Source: Bifidobacterium eulemuris
GTDB taxonomy: Bacteria; Actinomycetota; Actinomycetes; Actinomycetales; Bifidobacteriaceae
DNA length: 64,000 nt
Reading direction: 5' to 3'
NCBI RefSeq assembly: GCF_014898155.1
Contig: NZ_CP062938.1
Coordinates: 2,356,001 to 2,420,000, forward strand
In this document: piece by piece, positions 1-64,000 of the stretch
Layout: every line of letters starts with the position of its first letter
How positions within the stretch are numbered: position 1 is the first letter of the stretch
The notes under the pieces: model-generated
What the model saw: the letters and a program-made list of their open reading frames with translations, nothing else
Told to the model about the DNA's origin: nothing
Database searches by the model: none
Program-made: the position numbers and the translations under genes

Positions 1-1
1 T

Positions 2-511
2 CCCCACAAAATGCAGGGAAAGTGGTGGATGTACTTCGGTGAGGGCTGCATCTATTGGGCGACCAGCGACGATCTGATCCACTGGACTCCCGGCACCACC
101 GATGAGGAACCCATGTACAAGCCCACCGCGGGCACGTTCGACGCGGACCTCGTCGAAATCGGCGCGCCCCCGGTGCTCACGGACAACGGCCTACTGTTGT
201 TCGTGATGAATGGCGCCACCCGCACCCCGAAGCCGGAGGGTGGTTGGGACGTCGATTACCGTTGCGGACAGTTCGCCATCGATCCCGACCACCCGGACCA
301 GGTCATCGCCCGCATGCAGACCCCGTGGCTGAAGCCGCAAAGCTTCGAAGACCACCACGGTCTGATCCCGAACGTGACGTTCGTGGAAGGCCTGGTGAAA
401 TTCCATGGCAAATGGTTCGCCTATTACGGACAATCGGATACGACGCTCGCGGTCGCGATCCATGATCCGGAACGGCAGTGGGGCGACGCGTTCGTCGCCG
501 CGCTCGACTGA
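2..511 (+). CDS. GH130 beta-mannoside phosphorylase-like protein, 5' truncated by window edge
   Basis: This is the C-terminal part (about 169 residues visible) of a glycoside hydrolase family 130 protein. The frame is open to the window edge, so the start lies outside. The opening P-H-K-M-Q-G-K-W-W-M-Y-F segment and the later I-G-A-P-P-V-L-T stretch match the five-bladed beta-propeller of GH130 enzymes. That family phosphorolyses beta-mannosides to mannose 1-phosphate or, in some members, hydrolyses them. No signal peptide can be judged. It ends 14 bases before a GH2 beta-mannosidase, so the two are probably co-transcribed for intracellular mannoside breakdown. Which GH130 specificity it has (mannosyl-glucose, manno-oligosaccharide or other) cannot be read from this fragment. 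Confidence 0.8.
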   Translation, partial: PHKMQGKWWMYFGEGCIYWATSDDLIHWTPGTTDEEPMYKPTAGTFDADLVEIGAPPVLTDNGLLLFVMNGATRTPKPEGGWDVDYRCGQFAIDPDHPDQVIARMQTPWLKPQSFEDHHGLIPNVTFVEGLVKFHGKWFAYYGQSDTTLAVAIHDPERQWGDAFVAALD

Positions 512-525
512 GACAGCGAGACGAC

Positions 526-3171
526 ATGGGATATATGCGAGACAACGTCTTCCGTGGTTTATCGGACGGATGGACGGTACGGGCGCTCACCACACAGGAG
601 ATTCCGGCCGAGCTGCGCGACACGCTCGGCCGGGGGATCCCGGCTCGGGTCCCCGGCGAGGTGACGGTCGATCTGATGGAGGCCGGTCTTATCGACGACC
701 CGTTCGACGGCTGCAACGAACAGGTGCTGCAGTGGATCGGCCGATGCGATTGGGAATACCGCTGCACGTTCGATTGGAACGACGACGGGCTCGAACGGCA
801 CGATTTGGTCGCGTTCGGGTTGGACACCATCGCCTCCGTTCGACTCAACGGCCATCAGGTCGGTATGGCGCGGAACTTCCATCGCACCTACCGGTGGGAT
901 GTCGGACGCTACTTGCGTGACGGGGAGAATACGCTGACGGTCGAGTTCGCGGCACCCACGACATACACCGAAATGCGCGAACGTGATTACGGCGTGTACC
1001 CGCATGCGTCGTTGCCGGCGTTCAACCAGATTCGCAAGCCAGCTTCCTCATTCGGCTGGGATTGGGGCGTCAACGCCGTCAACGTGGGCATCGTGCAGCC
1101 TATAGGCTTGGAATCCTGGTCCGGCTGCCGACTGGAGCAGGTCGTCACCCAAGCCGACGTCAGGGAAGACGGTACGGGTGTTTTGGATTGCGTCGTGGAC
1201 ACCACGCGTGCCGGCGACCGTTCCGAAGCGCCGGTGATCGCGGAGCTGTACGACGGGGATAATCTGGTCGCCTCATGCGAGCGGACGATTCCCGCGAACC
1301 GCAATACGATCGAGATGCGTTTGACGGTCGAGCAAGCGGCGTTGTGGTGGCCGGTGGGATACGGGGAACCGCATCTCTACACGCTTGAAATCCGGTTGCC
1401 GGAAGAGTCGCGTTCATGTTCGCAATGGCAGGGGAGTGTGGGCTTCCGAACCGTCGCGATCGATGTGGACGCGGACCGATATGGTCGGCCGTTTTCGATT
1501 CATGTCAACGGATGTCCCGTGCATGCGCGGGGATATAACTGGGTTCCCGCGGATGCGCTTATCAGCCGTGCCACGCCTGAACTCATCACCGCACGTATGG
1601 TTGATCTTGTCGAATCCAACAGCAACATGCTGCGCATATGGGGCGGCGGCCTCTATGAGAGCGAGGAGCTTTACGATTTCGCGGACCGCCACGGCGTCAT
1701 GATCTGGCAGGACTTCCCCTTCGCCTGCGCCGCCTATCCGGAGGATCTGGAAACCCAAGCGGAGGTCGACGTCGAAGCCCGTGAGCAGATCGCGCGGCTG
1801 AACACGCATCCCAGTCTGGTCATTTGGAACGGCTCCAATGAAAACTACATGGAGGCGACCGGATGGCTCGGCATCGGACTGCGTGATGACGATCTTCCCG
1901 CTGACGACGCCGGACGCCATGACAAACCGTGGGGCGACCACTATTACGCTCACCAGTTGCCGGAACTGCTCAAGGAGCTTCGGACGACCGCCGCGTATAT
2001 TCCCAGTTCCCCCATCAGTTTCTCCCCATATACCGACCCCAACAAACCGGAGGATGGCACCTGCCACCTGTGGGATGTGTGGAATAAGGCCGACTATCGT
2101 CGATATGCGGAACGTGTGCCGCGATTCTGCGACGAATTCGGATACCAAGCGCCACCCGCATGGAGCACTCTGACCAAAGTCGTCCACGACCTGCCGATGG
2201 ATCCGTTCGCGCCGCAGATGCTCAACCATCAGAAAGCCATCGACCACGGTAACGAGAAACTGGCGAAAGGCATGAGATCGCATATCACGCCCGGCCGGTT
2301 CGAGGATGTCAATCCCGATAGGAACGCCGACAACCAGTGGCTGCTCGACAGCGACAGGTGGGAGAACGTTGAGGACTGGCATTGGGCGTGCCAACTGCAG
2401 CAGGCCCAGGCGGTGCGGTTCGGAGCCGAACATATGCGTGCGCTGGAACCGGTGAATCAAGGCGTGCTCATATGGCAGCTCAACGACGATTGGCCGGTTA
2501 TCTCTTGGGCCGCGGTCGACTATGAGGGCCATCGCAAGCCGTTATGGTATGCGTCCCGCAGATTCTTCGCCCCACGTCTGGCGATGATTCGGCCGACGGT
2601 CAGCGACGAATGCCGGGAACGGTATTCGTGGGACGGCGTGGCGCTTGAACCGGATGGTTTGTCGTTGATCCTGGTCAACGACAGTTCTGAATCGTATCGA
2701 TTCGTCTGGAATTGTCGACGCGTCGACCTCAGTGGACGGGAACTGGCATCGGTCGCTTTGGAGACATCGGTGGATGCGTTCTGCGTGACGCGTGTTCCAT
2801 TGCCGAGGGAAGTCGTCGAGTTCTCGGACCCAAGCAATGAGCTCGTGGTCGCTTCGACCGAGGATGCGAATTGGTCGCGCGTCATCTACGACCCGGTTGA
2901 GATCGTGGAACAGACGTTGGAGACGCGGCCGTTCGATACTCAAGTGAGCGAGGAAATCGGTGGCTATCGCCTTGACGTCACGGCTCGATCGTATGTCCGT
3001 GACCTCTTCTGCATGGCCGATAAAGTGGGTGGAACGGTCGACGATGGACTGGTCAGCCTTCTGCCGGGCGAAACCGCGACGTTCCATATCACAGGCGGGC
3101 AAGTGGACGATCCGCCCATGTATGGCGACGCTCGCGTGCTGCGCTGCGCCAACGATCTGAAGAACCGATAA
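526..3171 (+). CDS. GH2 beta-mannosidase (copy A)
   Basis: This is an 881-residue glycoside hydrolase family 2 protein, the usual size for bacterial beta-mannosidases. It should release mannose from the non-reducing end of beta-1,4-manno-oligosaccharides in the cytoplasm; no signal peptide is present. The N-terminal sugar-binding domain (W-T-V-R-A-L, then P-G-E-V-T) is followed by an immunoglobulin-like domain and a TIM barrel. The barrel carries the acid/base segment N-G-S-N-E-N and the likely nucleophile Glu in C-D-E-F-G-Y-Q. The start at 526 gives an N-terminus colinear with the paralogue at 33366; 535 is an alternative, and neither has a strong ribosome binding site. It follows the GH130 gene by 14 bases and ends at a strong terminator. 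The two GH2 copies are closely similar along their whole length. Confidence 0.9.
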   Translation: MGYMRDNVFRGLSDGWTVRALTTQEIPAELRDTLGRGIPARVPGEVTVDLMEAGLIDDPFDGCNEQVLQWIGRCDWEYRCTFDWNDDGLERHDLVAFGLDTIASVRLNGHQVGMARNFHRTYRWDVGRYLRDGENTLTVEFAAPTTYTEMRERDYGVYPHASLPAFNQIRKPASSFGWDWGVNAVNVGIVQPIGLESWSGCRLEQVVTQADVREDGTGVLDCVVDTTRAGDRSEAPVIAELYDGDNLVASCERTIPANRNTIEMRLTVEQAALWWPVGYGEPHLYTLEIRLPEESRSCSQWQGSVGFRTVAIDVDADRYGRPFSIHVNGCPVHARGYNWVPADALISRATPELITARMVDLVESNSNMLRIWGGGLYESEELYDFADRHGVMIWQDFPFACAAYPEDLETQAEVDVEAREQIARLNTHPSLVIWNGSNENYMEATGWLGIGLRDDDLPADDAGRHDKPWGDHYYAHQLPELLKELRTTAAYIPSSPISFSPYTDPNKPEDGTCHLWDVWNKADYRRYAERVPRFCDEFGYQAPPAWSTLTKVVHDLPMDPFAPQMLNHQKAIDHGNEKLAKGMRSHITPGRFEDVNPDRNADNQWLLDSDRWENVEDWHWACQLQQAQAVRFGAEHMRALEPVNQGVLIWQLNDDWPVISWAAVDYEGHRKPLWYASRRFFAPRLAMIRPTVSDECRERYSWDGVALEPDGLSLILVNDSSESYRFVWNCRRVDLSGRELASVALETSVDAFCVTRVPLPREVVEFSDPSNELVVASTEDANWSRVIYDPVEIVEQTLETRPFDTQVSEEIGGYRLDVTARSYVRDLFCMADKVGGTVDDGLVSLLPGETATFHITGGQVDDPPMYGDARVLRCANDLKNR

Positions 3172-3177
3172 ACAATT

Positions 3178-3230
3178 CATAATGCCGGCTTGCCATGGCG
3201 CTCTCACTGTCATGGCAAGCCGGCATTATG
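3178..3230 (+). terminator. Strong hairpin terminator after the GH2 gene
   Basis: Two perfect 20-base arms (3178-3197 and 3211-3230, left arm beginning CATAATGCCGGC) flank a 13-base loop, starting 7 bases after the stop codon. No T-run follows, so termination would rest on the very stable stem. From 3231 to 3466 I see no further gene, only the leader of the BY-kinase gene. Confidence 0.8.
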
Positions 3231-3466
3231 CATTGTTCGGATCGGTGTTTGGAAAGACCTGTGCCGTGGTTGCAGCATGACTGTGAGCGGTCGTATGGCG
3301 ATGGAGCGATATGACGGCGAGTGGGGGTGTGGTGGGGTGAGGTTGAGGAGGGTATGGTCGGTGTTTCGTGAAGAGATGCGGAAGAAGGGAACGGACGAGG
3401 TAAGCCGTACCCCCGATCTGATAGGCTAACAGCCGTATTCTGTCACATAGGCGAACAGTAGGGGTT

Positions 3467-4984
3467 ATGACTCAAGAAGAAATGGAAGCGTCTGAGGAAC
3501 AGGGTGTGACGCTTGCCGATTTGCTGATGATGATTCGCAAGCACGTCATCATGGTCGTGGTGGTGTTCGTGGTGGTGTTGGCCGCAGTCGCCGCATACAC
3601 GTTCACCACGCCGAAGAAGTACTCCGCCACGGCCGAGCTGCTGGCCATGTCCGGCCAGGGGGCGGTCAGCGATACGGCGAGCGGCAACTTGTCGCAGTTC
3701 AACACGGCGAGCTCGTATATCAATTCGCAGATCGAAACCTATCCGGAACTGGCGAAAACCGAAACCGTGCTGGATACGGTCATCGACGATCTCAGCCTCA
3801 ACATGACGGTCAGCGAGGTCGCCGAACTGATCACGGTGAGCAACCCCTCGGGCACGCTGATGGTCGACATCACGGCCGAAACCGTGGATCCCGAGCTTTC
3901 CCAGCAGCTGGCGAACGCCGTGGCGGACAGTCTGAGTGACCAGGTCTCCACCTCGCTGGGCACGCTGGACGAGGATGTGAATCCCGTCATGCTGTCCGTG
4001 GTGCAGCGGGCGCAGGTGCCGCAGTCGGCCAGCTCGCCGCGCGTGGCGCTGTATCTGGCCGTCGGCGCGCTGGCCGGCCTGATTCTGGGCGTGTGCTGCG
4101 CGGTCGTGCGTGAGATGCTCAACACGAAGGTGGAGGAATCCTCCGACGTGCGTAGCATTGTGGGCGCTTCGTCGCTCGGCACCGTGCCGCAGGACGAGCT
4201 GCTGGAAGGCAGCCGTCCGATGGTGGTCGCACAGCCGGGCGGTCCACTCGCCGAGGAATTCCGTCGCATCCACACCAACCTGTCGTTCCTGCGTGCCGAC
4301 CGCGCGAACGAACAAGGTCAGGTGCTGGTGTTCACCTCGTCGTCTCCGGCCGAGGGCAAAACCACCACCACCATCAACGTGGCCGCCGCATTGGCGGAGG
4401 ACGGCGCCAAGGTGCTGCTCATCGACGCCGACCTGCGGCACCCCTCGGTGGCCCACCATCTCGACATCGAAGGCCATGTGGGCCTCGCCCACGTGCTCTC
4501 CGGCCAGATGATGCCCAAAGATGTGGTGCAGAGCTACTGGAAGCCGAATCTCCATGTGCTCGCCGCCGGCAAGCGCCCAGCCAACCCCAGCATCCTGCTC
4601 AACTCCGAAACCATGGCCAAGCTGGTCTCACAGGCGGTCACGCAGTATGACTATGTGATCATCGACACCGCCCCGCTGAGCGTTTCGAACGACGCCTCCG
4701 TGTTCGGCCGTTGGGCCAACGGCGTGATTCTGGTGGCAGGCAAGGGCGTGTGTGAGAAGAAGGATCTGGCCGAAGCCTACGATTCGCTCGAATCGGCCGG
4801 TGTACCGGTGCTCGGCTTCGTGTTCAACTTCGCCGACCCGAAGAAGAAGCGCGAAGGCAGCTACTACTATTTATTACTACGAAGAGGATGGCGGCCACGC
4901 GCGCGGCAAAGACAAAACACGCCGCCACAAGACCGACAACCAGTAATCCTCAAATCCTCCAGCAAACAGATTCGAATGGCGTGA
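3467..4984 (+). CDS. BY-kinase / polysaccharide chain-length regulator (Wzc/CpsCD-like), C-terminal tail frameshifted
   Basis: This 505-residue membrane protein has an N-terminal chain-length-determinant (Wzz) domain between two membrane segments (about residues 26-46 and 193-215). A cytoplasmic bacterial tyrosine-kinase domain follows, with Walker A S-S-P-A-E-G-K-T-T-T (about 290-299), Walker A' L-I-D-A-D-L-R and Walker B V-I-I-D-T-A-P. It should control export or assembly of capsular or exopolysaccharide by cyclic autophosphorylation of its tyrosine tail. In this sequence the tail reads S-Y-Y-Y and then shifts into L-L-L-R-R-G-W. Removing one T from the TTT at 4870-4872 restores six tyrosines followed by E-E-D-G-G and a stop at 4946, for a protein of about 492 residues. 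A phosphatase and a DUF4012 gene follow nearby. The start has a purine-rich AGTAGGGG just upstream. Confidence 0.88.
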   Translation: MTQEEMEASEEQGVTLADLLMMIRKHVIMVVVVFVVVLAAVAAYTFTTPKKYSATAELLAMSGQGAVSDTASGNLSQFNTASSYINSQIETYPELAKTETVLDTVIDDLSLNMTVSEVAELITVSNPSGTLMVDITAETVDPELSQQLANAVADSLSDQVSTSLGTLDEDVNPVMLSVVQRAQVPQSASSPRVALYLAVGALAGLILGVCCAVVREMLNTKVEESSDVRSIVGASSLGTVPQDELLEGSRPMVVAQPGGPLAEEFRRIHTNLSFLRADRANEQGQVLVFTSSSPAEGKTTTTINVAAALAEDGAKVLLIDADLRHPSVAHHLDIEGHVGLAHVLSGQMMPKDVVQSYWKPNLHVLAAGKRPANPSILLNSETMAKLVSQAVTQYDYVIIDTAPLSVSNDASVFGRWANGVILVAGKGVCEKKDLAEAYDSLESAGVPVLGFVFNFADPKKKREGSYYYLLLRRGWRPRARQRQNTPPQDRQPVILKSSSKQIRMA

Positions 4985-4988
4985 ACGT

Positions 4989-6335
4989 ATGAACAGAGTG
5001 CCGGACGAACAACCCCGGTCGAGCGGCGACATCGTCACCACCGACTGGGATATTCCTGTGATCGATTTCTCGCAGGTGCCCGCGCCCAAGGAACAATCGG
5101 CGGCGCCAACGGAGCGAACCGCCGATGCGGGCACGGGAATGACCGCCGGAGCGCAAGCGGACGACGACATCTTCAGCGGAGTCCGCTTCGACTCCTCGGT
5201 GGACGACGAGCCGGACGCCGAAGCCGCCGCGGCCCAGGATGCCGAACGCGCCGCGCGCAAAGCCCGGCGCAAACGGCGTGTGATCATCGCCGCCGTGGCC
5301 GCCGGCGTGATCGTCGTGGGGTCGGCGGTTGCGGCATGGGTGGTTTGGACCATGCAAAGCGACCAGCGTGCTCTGGCCAGCGCCCAAAACACATGCGACG
5401 AGAGCGTGAGCGATGTGGAACGCGCCATAAGCAGACTGGACGGCACCCTCGAAACGGCAGTCGACGCGCAGACGATCACCGCCGGCCAAGTGGCGGACTC
5501 GAATACGATCACGGCGTTGCAGGCCGCCATAAGCGAAGCGCAATCCGGCGACGACCCCGTTCCCTGCGATGCGGATACGGCCGACGAACTGCACAGCGCG
5601 GCCTCCAACAATCAGACGCTGGTCAACCAAATCAACAACCGGAACACCACGTTGAAAACAGCGGTCGCCAACGTCAACGCCAGCAAGAACACCAAAGACG
5701 TCAACGATGCCAAAGCGAGTCTGCAAACCCTGACCACGGACGCGCAGACCCGATACGACGAGACGGCCGGCGCGGTCGCCGACGAATCCACGCGCGAGAC
5801 GCTGCTGCAGGCCATCGAGACCGCCAACACGCTGCTGGAACAATCCAATCCCACATTGGACGCTTTAAACAACGCCGTCACGGCGTTGAACACGGCCGTG
5901 CAGAACGTCGACACATCGGCGAGCGACCTCGAGGCTGCGGCGCAGAACTATTATCAGAACCAGCGGAACACGACGACCAATACACCGCAACAATCGAACG
6001 CCGGCACGTCGCAATCCGCGGGGAACAACACGTCGACGCCGAACGCCGGCGGTGGCACGGGCGGTACCGGCAGCACCGGTAGCGCCGGCAATAGCGGTAA
6101 CGCTGGCAATAGCGGTAGCACCGGCAATACCGGTGGCACCGGTAATACTGGCGGCACCGGTAATACTGGCGGCACCGGTAATACTGGCGGAACCGGCAAT
6201 ACCGACAGCACTGGTAGCACTGGTAGCGACGGTGGTGGCCAAAGCGGCGGGACAGCCAATACCCAACCTGGCGCTGGAGGCTCGGAGTCCGCCACTGGCG
6301 GCGAAAACGGGACAAGCGCCGAGTCAGGGCAATAA
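4989..6335 (+). CDS. Membrane-anchored protein with extracellular coiled region and Gly/Asn/Thr-rich repeat tail
   Basis: I do not recognise a named family. The 448-residue protein has an acidic cytoplasmic N-terminus (about 1-85), an R-K-A-R-R-K-R-R basic stop, one membrane segment (about 96-118), and an extracellular Ala/Asp/Asn/Thr-rich, probably helical region (about 125-325). The C-terminal quarter is low complexity, made of N-T-G-G-T-G hexapeptide units (18-bp DNA repeats) and related Gly/Ser/Thr/Asn sequence. There is no C-terminal sorting signal, so it is a single-pass type II protein with its C-terminus outside. It lies 4 bases after the frameshifted BY-kinase, 42 after the kinase stop if the frame is restored, and is likely co-transcribed. 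Its placement suggests a role at the cell surface or in polysaccharide assembly; this is inference. Confidence 0.75.
   Translation: MNRVPDEQPRSSGDIVTTDWDIPVIDFSQVPAPKEQSAAPTERTADAGTGMTAGAQADDDIFSGVRFDSSVDDEPDAEAAAAQDAERAARKARRKRRVIIAAVAAGVIVVGSAVAAWVVWTMQSDQRALASAQNTCDESVSDVERAISRLDGTLETAVDAQTITAGQVADSNTITALQAAISEAQSGDDPVPCDADTADELHSAASNNQTLVNQINNRNTTLKTAVANVNASKNTKDVNDAKASLQTLTTDAQTRYDETAGAVADESTRETLLQAIETANTLLEQSNPTLDALNNAVTALNTAVQNVDTSASDLEAAAQNYYQNQRNTTTNTPQQSNAGTSQSAGNNTSTPNAGGGTGGTGSTGSAGNSGNAGNSGSTGNTGGTGNTGGTGNTGGTGNTGGTGNTDSTGSTGSDGGGQSGGTANTQPGAGGSESATGGENGTSAESGQ
6126..6215 (+). repeat. 18-bp tandem repeat encoding N-T-G-G-T-G
   Basis: Four near-identical 18-bp units (6126-6143, 6144-6161, 6162-6179, 6180-6197; AATACTGGCGGCACCGGT type) are followed by a degenerate fifth. 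They are in frame in the C-terminal tail of the anchored protein, with more degenerate copies just upstream. The unit is a multiple of three, so copy-number change would alter the length but not the frame. Confidence 0.85.
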
Positions 6336-6423
6336 CGCAATAGCGCATGAGCGCGCAACACTTGAAACCGGGAGCATCGGATTCCTGCCGTCGGCGGCAC
6401 GGCCCCGATCCGCGCTCACGGCA

Positions 6424-7053
6424 TCATTCGTCGGGCGCGCCCTGAAGCACGTCGATGAAATCGGGGAATTGCAGATTCTGATCGACCTGCAGCGCCTGCT
6501 CATCCACATAATGCTTGCGCATACTGGCGAATATCGTGCGCAACGCGGCGTTGGTCTGCTCGGCGGCGAGCTGGAACTTGTCGAAGGACTGGCGGTGCGG
6601 ATCGGCGATGTTCTGGGAAACGGGCAGCATCGGGCGGATCAGCGTGGAGGCGGAGATCACGGAGCGCAGACGGTCCTGGATGGTCGTGCCCTTGACGAGA
6701 TTGTCTTTGGCGCAGTATTCGCACATATTTGCGAAATCCGTGAGCAGGAAGGTGTAACGGTTGGCGTTCGGGGCCAAAGTGACGATATCGGCGCGCTGGC
6801 GCTTCTCGAAGCACAGGATCAGATCCGCGGATTCGGCCATCTGCCGGGTCAGCCGGCGGGAGCGGAAACTAGTGGTGTCGATGCCCACCGCGTTCATCAG
6901 ATATTTGCTGGACGGGTCGATGGCATGCGATTCAAGCCCCTGCGTGCCCGCGCTGGACACCTGCACCGTGGTGCGTTCCAAGTAGCGGCGGGTCAACAGT
7001 TCGCCCATGGGGGATCGGCAGATATTGCCCGTGCAGACGAACATGATATGCAT
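6424..7053 (-). CDS. Low-molecular-weight protein tyrosine phosphatase
   Basis: This is a 209-residue cytoplasmic LMW-PTP. The P-loop C-T-G-N-I-C-R-S is at residues 7-14 (C-X5-R-S), directly after the first strand F-V. The general-acid Asp lies probably in the later I-A-D-P-H segment, where D-P is the family's usual motif. These enzymes dephosphorylate BY-kinases and thereby control polysaccharide export, and this gene lies convergent to the kinase cluster, next to a DUF4012 gene. The start at 7053 (M-H-I-M) is chosen because AAAGGGG lies six bases upstream; an in-frame ATG at 7080 lacks such a site. The protein is longer than typical 150-residue members because of an extended middle and C-terminal part, as in several actinobacterial homologues. 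Confidence 0.88.
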   Translation of the reverse strand: MHIMFVCTGNICRSPMGELLTRRYLERTTVQVSSAGTQGLESHAIDPSSKYLMNAVGIDTTSFRSRRLTRQMAESADLILCFEKRQRADIVTLAPNANRYTFLLTDFANMCEYCAKDNLVKGTTIQDRLRSVISASTLIRPMLPVSQNIADPHRQSFDKFQLAAEQTNAALRTIFASMRKHYVDEQALQVDQNLQFPDFIDVLQGAPDE

Positions 7054-7285
7054 GAAAAGCCCCTTTACTCGAATCGGCATCGACCGACGGCCGTTGTGCT
7101 TCAGACAGCACTATACAACAGGGGGTTTCGAGAACGTTTTTGGGTGTTTTGCAAGGGGGTAGGAAACCTTGCGGCTTCGGGGGTGGGGCACGGTATTGTG
7201 GAGTGGGGATATCGACCGGGATAAGGACACGAGCACGCCACCGCCCTGGGAGAGCGGAACTTCAGGCGTGGAAGGAGACGAATCC

Positions 7286-9205
7286 ATGACATTCAACAAT
7301 GATGGCGACAATCTGTTCGACGGGCTGACGGACGCCCCTATGGCGAGGATGGAACCGCCGACGCCGCCGTCCGCATCGGAGTCCTCGCCATCGGCACGAT
7401 CATCGGGCGACGGGAACCCGGGAGGGCAGCACCGGTCCCGTCGCGCCTCCCAACGCCGGCTGCGTGAACGTAGGCGCAAGCGCAACCGTCGCATTCTGAT
7501 CGCCGTGGCGGTGGTGCTGGGCGTGCTGATCGCCTTGGGCGCATGGTTCGGCATCTCCGGATTGAAAGCGAAAAACGAGGTCGAACAGGCGGTGGCGGCC
7601 GTCTCGCAGATCCAAACCAGTGTGAGCGGCGGCGATATGGACCAAGCCGTCAGCGGGCTGAACGACCTGGCGGACCATATCGACGCGGCCTACCAGCAGA
7701 CCAACAGTCCGATCTGGGCGCTCGCCTCTTGGATGCCGTATGTGGGGTCGGATATCGGCGCGGTGCGATCCGTGGTGGGCGCGTTGGAGACGGTGTCCAC
7801 CGACGCGCTGCCGTCGTTGTCTTCTGCGTTGGATGGATTCTCTCTGGACTCCATCAGTGTGCAGAACGGACAGGTACAGATCGGCGATCTGGCCAGCCGG
7901 GCGACGGATCTGACAACGGCCAGTGAGGTGATCAGCCAGGCCAACGACGAGCTGCAGGCCGTGGACGGCATGCGGATCGAACAGTTGGCCAACGCGGTGG
8001 ATAGTGCGAAAACCCAATTCAACACGGTTTCGTCGCTGCTCGACACCGTCTCGCGCGCGGCGCAGCTGCTGCCGAAGATGCTGGGGCTTGAGGACGGGCA
8101 GACACGCAACTATCTGCTGATATCGCAGAACAACGCCGAATTGCGTACCACAGGCGGCATTCCTGGCTCATGGGGTGTGATCACCGTGAGCAATGGCGCG
8201 ATTTCGGTTTCGGAATTCGATTCGGCAAGCAAGGTGTCCGAAACACCTGTGGTGGAGCTGACTGGTGAAGAGAAGGTGTTGTTCGGCGAGTATCTTGCTG
8301 AATACCAGCAGGATATCAATTTCACTCCTGATTTCCCGCGCTCCGCGTATATCGGCACGGTGATGTGGAAGCTGTTGAAGAACCAGGACGTCGACGGTGT
8401 GATCAGCGTGGATCCGGTGGCTTTGCAGCGTATGCTGGCGGTCACCGGCGGCATGACCATGTCGGATGGCACGGTTCTGGACGGACAGAACACGGTGCAG
8501 ACCCTGCTGCGCGACAGTTATGTTCGCTTCGACACACAGACGACGCAGGACGCGTTCTTCGCGCTGGCCGCCCAAGAGGTGTTCGAGCATGTCACGCATA
8601 CGTCAGGCAATAACACCGAACTGATCAAGGCGCTCAGCGGCGCCGTCACCGACGGACACATCATGCTGTGGTCGGCCCATGAGGACGAACAGGAGGTTCT
8701 CGCTGGCACCACCATCGCGGGCGAATTGGAGAACGATCCCACCGAACCGGTGGCCGGCCTGTATTTCAACGATCTGACCCAGGGCAAAATGGATTGGTAT
8801 CTCGAACGAGAGGTCTCATTGGAATATGAGAAAACCTATCCGAACGGGGAACGCCAGTATGCGTTGCATGTGAAGTTGACGAATACGGCCCCCACTGATG
8901 CCGCCACATCATTGCCTGAGCTGGTACGCGGATATTGGAATGGCGAACCGCGATCCGGGGAGATCGAGACCACGACGTATGTGTATGCGCCGGCTGGAGG
9001 CCGTCTGGTGAGCTGGGAGTTCGACGGCAGCGGAGTGGACGACAGCGAATTCGATACGTTGAGTGTGCACGAGGGATTGACCTACGGTTCGAAAACGGTG
9101 ACGTTGCAGCCTGGCGAGAGCTGTGAATTCACGATTCACGTGTCGTCGTCAAGTGAGGCGGAGGGTAAGGAGATCACCTTGCGGCAGACTCCGACGTTGG
9201 AGTAA
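7286..9205 (+). CDS. DUF4012 membrane protein
   Basis: This 639-residue protein has a disordered Pro/Ser-rich N-terminus, a strongly basic cluster (R-R-L-R-E-R-R-R-K-R), one membrane helix (about residues 70-91) and a large extracellular DUF4012 region. The region includes N-A-E-L-R-T-T-G-G-I-P-G-S, characteristic of the family. DUF4012 proteins occur in actinobacterial surface-polysaccharide clusters, but no biochemical role is established. The start at 7286 has a good GGAAGGAGA eight bases upstream; an in-frame TTG at 7169 does not. It diverges from the phosphatase gene and ends at a clear terminator. With the BY-kinase and the phosphatase it forms a compact polysaccharide-control set without glycosyltransferases in this window. 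Confidence 0.85.
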   Translation: MTFNNDGDNLFDGLTDAPMARMEPPTPPSASESSPSARSSGDGNPGGQHRSRRASQRRLRERRRKRNRRILIAVAVVLGVLIALGAWFGISGLKAKNEVEQAVAAVSQIQTSVSGGDMDQAVSGLNDLADHIDAAYQQTNSPIWALASWMPYVGSDIGAVRSVVGALETVSTDALPSLSSALDGFSLDSISVQNGQVQIGDLASRATDLTTASEVISQANDELQAVDGMRIEQLANAVDSAKTQFNTVSSLLDTVSRAAQLLPKMLGLEDGQTRNYLLISQNNAELRTTGGIPGSWGVITVSNGAISVSEFDSASKVSETPVVELTGEEKVLFGEYLAEYQQDINFTPDFPRSAYIGTVMWKLLKNQDVDGVISVDPVALQRMLAVTGGMTMSDGTVLDGQNTVQTLLRDSYVRFDTQTTQDAFFALAAQEVFEHVTHTSGNNTELIKALSGAVTDGHIMLWSAHEDEQEVLAGTTIAGELENDPTEPVAGLYFNDLTQGKMDWYLEREVSLEYEKTYPNGERQYALHVKLTNTAPTDAATSLPELVRGYWNGEPRSGEIETTTYVYAPAGGRLVSWEFDGSGVDDSEFDTLSVHEGLTYGSKTVTLQPGESCEFTIHVSSSSEAEGKEITLRQTPTLE

Positions 9206-9223
9206 TTCTCCTGAACGGACGGC

Positions 9224-9262
9224 AAAGGGCGGGTGCTGGCTTACACGCGGCACCCGCCCTTT
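9224..9262 (+). terminator. Intrinsic terminator after DUF4012 gene
   Basis: The 13-base perfect arms AAAGGGCGGGTGC (9224-9236) and its complement (9250-9262) are followed by a T-rich stretch. Confidence 0.9.
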
Positions 9263-9341
9263 CTTACTTTTTGCCGTCCATTCTTGTCGTCTTATTTTGT
9301 CGTCGTTCTAGGCGCCCCTCAGCCGGGAGACAACTTTTATT

Positions 9342-9676
9342 TGTCGTCATCCTGAGCGGATCGCAGCGGAGTCGAAGGATCTCGTGCGGCGGGGAGGTGG
9401 CACCTTCAGAACTTATGCATTCGTGACGCATCTGGCCCCAGGCGAAATGCGGTTTGTGGAGTGAGATCCTTCAACTGCGTTCGCCGCGCTCACTCCGCTC
9501 AGGATGACGACCCGATAAAAGGAACGCGGATGGGCTTCGTGCGTTTGCTGCGCTCAGGATGACGACCGATAAGGGAGCGCGGATGGGGCGACTGCGTTTG
9601 TTGCGTTCAGGATGACGGCCGGTAAAGGGAATCTTACGGATGGGGCTTTCTGCGTTCGCTGCGCTTAGTGACGACA
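9342..9676. repeat. Cluster of dispersed short repeats (TCATCCTGAGCGGA type)
   Basis: Most of the gene-free stretch 9263-9741 consists of partial copies of one repeat in both orientations. One copy runs CATCCTGAGCGGA...GTCGAAGGATCT (9347-9383). An inverted copy reads GATCCTTCAACTGCG...CTCAGGATGACGA (9464-9508). Three shorter copies ending CAGGATGACG or a variant follow (about 9541-9566, 9591-9618, 9651-9676). Further copies are found at 12572-12752, 16022-16095, 62213-62330 and 63060-63105. No open frame with coding character was found here. Confidence 0.75.
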
Positions 9677-9682
9677 ATACGG

Positions 9683-9716
9683 AAAGGTCCTCGAGAGTTG
9701 CCTCTCGAGGACCTTT
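9683..9716 (-). terminator. Intrinsic terminator of the small surface protein gene
   Basis: Perfect 14-base arms (9683-9696 and 9703-9716, AAAGGTCCTCGAGA and complement) flank a 6-base loop, 26 bases downstream of the stop codon on the minus strand. Confidence 0.88.
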
Positions 9717-9741
9717 GAAGAATTACCTACTGAAGGTGAAT

Positions 9742-10284
9742 TCAGCGGGTGGCCTTCTTGCGCACGGCGAACAGAGCCACGCCAGCGGCAGCCATCAGGA
9801 CGATGGCCACACCGTACGGAGCCACGGAGGCGCCGGTGTTGGCGGTGGTCTTGGTGCCGGTGGCATTGTTGCTGGCACCGTTGGACGGAGCGCCGGTCGC
9901 CGGGGTGTTGTCACCGGTCTTGACGGTGGCGCTGAAGGAGCTACCGGAGGTCTTGCCAACGGCGGAGATGGTGAAGCCACCGTTATCGGCCTTCTCCAGG
10001 CCGGCGTCGGTCAGGATGTACTTCAGGGTCAGGGAGCCATCGGCCTTGGCGTTGACCGTCTTGACGGCGATCGCCACAACGTCGGAGACGTAGGTGGTGT
10101 CGTAGGTGACGTCGACGGATTCGTTCGCAGCGAAGGTGCCGGCCGGAGCGGAAGCGGTCACAGTGTTGCCGGAGATGGTGCCGGTCGTGGAGTAGTTCTC
10201 AACGGCCATGGCGGTGCCGGTGGCGAAGCCGAAGCCGAGAACGGCGGCGATGGTGGCGAAGAGGGCCACGATCTTCTTCTTCAT
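9742..10284 (-). CDS. Small secreted surface protein with non-canonical C-terminal sorting-like signal
   Basis: This 180-residue protein has a signal peptide (M-K-K-K-I-V-A-L-F, cleavage probably after A-M-A near residue 27). A beta-rich, Thr/Ser-rich ectodomain of about 110 residues follows, then an Asn/Thr/Gly linker. The C-terminus is a hydrophobic helix ending R-K-K-A-T-R. This layout is that of sortase substrates, but the motif before the helix is T-A-N-T-G rather than L-P-X-T-G. No enzymatic motif is visible. AAAGGAC lies a few bases upstream of the ATG. It has its own promoter region, a hairpin in the leader and a terminator, so it is a monocistronic and probably well expressed surface protein. 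Function unknown. Confidence 0.8.
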   Translation of the reverse strand: MKKKIVALFATIAAVLGFGFATGTAMAVENYSTTGTISGNTVTASAPAGTFAANESVDVTYDTTYVSDVVAIAVKTVNAKADGSLTLKYILTDAGLEKADNGGFTISAVGKTSGSSFSATVKTGDNTPATGAPSNGASNNATGTKTTANTGASVAPYGVAIVLMAAAGVALFAVRKKATR

Positions 10285-10302
10285 AGTAGTTGTCCTTTAC
10301 CT

Positions 10303-10331
10303 CTCAGATGCGGGACTCGAAGTCCCCTGAG
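10303..10331 (-). promoter_or_regulatory. Leader hairpin and promoter region of the small surface protein gene
   Basis: The transcript leader can form a hairpin with outer CTCAG/CTGAG arms (10327-10331, 10303-10307) and an inner GGGACT-TCG-AGTCCC stem. It lies about 20 bases upstream of the start codon. A candidate -10 TATAGT sits near 10390 on the minus strand, giving a leader of about 100 bases. The rest of the gene-free stretch 10285-10616 shows no coding frame. Confidence 0.4.
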
Positions 10332-10616
10332 ACTTGGGTTGTGGAGTTCAGAGTCATCCCCTTGCTCCGTGTACAGTGCTTTACTATACACCCCCTTCAG
10401 ACGAGGGAAACTTACGGAAAACGGCGTAAAATCGCCGCTGTGTGACAAGTCCATCACGTGATGTGAGGGGATTCGCACACCCCCGAACGATGTGCAGGTG
10501 GGGAAACCCGCGGAATATCAACGATGCCGGTGAAATGTGACGTATGTTACGAAAAATCGAGCATCGAATCGCGTTTCGGCGTGTCGTTTCACCGTGTCGG
10601 GTATGGCTTTCGCTGG

Positions 10617-10847
10617 TCAGGCGGCCTTGCCCGACGTCGACGCGGCGTCGTCCTCGTCGTCGAAGCTGAACAGGTCTTCCACGGTGGTATCGAACACCTT
10701 CGCGATATCCATGGCCAACCGCAGCGACGGGCAATACAGGCCCTGCTCCAAGCGCCCGATGGTCTCGCGGCGCACATTGACCAGATCCGCCAGATCGGAC
10801 TGCTTCATATCCTTCTCAAGACGGTGCAGTTTCAGGCTAGTCCTCAT
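10617..10847 (-). CDS. XRE-family small DNA-binding regulator
   Basis: This 76-residue helix-turn-helix protein of the Cro/CI (XRE) type has the motif M-K-Q-S-D-L-A-D-L-V-N-V-R-R-E-T-I-G-R-L-E followed by the second half Y-C-P-S-L-R-L-A. It matches the short YozG/XRE regulators that pair with a small membrane protein. The C-terminus is an acidic low-complexity tail. The start at 10847 is preferred because AAGGGGG lies six bases upstream; 10853 is an in-frame alternative. The coding region overlaps the end of the upstream membrane-protein gene by 11 bases, so the two are translationally coupled. Confidence 0.85.
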   Translation of the reverse strand: MRTSLKLHRLEKDMKQSDLADLVNVRRETIGRLEQGLYCPSLRLAMDIAKVFDTTVEDLFSFDDEDDAASTSGKAA

Positions 10848-11259
10848 CGTCATCCCCCTTGGCCCCCTGATGTTCCAGCCACAGGTAGCGTGCGTCGGAG
10901 AGCGCCAACGCGGCCATGGCGAGCGTCGGCAGCGTCATCGGCCGAATCTGGTGCATCCCAGGCTGCAGCAGCGCCAGCATGGTATAGACGAACCCCAGCA
11001 GAATCAGCACGGCGATCATCGTGGTCAACGCGAACTGCATGGCGTCGCTCTGATGCTTGTCGGAAAGCTCGTCGCGGCGCGGATCCTGCCGGTCGAGCAC
11101 CAGGAACACCAGCACCTCGCCGACGATCCACAGCACGGCGACGACGGCCGTGGCGATCACCCCAACAAGATTGTTCTGGAACAGCAGCAGTAGGGCGCAG
11201 CACACCGCTCCCACTATTTCGACGACCATGCGCAATGAGATATATCGGTTGAAGGTCAT
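10837..11259 (-). CDS. Small four-helix membrane protein, partner of XRE regulator
   Basis: This 140-residue integral membrane protein has four predicted helices (about residues 12-30, 32-54, 75-95 and 107-122), a basic/acidic loop D-R-Q-D-P-R-R-D-E in the middle and an acidic C-terminus. It resembles the DUF2178-like proteins encoded next to XRE regulators, which may sense a membrane signal for the regulator. That role is inference. AGAGGAG lies about eight bases upstream of the ATG. The next gene starts inside its last codons. Confidence 0.75.
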   Translation of the reverse strand: MTFNRYISLRMVVEIVGAVCCALLLLFQNNLVGVIATAVVAVLWIVGEVLVFLVLDRQDPRRDELSDKHQSDAMQFALTTMIAVLILLGFVYTMLALLQPGMHQIRPMTLPTLAMAALALSDARYLWLEHQGAKGDDDED

Positions 11260-11381
11260 CGTGAAATCGCTCCTCTTCCATATCGCGGTACCGACGCGCC
11301 GCCATCGAATCCATGCGGCCGTTCTATAGAAGAATCTAGCACCGTTGACGCAATTTCGAGGGCAAATGACGGGGGGATATG

Positions 11382-11410
11382 GTAAAGCCCCGCACGCGGC
11401 GGGGCTTTAC
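11382..11410 (-). terminator. Terminator of the Rpf-like gene
   Basis: Perfect 12-base arms GTAAAGCCCCGC and complement (11382-11393, 11399-11410) flank a 5-base loop, 16 bases past the stop codon on the minus strand. Confidence 0.85.
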
Positions 11411-11425
11411 GAAGGCGTTTCGCGA

Positions 11426-12439
11426 TCAGTACCAGTGGTTGGCGACCCAGAACTCGTACGCGCCGGCGAGCGAGCCGTAGCGGCCATTGCAGTAGCTGAC
11501 GAACCACTTGAACTGCGTCTGATAGTTGGTCTGCCAATCGGCGCCGGCCGAGGCCATCTTGCTGCCCGGCAGCGCCTGGGCCAGACCGTATGCGCCGGAG
11601 CTGGCGTTGGTGGCGGTCGGATTCCAGCCGGACTCGTGGTTGATGATGTACACGGCGGCGGAGAAGTCGCTTTCGCTGTATCCGTTGGAGATCAGATAGT
11701 CATGCGCCCACTGTTGCATCTCGCTGGCCGGCACTGTGGTGCCGAGGTTCGCGTCGGACGAACTGCCGGAGCTGGACGCCGTGCTGCCGGTGCCGACCAG
11801 AATCACACGGTCGACCGGCGCTTTCTTCACATAGGAGGCGAACACGTTGGAGGAGACGACCGTGTCTCCGGCGCGTGTGACCAGACTGGTGGTCTCCATC
11901 ACGCCCTCCTCGCCTTCGGATTCCACCTCCTCCTCGCCTTCGGCGAGGTCGTCGGTCTCCTTATAGACGGTGTTGAACGCGATGGCGGTCTGGGAGGTCT
12001 CCAGCTCGGCACCCGCGCGTTCGATGGTGATGACGGTGGACTCGTCGACCTCGTCGGTCAGGGCGGGGGAGACGGTGTCGCCCGATTCAAGCGTGATGTT
12101 ACCCGCGTCGAGCACGGATTTGACGTCGGTGAAGGAATCCTTCTCGCCAAGCACGATACGGGTTTCGCCGTTGATCTTCACGGTCACGAACGTGGTGTTC
12201 CTGTCGGCGCCCTTGAGGGAATCGCGCGACGTGCCACGGGAGACGGTGACGCCGGACGTGTCGGTGGCGGAGAATTCGGTGACGGACTGCGAAGCGGCGA
12301 GCTCGTTGCGGTAGAAGGTGTTCGTCACCACACCGGCGGTGGCAAGCATTCCCACTGCGGCGAAAGATGCCGCGATCTTCATCCACTGGCGCTTGCTCAG
12401 GGACTTCAGGGTGGGGACGTTCTTGCGATGGCTGGCCAT
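11426..12439 (-). CDS. Secreted muralytic protein with DUF348, G5 and transglycosylase-like domains (Rpf-like)
   Basis: This 337-residue protein has a basic N-terminus and a single membrane/signal segment (about residues 20-40). Two modules follow: a DUF348-type domain (about 75-135, with I-N-G-E-T-R and L-E-S-G-D-T-V-S) and a G5-type domain that carries a long Glu-rich insertion. The C-terminal lytic-transglycosylase-like domain (about 250-337) has the catalytic-looking I-N-H-E-S-G-W and A-Y-G-L-A-Q. This architecture is that of actinobacterial resuscitation-promoting-factor-like peptidoglycan hydrolases. The start at 12439 follows AAGGAG closely; an in-frame GTG at 12475 would add 12 residues without better support. 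It is monocistronic, with a terminator downstream. Confidence 0.85.
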   Translation of the reverse strand: MASHRKNVPTLKSLSKRQWMKIAASFAAVGMLATAGVVTNTFYRNELAASQSVTEFSATDTSGVTVSRGTSRDSLKGADRNTTFVTVKINGETRIVLGEKDSFTDVKSVLDAGNITLESGDTVSPALTDEVDESTVITIERAGAELETSQTAIAFNTVYKETDDLAEGEEEVESEGEEGVMETTSLVTRAGDTVVSSNVFASYVKKAPVDRVILVGTGSTASSSGSSSDANLGTTVPASEMQQWAHDYLISNGYSESDFSAAVYIINHESGWNPTATNASSGAYGLAQALPGSKMASAGADWQTNYQTQFKWFVSYCNGRYGSLAGAYEFWVANHWY

Positions 12440-12465
12440 TACGCTCCTTGGTCGGCGGATAATAC

Positions 12466-12477
12466 GTGTGCGCACAC
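12466..12477. promoter_or_regulatory. Perfect 12-bp palindrome upstream of the Rpf-like gene
   Basis: GTGTGCGCACAC is a perfect palindrome about 27 bases before the start codon, with further GTGTG/CACAC-type sequence nearby at 12491-12505. It could be an operator, but no regulator is assigned. Confidence 0.3.
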
Positions 12478-12571
12478 ACTTCTTCCAGTGTAAGTCAGTG
12501 TGTGCATAATGTGAAATCCCGCCTGCCCGAAAAGGGTAGACGGGATGGAATGCCTTGGCGTTGCCACGTGT

Positions 12572-12752
12572 GAGAGGCTCTTCGACTCCGTTGCGCTTCG
12601 TGTGGGAGATGCTTCGACTTCGCTACGCTCCGCTCAGCATGACGAGGAAGGAGTTTGCATGGGGATGCTTCGACTTCGCTACGCTCCGCTCAGCATGACG
12701 AAGAGGGGTCATCCTGAGCGGAGGCGCAGCCGGAGTCGAAGGATCTCAGACC
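12572..12752. repeat. Dispersed short repeats, three to four copies
   Basis: Two almost identical direct copies of GCTTCGACTTCGCTACGCTC...CAGCATGACGA (12611-12642 and 12667-12703) are preceded by a degenerate copy and followed by an inverted copy, CATCCTGAGCGGAGGCG...GTCGAAGGATCTC. The stretch 12440-12755 has no other content that I recognise. Confidence 0.75.
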
Positions 12753-12755
12753 GTT

Positions 12756-13121
12756 TTACTCGGCGTCGGCGTTGTCGGCAGCGTCGGCGGCCTGCGTCAT
12801 ATCGAGCGCCTTGGCCTGGCCGATCAGATCGTCAAGCGCCTCGGCGGGCAGCGCGCCGGCCTGCTGGAAGATGATCTGCCCCTGCTTGGCGACCATCAGC
12901 GTGGGCACGGCCTGCACACCGGCGGCCTGCGCGAGCTCCTGGTTGGCGTCGATATCGACCTTCGCGAAGAACACATCCGGATTCTTTTCGCTCGCCTCCT
13001 CGAACACCGGGCCGAACGAGCGGCACGGGCCGCACCAGGTGGCCCAGAAATCCACGAACACGATCTCATTGTCGGTGATGGTCTTCTCGAACTCAGCGGT
13101 GCTGATGGCATGGGTGGCCAT
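12756..13121 (-). CDS. Thioredoxin
   Basis: This is a 121-residue cytoplasmic thioredoxin with the redox motif W-C-G-P-C at residues 29-33, preceded by V-D-F-W-A-T, and the conserved cis-Pro segment A-V-P-T-L at about 74-78. It would reduce protein disulfides, recharged by thioredoxin reductase, which is not in this window. An Ala/Asp-rich C-terminal extension of about 15 residues follows the fold. AAGGAG lies several bases upstream of the start. The gene stands alone, between repeats and a divergent NUDIX gene. Confidence 0.95.
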   Translation of the reverse strand: MATHAISTAEFEKTITDNEIVFVDFWATWCGPCRSFGPVFEEASEKNPDVFFAKVDIDANQELAQAAGVQAVPTLMVAKQGQIIFQQAGALPAEALDDLIGQAKALDMTQAADAADNADAE

Positions 13122-13237
13122 AATCTGCTCCTTACCTTGGATTACACGACTTCAGCTTCCCATCACCACTCAACATTTACGTCGTCTTTACGCCGGGAGA
13201 ATAGGCGAATGCGCGAACGCGCGCGATAATGGGAACC

Positions 13238-13873
13238 ATGCCAGTCCTGAATGATGAGGTGCCCAGCGAGGGCGACTTCGACGCCGGCCGCCGTCGCGGC
13301 GAATTCGATTCGATCACGCCCGAGGATTTCATCCGCGGATCGGGCGGCGCGGGCCGCGGCAATCCGCCCGGATGGCTCGGCCGCGACGACATCGAACGAG
13401 CCCGGATGCAACTGCCCATCACTTATGTGGAGATCGTGCCGGTGCGCACCGATGACCTCGGTCGCATCAGCCAGGTCGGATCGCTGCTATGCGTGTCGGA
13501 TGACGGAAACATCGAACGCACGCTGATCACCGGACGCGTGCTGTTCCACGAAAGCCTACGCGAGGCGATCGCGCGCAACGTGGCCAAGGATCTGGGCGAC
13601 ATCGCCCTGCCGATGCTGCCGGCGAACCTCCAGCCGTTCACCGTGGCGGAATTCTTCCCCACACCGGGACTGAGCGAATACTACGATCCGCGCCAGCATG
13701 CGATCGCCCTATGTTATGTGGTGCCGATCGCCGGCGACTGCAAGCCGCAGGACGAGACGCTCGACGTGGAATGGGTCGATCCGCGCGGCGGCACGATGGA
13801 GACCTTCCTCGCGCAGATGGTTAACGGCCATGACCGAATCGTGCGCCGGGCGTTGGCCTGGGCTGGAATCTGA
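13238..13873 (+). CDS. NUDIX-fold hydrolase, DUF4916-type
   Basis: This 211-residue protein resembles the actinobacterial DUF4916 branch of the NUDIX superfamily. The segment V-P-V-R-T-D-D-L-G-R and the later L-F-H-E-S-L-R-E-A-I are compatible with a NUDIX fold, although the canonical G-X5-E-X7-R-E-U-X-E-E box is not intact. Catalysis is therefore uncertain. The start at 13238 lies eight bases after a GATAAT -10 box, suggesting a leaderless mRNA; an in-frame ATG at 13229 overlaps that box. The alpha/beta hydrolase gene follows after 37 bases with its own ribosome binding site. Confidence 0.7.
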   Translation: MPVLNDEVPSEGDFDAGRRRGEFDSITPEDFIRGSGGAGRGNPPGWLGRDDIERARMQLPITYVEIVPVRTDDLGRISQVGSLLCVSDDGNIERTLITGRVLFHESLREAIARNVAKDLGDIALPMLPANLQPFTVAEFFPTPGLSEYYDPRQHAIALCYVVPIAGDCKPQDETLDVEWVDPRGGTMETFLAQMVNGHDRIVRRALAWAGI

Positions 13874-13910
13874 CGGCGTAGGGGCATAAGAGATAGGGCA
13901 TAGGAGGAAT

Positions 13911-14753
13911 ATGCGCATCGCGAACCATATCTACCGCGGCGGCGAGGGGCTGCCGCTCATCCTGATCAACGCGTACCCGGTGGACCACCGCATGTGGGAC
14001 GAATGCGCGGCCGAAATCGCGCGCATCGCCGACGCCGAAGGCATACCCGCGTTCCCGATCTGGGCACCCGACATGCCCGGTTCGGGCGAATCCGGCGTTC
14101 CCACGGCGGAGGAATCTGGCCCGCAGGAGCCCAACGGATCCTATCCGCAGGCCTTGAACCGCGCGGGCGAGGCCTACGTGCGGCTGATGCGCGAAGGCGG
14201 ATACGAGCAAGCCATATGGGCTGGGCTGTCGATGGGCGGATACATGGCCACGAACCTCTACCGAATCCACCCCGAAGCGGTGGCCGGACTCGCGTTATGC
14301 GACACCATGGCCGCATCCGACGGCGTCGGCGGCGAAGGGCGCCTCGCCACGGCCGACGCGTGCGAACGGAGCGATTCTCTGGAACCGGTGATGCATTTCG
14401 CGCAGCCGCAACCGGGGGATTCCAGCGTGAAGCGCTCGCCGGCGTTTGTGGAGAAAATGACCGCGTGGATCCAGAGCCAGACGCCGGCCGGAGCCGCATG
14501 GCGGCAGCGCATGACCTACGGGCGCGCGGATCTGACCGATGTGCCGGCGTCGATCGACGTGCCGGTGGCTGTGGTGTCCGGAACTCTCGACCCAACCAGT
14601 AATCCGAGCGTGATGCGTCCGCTCGCCGAACGCATCGGTGGCAACGCCGTGTTCACGCAGATTGAGGATTGCGGCCATTTCAGCGCCGTGGAACATCCAG
14701 ACACGGTGGCCCGCGCCCTCGTGGACCTCGTCAAGCGCGTGCAGGGACGGTGA
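13911..14753 (+). CDS. Alpha/beta-hydrolase fold protein
   Basis: This is a 280-residue cytoplasmic alpha/beta hydrolase. The nucleophile elbow is G-L-S-M-G-G at about residues 104-109. The oxyanion region is near L-I-L-I-N-A-Y-P, the acid is probably Asp in S-G-T-L-D-P, and the catalytic His is in C-G-H-F-S-A. The H-R-M-W-D sequence after the first strand is typical of the BioH/esterase-like group. The substrate is unknown. GGAGG lies just upstream of the ATG. It sits between a DUF4916 gene and nudC and is probably transcribed with them. Confidence 0.85.
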   Translation: MRIANHIYRGGEGLPLILINAYPVDHRMWDECAAEIARIADAEGIPAFPIWAPDMPGSGESGVPTAEESGPQEPNGSYPQALNRAGEAYVRLMREGGYEQAIWAGLSMGGYMATNLYRIHPEAVAGLALCDTMAASDGVGGEGRLATADACERSDSLEPVMHFAQPQPGDSSVKRSPAFVEKMTAWIQSQTPAGAAWRQRMTYGRADLTDVPASIDVPVAVVSGTLDPTSNPSVMRPLAERIGGNAVFTQIEDCGHFSAVEHPDTVARALVDLVKRVQGR

Positions 14754-14774
14754 ACGTTAGAAAGGCGATACCCT

Positions 14775-16022
14775 ATGTTTTCTCCATTGGCACTCACTCA
14801 GGCGTTGCCGTTTCTGCCGCTCGCGCAGGGCGACATCGACTATCAGACCGAGCGCCGCGGCGAACCCGGTCTCGTCGCCTCGCTGCTCGCCGACACCGCG
14901 ACCAAGGTGATTCTGACCCGTAACGGGCGGATCGCCGTGCCGCGCGGCCAAGGCGAACTCGTGGACCGCGAAACCGTCAGCATGCGTCTGGCCACCCTGC
15001 CCGGCGCGTACGTGCTTGCGGAACTGGACCGCTATCCGCAAGCCGTGGCCATGTTCCTCGGTGCCTACGGCGGTGTGCGGGACGAGCATGTGCTGGCTAT
15101 CGACATCACCCGCGTGCCTGAGGCGGGTGTTGGTACAGTCACAGCTGCCCCGTCTGTGGCCGGAGTCGAGGACTCCGGAACCGTCGACGGGCATCTGGGC
15201 GCGATCGGAACGCCTGGCCCCGCAGGGACGATGGGTGTTCGCGCGGGCGTGGGCGGAACATCTCCCGCATCCGCCGACGCGGCCTTGCGGGCGGTGCCGG
15301 ATTCGGCCGGACTCGGCGCGGACGACGCCTTCGACGACTCGGTGGGCGGTGCGCCGGAAGAGAACACTCCCAAGCCGACGCTGCTGCAGCAGGCCGTCAC
15401 CAGATTCGATTGGGTCGATCTGCGAGGCTTCGCTCCGCACGCCACCGCGCGTGAGGCGGGGCAGGCGACCAGCGCCATCACCCTGAGCATCTGGCACAGC
15501 AGGCAGCGGCATTGCCCCACCTGCGGAGCCCCGGTCGAAACGGCGATGAGCGGATGGGCGCAGCGTTGCACGAACCAGGCGGACGGCAACCGCGTGCTGT
15601 TCCCACGCGTCGAACCGGCGGTGATCACCGCGGTGGTCGATGGGCAGGACCGGCTGCTGCTGCAGCACAACGCCGCGTGGAAGGACGCGCGACTGTATTC
15701 GGTGTCCGCGGGATTCGTGGAGGCCGGAGAGAACCTGGAACACGCTTGCCGGCGCGAAACCTTGGAGGAGGTGGGCATCAGGCTGGGCGAGGTGCGGTAC
15801 TTGGGATCGCAGCCGTGGCCGTATCCGGCCTCGCTGATGGTGGCGTTCAAAGCGCATGCGATCAACACCGATGCGCGGCCGGACGGCACCGAAACGACGA
15901 CCGCACGGTGGGTGACGCGCGACGAATACACCGCCGAGCTGATTTCGGGGCGGATGGTCGCGCCGGGCAAAGCCACCATCGCCCGCTACATGATCGAGGA
16001 GTGGCTCGGACGGGAGCTGTGA
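14775..16022 (+). CDS. nudC: NudC-type NAD(H) pyrophosphatase (NUDIX)
   Basis: This is a 415-residue NUDIX enzyme. It has an N-terminal NudC-like domain, a zinc-ribbon region C-P-T-C-G-A at about residues 245-250, the complete NUDIX box G-F-V-E-A-G-E-N-L-E...R-E-T-L-E-E-V-G-I at about 314-336, and the S-Q-P-W-P-Y-P-A-S signature of the NADH pyrophosphatase/decapping group. It should hydrolyse NAD(H) to NMN(H) and AMP, and by family homology may remove NAD caps from RNA. Two oddities are visible. The third cysteine of the ribbon is present (R-C-T-N-Q) but the fourth is not at the usual place. A low-complexity Gly/Ala/Asp insertion of about 70 residues lies before the catalytic domain. It follows the hydrolase gene by 21 bases. 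Confidence 0.9.
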   Translation: MFSPLALTQALPFLPLAQGDIDYQTERRGEPGLVASLLADTATKVILTRNGRIAVPRGQGELVDRETVSMRLATLPGAYVLAELDRYPQAVAMFLGAYGGVRDEHVLAIDITRVPEAGVGTVTAAPSVAGVEDSGTVDGHLGAIGTPGPAGTMGVRAGVGGTSPASADAALRAVPDSAGLGADDAFDDSVGGAPEENTPKPTLLQQAVTRFDWVDLRGFAPHATAREAGQATSAITLSIWHSRQRHCPTCGAPVETAMSGWAQRCTNQADGNRVLFPRVEPAVITAVVDGQDRLLLQHNAAWKDARLYSVSAGFVEAGENLEHACRRETLEEVGIRLGEVRYLGSQPWPYPASLMVAFKAHAINTDARPDGTETTTARWVTRDEYTAELISGRMVAPGKATIARYMIEEWLGREL

Positions 16023-16095
16023 GATGCCTCGACTGCGCCTACGGCTCCGCTCGGCATGACGAAAAGGGATGAGGCGAGGGATCTCTCGACATGAC
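16022..16095. repeat. Dispersed short repeat copy
   Basis: This single copy (GATGCCTCGACTGCGCC...CTCCGCTCGGCATGACGA, then GAGGGATCTCTCGACATGACG) lies between nudC and the GcvH gene. It belongs to the same family as the copies at 9342 and 12572. Confidence 0.65.
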
Positions 16096-16115
16096 GGGCT
16101 GATAGGCTGGAGAGC

Positions 16116-16523
16116 ATGAGTGAACACAACGAAGAACAACCGCTGAACCTCGACATCCCCAGCCATCTGGAATACTCCGACGACCATGTGTGGGTGAATC
16201 TTACGGACGGCGAGCTCGCCGTCGTGGGCATCACCGAATACGCCGCCGAACAGTTCGGCGAACTCGTATTCGTGGACCTGCCCGAGGCGGGCGAGCATGT
16301 GGACGCCGGCGACGAAATCGTCGAACTCGAATCCTCCAAAGCCGTGCAGCCTCTGGTCAGCCCCGTCTCCGGCACCATCCGCTATGTCAACCGCGACGTG
16401 GCCGACGATCCCTCCGTGATCAACGGCGACCCGTACGGCGAGGGGTGGATCCTCAAAATCGAACTCGACGACGACGAACCCGAACTGCTGAACGCCGAGC
16501 AATACGCGAAAGTGGTGCGCTGA
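16116..16523 (+). CDS. gcvH: Glycine cleavage system H-like lipoyl-carrier protein
   Basis: This 135-residue lipoyl-domain protein carries the modified lysine in E-S-S-K-A-V-Q-P-L at about residue 73, preceded by V-D-L-P-E-A-G and followed by P-V-S-G-T-I. That is the complete GcvH signature. The protein carries lipoate in the cytoplasm. No gcvT, gcvP or other lipoyl-dependent enzyme is in the window; the only visible partner is a lipoate-ligase-like gene at 43772. GGAG lies just before the ATG. Whether it serves glycine cleavage or acts alone cannot be decided here. Confidence 0.92.
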   Translation: MSEHNEEQPLNLDIPSHLEYSDDHVWVNLTDGELAVVGITEYAAEQFGELVFVDLPEAGEHVDAGDEIVELESSKAVQPLVSPVSGTIRYVNRDVADDPSVINGDPYGEGWILKIELDDDEPELLNAEQYAKVVR

Positions 16524-16568
16524 GCCAGACCGCACGCCGGTTCAGGATCATGGCTTATATTGGGGAAC

Positions 16569-17792
16569 ATGAATAGTCCACGCAGGGAAGCAGCATCATT
16601 CGAGACGGAAGCCGATGAGATGGCCACCGTGCCCATTCCCGCGCGCACCACGGTCACCAACTTCGACACGGCGTCACGGCACGAACGCATCGAAGGCAAA
16701 CCCCCGCTGGTGCAGGTCACCCGCCGCGCGATCATCGGCGGATTCGGCGTCTGGTCGCGCCTGTCGACCGCGGTGGTGCGGCATCTCGGGTGGTATCCGC
16801 GCATCGAACCCTATGTGGGCTATGGCACCGACCAATACTCACGGCTCATCTGCCGCACGGTCTACGGGCCCGAACACTCGCAGGAGGGGGCGGTCAAACG
16901 CGGCATCCGCGGCATGCTGGCCATCGCCGCGCCCCACACGCATGTGCGCATCAGTATCGACGGAGTGCCGCTGAACACCTTGCAGGTCGGCGCGTCCGAA
17001 GTATACGACAAGCCGGACCCCAAACAGATGACCAGCCTGGAATACGCGGTCTCCGACACGGCCGGATACCTCGACCTGCTGGCCGAGCACGAGCTGCCGG
17101 TCGGCGTGCACCGCGTCTCCTACCGCACCAGCCGCCGCAAGCCGGTGGGCGCGAACCTGTACACGATCCCCTCCAGCGCGAAGGTTGGCATCATCTCCGA
17201 TGTGGACGACACGATTATGGTCACGCAGGCGCCCGTGTTCTGGAAGGCCGCGTGGAATCTGCTGTTTTTGAATCCGAAGAAAAAAGCGCCGGTTCCGGGC
17301 ATGAACGTGCTGTTCAACAAACTCGCCGATCTGTTCCCGGACGCGCCGTTCTTCTACCTGTCGACCTCGCCGTGGAACGTGGAGAGCTCCATCCGGCATT
17401 TCATCAAAGATCACGGCTATCCGCCGGGGCCGCTGCTGCTGCGGGATCTGGATCCGCGGCCCAAAACCTTCGTGCCGTCGGGCGTGCAGCACAAGCTGGA
17501 ATTCGCGGAGCAGCTCATGGCCGACTTCCCCGATATGAAGTTCATCCTCGTGGGCGACGATGGGCAGAAGGACCCCACCACATACGCGACCATCGCCAAA
17601 CGCTATCCGGGGCGCGTGCTCGCCATCGCAATCCGTCAGCTCTCGCCCAAGGAATCACTGGGATTCTCGCCGATGACCGGCATCACCACCACGCAGCCCA
17701 TGCCGGTGACCGACGTGCCGGTGTTCACGGGAACCACGGGGTCGAACCTGCTGAAAACCATGTTGCCGTATCTCAAAACGCATATGGCCTGA
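16569..17792 (+). CDS. App1-like phosphatidate phosphatase (DUF2183, HAD type)
   Basis: This 407-residue protein has a C-terminal App1/DUF2183 catalytic region, with the HAD-type motif D-V-D-D-T-I at about residues 215-220, F-Y-L-S-T-S-P-W-N-V and V-G-D-D-G-Q-K-D-P. These motifs match the Mg-dependent phosphatases acting on phosphatidate in yeast App1 and its bacterial homologues. No signal peptide is present. The start at 16569 lies seven bases after TATATT, so the mRNA may be leaderless; ATG 16560 is in frame but overlaps that box. The 132-bp inverted-repeat element begins 12 bases after the stop codon. Confidence 0.85.
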   Translation: MNSPRREAASFETEADEMATVPIPARTTVTNFDTASRHERIEGKPPLVQVTRRAIIGGFGVWSRLSTAVVRHLGWYPRIEPYVGYGTDQYSRLICRTVYGPEHSQEGAVKRGIRGMLAIAAPHTHVRISIDGVPLNTLQVGASEVYDKPDPKQMTSLEYAVSDTAGYLDLLAEHELPVGVHRVSYRTSRRKPVGANLYTIPSSAKVGIISDVDDTIMVTQAPVFWKAAWNLLFLNPKKKAPVPGMNVLFNKLADLFPDAPFFYLSTSPWNVESSIRHFIKDHGYPPGPLLLRDLDPRPKTFVPSGVQHKLEFAEQLMADFPDMKFILVGDDGQKDPTTYATIAKRYPGRVLAIAIRQLSPKESLGFSPMTGITTTQPMPVTDVPVFTGTTGSNLLKTMLPYLKTHMA

Positions 17793-17804
17793 TCCCTTTT
17801 TGAA

Positions 17805-17936
17805 CCAGTTGGCACTTGATGCCTCCATTTGGCACCCGCGAGATGATTACCGTAAATGGAATCGGCTTGATTTCGCCCATCTTGTTGGAAAGTGTCGGAT
17901 ACCGGGTGCCAACTGGAGGCATCAAGTGCCAACTGG
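17805..17936. repeat. 132-bp inverted-repeat element (two 33-bp arms)
   Basis: The left arm 17805-17837 and the right arm 17904-17936 are inverted copies with one mismatch, separated by 66 bases. Each arm itself contains the nonamer GCCAACTGG or its complement twice (one copy imperfect), so four copies surround the spacer. No open frame or transposase is present. It may be a MITE-like or REP-like element, or a strong bidirectional terminator between the App1 and ptrB genes. Confidence 0.8.
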
Positions 17937-18003
17937 ATACGCAGCGAGTTGACGCAATCGGGTCTTCGCCGTGCGTGACGCGCGGAAAATGCGGGGGAAC
18001 CCA

Positions 18004-18009
18004 TATAAT
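18004..18009 (+). promoter_or_regulatory. -10 box TATAAT of ptrB, leaderless arrangement
   Basis: A consensus TATAAT lies seven bases before the chosen ATG at 18017, placing the expected transcription start at or next to the A of the ATG. Confidence 0.55.
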
Positions 18010-18016
18010 CGCGCGT

Positions 18017-20527
18017 ATGAGTGACGAGACGGTGATGGCGATGACCTCCTTTGACGAAACGCGCATGCGCCCGCCCGTGGCGCGGCGCGCGCCCGAGACG
18101 CGGGAGTTCCACGGCGACGTGTTCAACGACGACTACGCGTGGATGCGCGACAAGGACGCGCCCGAGGTGCGCGAATACGTGGACGCGCAGAACCGGTACT
18201 GCGAGGCGCGTATGGCGCATCTGGTCGGATTGCGCGGCACGTTGTTCGAGGAGTTGAAATCGCATGTCGAGGAAACCGACATGTCCGTGCCCACGCGTGT
18301 GAACGACTATTGGTATTTCACGCGCACGCAGGAGGGGCGGCAGTACGGCATCCAATGCCGATTGCCGATTCGCGGCGCTGACGATTGGGATCCGCCGCAG
18401 GTGGATCCCAAAGGCGAACCGGGGTCGATGCCCGGCGAGCAGATCGTGTTCGACGCCAACGTCGAGGCGCAAGGTCATGATTTCTTCCGTCTGGGCGGCA
18501 TGGATTTAAGCCGCGACGGCCGCTGGCTGCTGTACGGCGTGGATGTGACCGGCGACGAACGCTACGATTTTCATATCCGCGACCTGTCGGCCGAAGGGGC
18601 CGGCGAGCATACCGAACTGCCGGAGGTGTTCACCGGCATCGGCGGCGCATGCCTGACACCCGACGGACGATATGTGTTCTGGGTGGAACTCGACGACGCA
18701 TGGCGTCCGTGCGCGATATGGCGGCATAAGGTCGGCACGCCGGTCGAATCGGACACATGCGCGTACCGCGAGGCCGACGAACGATTCTGGGCCGGCGTGG
18801 GCATCAGCTTCGACGAGCGTAACGTGGTGATCGGCACCGGTTCGAAAACCACCACCGAAGTGCTGATGCTGCCCGTCGACACGCCCGAGGGTGAATTCCG
18901 CGCGTTCATCCCGCGCGAGTCGGGTGTGGAATACGATGTGAGCTTCGCCTGCTTCGAAGGGGCCGGCGAGAACGGCGCGGACATTCCGCTGGCGGTGGTC
19001 TACCACAATGCGAAGAATCCGAACTTCGAAATCGACGTGATCGATATGCGCGAGCACGAGCCGCCCTACCGTTTGGGTGAGGGCGTGTGCGTGGCGGCCG
19101 GCTCCCCATACGGTTGCGAGCGTGGCGATGACGTGGAACCGGGCGCTTCGGCGCGGCCGATCGCCACGCCGTATTTCAATCCCGTGAACCCGCCCATCCT
19201 GCAGGGCATGCACGGATTGGGTATCGAGGGGATCGCGATTCACCAGCATTTCGTCAGCTTGAGCTATCGTGCCGACGGTCTGCCGCGCGTGGCGATGATG
19301 ACCAAGCGGGATGCCGCCGAAGACTTTCTGGCCGGGCGTGCGTGGCGCTTCCGCGAGCTCACACCGCCCGCGTTGGAGAACGACTGGGATGTGGACGATT
19401 ATGGCGATTCCATGTTCGCGGAGGCGTTCGGAGCGCAGATCGACGTCGAGCCGCTGATCGCCGACGACACCGCCGGGCCGCATCGCCGGCCGTCCGCGCA
19501 GGACAGTCTTTCCGCCTTTGATGGCGCGTCGGCCGATGAGATGCCGGGCGAAACCCGTCGCCTGTATTCGATCGGCGCGGGCGGCAACCCCTCGTATGAG
19601 GCGCCGCGCATGCGCTACTCCTTCTCCAGCTACACACGCCCCGGTGAGCTGCGCGAAATCGATCCGGTCACCGGCGAGGACGTGCTGCTCAAGCGCGCGC
19701 GGGTGTTGGGCGGTTTCGACGCGCGCGACTATATGGAACGGCGTGTGTGGATCACCGCGCGCGACGGCGAGCGCGTGCCCGTGTCGCTGGTGTGGCGTCG
19801 CGATCTGCCCGTGCAGGACGCCCCCATGTTCATCACCAGTTATGGCGCGTATGAGATCAGCTCGGATCCAGGGTTCTCGGTGTCCCGTCTGAGCATGCTC
19901 GACCGTGGCGTGCTGTACGCCGTGCCGCATATCCGCGGTGGCGGCGAGATGGGCCGCGCCTGGTACGAGCAGGGGCGGCGGCTGAACAAACGGCACTCCT
20001 TCGAGGATTTCGTCGACGCGACCATCGCCCTGCAGGATGCGAGACTGGCGGATGCGCGCCGGACCGTGGCGAACGGCGGATCGGCCGGCGGCCTGTTGAT
20101 GGGAGCGGTCGCGAATCTCGCGCCTGACCGTTTCGCCGGCATCGAGGCGGATGTGCCGTTCGTGGACGCGTTGACCTCGATTCTCGACCCGTCGCTGCCG
20201 CTGACCGTGACCGAATGGGACGAGTGGGGAGACCCGCTGCACGACGCCGAGGTGTACCGGTACATGAAGTCGTACACGCCGTATGAGAATTTGCCCGAAA
20301 GCGGCCCGTTCCCGAAGATCTTCATCACCACGTCGATGAACGACACGCGTGTGCTGGTGGTGGAGCCGCTCAAATGGCTGGCCGCCATGCATGAGCGCGG
20401 ATTCGACGCCGTGGCCAAAATCGAGGTGGAAGCTGGGCATGGCGGCATCTCCGGCCGCTACAAGCAGTGGGAGGAGGTCTCCTACGAGAACGCGTGGTGC
20501 CTGAGCGTGATGGGCATCGCGCGTTAA
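18017..20527 (+). CDS. ptrB: Oligopeptidase B / prolyl-oligopeptidase family S9 peptidase
   Basis: This 836-residue cytoplasmic serine peptidase of family S9 has an N-terminal beta-propeller (opening R-P-P-V-A-R-R, then D-D-Y-A-W-M-R-D) and a C-terminal alpha/beta-hydrolase domain. The catalytic Ser is in N-G-G-S-A-G-G, the Asp in S-M-N-D-T-R-V and the His in A-G-H-G-G-I-S-G-R-Y. The E-A-D-V-P-F-V-D segment is typical of oligopeptidase B, which cleaves short peptides after basic residues. It is somewhat longer than the usual 680-720 residues because of an acidic insertion around the propeller/hydrolase border. The start at 18017 is supported by a TATAAT at leaderless distance. It ends 25 bases before the convergent GH36 gene. 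Confidence 0.92.
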   Translation: MSDETVMAMTSFDETRMRPPVARRAPETREFHGDVFNDDYAWMRDKDAPEVREYVDAQNRYCEARMAHLVGLRGTLFEELKSHVEETDMSVPTRVNDYWYFTRTQEGRQYGIQCRLPIRGADDWDPPQVDPKGEPGSMPGEQIVFDANVEAQGHDFFRLGGMDLSRDGRWLLYGVDVTGDERYDFHIRDLSAEGAGEHTELPEVFTGIGGACLTPDGRYVFWVELDDAWRPCAIWRHKVGTPVESDTCAYREADERFWAGVGISFDERNVVIGTGSKTTTEVLMLPVDTPEGEFRAFIPRESGVEYDVSFACFEGAGENGADIPLAVVYHNAKNPNFEIDVIDMREHEPPYRLGEGVCVAAGSPYGCERGDDVEPGASARPIATPYFNPVNPPILQGMHGLGIEGIAIHQHFVSLSYRADGLPRVAMMTKRDAAEDFLAGRAWRFRELTPPALENDWDVDDYGDSMFAEAFGAQIDVEPLIADDTAGPHRRPSAQDSLSAFDGASADEMPGETRRLYSIGAGGNPSYEAPRMRYSFSSYTRPGELREIDPVTGEDVLLKRARVLGGFDARDYMERRVWITARDGERVPVSLVWRRDLPVQDAPMFITSYGAYEISSDPGFSVSRLSMLDRGVLYAVPHIRGGGEMGRAWYEQGRRLNKRHSFEDFVDATIALQDARLADARRTVANGGSAGGLLMGAVANLAPDRFAGIEADVPFVDALTSILDPSLPLTVTEWDEWGDPLHDAEVYRYMKSYTPYENLPESGPFPKIFITTSMNDTRVLVVEPLKWLAAMHERGFDAVAKIEVEAGHGGISGRYKQWEEVSYENAWCLSVMGIAR

Positions 20528-20552
20528 GGACGCCCATCACGCCCGGTCCGTC

Positions 20553-22889
20553 TTATCGGGTGATTCGGAAGATGCGTGCCGACGGGACGTCGGTGGTGCC
20601 GGCGGTAAGCGTGACCATGCCATCATCGCCGCGGGTGAAGGACCATGGTTTCGCGCTCGGCGCATGTTCGGGAGCGTCGGGATTGGGGAATACCTGCTCC
20701 AATCCGACGTGGTCCGGCAGTGCGAAGGAACACGAGGCGTCACCGGACCGCCTCCACACCGTCAGATAGCCGTCGTCATTCGAATTCGCAGCGGGTCGAA
20801 GCCCGGCGACCAGCCAGTCGCCGTTGAAGTCAGGCAAGCCCGCAGGCCACCAAGGAACCAGGGATTGCTGCGACTGCAATACCGTGCGGTGCAACGCGAT
20901 GGCGTCCCTCACCAATGCGAGACGATTATCGTCCATGCGGTCGAGGAATCCGGAAAGATACAGGCGGCCAAGTATGCCGGCGGCCAACGTGAGGATCGCC
21001 GTCTCGTCATCCATCTCCTGCTGGGCGTAGCCCCAGTTGCCTTGCTGCTCGGGCAGAATCGTCAGACCGGCGCCGGCGGCGATCGCCGCGTACACCAGAG
21101 GATCGCACTGGTCGGATGTCGACTGCATGTCGAGACGGGACAGTTGGGCGTAATCGGCGCGCATGGCACCGGACGCGCAGTTCTCGATCATCACATCGGG
21201 ATGGCGTCGGCGAAGATCGTCCAACCAATCCAGATAGGCACGGCAGTGGTCCAGCAATCCCTCGCCTGCGGATGAGGCATTCAGCTCGGTGCCGACACCC
21301 GGTATGGTGTTGTAGTCGAATTTGAAGAAGACCACGCCGAATTCGTCGATCAGCCGGTCCACGGTCCGCGTCACATGATCGCGGGCGGCAGGGGAGCGGA
21401 AATCGAGCAGATAACGCCCGGAATCGCTCACGCGCACCCCATGGCGCATGAAGAACGCCTCGTCCGGCAGGCTGCTCGCCAGCGGTGAGCCGATGCCGAC
21501 CACCTCAGGCTCGAGCCACAGGCCCAAGCCCATGCCTCGCACGCGAATCGTCTCGGCCAGGCCAGCCAAGCCCATGTCGCCGAAGCGGTTGTCGGATGCC
21601 TGCCATTCGCCCACCATATTCCACCAGCCGCCGTCGGTGCTGTCGTACCAGCCGGCGTCGATGCAGAACACGTCGGCACCGACCTTCGCCGCGCCGTCGA
21701 TAAGCGGCAGTTCTTTGTCGAGGCGGGGATCGCCGAACAGGGTGTTCATGTAATCGTTATAGACGACCGTATGCTGCATATGCGTGAATTCGTTAGACCG
21801 CCCAAGTTCGATGGCCTTCGCGCGGCGCAGCGCCCTTCTTTGGAACGTCATCTCGGCGTTGGCTTGCTGCCAGTCTCCGGCCGCTATGGCGAACGACACC
21901 GGCACCGTCTCGAAGGGATGTTCCGGGTCGACGGTGGTCCACCACTGGTGATCGCGGTATTCGGGGCCGAAAGCGGCCACGCGCAGTCCAGGGAAGTTCT
22001 CGCCGATCTCCCAAGTCCAGGCGCCGTTGTGTTCGATCTGCCACATCACGGAGCAAACCGGCTTCCGATCAAGCCTCGCGAGTTCGAGAACGCCGTCCGG
22101 CTGCGATGTTCCGGTGCTCCATGTGGAAGTGGAACGCCGCGCGAACACGGAGCTTGAGATGCCCGGGTTGATGGCGAAACTGCGGTCGCGCAGGGTGGTG
22201 TCACGCAAAGGCGCGGCATGCCAGTCGTTTTCCACGGCCCAAGCGGAGTCTGCCCATAATATGGTCGCATGCTCCGTATCGCAGTCGTTGGCGTCCATCG
22301 GCAAGGTGAGATTGCATGAGGATATCGCCTCCACGATGAACGGGGCATCGGCTGAGATGCGGGTGTAGGTCCGCGCCGCGGAGACGCCGGGGTAGGCCTC
22401 GAACACCGAGGTTACGGTGATGCCTGACGGGCATTGCGCCGGGCATGGTGAGCTGTCGGTATGTTCCGTGGCTTCGTCGCCGAACGTCCTCCCGTGCGGT
22501 TGCAGCGCGTCAAAGGACGCCGTTTGTGTGATCTCCAGCCGATATGGGGTCATATCGTCATGCCGCGGCGGCGTTGTTGCGCGGGCGTGGTCGAACCGCA
22601 GCTGCTGTCCGGCCAAGGTTTCGGCCAGCTCTAGACGGTTGTCGTTGGATCCGGTGATGGGGGTCGAGATCTCCACGATCGGTTTGGCGTCGCGTTGTGC
22701 GACGCCATCCGGCGACGTCGGCGTCATACCTTGACCCGACATGCCGATCATACTGACGGGATGATCGGCCGTCGCCTCGAAGGCCAGCGAGATAACGCCG
22801 TTGCCCCAGACGAAACGGCCTTGGTCATCCGGAACGATGCGATGGCCATCGGGGGATGGGCAGGCTGGAGGTGTTGAGAATGCAGGCAA
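20553..22889 (-). CDS. GH36 alpha-galactosidase (copy 1)
   Basis: This 778-residue GH36 enzyme has a beta-sandwich N-terminal domain and a TIM barrel. The nucleophile Asp is in F-F-K-F-D-Y-N and the acid/base Asp in S-T-S-D-Q-C-D; I-D-A-G-W-Y and W-L-E-P-E-V are also family landmarks. It should remove alpha-1,6-galactose from galactomannan-type oligosaccharides in the cytoplasm; no signal peptide is present. The start is read as TTG at 22889 because AAGGAGA lies five bases upstream and the frame further up is the shadow of the preceding gene. It is the last gene of a three-gene operon with two esterases (CE2-like, then SASA-type), 25 bases after the latter. It belongs to a different GH36 branch from copy 2 at 39017. 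Confidence 0.88.
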   Translation of the reverse strand: MPAFSTPPACPSPDGHRIVPDDQGRFVWGNGVISLAFEATADHPVSMIGMSGQGMTPTSPDGVAQRDAKPIVEISTPITGSNDNRLELAETLAGQQLRFDHARATTPPRHDDMTPYRLEITQTASFDALQPHGRTFGDEATEHTDSSPCPAQCPSGITVTSVFEAYPGVSAARTYTRISADAPFIVEAISSCNLTLPMDANDCDTEHATILWADSAWAVENDWHAAPLRDTTLRDRSFAINPGISSSVFARRSTSTWSTGTSQPDGVLELARLDRKPVCSVMWQIEHNGAWTWEIGENFPGLRVAAFGPEYRDHQWWTTVDPEHPFETVPVSFAIAAGDWQQANAEMTFQRRALRRAKAIELGRSNEFTHMQHTVVYNDYMNTLFGDPRLDKELPLIDGAAKVGADVFCIDAGWYDSTDGGWWNMVGEWQASDNRFGDMGLAGLAETIRVRGMGLGLWLEPEVVGIGSPLASSLPDEAFFMRHGVRVSDSGRYLLDFRSPAARDHVTRTVDRLIDEFGVVFFKFDYNTIPGVGTELNASSAGEGLLDHCRAYLDWLDDLRRRHPDVMIENCASGAMRADYAQLSRLDMQSTSDQCDPLVYAAIAAGAGLTILPEQQGNWGYAQQEMDDETAILTLAAGILGRLYLSGFLDRMDDNRLALVRDAIALHRTVLQSQQSLVPWWPAGLPDFNGDWLVAGLRPAANSNDDGYLTVWRRSGDASCSFALPDHVGLEQVFPNPDAPEHAPSAKPWSFTRGDDGMVTLTAGTTDVPSARIFRITR

Positions 22890-22914
22890 GGTCTTCTCCT
22901 TACTGTGGGTGATA

Positions 22915-24768
22915 TCAACGAATGGTAGTCGATGACGCGTGGGGAATGAGATGGGAGAACGGGAATGCCGGGATATCCCAGCGATTGGACAACGGCGGGA
23001 CGCCCCAGCTGGCCCATCCGTAACGGATGCCGGTCGGATGAAGCGTGTCGGGCAAGGGCAACGTGACAAAGGATTCGCCCGGATCATCCGCGGAATGCGT
23101 GATCCGTGCCGCGACCGGATGCCAGACGCCGTCGTCCGTGGAGACTTCGAATCCGGATGCGCCCGCCGGACGGAACGACGGGGTCGATTCCCTCGACTCG
23201 AAGTGCTTCGGAGGCTCGAGGCTGGCGTTCTTGTCGGAGAAGCGTAGTTCTTCGGCATGGTCGAACCGTACGATGACGGATCCTGCGCTTACGTGGACGT
23301 TTGCGTCGCCGGCGTCGTCATCGCTTGCATTCTCGTTGGATGAATACGACCATGACACCGGTTCGGGGACGTCCGCTGGAACGTCGGCGCATCCATAGAT
23401 CCGGTTGAGTGCGGCGTTTGCGAGGCGCTCGCCCGGTGTGCGCTTGTCCGTGGGATGAATGTTGTTGAATTCGCCGCAATCCATGAGTGGAACGGTGTAT
23501 ACGTCGGCGATGGCGAGCGAGACATCCCGCTGTGCCTCGCGCAACACGGGCCAGTAGCGGTGGTCGATGCCCGCATCGAAATCCGATTTGGATATCCATT
23601 GCGGCAGTTGCGCGATGATGAACGGGAGCGTTTCGCCTTCCCACCGTGCGCGCCATTCGCCGACAAGCATCCCGAGCATCGCGCGGTAGTCATCGGCGAA
23701 TCGTTCGTCCTCCTCGCCTTGGTACCACAGGAATCCATGGAGCGCATACGGTGCCACTCGGCAGATCATCGCCTCGAAGGGTCCCGTGGGATGGTATTGA
23801 GAGAACGTGGTCATCGGCGGAGGCCACGGGCATTCGCCATGACGGGCGTTGAGCGTCTCCCAATCGATATCCGGCTGCGACGCCTGATCCGCGGCGATGG
23901 CGGCGTTCCACGCGTCGAAGTCACGTTGCCAGGCATCCGTTTCCTCGTGCATCTGCCGTTCGGTTTTGCCATCGACGATCGCATGATACCGTTCGAGATA
24001 TCCTCGTCCGGACGGAGAGGACTCCAAGGTTGTTTCGCTCATCCAACAACTGATCGATGTGCCGCCCACATAGCAGTCGATGATGCCGATGGGCACGTGC
24101 GTCTCCAGCCGTTCACGCAACCGGTGCGCGAACCAGTAGGCCACCGCGGACATGGCGCCGCTGGTGTCGGGCGCGCAGACGACCCATACGGATTCATTCT
24201 CGAGGCGCGTCAGCTCGTCGCTGACATGCCCGCATTTGGGGGTGTTGAAAAACCGCAGCCCCGGATCGGCGGAATCATTCACCGCCCGCTCGCCGTCCGC
24301 CGCGTTGCGCAACTCGAGCTCCATGTTGCTCTGCCCGCCGGCAAGCCATACCTCGCCCACACCCACATGGTGGTAGACGAGTCTGATCCCGGAGCGGTCC
24401 GTGACGGTGAGCTCGTATCCGTCGCCGGCCTCCAGCGGCGGCAGCTCCACCAGCCAGTTCCCATCGTCTCCGACGGTGCCGCTGGCGACGACGGAATCGC
24501 TGCGGCCGTCGCCGCATAAGGCGAGCATTCCGGATCTCTCGCTCGAGGCCAGCGTGACCATGACGGTGCGTCCGGGCTCTCCGGTGCCGAATACGGGGAT
24601 GGGGCGGCGTCGCTGCAGTACCATGCGGTGCGAGAACACGGCGGCGGGGCGCAACTCCATGGGGGCGTGCGGCTTATCGGACGCCTCCGCCATGTTCGCG
24701 GTGCCGGTGAGATTCGCGCCGGGGGCTGGACCGGTGGTCGCGCCCATATGGGATTCGTCGTGTGACAT
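22915..24768 (-). CDS. SGNH esterase of the sialate O-acetylesterase (SASA) family
   Basis: This is a 617-residue SASA-type (DUF303) carbohydrate esterase. The catalytic Ser is in G-G-Q-S-N-M at about residues 147-152. The F-L-W-Y-Q-G-E-E segment and the C-terminal N-N-I-H-P-T-D-K (catalytic His) complete the family signature. It should remove O-acetyl groups from a sugar or glycan. In this locus the likely substrate is O-acetylated (galacto)glucomannan oligosaccharide rather than sialic acid; that is inference from context. No signal peptide. The start at 24768 has GGAGG upstream; the gap to the preceding esterase gene is only 3 bases, so the two are coupled. Confidence 0.88.
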   Translation of the reverse strand: MSHDESHMGATTGPAPGANLTGTANMAEASDKPHAPMELRPAAVFSHRMVLQRRRPIPVFGTGEPGRTVMVTLASSERSGMLALCGDGRSDSVVASGTVGDDGNWLVELPPLEAGDGYELTVTDRSGIRLVYHHVGVGEVWLAGGQSNMELELRNAADGERAVNDSADPGLRFFNTPKCGHVSDELTRLENESVWVVCAPDTSGAMSAVAYWFAHRLRERLETHVPIGIIDCYVGGTSISCWMSETTLESSPSGRGYLERYHAIVDGKTERQMHEETDAWQRDFDAWNAAIAADQASQPDIDWETLNARHGECPWPPPMTTFSQYHPTGPFEAMICRVAPYALHGFLWYQGEEDERFADDYRAMLGMLVGEWRARWEGETLPFIIAQLPQWISKSDFDAGIDHRYWPVLREAQRDVSLAIADVYTVPLMDCGEFNNIHPTDKRTPGERLANAALNRIYGCADVPADVPEPVSWSYSSNENASDDDAGDANVHVSAGSVIVRFDHAEELRFSDKNASLEPPKHFESRESTPSFRPAGASGFEVSTDDGVWHPVAARITHSADDPGESFVTLPLPDTLHPTGIRYGWASWGVPPLSNRWDIPAFPFSHLIPHASSTTIR

Positions 24769-24771
24769 GGG

Positions 24772-25827
24772 TCAATCCTCCCAGATTTCGGGACCAAACG
24801 AGGCGAGATATGCGATGAGCTCACGGGCCATCTCTTCATGCTCGCTGATGCGGGGATGACCCGGAGTGGCTGATCCGTTGCGGGAGAACAGCAGATGCGT
24901 GACGAGCGGGTCGCCGCTCGCCCGGCAGGCTTCGTCGATGGCCCGGTCCCAGGAGGGGTCGTGTTGCAGTACGGTGGTCATGCATACGATGCGCGCATGG
25001 GGGTACGCGCCGCGCAACGAGCGCAGGAAATCCGTATAACGCGCGCGCCAATGGCGGGCCTGTTCGCCGTCGTAGTCGTCTTTCATGAAATCATTGGGAT
25101 TCGCGTCGTTCTGCCCGATGGCCACGATCACGACGTGCGGGGTATAGCGGGAGAAGTCCCAAGGTTTGGACTCGCCCAAGGCGGGGTTGTATTCGATGCG
25201 GTCCCACATGCTTTCCTGGCCGATGTAGTCGGGGCCGTTGAACCAGCCGATGCCGTCGAGCAGGGAGACGCCGCCTTGGGAGACATCGTGCAGCTGCGCG
25301 CCAAGGTCGCGTGCCGTGATGGCGGCATAGGAGAACCAGGCGTTGCTGTAGGCGCTTAGATCCACATCGGGATCGGGTCGGCCGGCGTAGAGTGTGGCCT
25401 CGTTGCGCTCGCCGCATGAGACGGAGTCTCCAAACACCTCGATGCGTCTGTCTGGGCATGGAGTGGCCGGCGGTAGGATCTCAGCGCCATCGTCGAACTC
25501 AAAACCGAGTATTTGGATATGGTGTTGACCGTCCTGACGTTTGAACACGGTGACCTCGTGTTCGATGTCGGGCAGGTTTTCGGCCAGGGGGATGGTTGTT
25601 TCCGTGCCGTCGAGGGGAATGCGCGCCTTGACTTGGAATCCGTCGATCACCGCGCCTATGTGGCTGTCTCCGTAGGTGCGGGTGTTGACGACACGCATGG
25701 CAAGCGTGGTTCCTGTGAAACGGAACGTCGCCTGCGTGTAGGGATACACCCATATGGGGCGCGTCGGGTCTGTCTCGTCGATTCGTCCCATCGTACGGAT
25801 GGCCGGGTGATTGGGGGAGACGAACAT
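24772..25827 (-). CDS. CE2-like acetyl esterase (jelly-roll plus SGNH domain)
   Basis: This 351-residue protein has an N-terminal beta-sandwich (about residues 1-115) followed by an SGNH hydrolase domain. The catalytic Ser is in F-G-D-S-V-S-C-G-E, the oxyanion Asn in A-I-G-Q-N-D-A-N, and the His probably in G-H-P-R-I-S-E-H. This two-domain order is that of carbohydrate esterase family 2, which deacetylates xylan and mannan sugars. No signal peptide, so it works on imported oligosaccharides. It is the first gene of the CE2-SASA-GH36 operon and diverges from GH1 across the operator at 25907. Start 25827 has AAGGA at better spacing than the ATG at 25830. Confidence 0.85.
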   Translation of the reverse strand: MFVSPNHPAIRTMGRIDETDPTRPIWVYPYTQATFRFTGTTLAMRVVNTRTYGDSHIGAVIDGFQVKARIPLDGTETTIPLAENLPDIEHEVTVFKRQDGQHHIQILGFEFDDGAEILPPATPCPDRRIEVFGDSVSCGERNEATLYAGRPDPDVDLSAYSNAWFSYAAITARDLGAQLHDVSQGGVSLLDGIGWFNGPDYIGQESMWDRIEYNPALGESKPWDFSRYTPHVVIVAIGQNDANPNDFMKDDYDGEQARHWRARYTDFLRSLRGAYPHARIVCMTTVLQHDPSWDRAIDEACRASGDPLVTHLLFSRNGSATPGHPRISEHEEMARELIAYLASFGPEIWED

Positions 25828-25906
25828 CATGGTCCTTCCACTGCAGAGTATCGGTTACGGTTACGCGGTCCTATTGAGTGCGACACACCATCGTCGGCAC
25901 AAGGAC

Positions 25907-25918
25907 TTAACCGGTTAA
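25907..25918. promoter_or_regulatory. Putative LacI operator TTAACCGGTTAA, divergent esterase operon / GH1
   Basis: This perfect 12-bp palindrome lies in the 189-base region between the divergent esterase operon and the GH1 gene. A candidate -10 TACACT for GH1 lies at 25928-25933, so a bound repressor would block that promoter. It is one of four matching sites in the locus. Confidence 0.75.
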
Positions 25919-26016
25919 TACCCATGATACACTGACTTTGTTCGTCGGGTGTCCGGCATGCCGTGGCCCGACCGACAACAATCGACAATGGACATACGAT
26001 TGCGAGGATGGAATCC

Positions 26017-27384
26017 ATGACCACCACATTTCCTGAAGGGTTCCTGTTCGGAACTTCCACCGCCTCATACCAGATCGAGGGCGCCGTCAATGAAGGAGGG
26101 AGATGCCCGTCCATCTGGGACACGTACTCACATACCCCGGGCAAAGTGCTCAACTCGGACACCGGTGACATAGCCTGCGATTCCTACCACCGTTGGCAGG
26201 AGGACATCGCGATGCTCGCGGATCTCGGAGTCGATGCCTATCGGTTCTCCGTGGCGATGCCGCGCGTGATGCCGGTCGAGAACGGTGCGCCGAACGCCGA
26301 AGGTCTTGATTATTACGAGCGTTTCGTCGATATGCTGCTCGCCAAGGGCATCGCCCCCATCGTGACGTTGTACCACTGGGACCTGCCCCAGTATCTCGGG
26401 GACAAGAACGGGTGGCTCAACCGTGAAACCGCATACCGCCTAGGCGAATATGCCGGCATCGTGGCGGGGCGGCTCGGCGATCGGGTGCACACATACATCA
26501 CACTTAACGAGCCCTGGTGCTCCTCATACCTGAGCTACGGAGGCACCGAGCACGCGCCGGGTCTCGGGTTGGGCCCCGGCGCGTTCCCGGCGGTGCACCA
26601 CCTCAATCTCGCGCATGGTCTGATGTGTCAGGCCGTGCGGGCGGAGGTTGGTGAGGCGGCCGATCTGTCCGTCACTCTGAATCTGCAGATGAACCGCGGC
26701 GATGCGGATGCCGTGCATCGTCTCGATCTCATCGCCAACCGCGCGTTCCTCGATCCGATGCTGCGTGGATACTACCCGGATGAGCTGTTCGCCATCACCC
26801 ACGGCATCTGCGATTGGAACTTCGTCCAAGATGGGGATCTGGAGCAGATCCACCAGCCGATCGACGTTCTGGGCATCAACTACTACTCCACCAACCTGCT
26901 GGCCATGTCGGACCGCCCGCAGTTCCCGCAATCCACCGAAGCGTCCACCAACCCTGGTGCCTCCGATGTGGATTTCCTACCCACCGAAGGTCCCCATACC
27001 GAAATGGGGTGGAACATCGATCCCAAGGGACTGACCGATCTTCTGGTGCGAGTGTGGGATGACTACCGTCTGCCCCTCATCGTCACGGAAAACGGCATCG
27101 CCGTCGTCGACACGCTGGAGACGGATGGCAACGGCGACAAGGCCGTGCATGACGTCAAGCGCGTCGACTACTACCGCCGCCATCTCGCCGCCGCTCTCGA
27201 CGCCATCGATCAAGGCGTCGACCTTAGGGGCTATTGCGCCTGGTCGTTGATGGACAACTTCGAATGGGCCTGGGGATACGCGCGCCGGTTCGGCCTCGTC
27301 TATACGGATTACGAGACGTTGGAGCGCATCCCGAAAGACAGCTTCCTGTGGTATCGCGACGTCATCGCGAAACGGGGCCTGTGA
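26017..27384 (+). CDS. GH1 beta-glucosidase/beta-glycosidase
   Basis: This is a 455-residue glycoside hydrolase family 1 enzyme. The N-terminal F-L-F-G-T-S-T-A-S-Y-Q-I-E-G signature, the acid/base Glu in T-L-N-E-P-W and the nucleophile Glu in V-T-E-N-G-I are all present. It should cleave terminal beta-linked glucose (possibly also mannose or galactose) from imported oligosaccharides, fitting a glucomannan substrate; exact specificity cannot be read here. No signal peptide. The start at 26017 places M-T-T-T-F-P-E-G at the usual family N-terminus, with GAGGA about eight bases upstream. It is monocistronic, under the shared operator at 25907. Confidence 0.92.
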   Translation: MTTTFPEGFLFGTSTASYQIEGAVNEGGRCPSIWDTYSHTPGKVLNSDTGDIACDSYHRWQEDIAMLADLGVDAYRFSVAMPRVMPVENGAPNAEGLDYYERFVDMLLAKGIAPIVTLYHWDLPQYLGDKNGWLNRETAYRLGEYAGIVAGRLGDRVHTYITLNEPWCSSYLSYGGTEHAPGLGLGPGAFPAVHHLNLAHGLMCQAVRAEVGEAADLSVTLNLQMNRGDADAVHRLDLIANRAFLDPMLRGYYPDELFAITHGICDWNFVQDGDLEQIHQPIDVLGINYYSTNLLAMSDRPQFPQSTEASTNPGASDVDFLPTEGPHTEMGWNIDPKGLTDLLVRVWDDYRLPLIVTENGIAVVDTLETDGNGDKAVHDVKRVDYYRRHLAAALDAIDQGVDLRGYCAWSLMDNFEWAWGYARRFGLVYTDYETLERIPKDSFLWYRDVIAKRGL

Positions 27385-27389
27385 CAATC

Positions 27390-27444
27390 GCGGGAGCCAA
27401 CAGCGGCGGGACGTCCGTGACGCGAGTCTCGAACGGGCTCCCGC
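27390..27444. terminator. Possible bidirectional terminator between GH1 and ABC gene
   Basis: The arms GCGGGAGCC (27390-27398) and GGCTCCCGC (27436-27444) enclose a 37-base partly self-complementary loop in the 112-base gap between convergent genes. No clear T-run is seen. Confidence 0.4.
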
Positions 27445-27496
27445 CCCACGACGCGATGTCGCTGCGCTGACACGGACCGCGCCTGCGCGTCGAGGA

Positions 27497-29332
27497 CTAC
27501 TCCTGGAGTTTCTTGAGTCTGTAGAACTTGCCGTGGGCGGCCATCAGGTCGTCGTAGGTGCCTTCCTCGATGACGCGACCATGCTCCATGACGACGATGC
27601 GGTCCGCGTTGCGGATGGTGGACAGCCGGTGCGCGACGATGAACGTCGTGCACCGACCCATCATCTTCTCCGTCGCCTCCTGCACTTTGCGTTCGGAGAC
27701 GGAGTCCAAGGCGCTGGTCGCCTCATCGAAAATGATGATGCGTGGGTTTCTGATCAGCGCGCGGGCTATGGCGATGCGCTGCCGTTGCCCGCCGGACAGC
27801 GTGCCGCCGTGTTCGCCGAGCTTCGTATCCACGCCGTTCGGCAATTCCGAAACCACGTCCTCGAGCCCCACTTCACGGATGACCTGTTCCACCGCGGCAT
27901 CATCCACATCGTCGAGACCATAGGCGATGTTGTCGCGCAGCGTCCCTGAAAACAGGATGGTGTTCTGCGGAACCACGGCGATATGATGACGGTACGTGTT
28001 GAGATCGGTGGCGTTGAGGTCGGTGCCGTCCACGAGCACCTGGCCTTTCTCCGGTTGGGCGAAGCCGATGAGCAGATTGAGCAGGGTGGACTTGCCGGAG
28101 CCGGAATCCCCCACCAAGGCCACCGATTGCCCCGCCGGCACGTTCAATGAGAAATCCCTCAACACCCATGGATATTCCGGACTGTATCGAAAATCAATGT
28201 TACGGAATTCCACATCGCCCTTGAAATCGTTGGGGATTGCGCCTGTCGGAGCGAGGATCGAATGCTGCTCCACATCGTCCGCCTGGAGAATCTCTCCGAT
28301 GGAGCTGATGGATTCCACGCCTTTGGTGAGCACAGGGTACAGGTTGATAAGGCTGGAGATGCCGTTGACGATCTGCGCGAAGTACGTCTGGAACAAAACC
28401 ACGTCTCCCACCTGAATCTGACCCTGCCACGCCATATATCCGGTGAAAGCGAGACATCCGAGTTGGAACGCTTGGAAGATCACCCAACTGGTGGCGCCGA
28501 AGACGCCGTTGACCACATCCAGTCTCAGTCCCGTGTCGTGGATGCCGGCGAGTTTGCGGCTCATCTGTTTGATCTCCACCTGTTGAAGCCCGTGCGCCCT
28601 GGTGACGGGGATCATCTCGATCATCTCCGCCACGGCAGCCTGCGTCCGCTCCATTTGGGAACGGAAGTCATGGTTGGTCTCACGGATGGGCTTGCGGAAG
28701 CAATAGAGCGCGATGACGGCGACCGGCACCGAGCATACGAAGAACAGCAGCACTTTAGGACTGGCGAAAGCCGTGACCGTGACGGCTATGGTGATGTCGA
28801 GCGTCACCAACGGCAGACTGCGGAATAGTTGGTCCAACAGTGTTTCGACGTTTTCCACATCGCGCATCACTTTGGACAGCAATCTGCCGGATTGCGTCTC
28901 GTTGTGGAACCGTATCGACAGCTGTTGGAGCTTGACGACGAGACTGCCACGGAGTTTCTGTTCGACCGAACGGTTTGCCTTGCCCAGATGATAGGCGAAC
29001 ACCCAATTCGTGATGATGTTCTGCACGACGAAAGCAAGTCCTATGCCGAGATTGAGCCAGAACTCATGCAGCGAGTGCTGTTCCGGATAGGTGACGATAT
29101 TGATGATGTTGCGCGTGACGATCGGAATCACCCATACCGGTGACTGTTTGGCCACCAATCCCAGCATGGCGATGAACAGGTCGCCGGTGTTGCCCTTAAT
29201 CAGCCTCAGCAGGATTTGGATGGGATGCCCGGCGTGCCTGCGGTATGCGGCCAGGTATTCTTCGAACGACCAAGGGGTGTCGGCGGGGATGTCTTGCACG
29301 TGCTGGGAATTCTCGGTTTTGTCTGTTGCCAC
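27497..29332 (-). CDS. ABC exporter-type half transporter (TMD-NBD fusion)
   Basis: This 611-residue protein has six membrane helices in the N-terminal half and an ATPase domain with Walker A G-D-S-G-S-G-K-S-T, signature L-S-G-G-Q-R-Q-R, Walker B I-I-I-F-D-E-A-T-S-A-L and switch His in I-V-A-H-R-L-S-T. The architecture is that of type IV ABC exporters acting as homodimers. Its cargo is unknown. It sits inside the mannan locus and has a LacI-type palindrome upstream (29411), so it is probably co-regulated with it. Start: a GTG at 29332 has GGAGG nine bases upstream, whereas the in-frame TTG at 29395 has none, so GTG is preferred. It could also be unrelated to sugar transport. Confidence 0.88.
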   Translation of the reverse strand: MATDKTENSQHVQDIPADTPWSFEEYLAAYRRHAGHPIQILLRLIKGNTGDLFIAMLGLVAKQSPVWVIPIVTRNIINIVTYPEQHSLHEFWLNLGIGLAFVVQNIITNWVFAYHLGKANRSVEQKLRGSLVVKLQQLSIRFHNETQSGRLLSKVMRDVENVETLLDQLFRSLPLVTLDITIAVTVTAFASPKVLLFFVCSVPVAVIALYCFRKPIRETNHDFRSQMERTQAAVAEMIEMIPVTRAHGLQQVEIKQMSRKLAGIHDTGLRLDVVNGVFGATSWVIFQAFQLGCLAFTGYMAWQGQIQVGDVVLFQTYFAQIVNGISSLINLYPVLTKGVESISSIGEILQADDVEQHSILAPTGAIPNDFKGDVEFRNIDFRYSPEYPWVLRDFSLNVPAGQSVALVGDSGSGKSTLLNLLIGFAQPEKGQVLVDGTDLNATDLNTYRHHIAVVPQNTILFSGTLRDNIAYGLDDVDDAAVEQVIREVGLEDVVSELPNGVDTKLGEHGGTLSGGQRQRIAIARALIRNPRIIIFDEATSALDSVSERKVQEATEKMMGRCTTFIVAHRLSTIRNADRIVVMEHGRVIEEGTYDDLMAAHGKFYRLKKLQE

Positions 29333-29410
29333 GGTGCGTTGCCTCCATCTGCGCAGGAATCGTCTATAACCGTTGTTGTTCTTCGCTACATTCAAGAATA
29401 CCGAAAGAGC

Positions 29411-29422
29411 ATAACCGATTAA
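29411..29422. promoter_or_regulatory. Putative LacI operator (ATAACCGATTAA), ABC exporter gene
   Basis: This imperfect copy of the TTAACCGRTTAA palindrome lies 79 bases upstream of the GTG start of the ABC gene. On the minus strand it overlaps a possible -35 TTAATC, 16 bases before TATTCT. Confidence 0.6.
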
Positions 29423-29708
29423 GTAAAACCGTAAGAAAAAGATGCTAAAAGACGTTTTTATATGAAAAAGAGATGAAAAAGTACTGAATCATACTGTCCG
29501 GCACACCAGGCTGCCGTCGGTGAAAACCGCTGGGGACCATGCCTTCAGACAGCTGTTCGTGTAGCGTCCGCAGCGGGGATGAATAGTGTGAAAACGTTGT
29601 AATATAGCGGTTTTCTGTGAGGGTGGCTTATGATGGATCAGGGGATGTGAAGGCTCTATGCCATGGATGTCGCGCCTCTGCGTATTTTTGGGTGGACTCG
29701 CCGACAAC
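29423..29708. other. AT-rich intergenic region with second operator-like motif
   Basis: The gene-free stretch 29333-29898 carries the two TTAACCG-type operators at its sides and a locally AT-rich segment (about 29420-29480). It also holds GAAAACGTTGTAAT at 29590-29603, which matches the motif repeated before pyrD and the gal operon. No coding frame with a ribosome binding site is seen. Confidence 0.5.
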
Positions 29709-29745
29709 TTAACCGGTTGACATGTTGCGGCGTGTTGTGTTAAGC
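29709..29745 (+). promoter_or_regulatory. Promoter of the SBP-permease operon with overlapping LacI operator
   Basis: The operator TTAACCGGTTGA (29709-29720) overlaps a -35 box TTGACA (29717-29722), followed after 17 bases by TTAAGC (29740-29745). Repressor binding would occlude the -35. The transcript leader before the SBP gene would be about 150 bases. Confidence 0.65.
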
Positions 29746-29898
29746 TCAGGCCATCCGCACTGAAACAGAGTTCAGTGGCGATGAATTGGTGCGGAAGGCT
29801 GCGAGCGTGACTCATTGTTGAGTCGTCTCATAGGTCGACGGGCGGATTCCGTCCAACAACAACATCATCTCAATCCACGTATAGTGAGAGGATCGGAT

Positions 29899-31296
29899 AT
29901 GAAGGCATTGAAGAAGATCGCCGCTGCCGTCGTCGCCAGCGCCTGCGCCATCAGTTTGGCCGCCTGCGGAGGCGAATCGGCCAGCGAGACCACCGACCTG
30001 CAGTACAAAGACATCGAGCTTGGCACCACAGGCACCGACATCACCACCACGATCAAGCTGTACTCGCACCGCACCGACATGCTGCAGGACAGCTACAACG
30101 GCACCACCTGGGAGCAATACATCGCCGAATTCAACGAGATGTACCCCAACATCACGGTTGAGGTCGACGCCGGCACCGACTACGGCAACAGCGCGCTGAC
30201 CCGACTGCAGGGCGGCGATTGGGGCGACATCATGATGATCCCGACCGTGGACGCCTCCGAGTTGGGCAACTACTTCCTGTCGTACGGCAAGGTCGACGAC
30301 CTCAAGGACCTCGTCCACTACGTGTACGCGCAGCACTACAAGGATGAGGTATACGGCATCTCGTCCACCGGCAACGCCGTCGGCATCGTGTACAACAAGG
30401 CCGTGTTCGAGCAGGCCGGCATCACCGAGCTGCCGACCACCCCGGAGGAGTTCCTCGATGATCTGCAGGCCATCAAGGACAACACCGACGCCACGCCGCT
30501 GTACACCAACTATGCGGCGGGCTGGACGATGGGCGCCTGGGACGCCTACGTCGGCGGCACCGCCACCGGCGACGCCACGTATATGAACCAGAAGCTGCTC
30601 CACACGCAGGATCCCTTCTCCGATCCGGGCGACGGCACGCATATGTACAACGTCTACAAGATCCTTTACGAGGCCGTGGCCGACGGCTTGACCGAAGACG
30701 ATTACTCCACCACCGACTGGGAGGGGTCCAAGACCCAGATGAACAACGGCGAGATCGCCACCATGGTGCTCGGTTCCTGGGCGGTCTCCCAGATGCAGGC
30801 CGCCGGCGACAACGCCGACGATATCGGATACATGCCGTTCCCCATCACCGTGGACGGCCAGCAGTACACCTCCTCCACCGCCGACTACGCCTACGGCATC
30901 AACAAGGACTCCTCCAAGGAGAACCAGGAGGCCGCGATGATCTTCGTCAAGTGGATGACCGACAAGTCCGGCTTCGCCTACAACGAGGGCGGTCTGCCGG
31001 TGAGCATGCTTGAGGAGAACGACAAGCTGCCCGAGCTGTACAGTGAGTTCGACAACGTGACCTTCCTTGAGGACGAGCCTGCCGTGGACGGCGAGGAGGA
31101 TCTGTTCAACGACCTCAACTCCGACTCCGAGCTGGCCATCAACGCCAGCGGCGACGCCCGCGTCCAGGCTATCGTCGAGCACGCCTCCAACGGCGATATG
31201 ACCTACGACGAGATGGTCGAGGAGTGGAACGGCAAGTGGAACCAGGCGCTTGAGGACGAGGGCATCGAGCCCGAATACACCACGGTGGCCGACTGA
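29899..31296 (+). CDS. Sugar ABC transporter substrate-binding lipoprotein
   Basis: This 465-residue lipoprotein has a type II signal peptide with lipobox L-A-A-C at Cys23 and a family 1 (MalE-like) extracellular solute-binding fold. The region around G-A-W-D-A-Y-V-G-G and the W-M-T-D-K segment near the C-terminal lobe are typical of this class. It captures oligosaccharides outside the membrane and delivers them to the permeases encoded next. The context (GH26, GH2, GH36, esterases) points to manno-oligosaccharides. GAGAGGAT precedes the start codon. No ATPase gene is present in the locus, so a shared MsmK-type ATPase encoded elsewhere is expected. Confidence 0.92.
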   Translation: MKALKKIAAAVVASACAISLAACGGESASETTDLQYKDIELGTTGTDITTTIKLYSHRTDMLQDSYNGTTWEQYIAEFNEMYPNITVEVDAGTDYGNSALTRLQGGDWGDIMMIPTVDASELGNYFLSYGKVDDLKDLVHYVYAQHYKDEVYGISSTGNAVGIVYNKAVFEQAGITELPTTPEEFLDDLQAIKDNTDATPLYTNYAAGWTMGAWDAYVGGTATGDATYMNQKLLHTQDPFSDPGDGTHMYNVYKILYEAVADGLTEDDYSTTDWEGSKTQMNNGEIATMVLGSWAVSQMQAAGDNADDIGYMPFPITVDGQQYTSSTADYAYGINKDSSKENQEAAMIFVKWMTDKSGFAYNEGGLPVSMLEENDKLPELYSEFDNVTFLEDEPAVDGEEDLFNDLNSDSELAINASGDARVQAIVEHASNGDMTYDEMVEEWNGKWNQALEDEGIEPEYTTVAD

Positions 31297-31322
31297 GCCC
31301 TGTGTCGATTCCAACCATCTAG

Positions 31323-31358
31323 GGGGTGCCGGACCGCTCCGGCATCGTCCGACACCCC
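31323..31358 (+). terminator. Hairpin between SBP and permease genes (probable partial terminator)
   Basis: Twelve-base arms GGGGTGCCGGAC and GTCCGACACCCC (31323-31334, 31347-31358, one mismatch) compete with an inner 7-base stem TGCCGGA/TCCGGCA (31327-31333, 31338-31344). Placed 26 bases after the SBP stop and 41 before the permease start, it probably lowers transcription into the permeases so that more SBP is made. Confidence 0.6.
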
Positions 31359-31399
31359 TTCCATGTTCACGTTGACGGAATACCCGAAAGAGGGAAGAC

Positions 31400-32464
31400 A
31401 TGACTTCAACAACCGCGGAATCGGCGGCCGTGGCCGAGATCCCCACCAACAAACAGCCGAGGGACTGGCGTAAAACCGGCATCATCGTGGCGTTCTGCGC
31501 GATCCCGCTCACGCTGCTCATCGTATTCACCTATCTGCCGTTCGCCAGTATGGTGGGCTACAGCTTCTTCAAAATGAAATACATCGGCCCGCGCGAATGG
31601 GTGGGCTTGGAGAACTACATCGACGTGTTCACCCGCCCGGACACGCTTTCGTCGCTCAAACTGAGCCTGTACTACATGGCCGGAGCGCTCATCCAGGTCG
31701 CCATCGCGCTGTACCTGTCGACCATCCTGGCGTTCAAGGTCCGTTGCGGTGGCGCCTTCAAGGCGATCTACTTCTTCCCCTACCTGATCAACGGCATCGC
31801 GGTGGGCTTCATCTTCAAATTCTTCTACACCCGCGGTTACGTGTTCGACACCGTGCTGCAATGGTGTGGATTCCAGCTGGATTCGCTGCCGTATTGGCTT
31901 AAGGACCAGTCCATCAACAACTGGTCGCTGGTGGGCGCCTCCATCTGGCGGTATCTGGGCCAGAACGTGATTCTGTTCATCGGCGCGATGATGTCGATCG
32001 ATAAATCGCTGTACGAGGCGGCTGAGATCGACGGCGCGAACAAATTCCAGCAATTCCGCCACATTATCCTTCCCGGCATCAAAACGATTCTCGTGCTCAA
32101 CATCATCCTGTCGATCACCGGCTCGCTTTCCGCCTTCGAAGGACCTTACGTGATCACCACGGGCGCGAACGGCACCGCCACCTACTTTGTGCGCATGGAC
32201 CGTCTTGCCCACGTCAACCAGAAGGTCGGTCTGGCCTCCGCCATGGCCATCGTGCTGCTGATCATCATCCTGATCTGCGCCATGCTGCAGCAGCTGTTCT
32301 TCAACTACGTGTTCAAAGACGCCGACGATGGCGTGGCCAAAGCCAAGAAACGGGCGCGCAAAATCGAGCGTCAGCGTCGCAAGATCGCGGCGAAAAGCGC
32401 GCCGATCTTCCGAAACGGTCCCAATACATCCCGAGAATCCAAAGCAAAGGTGGTGGCACGATGA
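31400..32464 (+). CDS. Sugar ABC transporter permease, MalF/UgpA-like
   Basis: This is a 354-residue membrane protein with six predicted helices. The first is at about residues 31-55 and the last at about 274-300. The permease EAA loop is visible as E-A-A-E-I-D-G-A-N-K-F-Q-Q-F-R-H-I-I-L-P at about residues 209-228. It forms half of the transmembrane channel for the oligosaccharide importer. GAGGGAAG precedes the start. It overlaps the next permease gene by 4 bases (ATGA), so the two are translationally coupled. The C-terminus is a basic cytoplasmic tail. Confidence 0.93.
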   Translation: MTSTTAESAAVAEIPTNKQPRDWRKTGIIVAFCAIPLTLLIVFTYLPFASMVGYSFFKMKYIGPREWVGLENYIDVFTRPDTLSSLKLSLYYMAGALIQVAIALYLSTILAFKVRCGGAFKAIYFFPYLINGIAVGFIFKFFYTRGYVFDTVLQWCGFQLDSLPYWLKDQSINNWSLVGASIWRYLGQNVILFIGAMMSIDKSLYEAAEIDGANKFQQFRHIILPGIKTILVLNIILSITGSLSAFEGPYVITTGANGTATYFVRMDRLAHVNQKVGLASAMAIVLLIIILICAMLQQLFFNYVFKDADDGVAKAKKRARKIERQRRKIAAKSAPIFRNGPNTSRESKAKVVAR

Positions 32465-33354
32465 CTGATGCGGTCGCGTTGGCCAAGGAGCGCGCGTTCC
32501 AGCGGGGTGCCTCCCCCTGGTACAAGTTCAAGAATGGCTTCTTCGTCTTTCTGAAATATTTCAGCCTGATCTTTTTCGCCTTCTGTTTCCTGTTGCCGCT
32601 GGTCAGCTGTTTTGTGACCGCCGCCAAAACCGAGAAGGAATACCAGAGCACGTCCGTGATGGACATGCCGAGCAACTGGTTCAACTTCCAGAACTACATC
32701 GATGCGTTCACCACGTCGAATATGGCGGTGGCCTTCCGCAACTCGATCATCGTGCTGGTGGTGGTGCTCGTCATCACCACGCTGATCGGCACCCAGCTGG
32801 CGTATGTGCTGAGCCGCTTCACCTTCCCCGGCAACACCGTGATTCGAGGTCTGTTCACCGTGGCCGCGCTGCTGCCCGGTATCGCGATGCAGGTGGCGCT
32901 GTACAAGATGATGGTCAATATCGGCGCGGTCAACACCATGTGGGGATACATCCTCATGATGTGCGGCACCGATGTGATCTCCATCTATGTGTTCATCCAG
33001 TTCTTCGAGAACATTCCGGTCTCGCTCGACGAGTCCGCCATCGTGGATGGCGCGTCGTACTTCACCGTCTATTCGAAGATCCTGCTGCCGCTGCTCAAGC
33101 CCGCCATCGTCACCTGCATGATCCTCAAGGGCGTCGGCGTGTACAACGAATACTATGCGTCGAACCTGTATCTGCAGGATTCGGATCTGAAAACCATAGC
33201 GATCGCCCTGTACTCGTTCACGGGGCCCATGGGCTCGAAGTACAACCTGATCTGCGCAGGCGTGATCATCACGCTGCTGCCGATGCTGATCCTGTTCCTG
33301 GTGTTCCAGAAGCAGATCTACAACGGCATCGCCGCAGGTGCCGTCAAGGAATAA
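32461..33354 (+). CDS. Sugar ABC transporter permease, MalG/UgpE-like
   Basis: This 297-residue membrane protein has six helices, and its EAA-type loop reads L-D-E-S-A-I-V-D-G-A-S-Y at about residues 188-199. It pairs with the preceding permease to import oligosaccharides. Both belong to the CUT1 class, whose ATPase is commonly shared and encoded elsewhere. The gene overlaps its partner by 4 bases and is followed after 11 bases by the GH2 beta-mannosidase, so uptake and hydrolysis are in one operon. Confidence 0.93.
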   Translation: MTDAVALAKERAFQRGASPWYKFKNGFFVFLKYFSLIFFAFCFLLPLVSCFVTAAKTEKEYQSTSVMDMPSNWFNFQNYIDAFTTSNMAVAFRNSIIVLVVVLVITTLIGTQLAYVLSRFTFPGNTVIRGLFTVAALLPGIAMQVALYKMMVNIGAVNTMWGYILMMCGTDVISIYVFIQFFENIPVSLDESAIVDGASYFTVYSKILLPLLKPAIVTCMILKGVGVYNEYYASNLYLQDSDLKTIAIALYSFTGPMGSKYNLICAGVIITLLPMLILFLVFQKQIYNGIAAGAVKE

Positions 33355-33365
33355 AAGGATAGGAT

Positions 33366-36047
33366 ATGACCCGCACCCCCAACACTTTCCGTCCCATTCG
33401 TGAGCATTGGACCGTTCGCGCGCTGAATCCGCAGGTGGCGCCTGAAAACCTGCGAGAGGCCATAGCCGCCGGCATCCCCGCAACCGTGCCGGGTGAGGTC
33501 ACCCTTGACCTAGTGGCGGCCGGTCTGATCGATGAGCCGTTCGACGGCGACAACGAGACCCGCCAGCAGTGGATCGGCGATGTGGATTGGCAGTTCGAAA
33601 CCACCTTCGCATGGCATGACGCGGGCGCAACCCGTCACGATCTTGTCGCCTTAGGTCTGGATACGGTCGCTTCGTTGGCGATCAACGGCCAGCCCATCGG
33701 ACATGCCGAGAACTACCATCGTTCTTACCGATGGGATGCCCGGGCGGCGCTGCGTGAGGGGGAGAACACGCTCACCGTGACGTTCGCCTCATCCGTGCGC
33801 GAATCCGACCGTCGGGAGCAGGAGCTCGGATACTGGCCCCACACCGAACACCACGCGTTCAACCAGCTGCGCAAGCCCTCCTACCAGTTCGGATGGGACT
33901 GGGGCATCGACGTGGCCAACGCCGGCATGTGGCGGGACATCGGCATCGATTCCTGGTCCGACGTGCGGCTTAAGGCCGTTCGGCCGATCGCGCGTGTGCT
34001 TCCGGACGGCACCGGTGCGCTCGACGTCACCGTGGAGATCGAGCGCGAGGGCCAAGGACGGGTTATGACCTCATCACAGGCTCACGCAGGACAGTGCCCG
34101 GTGCCGTTCCGCGTTGCTGTGAAGGGACATGGTGCCGATCTCACCGTCGTCGGTGAAATCGAGCAAGGGCGGGATACCGCCGAAATCAGTGTCACCCTGC
34201 CCCAGATCCAACTCTGGTGGCCTGTCGGCTATGGCGATCAGCCGTTGTACGACGTGGCCGTCGACGCCGGCGACGGTGCGGCCGAATGGAGCGGACGTAT
34301 CGGATTCCGCACCGTTCGAGTGGATACGCGGGCCGACGAGGTCGGCAGGCCGTTCCAGATCTACGTCAATGATGTGCCCGTGCATGCCAGAGGATGGAAC
34401 TGGGTTCCGGTGGATGCCTTCCTCTCCCGCGGGGACGCGTTGGTGGAGCCGCGCATGCGCGATCTCGTCGAGTCGAACGCCAATATGGTGCGCGCCTGGG
34501 GCGGAAGCATTTACGAATCCGACGAATTCTACGATTTGTGCGACGAATTGGGTGTGATGGTCTGGCAGGACTTCATGCTCGCCTGCGCCGCCTATCCGGA
34601 GGATGCCGGCACCAAGGCCGAGATCGAGGCCGAGGCGCGTGAGCATATCACCAGATTGGCGCCGCATCCGAGCTTGGTGGTCTGGAACGGTTCGAATGAG
34701 AACTACGTCGCCTACAGCGAATGGGGAGGCGTCAAGCAGGCTTTGCGCGATGACGATCTGCCCTCCAACGCCTACGGATATGGTGAGAAGGATTGGGGCG
34801 ACTACTACTACTCCGATCTGTTCCCCCGACTGCTGTCTCAGCTCGATTCAGGTCACACCGTCTATCTGCCGAGCTCCCCGATGAGCTTCACCCGATTCGT
34901 CGACGCCAATAAGGATGTCGACGGAACCATGCACATCTGGGATGTGTGGAACCGGGTCGACTATCGCGCCTACGCGAACTATACGCCGCGTTTCGCCGAC
35001 GAATTCGGCTATCAGGCGCCGCCGGCCTTCTCCACCCTCACCAGAGTGGTGCATGACGAGAAGCTCGATCCGTTCGGCAAGCAGATGCTGGTCCATCAGA
35101 AGGCTTCCGGAGGCAATATCAAGTTGGCGCGCGGCATGCGCTCGCATCTGACGCCGGGGCATATCGACGACGTCAGCTATCGTGCCGACGGAACCCGCGA
35201 CTGGCTCATCCCCACCGATTACTGGTCCGATGTCGAGGATTGGCATTGGGCGTGCCAGCTGCAGCAGGCCCATGCGATCCGTTTCGGTGTGGAGCATATG
35301 CGTTCGCTTGAGCCGGTGAACGCGGGAACGCTGATCTGGCAGCTGAACGACGACTGGCCCGTGGTGAGTTGGGCCGCCGTGGACTACTACGGGCATCGTA
35401 AACCCCTGTGGCACGCCTCGCGCGACTTCTTCGCCCCTCGTCTGGCCACCATCCAACCGCGTCTGTCCGAACAGGAGCGTGAGGATAGAAGCTGGGAGGG
35501 CAATCGTGTGGAGCCGGACCGCCTGGCGCTGGTGGTTCTCAACGATGCGAGGAAGCCGTGGCGGGGTGTTTGGACCGTCGAACGTCGCACATTGAGTGGT
35601 GAGGTATTGGCCTCGCAGCATTTCGAGGTGGCGATGGATGCCGTTTCCCATGAGACCCTGTGGCTGGACGACGCGGTGGCCGGATTCGGCGACCCCGCGA
35701 ACGAGCTGATCGTCGCCGAATGCGCGGATGGCAGCATCTCCCGCGCCGTGTTCAACCCCGCCGAGGTCATCGACCAGTCGCTTGATCCCGCGCCTCTGGA
35801 GGCTGTGGTCGAGACGACGGCGGACGGCTACGACCTCACCGTCACTGCGCGATCCTATGCGCGAGACGTGTTCTGCATGGTCGACAAAGTCGATGCCGAC
35901 GCCCGCATCGATGGCGGTATGGTCACGTTGCTGCCCGGCGAGACGGTGACCTGGCACATTCGTGCGGCGAAGGGACTTGTCCCCGAGGCGTTCATCGCCG
36001 CGAACGTGTTGCGCTGCGCCAATGATTTAAAGGCGGCGGCACGCTGA
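33366..36047 (+). CDS. GH2 beta-mannosidase (copy B)
   Basis: This 893-residue GH2 enzyme is closely related to copy A at 526 over its whole length. The acid/base is in W-N-G-S-N-E-N and the presumed nucleophile in A-D-E-F-G-Y-Q-A-P-P. It should release mannose from manno-oligosaccharides, as for copy A. It has no signal peptide. It lies 11 bases after the permease gene and is the last enzyme of the SBP-permease-GH2 operon. AAGGATAGGAT precedes the start codon. A weak hairpin follows at 36071. Confidence 0.92.
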   Translation: MTRTPNTFRPIREHWTVRALNPQVAPENLREAIAAGIPATVPGEVTLDLVAAGLIDEPFDGDNETRQQWIGDVDWQFETTFAWHDAGATRHDLVALGLDTVASLAINGQPIGHAENYHRSYRWDARAALREGENTLTVTFASSVRESDRREQELGYWPHTEHHAFNQLRKPSYQFGWDWGIDVANAGMWRDIGIDSWSDVRLKAVRPIARVLPDGTGALDVTVEIEREGQGRVMTSSQAHAGQCPVPFRVAVKGHGADLTVVGEIEQGRDTAEISVTLPQIQLWWPVGYGDQPLYDVAVDAGDGAAEWSGRIGFRTVRVDTRADEVGRPFQIYVNDVPVHARGWNWVPVDAFLSRGDALVEPRMRDLVESNANMVRAWGGSIYESDEFYDLCDELGVMVWQDFMLACAAYPEDAGTKAEIEAEAREHITRLAPHPSLVVWNGSNENYVAYSEWGGVKQALRDDDLPSNAYGYGEKDWGDYYYSDLFPRLLSQLDSGHTVYLPSSPMSFTRFVDANKDVDGTMHIWDVWNRVDYRAYANYTPRFADEFGYQAPPAFSTLTRVVHDEKLDPFGKQMLVHQKASGGNIKLARGMRSHLTPGHIDDVSYRADGTRDWLIPTDYWSDVEDWHWACQLQQAHAIRFGVEHMRSLEPVNAGTLIWQLNDDWPVVSWAAVDYYGHRKPLWHASRDFFAPRLATIQPRLSEQEREDRSWEGNRVEPDRLALVVLNDARKPWRGVWTVERRTLSGEVLASQHFEVAMDAVSHETLWLDDAVAGFGDPANELIVAECADGSISRAVFNPAEVIDQSLDPAPLEAVVETTADGYDLTVTARSYARDVFCMVDKVDADARIDGGMVTLLPGETVTWHIRAAKGLVPEAFIAANVLRCANDLKAAAR

Positions 36048-36070
36048 CGGCGGATGGATGAAGTCGTGAA

Positions 36071-36109
36071 ACCGGCCGAACCCACGGTATGCTTGGGCAT
36101 ACGGCCGGT
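36071..36109 (+). terminator. Hairpin between GH2 and lacI-type gene
   Basis: The outer arms ACCGGCC/GGCCGGT (36071-36077, 36103-36109) and inner GTATGC/GCATAC (36087-36092, 36097-36102) form a bulged hairpin. Termination would be partial, so some read-through into the regulator is possible. Confidence 0.45.
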
Positions 36110-36150
36110 GGAACGTATTCACCGTTCATTCGACGACCAAGGAGGGAGCG

Positions 36151-37194
36151 ATGGCGCTGTTGAAATCGAAGGTCACGATTTCCGACGTCGCGAAAGCTGC
36201 AGGAGTGTCCAACAGCGCTGTCTCTTATGCGTTGAACGGCAAGCCCGGGGTTTCGGAGAAGACCCGGGACAAAGTGCTCAAAGTCGCCGACAGCATGGGG
36301 TGGAAGCCCAACAGCGCCGCCAAGGCGCTGTCCGATGCCAGCAGCCGTGCCATCGGCCTGGCGCTGGCCTATAGTCCGGAGACCATTTCCGTCGATTCGT
36401 ATTCGATGGCGCTGTTCTCCGGCATGTGCACCGAACTTGAGCGGAACAACTATTCGCTGATGTTGCGCATCATCCCCGTCGGAGGCGACACCATGTCCAT
36501 CCACCGTGACTGGATCGCGGATGGCAGCGTGGACGGCGTGGTCATCACCAATGTGGAGATCGGCGATCCCCGTATCGAATTGTATAAGCAGCATCCTGAG
36601 GTGCCGGTGGTGGCGTTGGCGGATCCGTCCGTCACCGGCGGTCTTCCCACGTTGACCAGCGATGATGTCGCGGCGGCGCGGTTGGTCGTGGACTTCCTTC
36701 ACGAGCTGGGGCATACGCATATCGCGCGTGTGGCCGGTCCGGAGCGCTACGGCCATACCTTCGGCCGCGATCGTGCGTTTATCGAGGAGACTTCGGAGAT
36801 GGGCATGCACTACGACTGCCTGCACGGCGATTATTCGCCGGAGGCGGGCGCTGACTGCACAGCCCGTCTGATGGCTTTCTCCGAACCTCCCACGGCCATC
36901 GTCTACGATAGCGACAGCATGGCCATCGCCGGCCTGCAGACGGCCGTCGCCAAAGGTATCGCCGTGCCCGAGCAGCTGTCCATCGTCTCATGGGACGATT
37001 CGTTCGTCTGCCGGGCGGTGACGCCGGGGCTGACGGCGTTGAAACGCAACGTGCCCGCTTCGGGGAAGCAGTTGGTGCCGATGCTGTTGCGGCAGATCGC
37101 CGGCGAACAGGTCGAGAACGAACTCGAGGATCCCTATGAGCTGATTCCTCGCGGCTCCACGGCCGCCGCCTGCGTGCCCGGCGGCGTTCGCTGA
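36151..37194 (+). CDS. LacI-family transcriptional regulator of the mannan locus
   Basis: This 347-residue regulator has an N-terminal LacI helix-turn-helix, T-I-S-D-V-A-K-A-A-G-V-S-N-S-A-V-S-Y-A-L at residues 9-28, followed by the hinge K-P-N-S-A-A-K-A-L and a periplasmic-binding-protein-like effector domain. It is a likely repressor of the four TTAACCGRTTAA palindromes in this locus, which are of LacI operator type, released by a manno-oligosaccharide or mannose-related effector. Both points are inference from position and motif. AAGGAGGGAG lies seven bases before the ATG. No operator copy was found directly in front of this gene, so it may not be strongly autoregulated. Confidence 0.9.
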   Translation: MALLKSKVTISDVAKAAGVSNSAVSYALNGKPGVSEKTRDKVLKVADSMGWKPNSAAKALSDASSRAIGLALAYSPETISVDSYSMALFSGMCTELERNNYSLMLRIIPVGGDTMSIHRDWIADGSVDGVVITNVEIGDPRIELYKQHPEVPVVALADPSVTGGLPTLTSDDVAAARLVVDFLHELGHTHIARVAGPERYGHTFGRDRAFIEETSEMGMHYDCLHGDYSPEAGADCTARLMAFSEPPTAIVYDSDSMAIAGLQTAVAKGIAVPEQLSIVSWDDSFVCRAVTPGLTALKRNVPASGKQLVPMLLRQIAGEQVENELEDPYELIPRGSTAAACVPGGVR

Positions 37195-37238
37195 ACGTCT
37201 TATCGGGTGGATTGGTAGGCATTGATGACAATCATGTG

Positions 37239-37283
37239 CAGCGAGGCGATCAGGCAATGATGTGACGTCTGATCGCCTCGCTG
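37239..37283. terminator. Bidirectional terminator
   Basis: Perfect 15-base arms CAGCGAGGCGATCAG and complement (37239-37253, 37269-37283) lie between the convergent lacI-type and DUF624 genes. Confidence 0.85.
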
Positions 37284-37299
37284 CGTATGGTCGTGGCGT

Positions 37300-37938
37300 C
37301 TATTGCTCGGTGGCTCTCGCCGTGATCATGCCCGCACGCAGCATGAGGTATACGACGATGTAGGCGGTGACGGCCGAAAGCAGCAGTCCATAGAAAAATA
37401 CGGTGAAGGCGAGCCCGCCCGGAACGGCGACGGCGATGATCCATGGCAACGCGTTGAGGAACAACGTCGCCACCGTGGTCAACGGGTGCGCGACGGCGAC
37501 ACGGAACGACTGCCGGATCTGCGCCATCGCGGACAGCGTGCTGCGGGCCATGACCGGGAACACGAAGCCGAATCCGGCCCATGCCACCGTCGCCACCGCT
37601 ATCGTCGCGCCGTACACCACCGGCGCGTATGGCGCATCCGGCACGCCTTTCGTCAACCACCATAGGTCGAACGACGCCAGGGCGACGAAGGCCAGAGCGA
37701 TCAGCGTCAATGCCAGGGAGACCGTGAACCGACGACGGAACGCGGCAAGGAACGCGCGCAGCACATGCGCGTCGTCGTTCTCATGCAGACGTCGCGTCAC
37801 TTCGTACATCGCGCCGGTCGACGCGCCGATGGTGACGATCGGCAGACAGCAGATGATCCAAGCGACGTTGATCATCGCCAGGTCGCCGATGCGTGACATG
37901 AACTCATTGAACGGGCTGTCTTGCTTGAATATCTGCAT
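37300..37938 (-). CDS. DUF624 (YesL-like) membrane protein
   Basis: This is a 212-residue integral membrane protein with about five helices. The N-terminal F-N-E-F-M-S-R-I-G-D-L and the following I-C-C-L-P-I-V-T-I-G-A-S segment are the DUF624/YesL signature. Family members are found in many Gram-positive glycan-utilisation loci next to ABC importers; their role is not established, possibly assisting the transporter. GAGGAG lies four bases upstream of the start. It follows the gene of unknown function at 38037 on the minus strand by about 100 bases and probably shares its operator at 38860. Confidence 0.85.
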   Translation of the reverse strand: MQIFKQDSPFNEFMSRIGDLAMINVAWIICCLPIVTIGASTGAMYEVTRRLHENDDAHVLRAFLAAFRRRFTVSLALTLIALAFVALASFDLWWLTKGVPDAPYAPVVYGATIAVATVAWAGFGFVFPVMARSTLSAMAQIRQSFRVAVAHPLTTVATLFLNALPWIIAVAVPGGLAFTVFFYGLLLSAVTAYIVVYLMLRAGMITARATEQ

Positions 37939-38036
37939 GGGGCTCCTCGATGTGTGTGGTGTGCGTTGATTGGTCTGGTATCCGGAACATGATTGTCAAG
38001 TCGCACGCGTCCAACCGCTTCCGACGCCGGTGATGG

Positions 38037-38804
38037 CTATGGGATGAGAAAGGACACGAAACGACGTGCGGTGTCTTGATTGCGGGAATCCTGTGCGAGG
38101 CCGATAATCGCATCGGAATCGGCGGATTCAAGCGTATCCCAGATTGTGGAGGTCTTAAGTCTCAATCCGAATGGCGCTTCCGCGCCTTTGCCGGATCCGT
38201 TGTAGTCGGGGTCGGCGTCATCGTCGTCATCGAATCCCGCGTATGTGACGAACAGATCGGATAATTCTTTGACTTGTTTCGATTCCAACGATGCGTTCAG
38301 GTCGGTGAGATAGCCGTATCCGCAGAGGGTGCTGAAATCATCGGGGGAGGCGATGATGATGTCGATTTCGTCGCTGGCGAGCATGGACTGCAGTTTGTTC
38401 AGACCACTGTCATCCATATCGAAGTTCGCGTCGATGCGAACGCCGCCATCGCGTCCCTCGGGCAGGTCGAACGCCGATGCCACACGCTGCTGCAGGGTCT
38501 GCGCATCCTGGGTGGAAATGACGTCGCCGAATACCGCGACATACAGCTTTGGCGGCACCGATGGTGTGAGCAGCTGTATCGCCAGATATAGGGCTATGCC
38601 GATTACGGCCAGTGCCGCAACCGTGCGTGCCAATAGCTGGTCGCGGAAATACGCCCATTTGCGGTTCCAAGGCAGCGAACGGAGTATGTGGAGACGGGAG
38701 CGTTTGTGGTAGGCGATGTCTTGGGACAACGTGTCGATGGCCTCCGCCTGTCGTGCGGAGATGGCGTCGCGATTCCGGTTCGGTGGAGAGGCCGTTGATG
38801 CCAT
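38037..38804 (-). CDS. Membrane-tethered protein of unknown function, possibly binding-protein-like
   Basis: I do not recognise a family. The 255-residue protein has a cytoplasmic N-terminus, one membrane helix (about residues 62-81) and an extracellular domain. The domain begins L-Y-V-A-V-F-G-D-V and contains an acidic run D-D-D-D-D-A-D-P-D. The alternation of strands and the S-M-L-A-S-D-E-I-D-I-I-I-A-S-P-D segment suggest part of a solute-binding-protein fold anchored by its N-terminus. AAAGGAGG precedes the ATG. It is divergent from the GH36 gene across a LacI operator and upstream of DUF624, so all are likely induced by the same sugar. Confidence 0.7.
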   Translation of the reverse strand: MASTASPPNRNRDAISARQAEAIDTLSQDIAYHKRSRLHILRSLPWNRKWAYFRDQLLARTVAALAVIGIALYLAIQLLTPSVPPKLYVAVFGDVISTQDAQTLQQRVASAFDLPEGRDGGVRIDANFDMDDSGLNKLQSMLASDEIDIIIASPDDFSTLCGYGYLTDLNASLESKQVKELSDLFVTYAGFDDDDDADPDYNGSGKGAEAPFGLRLKTSTIWDTLESADSDAIIGLAQDSRNQDTARRFVSFLIP

Positions 38805-38859
38805 GGTGCCTCCTTTGGAATGAATATGTCTCCACTATAACGCAAAAAACGCATGTCAC

Positions 38860-38871
38860 TTAACCGATTAA
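38860..38871. promoter_or_regulatory. Putative LacI operator TTAACCGATTAA, divergent promoter
   Basis: This site lies between the divergent unknown-DUF624 and GH36-GH26 units. On the plus strand TATAGT follows at 38874-38879. On the minus strand a TATAGT with a TAAGTG -35 at 17-base spacing overlaps the operator. One bound dimer could repress both directions. Confidence 0.72.
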
Positions 38872-39016
38872 TGTATAGTGTTTCTTGGTAAAGGTATGCC
38901 GTTGCTGAACGTCTCGTCAAAGTCCCGCAACGTAGGCCGGACGCGTCGGCCATGATGCGTCCTCGGAAAGGGCCGAGGACGGATATGGCGAGGCATGCAG
39001 GAAGGAGAGTACGACG

Positions 39017-41209
39017 ATGTTCGATCAAGGCCCGCACAAGGTGCTTCGGCGTGACGGCGTATGTGTGGTGGTCAAGACGCCTCCCGATCAGATGCCGCAG
39101 GTGGAGTATTGGGGACGTGACCTCGGCGGCGAGCTGTTGGCGGACGAGGCGGCGCTTGCCGCGCTTGACGCCATGACCTTGAAGGACACCCCGCCTAACA
39201 AGCCCGACGCCGCATGGCGCCCGTCGTTGTTGCCGCAAGGTGCCGAGGGGTGGGGCGGTAGGCCGGGATTGGAGGCCCACCGTGGCGGACTGCCGGCATT
39301 CGCCAGCTGGACCGCCATCGATTATGCCTCACAGGCCAATACCAAGCTGTCGATCGAAGCTGTGGATGAGATGAACGGACTTCGGTTGGAGATCATGCTG
39401 TCGCTGGAGCAAGGCGGCCTGCTCGTCGTCCGACATGCACTGACCAATACGGGGGCGGATGGCGCCGGTGCCGAACCGTTGATCGTCAATTGGCTCGATG
39501 GCGTGATGCCGTGCCCGCGTCGTGTCGACACGCTCACCCAGTTCACTGGACGTTGGCCTTTGGAAAAACAGCCGTTCGTCGCCTCCATGCCGGTCGGCTC
39601 CGTCACACGAGACTGTCGACGTGGCAAGACAGGGCATGATTCACCGTGGCTGTTCATCGCATCCGTGGGCGAGCCGCGCTGGGAAACCGGTGAGATCTGG
39701 GCCTGCCATCTTGCATGGAGCGGTAACCAGACCTATCGCGTGGACAACCTGCCTCAGCACGAGCCCTTGATCGGTGCCGGGGAACTGGTCGGGCCGGCGG
39801 AGATTCGCCTGTCGACGGGGGAACGGTACGAGTCGCCGGAGGTGTGTTTCTCCTATTCGGACTGCGGACTTGACGGCATGGCCGCACGATTCCATACATG
39901 GCTGCGCGCCATGCCGAAGCGGGTCGATCCCGTTTCGAATCCAAGGCCGTTCACCCTCAACACTTGGGAGGCTGTGTATTTCAAGCAGGACGAAGCCACG
40001 CTGATGCGTTTGGCTGACCGCGCCGCACAGGCGGGGGTGGAGCGGTTCGTGCTCGACGACGGCTGGTTCCATAAGCGCCGCGACGACACGCGCGGTCTGG
40101 GGGATTGGTGGGTGGATCCCGAGGTGTGGCCGAATGGACTCAACGCCCTGGCCGATCATGTGCATGCCCTGGGTATGCAGTTTGGACTGTGGTTCGAACC
40201 GGAGATGGTCAATCTCGATTCCGATCTCGCCCGCGTGCATCCCGATTGGATTCTTGCCAGACCTTCGGCCGTGCCGAACCGCGGCGACCTATCCTACCGC
40301 AGCCAGTACGTGTTGGATCTGGCGAATCCAGACGCGTATGCCCATATCCATGACCAGATGGTCGCCTGCGTGCGCGATCTTGGTGTGGATTACATCAAGT
40401 GGGATCACAACCGTGAAGTCACCGAGCCGGTGCATCAGCGTGATGGTCGATATGGACTGCATAATCAGACTCTGGCCTGTTACCGGCTGTTCGACGAGCT
40501 TAAAGCCGAATTCCCCGGATTGGAAATCGAGAGCTGCTCGTCCGGCGGTGCCCGTACCGATGCTGGGATTCTGCGGCATGCCGACCGCATTTGGGCTTCC
40601 GATTCCAATGATCCGCGGGACCGCGTCGATATTCAGCGGTTCACCGAGCTCATCGTGCCTCCTGAGATGATCGGCGCCCATGTAGGGCCGAGTCCGGCGC
40701 ATTCCACGGGGCGCGCCACTGAAGTGAGTTATCGGGCCGCCGTGTCGTTGACCGGATGCGCCGGTTTTGAATGGAACATCCTGGAATGCGATGATGACGA
40801 AGTGGCGAGGCTTGCCGCATTCGTCGCATTGTATAAGGAACTGCGTGGTTTGCTGCATACGGGCCGGATCCTGCATGCCGACCTTGCGGATCCATCTTTG
40901 CGCGCCCGCGGCGTCGTCGACGCGGAGGGTGAGCACGCCGTGTGGGTTGTGGCGAGTGTGGACAACATCGCCGATTGGCTGGCCGAACGGTTGTATGTGC
41001 CGGGACTGGATCCACGGCGAGACTACCGCATCCGATTGCGTGAGGAGGTGGGGGCCGCCAAATGGGGCTGGATCACACCGCAGTGGCTGACCATGGCACG
41101 GCAGTCCGAAGGTTTCGTGGCTTCGGGCCGTCTGCTCGCCGAAGTGGGCCTGCAGCTGCCTAACCTGTGGCCGATGCAGGCCATCATCCTCGAATTCGAC
41201 GCGCAGTGA
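39017..41209 (+). CDS. GH36 alpha-galactosidase (copy 2)
   Basis: This 730-residue GH36 enzyme has a length and domain order typical of bacterial tetrameric alpha-galactosidases. The barrel contains V-L-D-D-G-W-F, W-F-E-P-E-M-V, the nucleophile Asp in Y-I-K-W-D-H-N-R and the acid/base Asp in W-A-S-D-S-N-D; the E-S-C-S-S-G-G-A-R loop is also conserved. It should remove alpha-galactosyl side groups or cleave raffinose-family sugars in the cytoplasm; no signal peptide. AAGGAGAG precedes the start codon. It is followed by the GH26 gene after 86 bases, and the pair is controlled from the operator at 38860. It is clearly different in sequence from copy 1. Confidence 0.93.
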   Translation: MFDQGPHKVLRRDGVCVVVKTPPDQMPQVEYWGRDLGGELLADEAALAALDAMTLKDTPPNKPDAAWRPSLLPQGAEGWGGRPGLEAHRGGLPAFASWTAIDYASQANTKLSIEAVDEMNGLRLEIMLSLEQGGLLVVRHALTNTGADGAGAEPLIVNWLDGVMPCPRRVDTLTQFTGRWPLEKQPFVASMPVGSVTRDCRRGKTGHDSPWLFIASVGEPRWETGEIWACHLAWSGNQTYRVDNLPQHEPLIGAGELVGPAEIRLSTGERYESPEVCFSYSDCGLDGMAARFHTWLRAMPKRVDPVSNPRPFTLNTWEAVYFKQDEATLMRLADRAAQAGVERFVLDDGWFHKRRDDTRGLGDWWVDPEVWPNGLNALADHVHALGMQFGLWFEPEMVNLDSDLARVHPDWILARPSAVPNRGDLSYRSQYVLDLANPDAYAHIHDQMVACVRDLGVDYIKWDHNREVTEPVHQRDGRYGLHNQTLACYRLFDELKAEFPGLEIESCSSGGARTDAGILRHADRIWASDSNDPRDRVDIQRFTELIVPPEMIGAHVGPSPAHSTGRATEVSYRAAVSLTGCAGFEWNILECDDDEVARLAAFVALYKELRGLLHTGRILHADLADPSLRARGVVDAEGEHAVWVVASVDNIADWLAERLYVPGLDPRRDYRIRLREEVGAAKWGWITPQWLTMARQSEGFVASGRLLAEVGLQLPNLWPMQAIILEFDAQ

Positions 41210-41295
41210 GAGGGATATCCGAACGTCGTGCCTGCGGTATGCCATGGGCGGATGCCAGACAAGTGACGGAAACACCGGAAAAGAAAGGAAACGCT

Positions 41296-42498
41296 ATGAA
41301 TGCGCAATCGCAGGTCTCCAACCATGCCGTGAACGGGGAGGGCGTCGATACGCTGGCGAAGCATGCTCCCATTCCGGTCGATCCGGACCTTTCGCCGCGC
41401 GCCAGAGCGCTGTTCGACGCGCTGCATCGGCATTCGGGCGAATTCGCGATGGTCGGCCATCAGGACGAGACGTTCTGCGTGCATGATGATGGCCATGACT
41501 CGGACGTTCTCGCCGTGACCGACGATTATCCCGCGGTATGGGGATTCGATCTCGGGCGAATCGAACTCGGCTGGAATCGGAATATCGACCGCATCCCCTT
41601 CGTGGATATCCGTCAACAGATGCGCCGCGCCTATGACATGGGTGCCGTAGTGACCGTGAGCTGGCACTCGGTCAATCCGATCACGGAGCGGGGATACGGC
41701 GAGAATATGGCACTCGGTTCGGTGACGGCCGTATTGCCGGGCGGGCGATCGCATGACAAATACTGTGAGTGGCTCGACCGGGTGGCGGATTTTCTGGTTT
41801 CGGTGACCGACGAGGATGGAATGCCGATTCCAGTGGTGTTCCGCCCCTATCACGAGCACACGGGTACCTGGTTCTGGTGGTGCCCGGGCTCGTCCATGGA
41901 GACCACCGATACGTCAAGCGACGATTATGCCGCCCTGTGGCGTATGACCGTGGAATACCTGCGCGACGTGCGTGGCCTGCATAATCTGCTGTATGCGTAT
42001 TCCCCCGATCGAAGCCGCATCGATATGTCCTCCACAGCCTCCCGCGAGCATGATTATCTGTTCGGCTACCCGGGCGACGCGTATGTGGACGTGTTGGGGC
42101 TTGACGACTACTGGGACATCGACCAGGATTTGGCCGTCACCTCCCCGGCGGACCGTCACCGTGATCTGACGACGATGCTGACGATGGTCGGAGGGATGTC
42201 CCGTGAGCGGGGGAAACTCGCCGCCGCCACTGAGATCGGATCGCCAAGGGAATTCGCCGCGGCATTCGCCGATGATTCATCCCGCCCTTGGACCGGCTAT
42301 CTGCTGTCTGCGGCGACGTGCAATGAGGACGCCCGACGTGTGTTGTGGTATCTGCCATGGCGAAACTCCGAGGAAGCGGTCGGAACCGGCGCTTATGGCA
42401 CTCCGGCCGTCGGATCCCCATACGCCGCGGATTTCCGTGATTTCGCGCGCGATGGGTTCATGCGTCTTGCCGGGGAAGTGCCGCCGATGTACGAATGA
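41296..42498 (+). CDS. GH26 beta-mannanase/mannosidase, predicted cytoplasmic
   Basis: This is a 400-residue GH26 clan-A hydrolase. The acid/base Glu is in F-R-P-Y-H-E-H-T-G and the nucleophile Glu in A-A-T-E-I-G-S-P; W-H-S-V-N-P and W-F-W-W-C also match the family. GH26 members cleave internal or terminal beta-1,4-mannosidic bonds. The protein lacks a signal peptide, a membrane segment and a carbohydrate-binding module, so it probably shortens imported manno-oligosaccharides rather than extracellular mannan. The start at 41296 has AAAGGAAA upstream; longer in-frame starts reach into the preceding GH36 gene without support. Confidence 0.9.
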   Translation: MNAQSQVSNHAVNGEGVDTLAKHAPIPVDPDLSPRARALFDALHRHSGEFAMVGHQDETFCVHDDGHDSDVLAVTDDYPAVWGFDLGRIELGWNRNIDRIPFVDIRQQMRRAYDMGAVVTVSWHSVNPITERGYGENMALGSVTAVLPGGRSHDKYCEWLDRVADFLVSVTDEDGMPIPVVFRPYHEHTGTWFWWCPGSSMETTDTSSDDYAALWRMTVEYLRDVRGLHNLLYAYSPDRSRIDMSSTASREHDYLFGYPGDAYVDVLGLDDYWDIDQDLAVTSPADRHRDLTTMLTMVGGMSRERGKLAAATEIGSPREFAAAFADDSSRPWTGYLLSAATCNEDARRVLWYLPWRNSEEAVGTGAYGTPAVGSPYAADFRDFARDGFMRLAGEVPPMYE

Positions 42499-42600
42499 CG
42501 TCGGTTCGACCGGATGCTGGCGCGTGATGTGGCAGGGCGCCTGTCCATCAGACGGAACGCGGCGGGCTTGGAGGTCGCGCGCGCGTGTAGGTTATCCTGC

Positions 42601-43635
42601 ATGGCAAAGACATACAAGATCGCCGTGATTCCCGGCGACGGCATCGGCAAGGAAGTCACCCCGTGGGCCCAGCAGGCGCTGGAGAAGGCCGCGCAGGGCG
42701 AGGCTGAGTTCACCTACGAGCATTTCGATCTTGGCGCGGAACGCTATCTGCGTGACGGCGCGATCCTTCCCGAGGATGAGGAGGAGCGCATCAAGACCAA
42801 TGACGCGATTCTGCTGGGCGCGGTCGGCGATCCGCGCATCAAGGCCGGCATTCTGGAACGCGGCCTGTTGCTGAAACTGCGCTTCGATCTGGACCAGTTC
42901 GTGAACCTGCGCCCCTCCAAGCTGTACAAGGGCGTCACCTCGCCGCTTGCCAACCCGGGCGACATCGACTTCGTGGTGGTGCGCGAGGGTACCGAGGGCC
43001 TGTACTGCGGCGCGGGCGGCGCGGTCCGTCGCGACACCCCCCACGAGGTGGCCACCGAGGTGTCCATCAACACGGCATACGGCGTGGAGCGTGTGGTGCG
43101 CTACGCCTTCCAGCTGGCTATGAAGCGCAGGAAGCATGTGACCCTCGTGCACAAGAAGAACGTGCTCGTCAACGCGGGCGACATGTGGCAGCGTCTGGTC
43201 GAGAAGGTCGCCGCCGAATATCCGGAGGTCACGCACGACTACCAGCACATCGACGCGGCCACGATCTTCCTCGTGTCCGATCCGAGCCGTTTCGACGTGA
43301 TCCTCACCGACAACCTCTTCGGCGACATCCTCACTGACGAGGCCGGCGCAGTGGTGGGCGGCGTGGGCTATTCCGCCTCTGGCTGCATCAACGCGACCAA
43401 CGAGTTCCCGTCCATGTTCGAGCCGATCCACGGCTCCGCGCCCGACATCGCCGGGCAGAACAAGGCCAATCCGACCGCCGCGATCCTCTCCGCCGCGATG
43501 CTGCTGCGCCATCTCGGATTCGACGAGGCCGCCGCGAAAATCGACGCGGCCGTGGAAGCGGATATCGAGGAGTTGGGCTCCACGCAGCGTTCCACCGACG
43601 AGGTGGGCCGCGACATCCTCGCCCGCATCGCGTAA
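42601..43635 (+). CDS. leuB: 3-isopropylmalate dehydrogenase (isocitrate/isopropylmalate DH family)
   Basis: This 344-residue NAD-dependent beta-hydroxyacid oxidative decarboxylase begins I-P-G-D-G-I-G-K-E-V. The substrate-loop region L-L-L-K-L-R-F-D-L-D-Q-F-V-N-L-R-P fits isopropylmalate dehydrogenase, and the active site D-N-L-F-G-D-I-L-T-D-E and the nucleotide-binding H-G-S-A-P-D-I-A-G are complete. It catalyses the leucine-pathway step from 3-isopropylmalate to 2-oxo-isocaproate. The start at 42601 lies seven bases after TAGGTT, suggesting a leaderless transcript; no ribosome binding site is seen. A tartrate/isocitrate-type activity cannot be ruled out. It ends before a 20-base-stem terminator. 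Confidence 0.88.
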   Translation: MAKTYKIAVIPGDGIGKEVTPWAQQALEKAAQGEAEFTYEHFDLGAERYLRDGAILPEDEEERIKTNDAILLGAVGDPRIKAGILERGLLLKLRFDLDQFVNLRPSKLYKGVTSPLANPGDIDFVVVREGTEGLYCGAGGAVRRDTPHEVATEVSINTAYGVERVVRYAFQLAMKRRKHVTLVHKKNVLVNAGDMWQRLVEKVAAEYPEVTHDYQHIDAATIFLVSDPSRFDVILTDNLFGDILTDEAGAVVGGVGYSASGCINATNEFPSMFEPIHGSAPDIAGQNKANPTAAILSAAMLLRHLGFDEAAAKIDAAVEADIEELGSTQRSTDEVGRDILARIA

Positions 43636-43707
43636 TGACAAGCGCTGGATGTCGGATGTTGAACGCCGCGCGTTGCGCATAAGACGTTGAATACCGAACA
43701 CGACCAC

Positions 43708-43754
43708 ACGGGAACGGCCGCCATCCCTAGAATCGGGATGGCGGCCGTTCCCGT
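43708..43754 (+). terminator. Strong hairpin terminator after leuB
   Basis: Perfect 20-base arms (43708-43727, 43735-43754; inner part GGAACGGCCGCCATCCC) flank a 7-base loop. Confidence 0.85.
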
Positions 43755-43771
43755 TGCTATGCTGGTGTGCC

Positions 43772-44932
43772 ATGGTTGGTACGACATCTGAACTCGGTGG
43801 GGAAACGACGCGCGCGCGGCGAGGAGAATGCAAAACCCCCGGCGGCAAACTCGTCGCCGTCAGTGTGGATGTCGACGAGGCGGGGCATATGACGTCATGC
43901 CGTATCGATGGCGACTTCTTCATCGAGGGAACGAATGAGGCGTGCGACGCGTTGTTACGAGACCTCGAACGGGCGTTGATTTGCGGAGAACCGGTGGGCG
44001 AAACGATCGCCCGCCATAACGGGGCGCGGCTTGTGGGTACCGACGCACAAGCCATCGAAACCGCGTTCGCACGCGCGACGAACCAGTCGGGATATGTTCA
44101 TGGAACCGCCGGCCATGGAGCCGATGACTCCCGTGGCACGATCGTTCATGACGCGAACGGCTACGATACGAACGCGAGTGATATGTGGAAACGCTGGGAG
44201 GCGTTGGCGCGTGAGCTTGTGGTGGTGCGCGACCATCCGCGCTTGCCGGCCGAGCAGATGGCCATCGACGAACGATGGGCGCGCGAGGTCGCTGCCGGCA
44301 CGCGGCCCGCGACGTTGCGGTTCTGGGAATGGGCCGCGCCATGCGTGGTGATCGGCCGGTTCCAATCCGAACCCGACGAGGTCAATCTCGACGTTGCGCG
44401 CGAACTGGGTTTCTCGGTGGTACGCCGTTGCACCGGCGGCGGCGCCATGTTCATCGAACCGGGCAATACCCTCACCTACTCGCTGTATGCGCCTCTGTGG
44501 TTCGTCGAGGGAATCGACATCGAGGAATCCTATCGTCTGTGCGACCATTGGCTGGTCGAAACCTTGCGTAAATTGAACATCGACGTGCGGTTCAGCGGAT
44601 TGAACGACATCGCCTCACAGTCGGGCAAAATCGGCGGTGCCGCGCAACGGCGGTTCCCGCGGCCTCGTATGGGCTGCGATGGCGCTCTGGAAGATGCCGG
44701 CCGCGGCATGGGCGCGGTGCTGCACCATGTGACGCTCTCCTACGACATCGACGCGCGGAAAATGAGTCGCGTGCTTAACACCAGCCGCGAGAAGATGTCG
44801 GACAAGGCCGTGAAATCCGCCGTGAAACGGGTCGATCCGCTCAAACGCCAGACGGGACTCACCCGTGAGGAACTCGTCGATTACCTGATCGGCGAGTTTG
44901 GTGTGCCTGGCCGCGAAGACGATCTCATATAA
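43772..44932 (+). CDS. Lipoate-protein ligase-like protein with N-terminal accessory domain
   Basis: This is a 386-residue protein. Residues about 25-95 resemble the lipoate-ligase accessory domain (G-G-K-L-V-A-V-S and I-D-G-D-F-F-I-E-G), which in LplA is normally C-terminal. The catalytic BPL/LplA domain follows, with R-R-C-T-G-G-G-A-M-F and the lysine in S-G-K-I-G-G-A-A-Q-R at about 285. It would attach lipoate (or octanoate) to a carrier such as GcvH. The start at 43772 lies eight bases after an extended -10 (TGCTATGCT), so the mRNA may be leaderless. A Gly/Asp/His-rich linker separates the domains. The only visible lipoyl protein is GcvH at 16116. Confidence 0.85.
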   Translation: MVGTTSELGGETTRARRGECKTPGGKLVAVSVDVDEAGHMTSCRIDGDFFIEGTNEACDALLRDLERALICGEPVGETIARHNGARLVGTDAQAIETAFARATNQSGYVHGTAGHGADDSRGTIVHDANGYDTNASDMWKRWEALARELVVVRDHPRLPAEQMAIDERWAREVAAGTRPATLRFWEWAAPCVVIGRFQSEPDEVNLDVARELGFSVVRRCTGGGAMFIEPGNTLTYSLYAPLWFVEGIDIEESYRLCDHWLVETLRKLNIDVRFSGLNDIASQSGKIGGAAQRRFPRPRMGCDGALEDAGRGMGAVLHHVTLSYDIDARKMSRVLNTSREKMSDKAVKSAVKRVDPLKRQTGLTREELVDYLIGEFGVPGREDDLI

Positions 44933-45078
44933 AACGATTGATTCTTGAGTTCGGTGTGGATTTTGGGGCCTTGTCGACAAACGGACACACCAAATTCAAA
45001 ATCGACCTTCATGGATGCGCCGCGATACAATAGGCGGACGGTCTACGCTGACCGATCACGATGAACAAGGACGGTGCG

Positions 45079-45798
45079 ATGAGCATGGAGAAGCCGAACG
45101 CGACTCCTGAGGAGGAGAATCTGCTGCTGCATACCGCGTTGTTCAAACAGGTCTCTCCCGAGGAGGCCGAGGAACTGATTCCTCATCTGCAATCCGCCGT
45201 ATACGACAAGGGCGACTATATCTTTTCCGAAGGCGACACCGATCACCGCATGTATCTGCTGGAAGAGGGGCGTGTGAAGCTGATCCGCCAATCGAACGAC
45301 GAGCGCATTCAGCTGCTGTCCATCCACGCGCCCGGTGAGGTGTTGGGGGAGATTCCGGTATTCGACCCCAGCGGCGGCCCGCGCACCGCCTCCGCGATCG
45401 CGATGAACTACGGCACGCGCGTGGTCTATTTGGAGCGCGAGGCCCTGTTCGCCTGGCTGGATGAGCATCCGCGTGTGGCGGTGGATATGCTGCAGGTGTT
45501 GGCCGGGCGCATGCGGGCCAACAACGAACGCATCTGCGATCTGGTGTTCATGGATGTGCCGGCGCGCTTGGCCAAAACACTGCTGAACCTCGCCTCGCGG
45601 TTCGGCGAGCCGGTCGAAGCCGGATTGAAGGTGCCGCATGATCTCACCCAGGAGGAGATGGCTCAGCTGGTCGGCTCGTCGCGTGAGACGGTGAACAAGG
45701 CGCTGATGGATTTCGCCAACCGCGGTTGGATCGCTCGCGACGGCCGTTCGATCATCATCTACCAGCCCGGCATGCTGATTCGGCGCTCCCGTCGCTGA
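45079..45798 (+). CDS. Crp/Fnr-family transcriptional regulator
   Basis: This 239-residue cytoplasmic regulator has an N-terminal cyclic-nucleotide-binding fold (G-D-Y-I-F-S-E-G-D-T, then G-E-V-L-G-E-I at about 93-99) and a C-terminal Crp-type helix-turn-helix, T-Q-E-E-M-A-Q-L-V-G-S-S-R-E-T-V-N-K-A-L at about 194-213. The ligand pocket keeps G-E but its cAMP-binding arginine is not clearly conserved (P-V-F-D-P-S-G-G-P-R-T-A-S may supply it). The start at 45079 has AAGGAC upstream; ATG 45061 is also in frame. It stands between a lipoate ligase and a PBP gene with no obvious operon partner. Confidence 0.9.
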   Translation: MSMEKPNATPEEENLLLHTALFKQVSPEEAEELIPHLQSAVYDKGDYIFSEGDTDHRMYLLEEGRVKLIRQSNDERIQLLSIHAPGEVLGEIPVFDPSGGPRTASAIAMNYGTRVVYLEREALFAWLDEHPRVAVDMLQVLAGRMRANNERICDLVFMDVPARLAKTLLNLASRFGEPVEAGLKVPHDLTQEEMAQLVGSSRETVNKALMDFANRGWIARDGRSIIIYQPGMLIRRSRR

Positions 45799-45937
45799 AG
45801 TCCCCGCGGCCGATCGGGTCTGTGTCGCCTTTGGCGGTATTCCGGGCTTTCTCCCAGTATTTTTTAGGAGAGTGCGGTTCTTGTGACGATTCGTCGCGAT
45901 GGTGTTTACGGGGGCGGACTTGGTAGAGCGGCCCCTT

Positions 45938-45943
45938 TAGAAT
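45938..45943 (+). promoter_or_regulatory. -10 box TAGAAT of the PBP gene, leaderless arrangement
   Basis: TAGAAT lies seven bases before the ATG at 45951, with no Shine-Dalgarno between. The in-frame ATG at 45942 lies inside the box, so it cannot be the start of this transcript. Confidence 0.5.
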
Positions 45944-45950
45944 GAGCAGC

Positions 45951-48209
45951 ATGCCCAAAGAGAAGTCTGTAACAGTTCATCGCGCGCTCGTACTCATGCT
46001 GACCTATGTCGTGCTTGCCGTGTCCGGCGGTGTGGTGGCCAGTCTGCTGTTCATGCCGGCCGTGTTCGGCGCCAATACCGTGGCCAGGGCCGTCGTGCCG
46101 TCGCTGCAGGTGGAAGGCGTGGACTTCGACGTGACCAGTCTGCCGCAGAAGTCGATTATGTACGCGAACGACGGCACCACGGAGATCGCGCAGTTCTACA
46201 GCCAGAACCGCATCGTCGTGCCGCTGAAGGACATCTCCGAGCCGATGCAGCAGGCCATGGTGGCGCGAGAGGACCGTCGCTTCTGGCAGCATTCCGGCGT
46301 GGACGTGCAGGGCGTGCTCCGCGCGTTCGTGCAGACCTATCTGCTCCGCGGCGCCCAGCAGGGCGGATCCTCGCTGACCCAGCAGTATGTGAAGAACGTG
46401 CTGCTGATGCAGGCGATTGAGGACAACGACCCCATCGCGCAGTACCACGCTTCGGAAGACACCATCGCGCGTAAGATCCGCGAGATGCTTATCGCCGTGC
46501 AGATGGAGAAGACCTACTCCAAGGCGGAGATCCTGCAGGGCTATCTGAACATCGCCCAGTTCGGCATCAACCTGTACGGCGTGGAAACCGCCGCCGAACG
46601 TTACTTCAATACGACGGCCTCCGAACTCAATATCGTGCAGTCGGCCACCATCGCCGCCATCACCAAGAATCCGAGCAACTACGATCCCTCGGTGGAGGAG
46701 AACCAAGCCGAAGCCGAACAGCAGCGCAACATCGTGCTTGATTTGATGCTGCAGGAGGGTTACATCACGCAGGAGGAGCACGACGAGGCGGTGAACACCC
46801 CGCTGGTCGACACGCTCGATATCCAGGACGTGCAGGTGGGCTGCCAGGATGCCGGCGACTACGCCTTCTTCTGCGATTATGTGGTGCACAAAATCGAGAA
46901 CTCCGAGGAATTCGGCGAAACCGCCGAGGAACGAGAGAAGCTGCTCAACGAGGGCGGTCTGACGATTGTGACCACACTGGACGTCGACGCGAACAGCCTG
47001 CTGATGGAGGAGGCCCGCAATACGATTCCCGCGGATGACGCCAGCGGCATGGAAATCGTTATGGCATCGGTCAAACCGGGCACCGGCGAGGTGTTGGGAT
47101 TCGGTATCAACAAAACATACGATGCCACTTCGGACGCGGCTTCGGACCCGACCAAAACCTCCATCAACTATGCGGTGGATATGGTGGACGGCGGCGGAAC
47201 GGGCTTCCCGATCGGATCCTCGTGGAAACCGGTCAACCTGATCGCATGGATGGAGGCGGGGCGCTCGATCAACGAGAACCTGCAGACCACCACACGATAC
47301 GCGCAGTCGGAATTCGACTGCGACGGCTATAACGGCGGTTCGACGATATGGTCGGTGCAGAACGCGTTGAGCAGCGGCACCACGAATCCGGAAAGCCCAT
47401 TCCTGGGCCTGGTGCGTTCGCATAACACCACGCAGGCTTCGATGGGTGCGATCATCGGCCTATGCGCGGTGGCCGACACCGCCACCGAACTGGGCTACCA
47501 CGACGCCTACACGGGATCGACGCTGCAGGAGAGCACCTCGTTCACGCCGTCGATGCTGATCGGCACGGTGAACGTCTCGCCGCTGACCATGGCCAGCATC
47601 TACGCCGTGTACGCCTCCAACGGCGTGCAGTGCGATCCGATCGCTATGACCAAGGTGACCGACAAGAGCGGCAACGACATCGACGTGCCCTCCGCCAACT
47701 GCCATCAGGCGGTTGACCCGGAGATCATCCAGACACTGGCCTACACACTCAACCAGGGCGTGGTCAGATCGGATGGCGCGGGCGGCTCAGCCCAGTTGGA
47801 CAACGGCCGCAAAACCTTCGCGAAAACCGGTACGAACGGCAACACCTATGTGACGACGGGCGGTTTCATTCCCAACGAGATCGCCACCTTCGTGCTCGTC
47901 GGCGACGCGCAGGGCTCGACCGCGATCGAGAACATCTCCATCAACGGCGTATACAACTCGTACTGGGACGGCTCCACCATCGCGGCCCCCGCATGGCGAA
48001 GATTCATGAACGCCTATGCGGAGCGTAAACAGCTGGCCATCGACAACGATTACGGACAGGCGTCGTCGAAGTACACGGCGACCAGCAGCACGGTGACCTC
48101 GATCCAAGGCACCACACAGTCCAGTACGACCAACCGCAGCAACAACAGCAATAGCAACTCGACGACAACCAACTCGACGGACGGCACCACCGACGACCAG
48201 GATGACTGA
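45951..48209 (+). CDS. Class A penicillin-binding protein (GT51 + transpeptidase)
   Basis: This is a 752-residue bifunctional peptidoglycan synthase. One N-terminal membrane helix (about residues 12-38) is followed by a glycosyltransferase 51 domain with R-E-D-R-R-F-W and G-G-S-S-L-T-Q-Q-Y-V. The transpeptidase domain follows, with S-S-W-K as the nucleophile motif, S-H-N as the second motif, and K-T-G-T at about 624. The C-terminus is a Ser/Thr/Asn-rich low-complexity tail of about 60 residues outside the membrane. It builds and crosslinks cell-wall glycan at the outer face. The start is taken at 45951 because TAGAAT seven bases before it indicates a leaderless transcript. Confidence 0.92.
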   Translation: MPKEKSVTVHRALVLMLTYVVLAVSGGVVASLLFMPAVFGANTVARAVVPSLQVEGVDFDVTSLPQKSIMYANDGTTEIAQFYSQNRIVVPLKDISEPMQQAMVAREDRRFWQHSGVDVQGVLRAFVQTYLLRGAQQGGSSLTQQYVKNVLLMQAIEDNDPIAQYHASEDTIARKIREMLIAVQMEKTYSKAEILQGYLNIAQFGINLYGVETAAERYFNTTASELNIVQSATIAAITKNPSNYDPSVEENQAEAEQQRNIVLDLMLQEGYITQEEHDEAVNTPLVDTLDIQDVQVGCQDAGDYAFFCDYVVHKIENSEEFGETAEEREKLLNEGGLTIVTTLDVDANSLLMEEARNTIPADDASGMEIVMASVKPGTGEVLGFGINKTYDATSDAASDPTKTSINYAVDMVDGGGTGFPIGSSWKPVNLIAWMEAGRSINENLQTTTRYAQSEFDCDGYNGGSTIWSVQNALSSGTTNPESPFLGLVRSHNTTQASMGAIIGLCAVADTATELGYHDAYTGSTLQESTSFTPSMLIGTVNVSPLTMASIYAVYASNGVQCDPIAMTKVTDKSGNDIDVPSANCHQAVDPEIIQTLAYTLNQGVVRSDGAGGSAQLDNGRKTFAKTGTNGNTYVTTGGFIPNEIATFVLVGDAQGSTAIENISINGVYNSYWDGSTIAAPAWRRFMNAYAERKQLAIDNDYGQASSKYTATSSTVTSIQGTTQSSTTNRSNNSNSNSTTTNSTDGTTDDQDD

Positions 48210-48292
48210 CGCCGAGGGCTGAGGGTCTGCGCCTCGGACGCGATGGCGCTGGGGCACGGGCGGATCCCATCTTGAGTTGGGTGTGTATTCGA

Positions 48293-48322
48293 CGGGCGTT
48301 CACCGACAGCGGTGAACGCCCG
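48293..48322 (+). terminator. Terminator after the PBP gene
   Basis: Thirteen-base arms CGGGCGTTCACCG and complement flank a 4-base loop (48306-48309), followed by TCTACAAT. Confidence 0.75.
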
Positions 48323-48382
48323 TCTACAATATGTGGGTAGAGGCGTCCGTGCCGAGGCGACGCCATCGAAACGGAGGGCCCA

Positions 48383-49777
48383 ATGACGCAGAACGACCAG
48401 AAGCATGAGAATTTCGATTTTCGGGGTTTCGACGTGCCTGAATTGGAGGCGGTGACGCTGGCCGCCCAGGATGCGGCCGCGAAGAGCGCAAAGAGCTCGA
48501 AAAACTCGAAAGGCCCGAAGGGCGCGAAGACCCGGAGTGGCGGGGAATCATCGCAACACCCGAAGAGCGGGAAGAAAGAGAAGGGTGTGAAGGACGCGAA
48601 ACGGGCGAAAGCCGCAAAGAAGCCGAAGTCGCAGCCGAAATCGGAAAATCCGGATATGAAGGCCGCGCGCTCCGAAAAGCGGGAGAGTGCCGCAGGCGTC
48701 AAACTGTTCGAGCCAATGACCCTGCGCGGCGTGACCATGCGCAACCGCGTGTGGCTGCCCCCGATGGACATGTATTCGGCGTTCGCGCGCGACGGCAAGC
48801 CCACGCCGTTCCACTACCAGCATTACGTGTCCCGTGCGATGGGCGGATTCGGCATGATCATCGTCGAGTCGACCGCCGTCGCGCCTGAGGGACGTATCTC
48901 CCCATGCGACGTGGGTCTGTGGGAGGACGGGCAGATCGAGTCGTGGCGTTGGATCGTCGAGGGCATCAAGGTCGCGGGCGCCGTCCCCGCCATCCAGCTC
49001 AACCATGCCGGTCGCAAAGCCTCCACCGGCTGCTTCGCCGTGGGGTACGACCGCGAAAACGTGCCCGCCGAGGCCGGCGGATGGCCCACGGTGGCACCGT
49101 CGCCCATCCCGTTCGGTTCGTTGGATACGCCGCGTGCCTTGGGGGTGGACGAGATCCACGGCATCGTGACCGCGTTTGCCTATGCTGCCGGGCGTGCGGT
49201 GGCGGCGGGCTTCCAGGCGATCGAACTGCACGCCGCGCATGGCTATCTGATCTCGCAGTTCCTCGATCCGCTGTGCAACGAACGCGACGATGAATACGGC
49301 GGCGACCTGAACGGACGCGCGCGCTTTCTGCTGGAGATCGTGGATGCGGTTCGCGCCGCGATACCGCAGGATATGCCGCTGCTGGTGCGCGTCTCCGCCA
49401 CCGATTGGGCGGCGGGCGGCTGGGATCTGGACCAGACGATCGCGGTGTGCGCCATGATGAAGCGGCATGGCGTGGATTTGGTGGATGTGTCCACCGGCGG
49501 CATCATCGACGGCGTGACGATTCCCGTGAAGGCGAATTACCAGGTGCCGTTCTCCGAGCAGGTGCGTGAGAAGGTCGGGATTCCGGTGACCGCGGTGGGA
49601 TTGATCACCAAGGCGAAGCAGGCGGAGAAGATCCTGCGCGCCGGAGACGCGGACGCCATCGAAATCGGCCGCGCCGCGCTGCGCGACCCCTATTGGCCGA
49701 TGCGCGCCGCCGATAAGCTCGGCGTGCGCGCATCCGACATGCCGTACCCGCCGCAATATCTGCGCGGCACGTACTGA
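48383..49777 (+). CDS. NADH:flavin oxidoreductase (old yellow enzyme family) with Lys-rich N-terminal extension
   Basis: This is a 464-residue protein. Residues 1-105 are a highly charged Lys/Ser/Ala extension with many K-x-x-K steps. The FMN-dependent OYE barrel (about 106-464) follows, beginning V-K-L-F-E-P-M-T-L-R-G-V-T-M-R-N-R-V. YqjM-like landmarks include L-N-H-A-G-R-K-A and L-H-A-A-H-G-Y-L with N-E-R-D-D-E-Y-G-G. The enzyme should reduce alpha,beta-unsaturated carbonyls with NAD(P)H. The extension is real, since GGAGGG lies five bases before the 48383 ATG and the frame is continuous, although later in-frame ATGs exist (for example about residue 92). Its role is unknown; a nucleic-acid or membrane contact is possible. 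Confidence 0.88.
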   Translation: MTQNDQKHENFDFRGFDVPELEAVTLAAQDAAAKSAKSSKNSKGPKGAKTRSGGESSQHPKSGKKEKGVKDAKRAKAAKKPKSQPKSENPDMKAARSEKRESAAGVKLFEPMTLRGVTMRNRVWLPPMDMYSAFARDGKPTPFHYQHYVSRAMGGFGMIIVESTAVAPEGRISPCDVGLWEDGQIESWRWIVEGIKVAGAVPAIQLNHAGRKASTGCFAVGYDRENVPAEAGGWPTVAPSPIPFGSLDTPRALGVDEIHGIVTAFAYAAGRAVAAGFQAIELHAAHGYLISQFLDPLCNERDDEYGGDLNGRARFLLEIVDAVRAAIPQDMPLLVRVSATDWAAGGWDLDQTIAVCAMMKRHGVDLVDVSTGGIIDGVTIPVKANYQVPFSEQVREKVGIPVTAVGLITKAKQAEKILRAGDADAIEIGRAALRDPYWPMRAADKLGVRASDMPYPPQYLRGTY

Positions 49778-49790
49778 TTCGTAAGGCGAC

Positions 49791-50939
49791 TTACAGGTCC
49801 GCGCCGACGGCTTCGGAGACGTGTTCGAAGCCGTCGCGCTTGAGCAGCTCGGCCAGACCGCGCTTGAGTACGGTGATCTGCTGCGGGCCGCGGTACATCA
49901 GCGCGCTGATGAACATCACCAGGTCCGCGCCGGCGCGAATCTTGGCATAGGCCTGTTCGGGGGTGAAGACGCCGCCGATGCCGGCGATGGCGAAGCGGTC
50001 GCCGTACTCGCGGCGCACCTGGCTGATGAGGGCGTTGCTGGCGCGGTAGGTGGGGCCACCGGACAGGCCGCCCTCCCAATCGTGGGGGATGGCGAGACCG
50101 GTGCGGTCCTTCTGCAGATTCGCGATGGACAGGCCCTGCACGTTGTGCTCGGCGAGCACGTCGAGCAGGTCCTTGAGCTCGGCCCACGGCTTGTTGAGCG
50201 GGAGCTTGACCAGCGTGGGCTGAGGGCGGTCGATTTGGTCGAGCGCGGCGAACAGCTGGTCGAGATTGTCGGGGCTGGCGGTGAAAGGCTCGCCTGCCTT
50301 GGTGTTGGGGCAGGAGACGTTGACCTCGACCATGGCGGTGCGGCCGGCGGCGCGGCGCATAGAGACGCAGTAGTCCTCGATGCCCTCGGCGAGGTCGCCG
50401 GTGAGCGAATCGTTGGTGCGGGCGATGGAGACGGAGATCTGCATGGAGCGGGCCTTGGTCCACGCCTGCTCGGCGCGTTCGATCACCGTGTCGGAGCCGA
50501 TGTTGGCCAATCCGACGTGCACCATCATCGAATCGTATTCGGGCAGGCGATGGAACCACGGCTTGGCGTTGCCGGGGCAGACGCGGGAGGTGGTGGATCC
50601 GACCGTCTCGAAGCCGAATCCGGCGTTGTCGAGCAGCACCGGCATCTCGCAGTTCTTGTCGAGGCCGGCGGACAGGCCGAAGGGGTTGACGAAGTCCACG
50701 CCCATCACCGTGGTTTCAAGCACGGGATCGGTGTAGTTGAGCATCTGGCGCTCGAGCCACATCAGCGGCGCGATGTTCTTGGTCAGCTGGCAGAAGGTGA
50801 TCATGCGGTCGTGCGCCTCGTCCGGCGGCACGTTGAACACGAAGTTCGGCTTGATGATGTACTTATACCCGAAGGTGAACAGGTCGGTGGTGGCTTTGTT
50901 GACGGCGTCGTGCCAAAAGCTTTCGGAAACGTAACTCAT
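49791..50939 (-). CDS. pyrD: Dihydroorotate dehydrogenase, class 2-like
   Basis: This is a 382-residue FMN enzyme of pyrimidine synthesis, oxidising dihydroorotate to orotate. The N-terminal extension of about 70 residues and F-G-L-S-A-G-L-D-K-N-C-E follow the quinone-dependent class 2 pattern, as does the length. The catalytic-base loop, however, reads N-V-S-C-P-N-T, with Cys where class 2 enzymes have Ser; Cys is usual for class 1. The start at 50939 follows CACAAT by seven bases (leaderless-like); ATG 50948 is an alternative. It diverges from the DeoR-galT-galK operon across a region with three copies of a TTACAACG motif. Confidence 0.9.
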   Translation of the reverse strand: MSYVSESFWHDAVNKATTDLFTFGYKYIIKPNFVFNVPPDEAHDRMITFCQLTKNIAPLMWLERQMLNYTDPVLETTVMGVDFVNPFGLSAGLDKNCEMPVLLDNAGFGFETVGSTTSRVCPGNAKPWFHRLPEYDSMMVHVGLANIGSDTVIERAEQAWTKARSMQISVSIARTNDSLTGDLAEGIEDYCVSMRRAAGRTAMVEVNVSCPNTKAGEPFTASPDNLDQLFAALDQIDRPQPTLVKLPLNKPWAELKDLLDVLAEHNVQGLSIANLQKDRTGLAIPHDWEGGLSGGPTYRASNALISQVRREYGDRFAIAGIGGVFTPEQAYAKIRAGADLVMFISALMYRGPQQITVLKRGLAELLKRDGFEHVSEAVGADL

Positions 50940-50966
50940 GAGGTCCATTGTGTCACGGTCGATGCC

Positions 50967-51084
50967 GTTTTTACAACGGTTTCGCCTCGCGGTTTTACAA
51001 CGTTTTAACCATAGGGGTGTCTGCCCGCGTCGGGATCGGCTTGTTTTCAAGGTTTGTTGATTCGCGGTGGTTAAAGCGTTGTAA
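50967..51084. promoter_or_regulatory. Three copies of a TTACAACG operator-like motif between pyrD and the gal operon
   Basis: Copies lie at 50967-50986 (core TTACAACGGTTTCG), 50991-51010 (core TTACAACGTTTTAA, a near-palindrome) and, inverted, 51069-51084. The first two are 24 bases apart. A fourth copy lies at 29590 upstream of the mannan SBP gene. The first copy overlaps a possible pyrD -35 (TTGTAA). Confidence 0.5.
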
Positions 51085-51142
51085 TGGAATATGGGCATGT
51101 GCGAAAGTTGACGCAAATTTTATAAGAATCGCTCATTCGGGT

Positions 51143-51171
51143 TTGAAATATGAGCTTTTATGTGCGATAAT
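51143..51171 (+). promoter_or_regulatory. Promoter of the deoR-galT-galK operon
   Basis: TTGAAA (51143-51148), 17 bases, then GATAAT (51166-51171) with TG one base upstream (extended -10). The ATG at 51178 follows after six bases, so the transcript is probably leaderless. Confidence 0.65.
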
Positions 51172-51177
51172 GTTCGT

Positions 51178-51981
51178 ATGATTTCGTCACAGCGTCAGCA
51201 CCTCATTCTGAGCAGACTGCGCACGCGTGGTGCCGTGCGCATTACGGCGTTGTCGAAGGAGCTGGGTGTGTCAGCGATGACCATCCGCCGCGACATCGCC
51301 GAACTCTCCGACAAAGGCCTGCTCAAACGCGTCCACGGCGGTGCCGTGACCACCAGCACTCTGCTGAGCGAGCCGTTGTTCTCGGTCAAATCGCAGATGG
51401 ACATCGGCCTGAAGGACGCCATAGCCCAAGAGGCCGTGAAATACGTGGCTCCCGGTGACGTGATCGCCATCGGCGGCGGCACCACGGCCTACGTCTTCGC
51501 CCAGCATCTGCTCGAATCGCAGCAGGCCAGCGGCATCACCATCCTCACCAACTCGATCCCCGTGGCCGAGCTGGTGCAGGCGCTCGAATCGAAGGACGTC
51601 GAGGTGATCGTCACCGGAGGCGTGATCACGCGCTCCAACTCGCTGGTGGGCCCCATCGCCGACAAGGTGGTCGCGTCCCTGCGCGTCAACACCGTGTTCC
51701 TCGGCACACATTCGGTCTCCATCCCGCGCGGCTTCCTGATGCCGAACTCGCTGGAGGCCGCCACCGACATGGCGATGATGGACATCGCCGACCGCACGAT
51801 CATCCTGACCGACCATACGAAGTGGAGCTGCACGTCGCTGTCGCTGTTCGCACGCTTCGACCAGGTGGACACGGTGATCACCGACGACGGACTCGACCCC
51901 GACTCCGCCGCCAAAACCAAGGATTTGGTGAAAGAACTCGTTCTGGCCCATCAGAGCGAACCCGAAGAGGAAAGTGAGTGA
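51178..51981 (+). CDS. DeoR-family transcriptional regulator of galactose genes
   Basis: This 267-residue regulator has an N-terminal DeoR helix-turn-helix, V-R-I-T-A-L-S-K-E-L-G-V-S-A-M-T-I-R-R-D at about 19-38, then the V-H-G-G-A boundary and a sugar-phosphate-binding domain with I-G-G-G-T-T-A. Regulators of this family respond to phosphosugars; as first gene of an operon with galT and galK it probably senses a galactose intermediate. The start at 51178 lies six bases after GATAAT, supporting a leaderless mRNA; an upstream in-frame ATG at 51160 lies before that box. Its stop overlaps the GTG start of galT. Confidence 0.9.
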   Translation: MISSQRQHLILSRLRTRGAVRITALSKELGVSAMTIRRDIAELSDKGLLKRVHGGAVTTSTLLSEPLFSVKSQMDIGLKDAIAQEAVKYVAPGDVIAIGGGTTAYVFAQHLLESQQASGITILTNSIPVAELVQALESKDVEVIVTGGVITRSNSLVGPIADKVVASLRVNTVFLGTHSVSIPRGFLMPNSLEAATDMAMMDIADRTIILTDHTKWSCTSLSLFARFDQVDTVITDDGLDPDSAAKTKDLVKELVLAHQSEPEEESE

Positions 51982-53237
51982 CAACAATGTCGCAATTCGC
52001 GAACTACACCCCTGGGGCGTATGCGAAGGAGCATATCCGCATCACACCGACGACCCTGGCGGACGGACGTGACTTTTTCTATCTGGACGACGATCCCGAA
52101 TACGTCTCCGGTGCGAAAACGCGCGAACTGAACGATCCGCGCGAGCTGGCGTACCGTTTCTCCAACCAGCTGAACGCCGCCGGCGAAGAGGTGCCCTACG
52201 CCGCCCCCGAGATGCGCCGCGACCCGCTGACCGGCGACTGGATCCCCATGGCCACCGCCCGCATGAACCGCCCAATCACCGCCGGCCCCGGCGCAACCGC
52301 CACCGGCAATCCGCTGGCCGCGCGCAAGCCCGGCGACCCGTACCAGGACGGCGAGGTGCCCGACACCGACTACAACGTCGTGGTGTTCGAGAACCGCTTC
52401 CCCTCCATGGTCAAGGTGCCCGGCCGCTCCGAAGCGGTGGAATACATCGACGGCAACCCGTTGTGGGAGAGGAAACTCGCCGCCGGCCGCTGCGAGGTCA
52501 TCTGCTTCGACCCGAACGAAACCGGCCTGCCCGCCGACCTGCCCGTGACCCGTCTGCGCACCGTCGTGGAGGCTTGGGCCTTCCGCACCGCGGAGATCTC
52601 CAAGATGGACGGCATCGAGCAGATCTTCCCCTTCGAGAACCACGGACAGGAGATCGGCGTCTCGCTCGCCCACCCGCACGGCCAGGTGTACTGCTATCCG
52701 TTCATCGCCCCCAAGATGGAAACCGAGCTCAAGCACACCGAAGCCTACTTCGAGAAGACCGGCGGCAACCTGCTCAAAGACATCATGAACGCCGAGATCG
52801 AGGCGGGGGAGCGCATCGTGATGCGCAACCACTCGTGGATCGCCTACGTGCCGGCCGCCGCCCGCTGGCCCCTCGAGGTGCATGTGGCACCCGTGCGCGA
52901 CGTGCTCACGCTCGACGAGCTCGACGACCAGGAACGCTGGGATCTGGCGCAGATGTACTCCACGCTGCTCAAGCGAGGCAACGCCTTCTTCGACAAGGGC
53001 GACGGCCTGGGCATGGACCTGCCGTACATCGCCGCGTGGCATCAGGCGCCGATCCACGACGCGCGCCGCGAGCACTACCGTCTGAACCTGCAGTTCTTCT
53101 CGTTCCGCCGCGCCGCCAACAAAATCAAGTACCTCGCCGGATCCGAATCCGGCATGGCCGCCTGGATCTCCGACACCACCCCCGAACTCATCGCCCAGCG
53201 CTTCCATGAGCTGGGAGCCATCGACATCGCCGACTGA
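51978..53237 (+). CDS. galT: Galactose-1-phosphate uridylyltransferase
   Basis: This 419-residue HIT-superfamily enzyme converts galactose 1-phosphate and UDP-glucose to UDP-galactose and glucose 1-phosphate. The active-site H-P-H-G-Q at about residues 233-237 is complete, and the N-terminal R-R-D-P-L-T-G-D-W and V-V-F-E-N-R-F-P are family landmarks. The GTG at 51978 overlaps the deoR stop and has GAGG seven bases upstream; ATG 51987 is the alternative. The gene is followed after 17 bases by galK, so the Leloir steps are made together. It would process galactose freed by the GH36 enzymes. Confidence 0.95.
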   Translation: MTTMSQFANYTPGAYAKEHIRITPTTLADGRDFFYLDDDPEYVSGAKTRELNDPRELAYRFSNQLNAAGEEVPYAAPEMRRDPLTGDWIPMATARMNRPITAGPGATATGNPLAARKPGDPYQDGEVPDTDYNVVVFENRFPSMVKVPGRSEAVEYIDGNPLWERKLAAGRCEVICFDPNETGLPADLPVTRLRTVVEAWAFRTAEISKMDGIEQIFPFENHGQEIGVSLAHPHGQVYCYPFIAPKMETELKHTEAYFEKTGGNLLKDIMNAEIEAGERIVMRNHSWIAYVPAAARWPLEVHVAPVRDVLTLDELDDQERWDLAQMYSTLLKRGNAFFDKGDGLGMDLPYIAAWHQAPIHDARREHYRLNLQFFSFRRAANKIKYLAGSESGMAAWISDTTPELIAQRFHELGAIDIAD

Positions 53238-53254
53238 CCCCACAAGGAATCATC

Positions 53255-54502
53255 ATGACTGCTGTTGAATTCATCGCGCCGCTTTCGCACGACGAAGGCG
53301 TGCGCATCGCCACCGACCTGTTCGTGCAGACCTACGGCAAGCAGCCCGCCGGCGTGTGGGCCGCTCCGGGTCGCGTGAATCTGATCGGCGAGCACACCGA
53401 CTACAACGCGGGCCTGTGCCTGCCGATCGCGCTGCCGCACCGCACCTTCATCGCCCTCGCTCCGCGCGAGGACACCGTGGTGCATGTCGTCTCCGACGTG
53501 AAGCCCGATCAGGTCGCCGAAGCCGACCTCGACGGACTCGCCGCCGGCGGCGTCGACGGTTGGGTCGCCTATCCGGTGGGTGTGGCGTGGGCGTTGCGCG
53601 AGGCCGGATTCGACCAGGTGCAGGGCTTCGACGCGGCCTTCGCCTCCTGCGTGCCGCTGGGCTCGGGCCTGAGCTCGTCCGCCGCCATGACCTGCTCCAC
53701 CGCGCTGGCCTTGGACGAGGTGTACGGCTTGGGATATGGCTCGTCCGATGCGGGACGCGTGACCCTGATCAACGCCGCCATCAAGTCGGAGAACGAAATG
53801 GCCGGCGCCTCCACGGGCGGCCTCGACCAGTCCGCCTCCATGCGCTGCACTCCAGGACACGCGCTGCTGCTCGACTGCCGTCCGGAGCTGACCGCGCTGG
53901 AGAACGTCTCCCAGCAGGTTTTCGATCTGAACGCCCACGGACTCGAACTGCTCGTGGTCGACACCCAAGCGCCGCACCAGCTTAACGACGGCCAGTACGC
54001 GCAGCGCCGCGCCACCTGCGAGGAAGCCGCGCGCATCCTCGGCGTGGCCAACCTGCGCGTCGCCGCCGACGGCATCGCCAAAGCGGACGACCAATTCCAG
54101 GCATTGAAGGAGACCTTGGACGCGCTGGACGACGAGACCATGAAGAAGCGCGTGCGCCACGTGGTCACCGAAATCGAACGCGTGCGCTCCTTCGTGCGCG
54201 CCTTCGCACAGGGCGACATCGAAGCGTCCGGACGCCTGTTCAACGCCTCGCACGATTCGCTCGCCGCGGATTATGAGGTGACGGTTCCCGAACTCGACAT
54301 CGCCGTGGACGTGGCCCGCAAGAACGGCGCGTACGGCGCGCGTATGACCGGCGGCGGCTTCGGCGGCTCCATCATCGCGCTGGTGGATAAGGGCCGCTCC
54401 CAGGAGGTCGCCCAGCTTATCGCCGACGAATTCGAACGTCAAGGCTTCCACGCACCGCGCGCACTGGCTGCGTATGCAGCGCCGAGTGCGTCACGCGAAT
54501 AG
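53255..54502 (+). CDS. galK: Galactokinase
   Basis: This is a 415-residue GHMP kinase phosphorylating galactose with ATP. The galactokinase signature G-R-V-N-L-I-G-E-H-T-D-Y is at about residues 39-50, the ATP loop P-L-G-S-G-L-S-S-S-A-A at about 137-147, and the third GHMP motif G-A-R-M-T-G-G-G-F-G-G at about 364-374. AAGGAA precedes the start codon. It is the last gene of deoR-galT-galK and ends at a T-rich terminator. No galE or mutarotase is present here. Confidence 0.96.
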   Translation: MTAVEFIAPLSHDEGVRIATDLFVQTYGKQPAGVWAAPGRVNLIGEHTDYNAGLCLPIALPHRTFIALAPREDTVVHVVSDVKPDQVAEADLDGLAAGGVDGWVAYPVGVAWALREAGFDQVQGFDAAFASCVPLGSGLSSSAAMTCSTALALDEVYGLGYGSSDAGRVTLINAAIKSENEMAGASTGGLDQSASMRCTPGHALLLDCRPELTALENVSQQVFDLNAHGLELLVVDTQAPHQLNDGQYAQRRATCEEAARILGVANLRVAADGIAKADDQFQALKETLDALDDETMKKRVRHVVTEIERVRSFVRAFAQGDIEASGRLFNASHDSLAADYEVTVPELDIAVDVARKNGAYGARMTGGGFGGSIIALVDKGRSQEVAQLIADEFERQGFHAPRALAAYAAPSASRE

Positions 54503-54522
54503 TGAGTTACGGTAACGACATT

Positions 54523-54545
54523 GCCCTCCGTCTCAGACGGAGGGC
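54523..54545 (+). terminator. Intrinsic terminator of the gal operon
   Basis: Ten-base arms GCCCTCCGTC and complement flank a 3-base loop, followed by GTTTTGTTG. Confidence 0.9.
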
Positions 54546-54589
54546 GTTTTGTTGTGCGGCGTCCGAAAGGGCGTGTGACGCGGAGGGAG

Positions 54590-55213
54590 CTAGCGATAGC
54601 CCTGCCAGTGGGGGAGCGGGAAGAGGATGTTCTCGTATTGCGCCCAGGTGTCGAGCAGATCGATGTTGGGCTCGCCGAGCCAGCGGGACTGCAAGCCCTC
54701 CATCGCCGAGCCCACCGTCATGGACAGCAGCGCTATCGATTGCGGTGTGGAGAATTCCGGAGGCAGTTTCCATGGGAAGCGTCCGACTTCTTCGCGCAGC
54801 CGCTCTCCTCGTTGGGCGAAGTAGTCATGGGCTGGATGGTGGGGGTCCAGCGCTTCGGCGCGCAGCACGATATAGAGCTGTGTGAGCATGGGATTGCGTA
54901 GGCTTTCCTGCGCGATGATGCGGTACCATTCTGGCATCAGCGCCGGCGAGCGCTCCAGCTCCTCCTTGGATAGGGAGAGCTTGTCATCCAGATACTGCTT
55001 GCCCATATTCCCGTTGCCGTGTTCGTCGTATTCTTCGAGGATGAGCGAAAGCAGTCCGTTTTTGTTCTTGACGTATTTCAGTATTCCCGCCTGGCTGAGT
55101 CCGGTGCGGTCCGCGACCTCCTGGATGGTCATGCCGTAGAAGCCGCGTTCCGACAGCACCTCCATCGCCGCCTGCGTGATGTCCTTGACCCGTTGGGAAC
55201 GTTGTTTTCTCAT
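54590..55213 (-). CDS. TetR-family transcriptional regulator
   Basis: This is a 207-residue TetR regulator. The helix-turn-helix T-I-Q-E-V-A-D-R-T-G-L-S-Q-A-G-I-L-K-Y-V is at about residues 29-48, followed by K-N-K-N-G-L and an all-helical ligand domain. It is divergent from the MFS gene, and the 26-bp perfect palindrome at 55337 is its probable operator. The ligand is unknown, possibly a substrate of the MFS/hydrolase module. The start at 55213 is used; AGGAGAGGC lies upstream. Confidence 0.9.
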   Translation of the reverse strand: MRKQRSQRVKDITQAAMEVLSERGFYGMTIQEVADRTGLSQAGILKYVKNKNGLLSLILEEYDEHGNGNMGKQYLDDKLSLSKEELERSPALMPEWYRIIAQESLRNPMLTQLYIVLRAEALDPHHPAHDYFAQRGERLREEVGRFPWKLPPEFSTPQSIALLSMTVGSAMEGLQSRWLGEPNIDLLDTWAQYENILFPLPHWQGYR

Positions 55214-55299
55214 GGTGCCTCTCCTCGTGTGCCTCTGTCTTCATCAATATAGTCGCCGCGCCTCCGACGGCGGGGCGGACCCGTCGTCGACGACACGCG

Positions 55300-55362
55300 T
55301 TGACAAGATTTCCTCCTCGTATTATTCTAATCCACATTGGTAAGTAAGTACTTACTTACCAA
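55300..55362 (+). promoter_or_regulatory. MFS-operon promoter with 26-bp perfect palindromic TetR operator
   Basis: TTGACA (55300-55305), 17 bases, then TATTCT (55323-55328). The palindrome 55337-55362 (half TTGGTAAGTAAGT plus its exact complement) covers the expected transcription start and early leader. Binding there would block elongation or opening. Confidence 0.85.
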
Positions 55363-55525
55363 GAGGAAGCGAGTACCGCGAAGGTGACGGTCGTATCGCA
55401 GCGATGCGTCACCGATCGACCACGGTGCCGTGCCGGGCAAGGCTGTCCGGCGCGAAGGGCGGGCGGACCACCGGTCCGACCCGCGCATATATGCGGAAAA
55501 ACCGCGCATGAACATGGAGGTTCAT

Positions 55526-56782
55526 ATGTCGTCACAACACAAAACCAACTGGAGGCCGTGGCTGGTGTTCGCCGGATGCTGCGTGCTTTCGCTCGTCGGT
55601 TTCGGCCTGATCGTCAACACGGCCGGCCTGTATTACACCCCGCTGTGCGAAGAGCTGGGCATCTCCCGCGCGCAGATCGCGTTGGCCTCGTCGATTATGG
55701 CCATCGCCGCCATGCCGACGATGCTGCTGGCCGGCGGCATCATGAAACGCGTCGACTCGCGCGTGCTGATCTCCGTCTGCATCACCGTGGTCGCGCTGCT
55801 GTTCCTCCTCCAGTCGTTCTTCACCCAACTGTGGCAGTTCTACGTGTCGTTTGCGCTGATGGGCGTCGCATACGTCATCCCGATCTCCCTGGCTCCCAGC
55901 GTGCTGCTCACCAACTGGTTCGAAGACAAACTCGGCTTGGCGATGGGCATCGCCCTGGGCATCAGCGGCATCGGCGGCATGATCTTCAACCCCATCGTCT
56001 CCGCATGGATCACCAATCTCGGCTGGCGTTCGTCATACCGCATCACCGCGCTGGTGCTGGCGGTATGCATCCTGCCTTTCGCGATCTTCGCGTTCAAATT
56101 CCGTCCGGACGCGAGTCGGAACGAATATGCGTACGGCCATGTGGCCAGCGCCGATGAGAAGCGGGGCGTACAGACCGAACTCACCGGCATGAGCGCCAAG
56201 CAGGCGTTCAAAACCAAGTCGTTCGCGCTGCTGGTCGTGGTCTCCGTGCTGCTGCAGGTGGTGGCCGCCATGGTGCAGCACGTTTCCGGCCATGAGGTGG
56301 CGCAGGGCCTGACGTTGGAGCAGGGTTCGCTGGTGGTCTCCGGCATCATGCTCGGCGCCGCGGTGGGCAAGGCGACCATCGGCATGCTGCTCGACCGTAT
56401 GAAAACCGAGCTGGTGATCCTTATCTACGCCGCCGTTGGTCTTATCGGCTGGGGATTGATGGCGCTGTCCGGAGCCGTGACGCCCGCCACCATCGCCGGA
56501 TTCCTCGCAGGACTCGGCCAAGGCGTGGTGCTGGTGGCCCTGCCTTGGATGATCCGCCAGTTCTTCGGCCAGAAGGACTACGCCACGATTCTGAGCGTGG
56601 TCTCCGTGTTCGGCTCGGTCGCCTCGGCCATCGCCGGCACCGCGCACGGCGCCGTGTACGACCTGACCGGCAGCTACCTGCCGTCACTGGTGGGCAATGT
56701 CGCGTTCTATGTGATCGCCGCCGCGGCGGCCATCATGGCCTACAAACTGCGTCCCGCCAAGGACGCGCGCACCAACCGATGA
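55526..56782 (+). CDS. Major facilitator superfamily transporter (OFA-type)
   Basis: This is a 418-residue membrane protein with twelve predicted helices in two six-helix halves. The order and motifs (N-T-A-G-L-Y-Y-T-P-L in the first helix region, G-I-A-L-G-I-S-G-I-G-G-M-I-F-N-P in helix 5) fit the OFA/MCT-like branch carrying anions or small organic acids, but the cargo is unknown. The start at 55526 is chosen because GGAGG lies five bases upstream; longer starts reach into the operator region. It is the first gene after the TetR operator and precedes two hydrolase genes, suggesting import of a hydrolysable compound. Confidence 0.88.
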   Translation: MSSQHKTNWRPWLVFAGCCVLSLVGFGLIVNTAGLYYTPLCEELGISRAQIALASSIMAIAAMPTMLLAGGIMKRVDSRVLISVCITVVALLFLLQSFFTQLWQFYVSFALMGVAYVIPISLAPSVLLTNWFEDKLGLAMGIALGISGIGGMIFNPIVSAWITNLGWRSSYRITALVLAVCILPFAIFAFKFRPDASRNEYAYGHVASADEKRGVQTELTGMSAKQAFKTKSFALLVVVSVLLQVVAAMVQHVSGHEVAQGLTLEQGSLVVSGIMLGAAVGKATIGMLLDRMKTELVILIYAAVGLIGWGLMALSGAVTPATIAGFLAGLGQGVVLVALPWMIRQFFGQKDYATILSVVSVFGSVASAIAGTAHGAVYDLTGSYLPSLVGNVAFYVIAAAAAIMAYKLRPAKDARTNR

Positions 56783-56851
56783 AACCGGCGCGCGGATCGG
56801 CCGGACAACCGCCATCCGCGCATGACGGACGACCCATCACAAGGAGCCGCA

Positions 56852-58573
56852 ATGAGCGATGCCGATGAATTCATGAACAACTATCTGGCGAACATCCGCC
56901 GGCAATACGAACAGTCCGCCTACGCGCCCGTATGCGAGGCCGATCCCAAACGCACCGAGACGGTTGTCTGCCGCGACGGCGTGGAATTGACGGCCGACAT
57001 CTACACGCCCGCGATGCCGGGTCCGTACCCCACGATTGTGGTGCGGTGCCCATACCCGCAGCAGGTGCCGCTGTGGGAGCTGCACGGCGAGGAGTTGGCG
57101 CGTCGGGGATACGCGATGGTGTGCGAATGGTGCCGCGGCACCCACACCTCCGGTGGCGAGTGGGAGCCGAACGTCAACGAACGCGACGACGGCGCGGATC
57201 TGCTCGCCTGGCTTGAGGAGCGGGACTGGGTCGATGTGGTCGGCCTGTGGGGCACCTCGTACCTGGCGCTGACATGCTGGGTGGTGGCCGACATCACCAC
57301 CCCCAAAGTGGCGTCCATCTGCGCCAACCACTACGGCACCGACCGTTTCGCCTCCGCATACCAGAAAGGCGCGTTCCGTTGCGACGTGCTGACCGCGTGG
57401 GCTATGCAGAACGCGGGACATCCGGTGGAGGCCGACTACCTGCAATCCGCGCTCCACCGTCCCCAACTGAGTGTGGACGAGGACATGTGGGGCGGCCGGT
57501 TGGACTGGTACCGCGACTGGATCAGCCATCCGCGAGGAGACGACCCCTACTGGGACGAGGGTTTCTGGGGGCTGCTCAAATCCATCCCCGCGAAGGTCAC
57601 GGTGCCCATGTTCATCCACGAAGGGTGGTTCGACCACCATCTCGGCAGCGCACTCACCGGATACCGGAGCCTCAACCCGCAGGCCAAGGAGCATTCCTGG
57701 CTGCGCATCGGCTGTTGGAACCATTACTTCCTCAATCCGCTGGAAGGACTGGAACCGAGCGGACTCGACGCCACCGAAGTGCCGGCCGCGCTCGAATGGT
57801 TCGACCTGACGCTCAAACGACGCCAAACTCCGCGCCGCAAGGTGGAATACTACGAAATCGGCGACGACTCATGGCACACCACGGATCATTGGCCGCTCGA
57901 CGCCGGCGATGCCGCCGGAAGCGGCGAAGTCAGGCTGTACCTGGCCGTCGGGCGGAATAAGGACGCGTGCGGCGAGAACGAGCTGACCCTCGCTCCGCCG
58001 GCGGAAGGCGCGCTGGAATACGACTACGATCCCAACGACCCGGTGCCCACCCGCGGCGGGGAGGCGCTGCTGACCACAATGGGCGAGATCGGCGCGCGCA
58101 TCCAGCCGCGGTCCGGCTACCGCGACGACGTGCTGAGCTTCGTGTCGCAGCCGCTCGACGAGGATCTGCACATCCAAGGGGCGATCCGCGTGGAACTGTA
58201 CGTGTCCAGCTCCGCCGCCGACACCGCGTTCACGGCCAAACTGATGTGCGTGGACCCGGACGGCACGGCGCGCAACTACCGCAGCTCCATCACCACCCTC
58301 GCCTTGGACGATCCCGACGCGCCCGACTACACGCCCGGCGAAGTGCGGCGGGTGAGCGTCGACATGTGGGACATCTGCTGGAAGGTGCCCGCCGGCTCAC
58401 GCATCCGATGCGACATCTCATCATCCGACTTCCCGCAATACTCCGTGCATACGAACACCGCCGGACTGTGGAGCGCGCAGCGTGAGGCGGTGACCGCGCG
58501 CCAAACCATCCATATGGGAGCGGCCACCCCGTCGGCGGTGGTGCTGCCGATCACAACCGCCGACCGAATGTGA
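56852..58573 (+). CDS. S15/CocE-type hydrolase (X-Pro dipeptidyl-peptidase-like family)
   Basis: This is a 573-residue cytoplasmic hydrolase of the CocE/NonD-S15 family. The catalytic Ser is in G-T-S-Y-L (about 129-133), within an alpha/beta-hydrolase domain. The catalytic Asp and His are probably in the H-E-G-W-F-D-H-H segment and later. A C-terminal jelly-roll domain follows (about residues 360-573), rich in D-E-D-L-H-I-Q-G-type strands. Family members hydrolyse esters (cocaine esterase), amides or X-Pro peptides. AAGGAG precedes the ATG. It lies between an MFS transporter and an esterase gene. Confidence 0.88.
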   Translation: MSDADEFMNNYLANIRRQYEQSAYAPVCEADPKRTETVVCRDGVELTADIYTPAMPGPYPTIVVRCPYPQQVPLWELHGEELARRGYAMVCEWCRGTHTSGGEWEPNVNERDDGADLLAWLEERDWVDVVGLWGTSYLALTCWVVADITTPKVASICANHYGTDRFASAYQKGAFRCDVLTAWAMQNAGHPVEADYLQSALHRPQLSVDEDMWGGRLDWYRDWISHPRGDDPYWDEGFWGLLKSIPAKVTVPMFIHEGWFDHHLGSALTGYRSLNPQAKEHSWLRIGCWNHYFLNPLEGLEPSGLDATEVPAALEWFDLTLKRRQTPRRKVEYYEIGDDSWHTTDHWPLDAGDAAGSGEVRLYLAVGRNKDACGENELTLAPPAEGALEYDYDPNDPVPTRGGEALLTTMGEIGARIQPRSGYRDDVLSFVSQPLDEDLHIQGAIRVELYVSSSAADTAFTAKLMCVDPDGTARNYRSSITTLALDDPDAPDYTPGEVRRVSVDMWDICWKVPAGSRIRCDISSSDFPQYSVHTNTAGLWSAQREAVTARQTIHMGAATPSAVVLPITTADRM

Positions 58574-58591
58574 ATACCGTAGAAAGGATTA

Positions 58592-59548
58592 ATGATGATC
58601 GATCAGGAAGTATTGAATCTGTTCGCGGGCAACGCCGCCGCCATGGCCAAAGGCGACGCTCCCCATCTGGCGGCGCAGAAGCTGCCGGACGGCGTGGAAC
58701 GCATCAAGGACCTGCCCTATACGGGGAATCAGGACGGCGCGGTCGACGACGAGGCGAAAACCGCCCACCTGCTGGATATCTACAAGCCCGCCGATTCGCC
58801 GGCCGACAGCCCGTTGCCGGTGATCGTGGACTTCCACGGCGGCGGCCTGTACTACGGCAACAAAGAGAACAACGAATGTCGCGACATGCTGCTGGCGGCG
58901 CGGGGCTTCGCCGTGGTGAACGCCAACTATCGGCTGGTGCCGACGGTGAGCTTCCCCTCTCAGCTGAAGGATGCGATGGCGGTGCTCGAGTGGGTCGCGG
59001 CCCACGGAGCCGAATACGGGCTGGATACGAGCAGGGTGTGCGTCACGGGCGACTCGGCCGGAGGAGCGTTGGCGCTGTACCTGTGCGCGGCGAACGGCTC
59101 CGCGCAATTGGCCGCGGCATTGGGCGTGAAGCCGTGCGCCATCGACGTGCGCGCGCTCGCGGTCACCTCGGGCATGTTCCGCCTGTCCGGCGGCGTGCAT
59201 GCCACCGCGCTGTCGTATTACGGGCGTGGCTACTTCCAGACGCCCGGCGACCATGTGATGATGAACCCCTATCTGGATTTGGACAAGCTGGTGGTGGATG
59301 CGGGCGAGGGGCTGCCACCGGTGTATATGGTCACCAGTGTGGAGGATTTCATCGCCGACAACAGCTATGAGCTGGCGCGCATCCTCCATGCCCGCCACCG
59401 CGACCATGCGATGAAGGTGTGGGCGCGCGGCGGCGAACGGCCGCTCGGTCACGTGTTCAACATCACCCAGGCCGGCGATCCGGGAGCGAGCGAGGCGCGC
59501 GAGGCCATCGCCGACATCGCGGATTTCTGCAACACATACTGCGCGTAG
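58592..59548 (+). CDS. Alpha/beta-hydrolase esterase (HSL-like family)
   Basis: This is a 318-residue cytoplasmic esterase of the hormone-sensitive-lipase-like group. The oxyanion H-G-G-G is at about residues 83-86, the nucleophile G-D-S-A-G-G at about 151-156, and the Asp and His are probably in V-E-D-F and L-G-H-V-F. It should cleave carboxylic esters of small molecules. It is the third gene of the TetR-controlled unit, 18 bases after the CocE-type gene, and terminator hairpins follow at 59561 and 59621. An in-frame ATG lies three bases downstream of the chosen one. Confidence 0.87.
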   Translation: MMIDQEVLNLFAGNAAAMAKGDAPHLAAQKLPDGVERIKDLPYTGNQDGAVDDEAKTAHLLDIYKPADSPADSPLPVIVDFHGGGLYYGNKENNECRDMLLAARGFAVVNANYRLVPTVSFPSQLKDAMAVLEWVAAHGAEYGLDTSRVCVTGDSAGGALALYLCAANGSAQLAAALGVKPCAIDVRALAVTSGMFRLSGGVHATALSYYGRGYFQTPGDHVMMNPYLDLDKLVVDAGEGLPPVYMVTSVEDFIADNSYELARILHARHRDHAMKVWARGGERPLGHVFNITQAGDPGASEAREAIADIADFCNTYCA

Positions 59549-59560
59549 TTTCGTGGTTTG

Positions 59561-59667
59561 GGAGAATCCGCTGATTCTCCATCACGGCTCAGCGCGAGGC
59601 CTAGGGCGGTCTGAACCTAGGGCTCCTGTTGGGGAAGGTTTTGTTGATTCCTTCTCGAACAGGAGCC
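59561..59667 (+). terminator. Two hairpins after the esterase gene
   Basis: GGAGAATC/GATTCTCC (59561-59568, 59573-59580) is followed by a larger hairpin with arms GGCTCCTGTT/AACAGGAGCC (59621-59630, 59658-59667) and partial inner pairing. Confidence 0.6.
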
Positions 59668-59690
59668 TCGTTTGTATACAGTGGTCTTCT

Positions 59691-60470
59691 ATGAAGCTGA
59701 TGACGAGTCTGGTGAAATGGGCCAAACGGGTGCCGCGGATTCTGCATGACATGCCGATGGCCGAATGGGATCGGAGCAACCGGTGGGCGCTGCTCGGCTC
59801 GGCGGTCGCGTTCCTGGCGCTGTATGCGGTCGACGTGATCTGCCAGCCGCCCGCGGGCGTCTCGCTGGGCATCGAAATCCTGCTCAACCTGTTGTGGGTG
59901 TTCTATGCGGTGGACTACATACTGACCATGTACGTGGCCGAACACAGCTGGAAGTGGATGAGCAAGCATATCCTCGGCCTGCTGATCCTGGTCGCCCCGC
60001 TGATCCCCGGCCTGCGCTTCGTGCGCGTGGTGGCGGCGCTGTACGCGCTGCACCGCGGCTCGCTCTCCTGGGTGCGCGGGCATATCAACATCTACATCGC
60101 CTGCGCGGGCGCGCTGCTGCTCTCCACCGGAGCGCTGCTGGTGCTCGAGGCGGAACGCGGCGTGCCCGGCGCGTCGATCGACAACTACACGGACGCGCTG
60201 TGGTGGGCCTTCGTGTCCGTGACCACCATCGGATACGGCGAATACTATCCGGTGACGGCCGAAGGCAAACTCATCACGGTGGCGGTGGTGATCGCCGGCA
60301 TCGCCCTGATCGGTGTGATCACCGGTGCCTGCGCCGCGTGGGTGATCAAGGAGATCAGCCTCAACGGCGACAAAACCGCGCCCGTCACCACCGCCCAGGC
60401 CGACAAAATCGAACGCAAGCTGGAGATGCTGTCCGACCGCGTGGGCGAACTGCACAAACGGATGCGATAA
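59691..60470 (+). CDS. Potassium-channel-like membrane protein
   Basis: This is a 259-residue ion channel with several helices. The selectivity filter [10 protein letters not shown] at about residues 179-188 is that of K+ channels, preceded by the pore helix W-W-A-F-V-S-V. The first helices lack an obvious Arg-rich voltage sensor, though [14 protein letters not shown] resembles a reduced S4. The cytoplasmic C-terminus ([10 protein letters not shown]) is coiled-coil-like and may assemble the tetramer. The start at 59691 lies close to TATACA (59675-59680), so a very short leader is likely. It is not clearly in an operon with the next gene. Confidence 0.87.
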
Positions 60471-60532
60471 TCCCGGCCTCTACTATACTGAACGAGTCCA
60501 CACATATATTTCGAAGTGGGAGAGAAACCTCC

Positions 60533-60805
60533 ATGAACAAGGCAATCATCACCGTGGTCGGCCAGGACACGGTCGGCATCATCGCGCGCGTCTGCACCTA
60601 CCTGTCCGAGCGCAAGATCAACGTGCTCGACATCTCGCAGACCATTATCGACGGATTCTTCAACATGATGATGATTGTCGACGTGACCGAGGCCGACGAG
60701 GAGTTCGGCACCATCGTCGACGAGCTCGACCAGCTGGGCGAGCAGATCGGCGTGCGCATCCGCTGCCAGCGCGAAGAGATCTTCACGAAGATGCACCGCA
60801 TCTGA
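60533..60805 (+). CDS. ACT-domain protein
   Basis: This 90-residue protein is a single ACT domain with the opening [18 protein letters not shown]. It matches the small ACT proteins encoded immediately before UPF0210/PFL-family genes. ACT domains bind amino acids, but the ligand here is unknown. GGGAGAG lies about nine bases before the ATG. It is followed after 20 bases by the UPF0210 gene, and the pairing is conserved in many Firmicutes and Actinobacteria. Confidence 0.92.
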
Positions 60806-60825
60806 CGTCTCGAAAGGAACGAACC

Positions 60826-62190
60826 ATGCTGAACATCATGGAGGTCCACGAGACCAATCAGATGATCGAGCAGGAGAAGCTCGACGTGCGCACCATCACC
60901 ATGGGCATCAGCCTGCTCGACTGCGCGGCCGACACCGTGGACGAGGTGTGCGACAACATCTACCGCAAAATCACCACCTACGCGCGCGACCTCGTCTCCA
61001 CCGGACAGGCCATCGAACGCGATTACGGCATTCCGATCGTGAACAAGCGCATCACCGTCACCCCCATCTCGCTGGTCGGCGCGAGCTCGTGCACAACCTC
61101 CGAGGACTTCGTGAAAATCGCGCACGCGCTTGACCGTGCGGCCAAAGAGGTCGGCGTCGACCTGATCGGCGGCTACTCCGCGCTCGTCTCCAAGTCGATG
61201 ACCCCGGCCGAGGAGCTGCTGATCCGCTCGCTGCCGCAGGCGCTGAGCGAAACCGACATCGTCTGCTCGTCCGTCAACGTCGGCTCCACCAAAACCGGCA
61301 TCGACATGAACGCGGTGGAACTGCTCGGCCATATCGTCAAAGACATCGCCTACGCCACCCGCGACAACGATTCCTACGGGTGCGTGAAATTCGTGGCCTT
61401 CTGCAACGTGCCCGACGACAACCCGTTCATGGCCGGCGGCTTCCATGGCGTGACCGAAGGCGACGCCGTGATCAACGTCGGCGTCTCCGGTCCCGGCGTG
61501 GTCTCCCGCGCGCTCGACGCGGCCAAGGGCAAGGATTTCGAATTCCTGTGCGAGACGATCAAGCGCACCGCGTTCAAGATCACGCGTGTGGGCCAGCTGG
61601 TCGCGCAGGAAGCGTCGCGTCGCCTCGGCATTCCGTTCGGCATCATCGACCTTTCCCTCGCGCCGACCCCGGCCGTGGGCGATTCGGTGGGCGAGGTGCT
61701 CGAGAAGATCGGTCTGGAACAGGTCGGCGCGCCCGGCACCACCGCGGCTCTCGCCATGCTCAACGACCAGGTGAAGAAGGGAGGCATCATGGCCTCCTCA
61801 TATGTCGGCGGCCTGTCCGGCGCGTTCATCCCGGTCTCCGAAGACAAGAACATGATCGACGCGGCCGGTGCCGGATGCCTGACGATTGAGAAGCTCGAGG
61901 CCATGACCTGCGTGTGTTCGGTCGGCCTCGATATGATCGCGATTCCGGGCGACACCACCGCTTCGACCATCTCCGGCATCATCGCCGACGAGGCGGCCAT
62001 CGGCATGGTGAACCAGAAGACCACCGCCGTGCGCATCATTCCGGTCGAAGGCAAGGGCGTGGGCGAGATGGCGAACTTCGGCGGCCTGATGGGCTATGCG
62101 CCGATCATGCCGGTGAACCAGACGAGCTGCGAGGCGTTCGTGACCCGCGGCGGCCGCATCCCCGCCCCGATCCACAGCTTCAAGAACTGA
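60826..62190 (+). CDS. UPF0210 / PFL-family protein (DUF711)
   Basis: This is a 454-residue cytoplasmic protein of the UPF0210 (DUF711) family, structurally related to pyruvate formate-lyase-like barrels. Conserved segments include [21 protein letters not shown] and [15 protein letters not shown]. Its biochemical role is not established. It is paired with the ACT gene and ends at a terminator, so the two form a simple operon. The distance and GAAAGGAA give a clear ribosome binding site. Confidence 0.93.
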
Positions 62191-62215
62191 CGCACGACGT
62201 CTATTCGTCGTGCGT
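62190..62215 (+). terminator. Terminator after the UPF0210 gene
   Basis: Ten-base arms ACGCACGACG and complement (62190-62199, 62206-62215) flank a 6-base loop, beginning at the stop codon. Confidence 0.8.
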
Positions 62216-62330
62216 CATCCCGAGCGCAGGACGCCGGGCATGTTGTGTGTCATCCCGAGCGGAGTCGAGGGATCCCAAAGGTTAGAGATCCCTCGACTCC
62301 GCCCTGCGGGCTTCGCTCGGGATGACGGAG
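62213..62330. repeat. Dispersed short repeats, inverted pair
   Basis: CATCCCGAGCG...GTCGAGGGATCCC (62249-62276) and its inverted copy GATCCCTCGACTCCGC...CGCTCGGGATGACGG (62287-62327) form a long imperfect hairpin. A truncated copy lies at 62215. Same family as at 9342, 12572 and 16022. Confidence 0.75.
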
Positions 62331-62375
62331 AAAAGGGCATTATTGCGAGTTCGGACACACCAAACTCGATTACGA

Positions 62376-63020
62376 CTATTTCCCGCCGGCGAAATTCAGC
62401 TGACGCCATGCTTCGTAGATGGCGATCGACGCGCAGTTGGTGAGATTCAGAGAGCGCAGGCTCGGGCGCATCGGCAGGCGCACCTGCTCGGCCACATGCG
62501 GGCCGGCCATGATATCCATCGGATCGGGAATGTCTCCCGGCTCCGGGCCGAACAGCAGAATATCGGTCGGACGGTACTCCACCTCGGTGTAGAGCTTGGT
62601 GGCATGGGCGGTGAACGCGATGATACGCGAGTTCGGCATCGATTCGACGAGGTTGTCGAAATTCGGATGCAGCACCACATGCGCCATATCGTGATAGTCG
62701 AGGCCGGCCCGGCGCAGCTTGGTGTCGCGCAGGTTGAACCCCAACGGCTCCACCAGATGCAGGATCGTTCCGGTCACCGCGCACAGGCGGATCGCGGAAC
62801 CGGTGTTGCCGGGAATGCGCGGCGAGTAATAGCACAGATGGGGCGTCACGGTTTCCGTCGCCGCGGCCTTCTCCGCCGTGAGCATGGCGTCGACCACGGA
62901 GATCGGATTGCCGTGCGCGTCGGTCACCAATTCGTCCGGGCCGTAATTCGATTTGCGGTAGCCGTATTCGAACATCTTGCCGACTTGGGATTCCTCAGGG
63001 CGTTTCATATCGTTCGTCAT
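62376..63020 (-). CDS. tRNA (cytidine/uridine-2'-O-)-methyltransferase, TrmL-like
   Basis: This 214-residue SPOUT methyltransferase should 2'-O-methylate position 34 of certain tRNAs. The knotted-fold motifs are complete: I-P-G-N-T-G-S-A-I-R, F-G-P-E-P-G and the C-terminal R-S-L-N-L-T-N-C-A-S-I-A-I-Y-E-A. An N-terminal extension of about 55 residues precedes the fold. The start at 63020 lies eight bases after TATTCT on the minus strand, suggesting a leaderless mRNA; ATG 63008 is in frame. Dispersed repeats flank the gene on both sides. It diverges from mutY. Confidence 0.88.
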   Translation of the reverse strand: MTNDMKRPEESQVGKMFEYGYRKSNYGPDELVTDAHGNPISVVDAMLTAEKAAATETVTPHLCYYSPRIPGNTGSAIRLCAVTGTILHLVEPLGFNLRDTKLRRAGLDYHDMAHVVLHPNFDNLVESMPNSRIIAFTAHATKLYTEVEYRPTDILLFGPEPGDIPDPMDIMAGPHVAEQVRLPMRPSLRSLNLTNCASIAIYEAWRQLNFAGGK

Positions 63021-63059
63021 AGCTGCTAAGAATATGAATGATGAACGACACTGCGTATG

Positions 63060-63105
63060 GGATTTCTCGACTACGGGCTGTGCCCTCCGCTCGAAATGAC
63101 GAGGA
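63060..63105. repeat. Dispersed short repeat copy
   Basis: ATTTCTCGACTACGGGC...CTCCGCTCGAAATGACGAG matches the repeat family seen at 9342 and 62213, with several substitutions. Confidence 0.5.
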
Positions 63106-63151
63106 GGAGCGGGTTGCGGCCTGTGCTCGAACTGATGGGGAGAGTCGGGCC

Positions 63152-64000
63152 GTGGCTGCCGCGCCGCGGATCGCGAAGCGACTGACGGCATGGTGGGAGG
63201 CGAACGCGCGCGACCTGCCGTGGCGGTTCGGACGCGCGACGCCGTGGGGCGTGCTCGTCTCCGAAGTGATGAGCCAGCAGACGCAGATGAGCCGCGTGGT
63301 GCCGTACTGGCAGGCATGGATGGAATTGTGGCCGGACGCGACGGCGCTCGCCGGCGCGTCGACGGCGGAGGTCATCACCATGTGGGGAAGGCTGGGGTAT
63401 CCGCGCCGCGCGCTGCGATTGCAGGAATGCGCGCAAGCGGTATCCGAACGCTACGCCGACGAACTGCCGCGCACCTATGAACAGTTGGTTGCGCTGCCCG
63501 GCATCGGCGACTATACGGCCAGCGCGGTGATGAGTTTCGCGTTCGGCAGGCGAATCGCGGTGATCGACACGAATATCCGCCGCGTGCTCAGTCGCGTGTT
63601 CCTCGGTAAGGAATCGATGGGAGGGGCGGCCAGCGCGACCGAACGCGAACTCGCCAACACCGTGCTTCCCCAGGATCCGTCCGCTTCGGTGATGTGGAAC
63701 CAGTCGGTGATGGAGTTGGGCGCGGTGGTGTGCGTGGCGAAGAAGCCGCTGTGCGAGCGTTGCCCGATTGCGGGGGAGTGCCTGTTTCTCGAATCCGGTC
63801 TGCCGGGACTGGGTGAGAAACGCACGCGGCCGCGGCAGCGCTTCCAAGGCACCGATCGCCAGGTGCGCGGCATCGTGCTGAACGCGTTGCGCACGCTGCC
63901 CGGAGCGCAAACGTCGTTGCCGCGCGAACAGGTGGAATCGCTGTGGAAGGACCATGTGCAGCTCGACTCCTGCATCGCCTCGCTGGATGAGGACGGTCTG
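63152..64000 (+). CDS. mutY: A/G-specific adenine DNA glycosylase, 3' truncated by window edge
   Basis: This is the visible 283 residues of a MutY base-excision repair enzyme, which removes adenine mispaired with 8-oxoguanine. The sequence has A-N-A-R-D-L-P-W-R, the catalytic Glu in S-E-V-M-S-Q-Q-T-Q, the helix-hairpin-helix L-P-G-I-G-D-Y-T-A and the catalytic Asp in V-I-D-T-N-I-R-R. The 4Fe-4S cysteine set is C-X6-C-X2-C-X5-C, in V-C-V-A-K-K-P-L-C-E-R-C. The reading frame is open to the window end, so the C-terminal NUDIX-like domain is cut off. GTG 63152, with GGGGAGAG seven bases upstream, is taken as start; an ATG at 63041 is in frame but lies in repeat sequence. Confidence 0.9.
   Translation, partial: MAAAPRIAKRLTAWWEANARDLPWRFGRATPWGVLVSEVMSQQTQMSRVVPYWQAWMELWPDATALAGASTAEVITMWGRLGYPRRALRLQECAQAVSERYADELPRTYEQLVALPGIGDYTASAVMSFAFGRRIAVIDTNIRRVLSRVFLGKESMGGAASATERELANTVLPQDPSASVMWNQSVMELGAVVCVAKKPLCERCPIAGECLFLESGLPGLGEKRTRPRQRFQGTDRQVRGIVLNALRTLPGAQTSLPREQVESLWKDHVQLDSCIASLDEDGL

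Follow-up and report, generated by a model that had tools for sequence, protein, structure and literature searches.

A probable beta-mannan-oligosaccharide utilization locus of bifidobacterial type in Bifidobacterium eulemuris, with a SASA-domain esterase beside CE2

The block of genes lying between 20.5 and 42.5 kb of the window (the whole stretch of 64,000 nucleotides of Bifidobacterium eulemuris DNA analysed here) is very probably a beta-mannan-oligosaccharide utilization locus of the bifidobacterial type known from B. animalis subsp. lactis ATCC 27673, with a LacI regulator of its own. Most likely it is a variant of that known kind and imports short acetylated fragments of plant mannan. 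The gene families, their order, a repeated palindrome and the homology to a binding protein whose ligands are known can be read directly from the sequence (Table 1). Pfam finds every family that a preliminary description had reported for these 22 kb, each in its reported place, and the sequence supports the main proposal made there, namely that a bifidobacterium uses decorated manno-oligosaccharides inside the cell.

Table 1 Features of the block and of the left edge of the window.
Feature	Position	Strand	Basis or remark
GH130 tail	2-511		left window edge; Pfam
GH2a (second GH2)	478-3171		left window edge; Pfam
GH36a, beta-L-arabinopyranosidase (BAD_1528) type	20553..22889	-	Pfam Melibiase; NCBIfam NF053652
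GH36a start	longest ORF to 23258	-	likely TTG near 22889, AGGAG before it
SASA-domain acetylesterase, CE20-like	22915..24768	-	Pfam PF03629
CE2 acetylesterase	24772..25830	-	Pfam CE2_N + GDSL
Putative LacI operator CTTAACCGGTTAAT	25906..25919		between CE2 and GH1
GH1 beta-glucosidase	25963..27384	+	Pfam; TIGR03356; likely start ATG near 26017
MsbA-like single-chain ABC exporter	27497..29395	-	Pfam ABC_tran + ABC_membrane
Putative LacI operator, 3 mismatches	29410..29423		before exporter
Putative LacI operator CTTAACCGGTTGAC	29708..29721		before SBP
SBP, lipoprotein-like, BlMnBP1 homologue	29815..31296	+	Pfam SBP_bac_1; likely start ATG near 29899
ABC permease 1	31400..32464	+	Pfam PF00528
ABC permease 2	32461..33354	+	Pfam PF00528
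GH2b, beta-mannosidase type	33366..36047	+	Pfam GH2_N2 and Ig_mannosidase
LacI-family regulator	36151..37194	+	Pfam
DUF624 membrane protein	37300..37938	-	Pfam PF04854
Conserved, probably membrane-anchored protein	38037..38804	-	homologues in other loci
Putative LacI operator CTTAACCGATTAAT	38859..38872		between 38037 gene and GH36b
GH36b, alpha-galactosidase type	39017..41209	+	Pfam Melibiase, GH36N, GH36C; DDGW motif
GH26, mannobiohydrolase type	41167..42498	+	Pfam PF02156; likely start ATG near 41296

The substrate class, oligosaccharides of mannan, is well supported, since the SBP matches BlMnBP1 of B. animalis subsp. lactis and a near relative of the B. lactis locus agrees in gene order and strands. 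Against the BlMnBP structures the SBP gives E values of 1e-149 to 5e-154 (best 6i5r, 5.2e-154), the next-best structure reaching only 6e-17; 176 of the first 303 residues aligned with BlMnBP1 are identical, and five of the six BlMnBP1 tryptophans within this stretch are in line in the SBP. Passages of PMC8106489 describe both BlMnBP1 and BlMnBP2 as binders of manno-oligosaccharides and report upregulation of their transporter on mannan. At the position of BlMnBP1 Asn63, which the same passages tie to mannobiose affinity, the SBP has His and BlMnBP2 has Gly (as read from a printed alignment), so that the ligand range of the SBP may differ.

The relative in question is represented by the loci L118-L119, whose tandem SBPs match BlMnBP1 at 87% (306 residues) and BlMnBP2 at 94% (103 residues), and in which the order and strands of SASA-CE2, GH1, SBP-permease-permease-GH2-LacI, DUF624 with the unassigned gene beside it, and GH36b are the same as here. 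The ATCC 27673 system itself, known to us through citing passages (PMC8106489, PMC8262883) and this relative, has a homologous SBP (approximately 1e-150) with a beta-mannosidase and a beta-glucosidase alongside, as in the block. Two marks of the type are present: a BlMnBP-type SBP with a permease pair, and a GH2 of beta-mannosidase type with a GH1, in the relative's order. However, the B. lactis type has two SBPs where the block has one, while GH26, GH36a and the ABC exporter are extra in the block; nor does the block have an adjacent GH5 mannanase. With a secreted mannanase in mind, the PF00150 matches of the genome were inspected; they comprise a GH53 enzyme, one resembling apiosidases and an unassigned GH5 of 407 residues. 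The genome has a single GH26, the presumably cytosolic enzyme of the block.

In the pathway that we propose, manno-, galactomanno- and glucomanno-oligosaccharides produced extracellularly would be captured by the SBP and imported by the permeases, presumably with a shared ATPase, since none was found among the importer genes of the locus. Once in the cytoplasm, they would lose their acetyl groups to CE2 and the SASA/CE20-like esterase and their alpha-galactose to GH36b; GH26 would act in exo fashion, releasing mannobiose from the chain, and GH2b would liberate mannose and GH1 beta-glucose. The absence of signal peptides from the glycosidases and esterases, already reported in the preliminary description, agrees with a hydropathy scan in which none of eight enzymes (GH2a, GH36a, SASA, CE2, GH1, GH2b, GH36b and GH26) has a signal-like N-terminal segment; in the same scan the N-terminus of the SBP is hydrophobic and signal-like. 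For GH36a, GH1 and GH26, ribosome-site-like sequence places the probable true starts downstream of those of the longest reading frames, and that of the SBP probably also lies later. GH36a is presumed to be the last gene of the esterase operon. For the exporter, the best NCBIfam model is MsbA, with a score below the cut-off.

The conserved gene at 38037-38804, which has no Pfam or NCBIfam match, was missing from the earlier gene list. Of 20 Bifidobacteriaceae loci, 12 have a homologue, as do 10 of 60 others, and in 12 of the 20 it is paired with DUF624.

As to the individual glycosidases, GH26 resembles exo-mannobiohydrolases, its nearest structures being CjMan26C (4e-72) and BoMan26A (4e-54), with which it shares the catalytic Glu residues and a long loop 2 of equal length containing an Asp; exo action with mannobiose as product is what this resemblance suggests. 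All 14 short bifidobacterial GH26 sequences agree in the length of loop 2 and in its Asp, while the Arg-Glu salt bridge of loop 8, although present in the window enzyme, is not kept in all 14 and was discarded as a sign of exo mode. BoMan26A is likely periplasmic (PMC5217682, as far as its available text goes), whereas the window enzyme, having no signal peptide, is presumably cytosolic. GH1 passes the cut-off of the beta-glucosidase model TIGR03356 (532 bits against 478.5), and GH2b matches general GH2 and mannosidase Ig models only.

Of the esterases, CE2 has 2wao and 2waa as nearest PDB entries, while the best solved structures for SASA are 7kmm and 9h4u; the GQSN and N-x-H motifs are kept in 14 of 14 aligned SASA orthologs. 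With the CE20 esterases XacXaeA and Fl8CE20_II, and with sialate O-acetylesterases, the enzyme has in common the SASA domain and the GQSN and D/N-x-H blocks, but it is about 120 residues shorter between the matched stretches (a length comparison pieced together from two chains), and so it probably lacks the ancillary domain. The searched text of the CE20 paper (PMC12313940) makes no mention of mannan activity.

The two GH36 enzymes differ in kind. GH36b has the DDGW motif, kept in 28 of 29 rows of its alignment, the remaining row being a fragment that lacks it (the same gene is entered more than once among the rows); the second Asp of this motif is one that we take to contact galactose O6. GH36a, in contrast, reaches 1235 bits against NCBIfam NF053652, the equivalog model of the BAD_1528 beta-L-arabinopyranosidase (cut-off 1100), and three of three GH36a sequences have DAGW. 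If the preliminary description meant both to be alpha-galactosidases, this model match led us to reject that for GH36a, for which the predicted activity points to arabinose rather than galactose. The idea that acetylated galactomannan from coffee might carry this arabinose found no support in the portions of the literature searched.

Because SASA is CE20-like and GH36a of beta-L-arabinopyranosidase type, a broader role in hemicellulose scavenging has to be weighed, in which several acetylated oligosaccharides would be taken up, including xyloglucan- or arabinose-bearing ones. Loci for xyloglucan, xylan and pectin are where CE20 members possessing the ancillary domain have been placed, with one cluster assigned to a locus bearing GH2 and GH26 (PMC12313940, in the text available); five genomes (G000, G067, G074, G064 and G075) have GH36a within the cassette, and SASA occurs also outside a clear mannan cassette (L135). 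We nevertheless regard this reading as unlikely: the SBP is of mannan type, xylosidase, xylanase and fucosidase are absent from the Pfam matches of the block, and the CE2-SASA pair stays with GH1, and mostly with GH2 too, also in cassettes that have another importer.

Regarding the left edge, GH130 and a second GH2 (1-3171) are indeed present, as previously reported, but we do not count them as part of the locus. They sit behind an SBP and permeases of their own, no copy of the palindrome was found there, and the nearest structures and models of this GH130, the only one in the genome, are beta-1,2 types rather than beta-1,4-mannooligosaccharide phosphorylases (no NCBIfam cut-off was reached, and Lachnospiraceae GH130 enzymes rank the same models differently). 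On these grounds GH130 was ruled out as a member of the pathway. That its nearest relatives are BT3780-type beta-1,2-mannosidases, and that GH2a and GH2b are 53% identical, might suggest that both GH2 enzymes and GH130 act jointly on host or fungal mannosides, i.e. N-glycan cores or yeast beta-1,2-mannosides. This is very improbable given the separate importer, the lack of the palindrome and the mannan-type SBP of the main block; furthermore, GH38, GH85 and GH20 are absent from the Pfam matches of 30 ORF readings in the window.

The palindrome TTAACCGRTTRA occurs in four copies at promoters of the block and at the same promoters in several other species, which suggests a single LacI regulon with these copies as putative operators; in the pairing that we infer, the LacI of the block would occupy the palindromes at the four promoters when no inducer is present. 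For the palindrome, 8 strand matches were counted at 4 sites where the mean was 1.28, and none of 100 shuffles gave as many. Its strict form, a pattern derived from the sites themselves, has 6 occurrences in 2.92 Mb, half of which (3) fall inside the block. The 12-base core with two mismatches allowed is less striking (4 matches against a mean of 1.68, with 8 of 100 shuffles giving as many). In B. hapali the loose core falls inside genes also (16 matches in 21 kb), and each of the B. lactis-like loci L118, L119 and L122-L124 has one copy of it or none.

The parallel to Roseburia drawn in the preliminary description holds for homology of the importer and CE2, not just for function: the SBP is 56-64% identical to its homologues in loci outside Bifidobacteriaceae, and CE2 44-52% identical to that of 16 such loci. 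The Roseburia and Faecalibacterium loci (RiMULL, RhMosUL, FpMULL) have the homologous SBP, permeases and CE2, together with GH36 and LacI, and both deacetylation and breakdown are cytosolic, as in the block; however, they are phosphorolytic (epimerase and two GH130) and carry CE17, whereas the block is hydrolytic (GH2, GH26) and carries SASA (PMC8262883, PMC9784577, in the passages available). Of the marks of this Lachnospiraceae type, the homologous SBP and CE2 are thus found in the block, and the epimerase with two GH130 enzymes, and CE17, are not. Among 60 homologous loci outside Bifidobacteriaceae, SASA is found in none, epimerase in 31 and GH130 in 35, while among 20 Bifidobacteriaceae loci there is no epimerase and no GH130, with GH2 in 17 and SASA in 10 (the epimerase and GH130 queries came from L069, and their families were checked). 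A CE17-like esterase, the query being so named solely from its GDSL domain and its position next to CE2, is present in 22 of the 60 loci, but in 0 of the 20 and in 0 of 112 Bifidobacterium genomes (a control was found in 5 of 6 genomes). In those 112 genomes the SBP occurs in 27 (E 1e-80), and within 25 kb of it SASA is found in 21 of the 27, CE2 in 19 and GH26 in 10; the esterase pair and a cytosolic GH26 are common in the genus, contrary to the earlier view that they would be unusual for bifidobacteria. Eight bifidobacterial cassettes have an Opp-type importer instead of the mannan SBP importer.

What appears to be new is this difference in gene content between the two groups of loci, together with the Opp-type variants. 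According to the available text of PMC13276840, CE17, a 2-O-specific mannan esterase, has been described only in Bacillota, and CE25 is likewise 2-O-specific; SASA may do the job of CE17 in bifidobacteria, and as a gene travelling with CE2 it is a concrete candidate for the 2-O deacetylation step. A limited literature search found no paper on SASA in mannan loci, though earlier notice is possible. A tentative wider view, which we would put somewhat below even chances, is that bifidobacteria rebuilt the gut mannan-oligosaccharide system on a shared core of import and CE2, with hydrolysis replacing phosphorolysis, a SASA/CE20-like esterase replacing CE17 and removing the 2-O mannose acetyls left by CE2, an Opp-type importer replacing the SBP importer in some species, and one LacI operator. 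If true, mannan use would be a role of the SASA/CE20 family, and a second type of importer would be known for these sugars. One study found acetylated galactoglucomannan to be fermented by B. adolescentis, B. animalis subsp. lactis Bl-04 and B. dentium (PMC6344601, in the passages available). Since the operator is repeated and the importer exchanged within one gene order, induction and substrate are testable in many species, and such tests bear on whether mannans from wood and konjac can serve as prebiotics.

The gene families named in the preliminary description were all recovered by Pfam, each one listed there being found, in a host genome that is a single Bifidobacterium contig of 2.92 Mb, of which the window covers 2356001-2420000; its view that the enzymes lack signal peptides likewise agrees with a hydropathy scan, in which none of the eight enzymes checked had a signal-like segment, and in which strongly hydrophobic stretches were seen in the solute-binding protein (SBP), the permeases, the DUF624 protein and the 38037 gene product. 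The CE2 esterase, the SASA-type esterase (hereafter SASA) and the first GH36 (GH36a) are all encoded leftward, with 3 bases between the first two and roughly 25 between the last two, and from this arrangement look like one operon. GH1 is divergent from this set, while SBP-permeases-GH2b-LacI and GH36b-GH26 (GH36b being the second GH36) form co-directional runs. The DUF624 protein and a probably membrane-anchored protein (the 38037 gene, for which there was no family match) make up a conserved pair adjoining mannan importers, present also in some loci outside Bifidobacteriaceae. The MsbA-like exporter gene has an operator-like site ahead of it, and a homologue (48%) lies about 7 kb from the mannan SBP of L069, a Roseburia hominis MAG locus.

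Positions of the features discussed (window coordinates unless a fetched stretch is named)
Feature	Position	Strand
GH36a	20553	-
SASA	22915-24768	-
CE2	24772-25830	-
MsbA-like exporter	27497-29395	
SBP	29815-31296	+
GH2b	33366	+
DUF624 pair	37300-38804	
38037 gene	38037-38804	-
GH36b	39017	+
Palindrome CTTAACCGGTTAAT	25906	
Palindrome variants	29410, 29708, 38859	
Left-edge cluster	L002:15694-19911 and 1-3171	
SBP and two permeases of left-edge cluster	L002:15694-18897	
Genes between the two sugar clusters	3467-20527	
CE2/SASA of B. reuteri	L015:2355-5509	
Cassettes with Opp/Dpp-type importer replacing the mannan SBP system	L125, L126, L127, L128, L130, L131, L132, L109	

The locus is real, and the substrate proposed for it, manno-oligosaccharides, is likely right. 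The structures by far closest to the SBP are BlMnBP1 and BlMnBP2 of B. animalis subsp. lactis ATCC 27673 (E 5e-154 to 1e-149, the next structure being at 6e-17), where for 6fuv, labelled BlMnBP1 in the PDB list and BlMnBP2 in the review, the review's label is used, its sequence being unlike the others. According to a part of PMC8106489, ligands of these two proteins include mannotriose, mannobiose and galactosylated forms, and the transporter is upregulated on mannan. At the place of Asn63 of BlMnBP1 (Gly in BlMnBP2) the alignment puts His in the window SBP, which may therefore bind mannobiose with a different affinity. Genome G018, near B. animalis subsp. lactis, carries its SBPs as a tandem pair, one matching BlMnBP1 at 87% identity (306 residues) and the other BlMnBP2 at 94% (103 residues), in the order SASA-CE2 / GH1 / SBP-SBP-permease-permease-GH2-LacI / DUF624-unknown / GH36b (L118-L119); the window shares this gene order and its strands, but has in addition the exporter between GH1 and SBP, GH36a behind SASA, and GH26 behind GH36b.

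The structures nearest to GH26 are CjMan26C (4e-72) and BoMan26A (4e-54), termed mannobiohydrolases in PMC5217682, a section of which states that loop 2 of BoMan26A closes the site beyond subsite -2 and that the endo enzymes in its comparison have a shorter loop. The window enzyme has a loop 2 as long as that of BoMan26A (residues 86-103, numbering read off the alignment) and keeps Asp99, both features being shared by each of the 14 short bifidobacterial GH26 in the alignment; the two long forms, of 813 and 836 aa, have insertions at loop 2 and, by eye, signal-like N-termini. GH1 scores above the cut-off of a beta-glucosidase model. With the model for BAD_1528, the first GH36 characterized as a beta-L-arabinopyranosidase (PMC10688797), GH36a scores 1235 bits (cut-off 1100) and GH36b 85. 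Homologues of GH36a (identity at least 52%) occur in 30 of 112 Bifidobacterium genomes; of the 27 that bear the SBP, 3 have such a homologue no more than 25 kb from it, and homologues also lie inside the cassette of two genomes (G064 and G075) that lack the mannan SBP.

Across the same 112 genomes the SBP was found in 27 (E 1e-80), any GH26 in 25, SASA in 54 (E 1e-20, weak paralogues counted) and CE2 in 36 (E 1e-20). Within 25 kb of the SBP, a gene on a separate contig being scored as a miss, SASA occurs in 21 of the 27 genomes, CE2 in 19 and GH26 in 10. The suggestion that a cytosolic GH26 with an esterase pair would be unusual in bifidobacteria thus does not hold: the esterase pair is instead ordinary in the genus, and so is a cytosolic GH26, since all ten nearby GH26 are short forms.

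Allowing 3 mismatches, the intergenic palindrome, a candidate LacI operator, gives 8 strand matches, which are the four tabulated sites (shuffle mean 1.28; 0 of 100 shuffles gave as many). Its 12-base core with 2 mismatches is weaker (4 matches, mean 1.68, equalled in 8 of 100 shuffles), and a strict pattern that was itself built on these sites occurs 6 times genome-wide, 3 of these in the window (reversed control, 3). Stretches L002-L004 together span 57 kb, to which the window contributes 1.6 kb; no site occurs in them at 2 core mismatches plus a central CG. In B. pullorum subsp. saeculare, B. hapali, B. biavatii and B. ramosum (L013/L103, L014, L016, L017) sites lie ahead of the SBP and the 38037 gene, and also between CE2 and GH1 or ahead of GH1. 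Against the palindrome count B. hapali, with 16 loose matches in 21 kb, some intragenic, and B. lactis-like loci with one site or none.

GH130 and the left-edge GH2 (GH2a, 53% identical to GH2b) have no palindrome site, and form with their own upstream SBP and two permeases a separate cluster, which perhaps imports and degrades a beta-1,2-mannoside. This GH130, the only one in the genome, is nearest to 3qc2, 5a7v (which we take to be a beta-1,2-mannosidase) and relatives; its best NCBIfam models, beta-1,2-mannosidase and beta-1,2-mannobiose phosphorylase, are both below cut-off. An AGE-family enzyme elsewhere, nearest to D-mannose isomerase and below cut-off, might provide a route for mannose. 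The two sugar clusters are separated by genes for a Wzz-like protein that carries a nucleotide-binding domain, DUF4012, DUF4916, an APP1-type phosphatidate phosphatase and a prolyl oligopeptidase, which may in part be surface-polysaccharide genes.

Fourteen further bifidobacterial stretches around CE2 or SASA were taken from genomes without the mannan SBP, and in seven of them, plus L109, CE2, SASA and GH1 are accompanied by an importer of Opp/Dpp type that brings two ATPases of its own. Pfam showed SBP_bac_5 in L125 and L109 only; GH2 is present in 7 of the 8 cassettes, and in L128 it may fall outside the fetched region. Seven of the 8 have the palindrome ahead of the importer and also ahead of CE2/GH1, and L109 has it ahead of the importer only. 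As L125-L127 are nearly identical in the cassette region (99%), the eight are not independent. Three stretches (L129, L133, L134) resemble mannan cassettes in decay, L136 and L137 retain scraps of GH2 or CE2, and L138 has CE2 with a different importer; L135 has SASA alone, so SASA is not confined to mannan cassettes.

CE2 was assigned from Pfam and the nearest structures. Those nearest to SASA are 7kmm and 9h4u, presumably XacXaeA and Fl8CE20_II (partly from the names). All 14 SASA orthologs aligned have GQSN and N-x-H, matching blocks given for CE20 in a portion of PMC12313940. In B. reuteri CE2 and the first part of SASA share one frame and the second part lies in the next, either through a sequencing slip or a real split.

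A named-genome scan gave 387 stretches containing an SBP relative, and loci were compared over the 80 best of these, all counts being lower bounds as many loci end at contig ends or at the 10-kb flank. The 20 from Bifidobacteriaceae have GH2 (17), CE2 (11), SASA (10) and GH26 (6), and none has an epimerase, GH130 or CE17-like match. The other 60 (Lachnospiraceae, Treponema etc.) have an epimerase (31), GH130 (35), CE17-like (22), CE2 (19: 16 strong, 3 weak at 25-31%), GH26 (5, all at 23-27%) and GH2 (2), with SASA in none. For the queries, from L069, Pfam bears out the epimerase, GH130 and CE2 families; the CE17-like ones are GDSL proteins that we presume, partly from position, to be CE17. The CE17-like query matched nothing in the 112 Bifidobacterium genomes and, as a control, matched in 5 of the 6 genomes from which Lachnospiraceae-type loci came. 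According to PMC13276840, CE17 takes off 2-O-acetyls and CE2 works on 3-O, 4-O and 6-O; from this absence and these specificities our guess is that SASA fills the place of CE17 in bifidobacterial loci. Taken jointly, a change from phosphorolysis to hydrolysis and from CE17 to SASA, an importer swap in some species and one LacI operator make up a tentative reading to which we give rather less than an even chance, set lower because CE25 is also reported as 2-O-specific (PMC13276840). The locus is a variant of known mannan-oligosaccharide loci. New here are the pattern of SASA in place of CE17, the putative regulon marked by the palindrome, and the swapping of one importer type for another.
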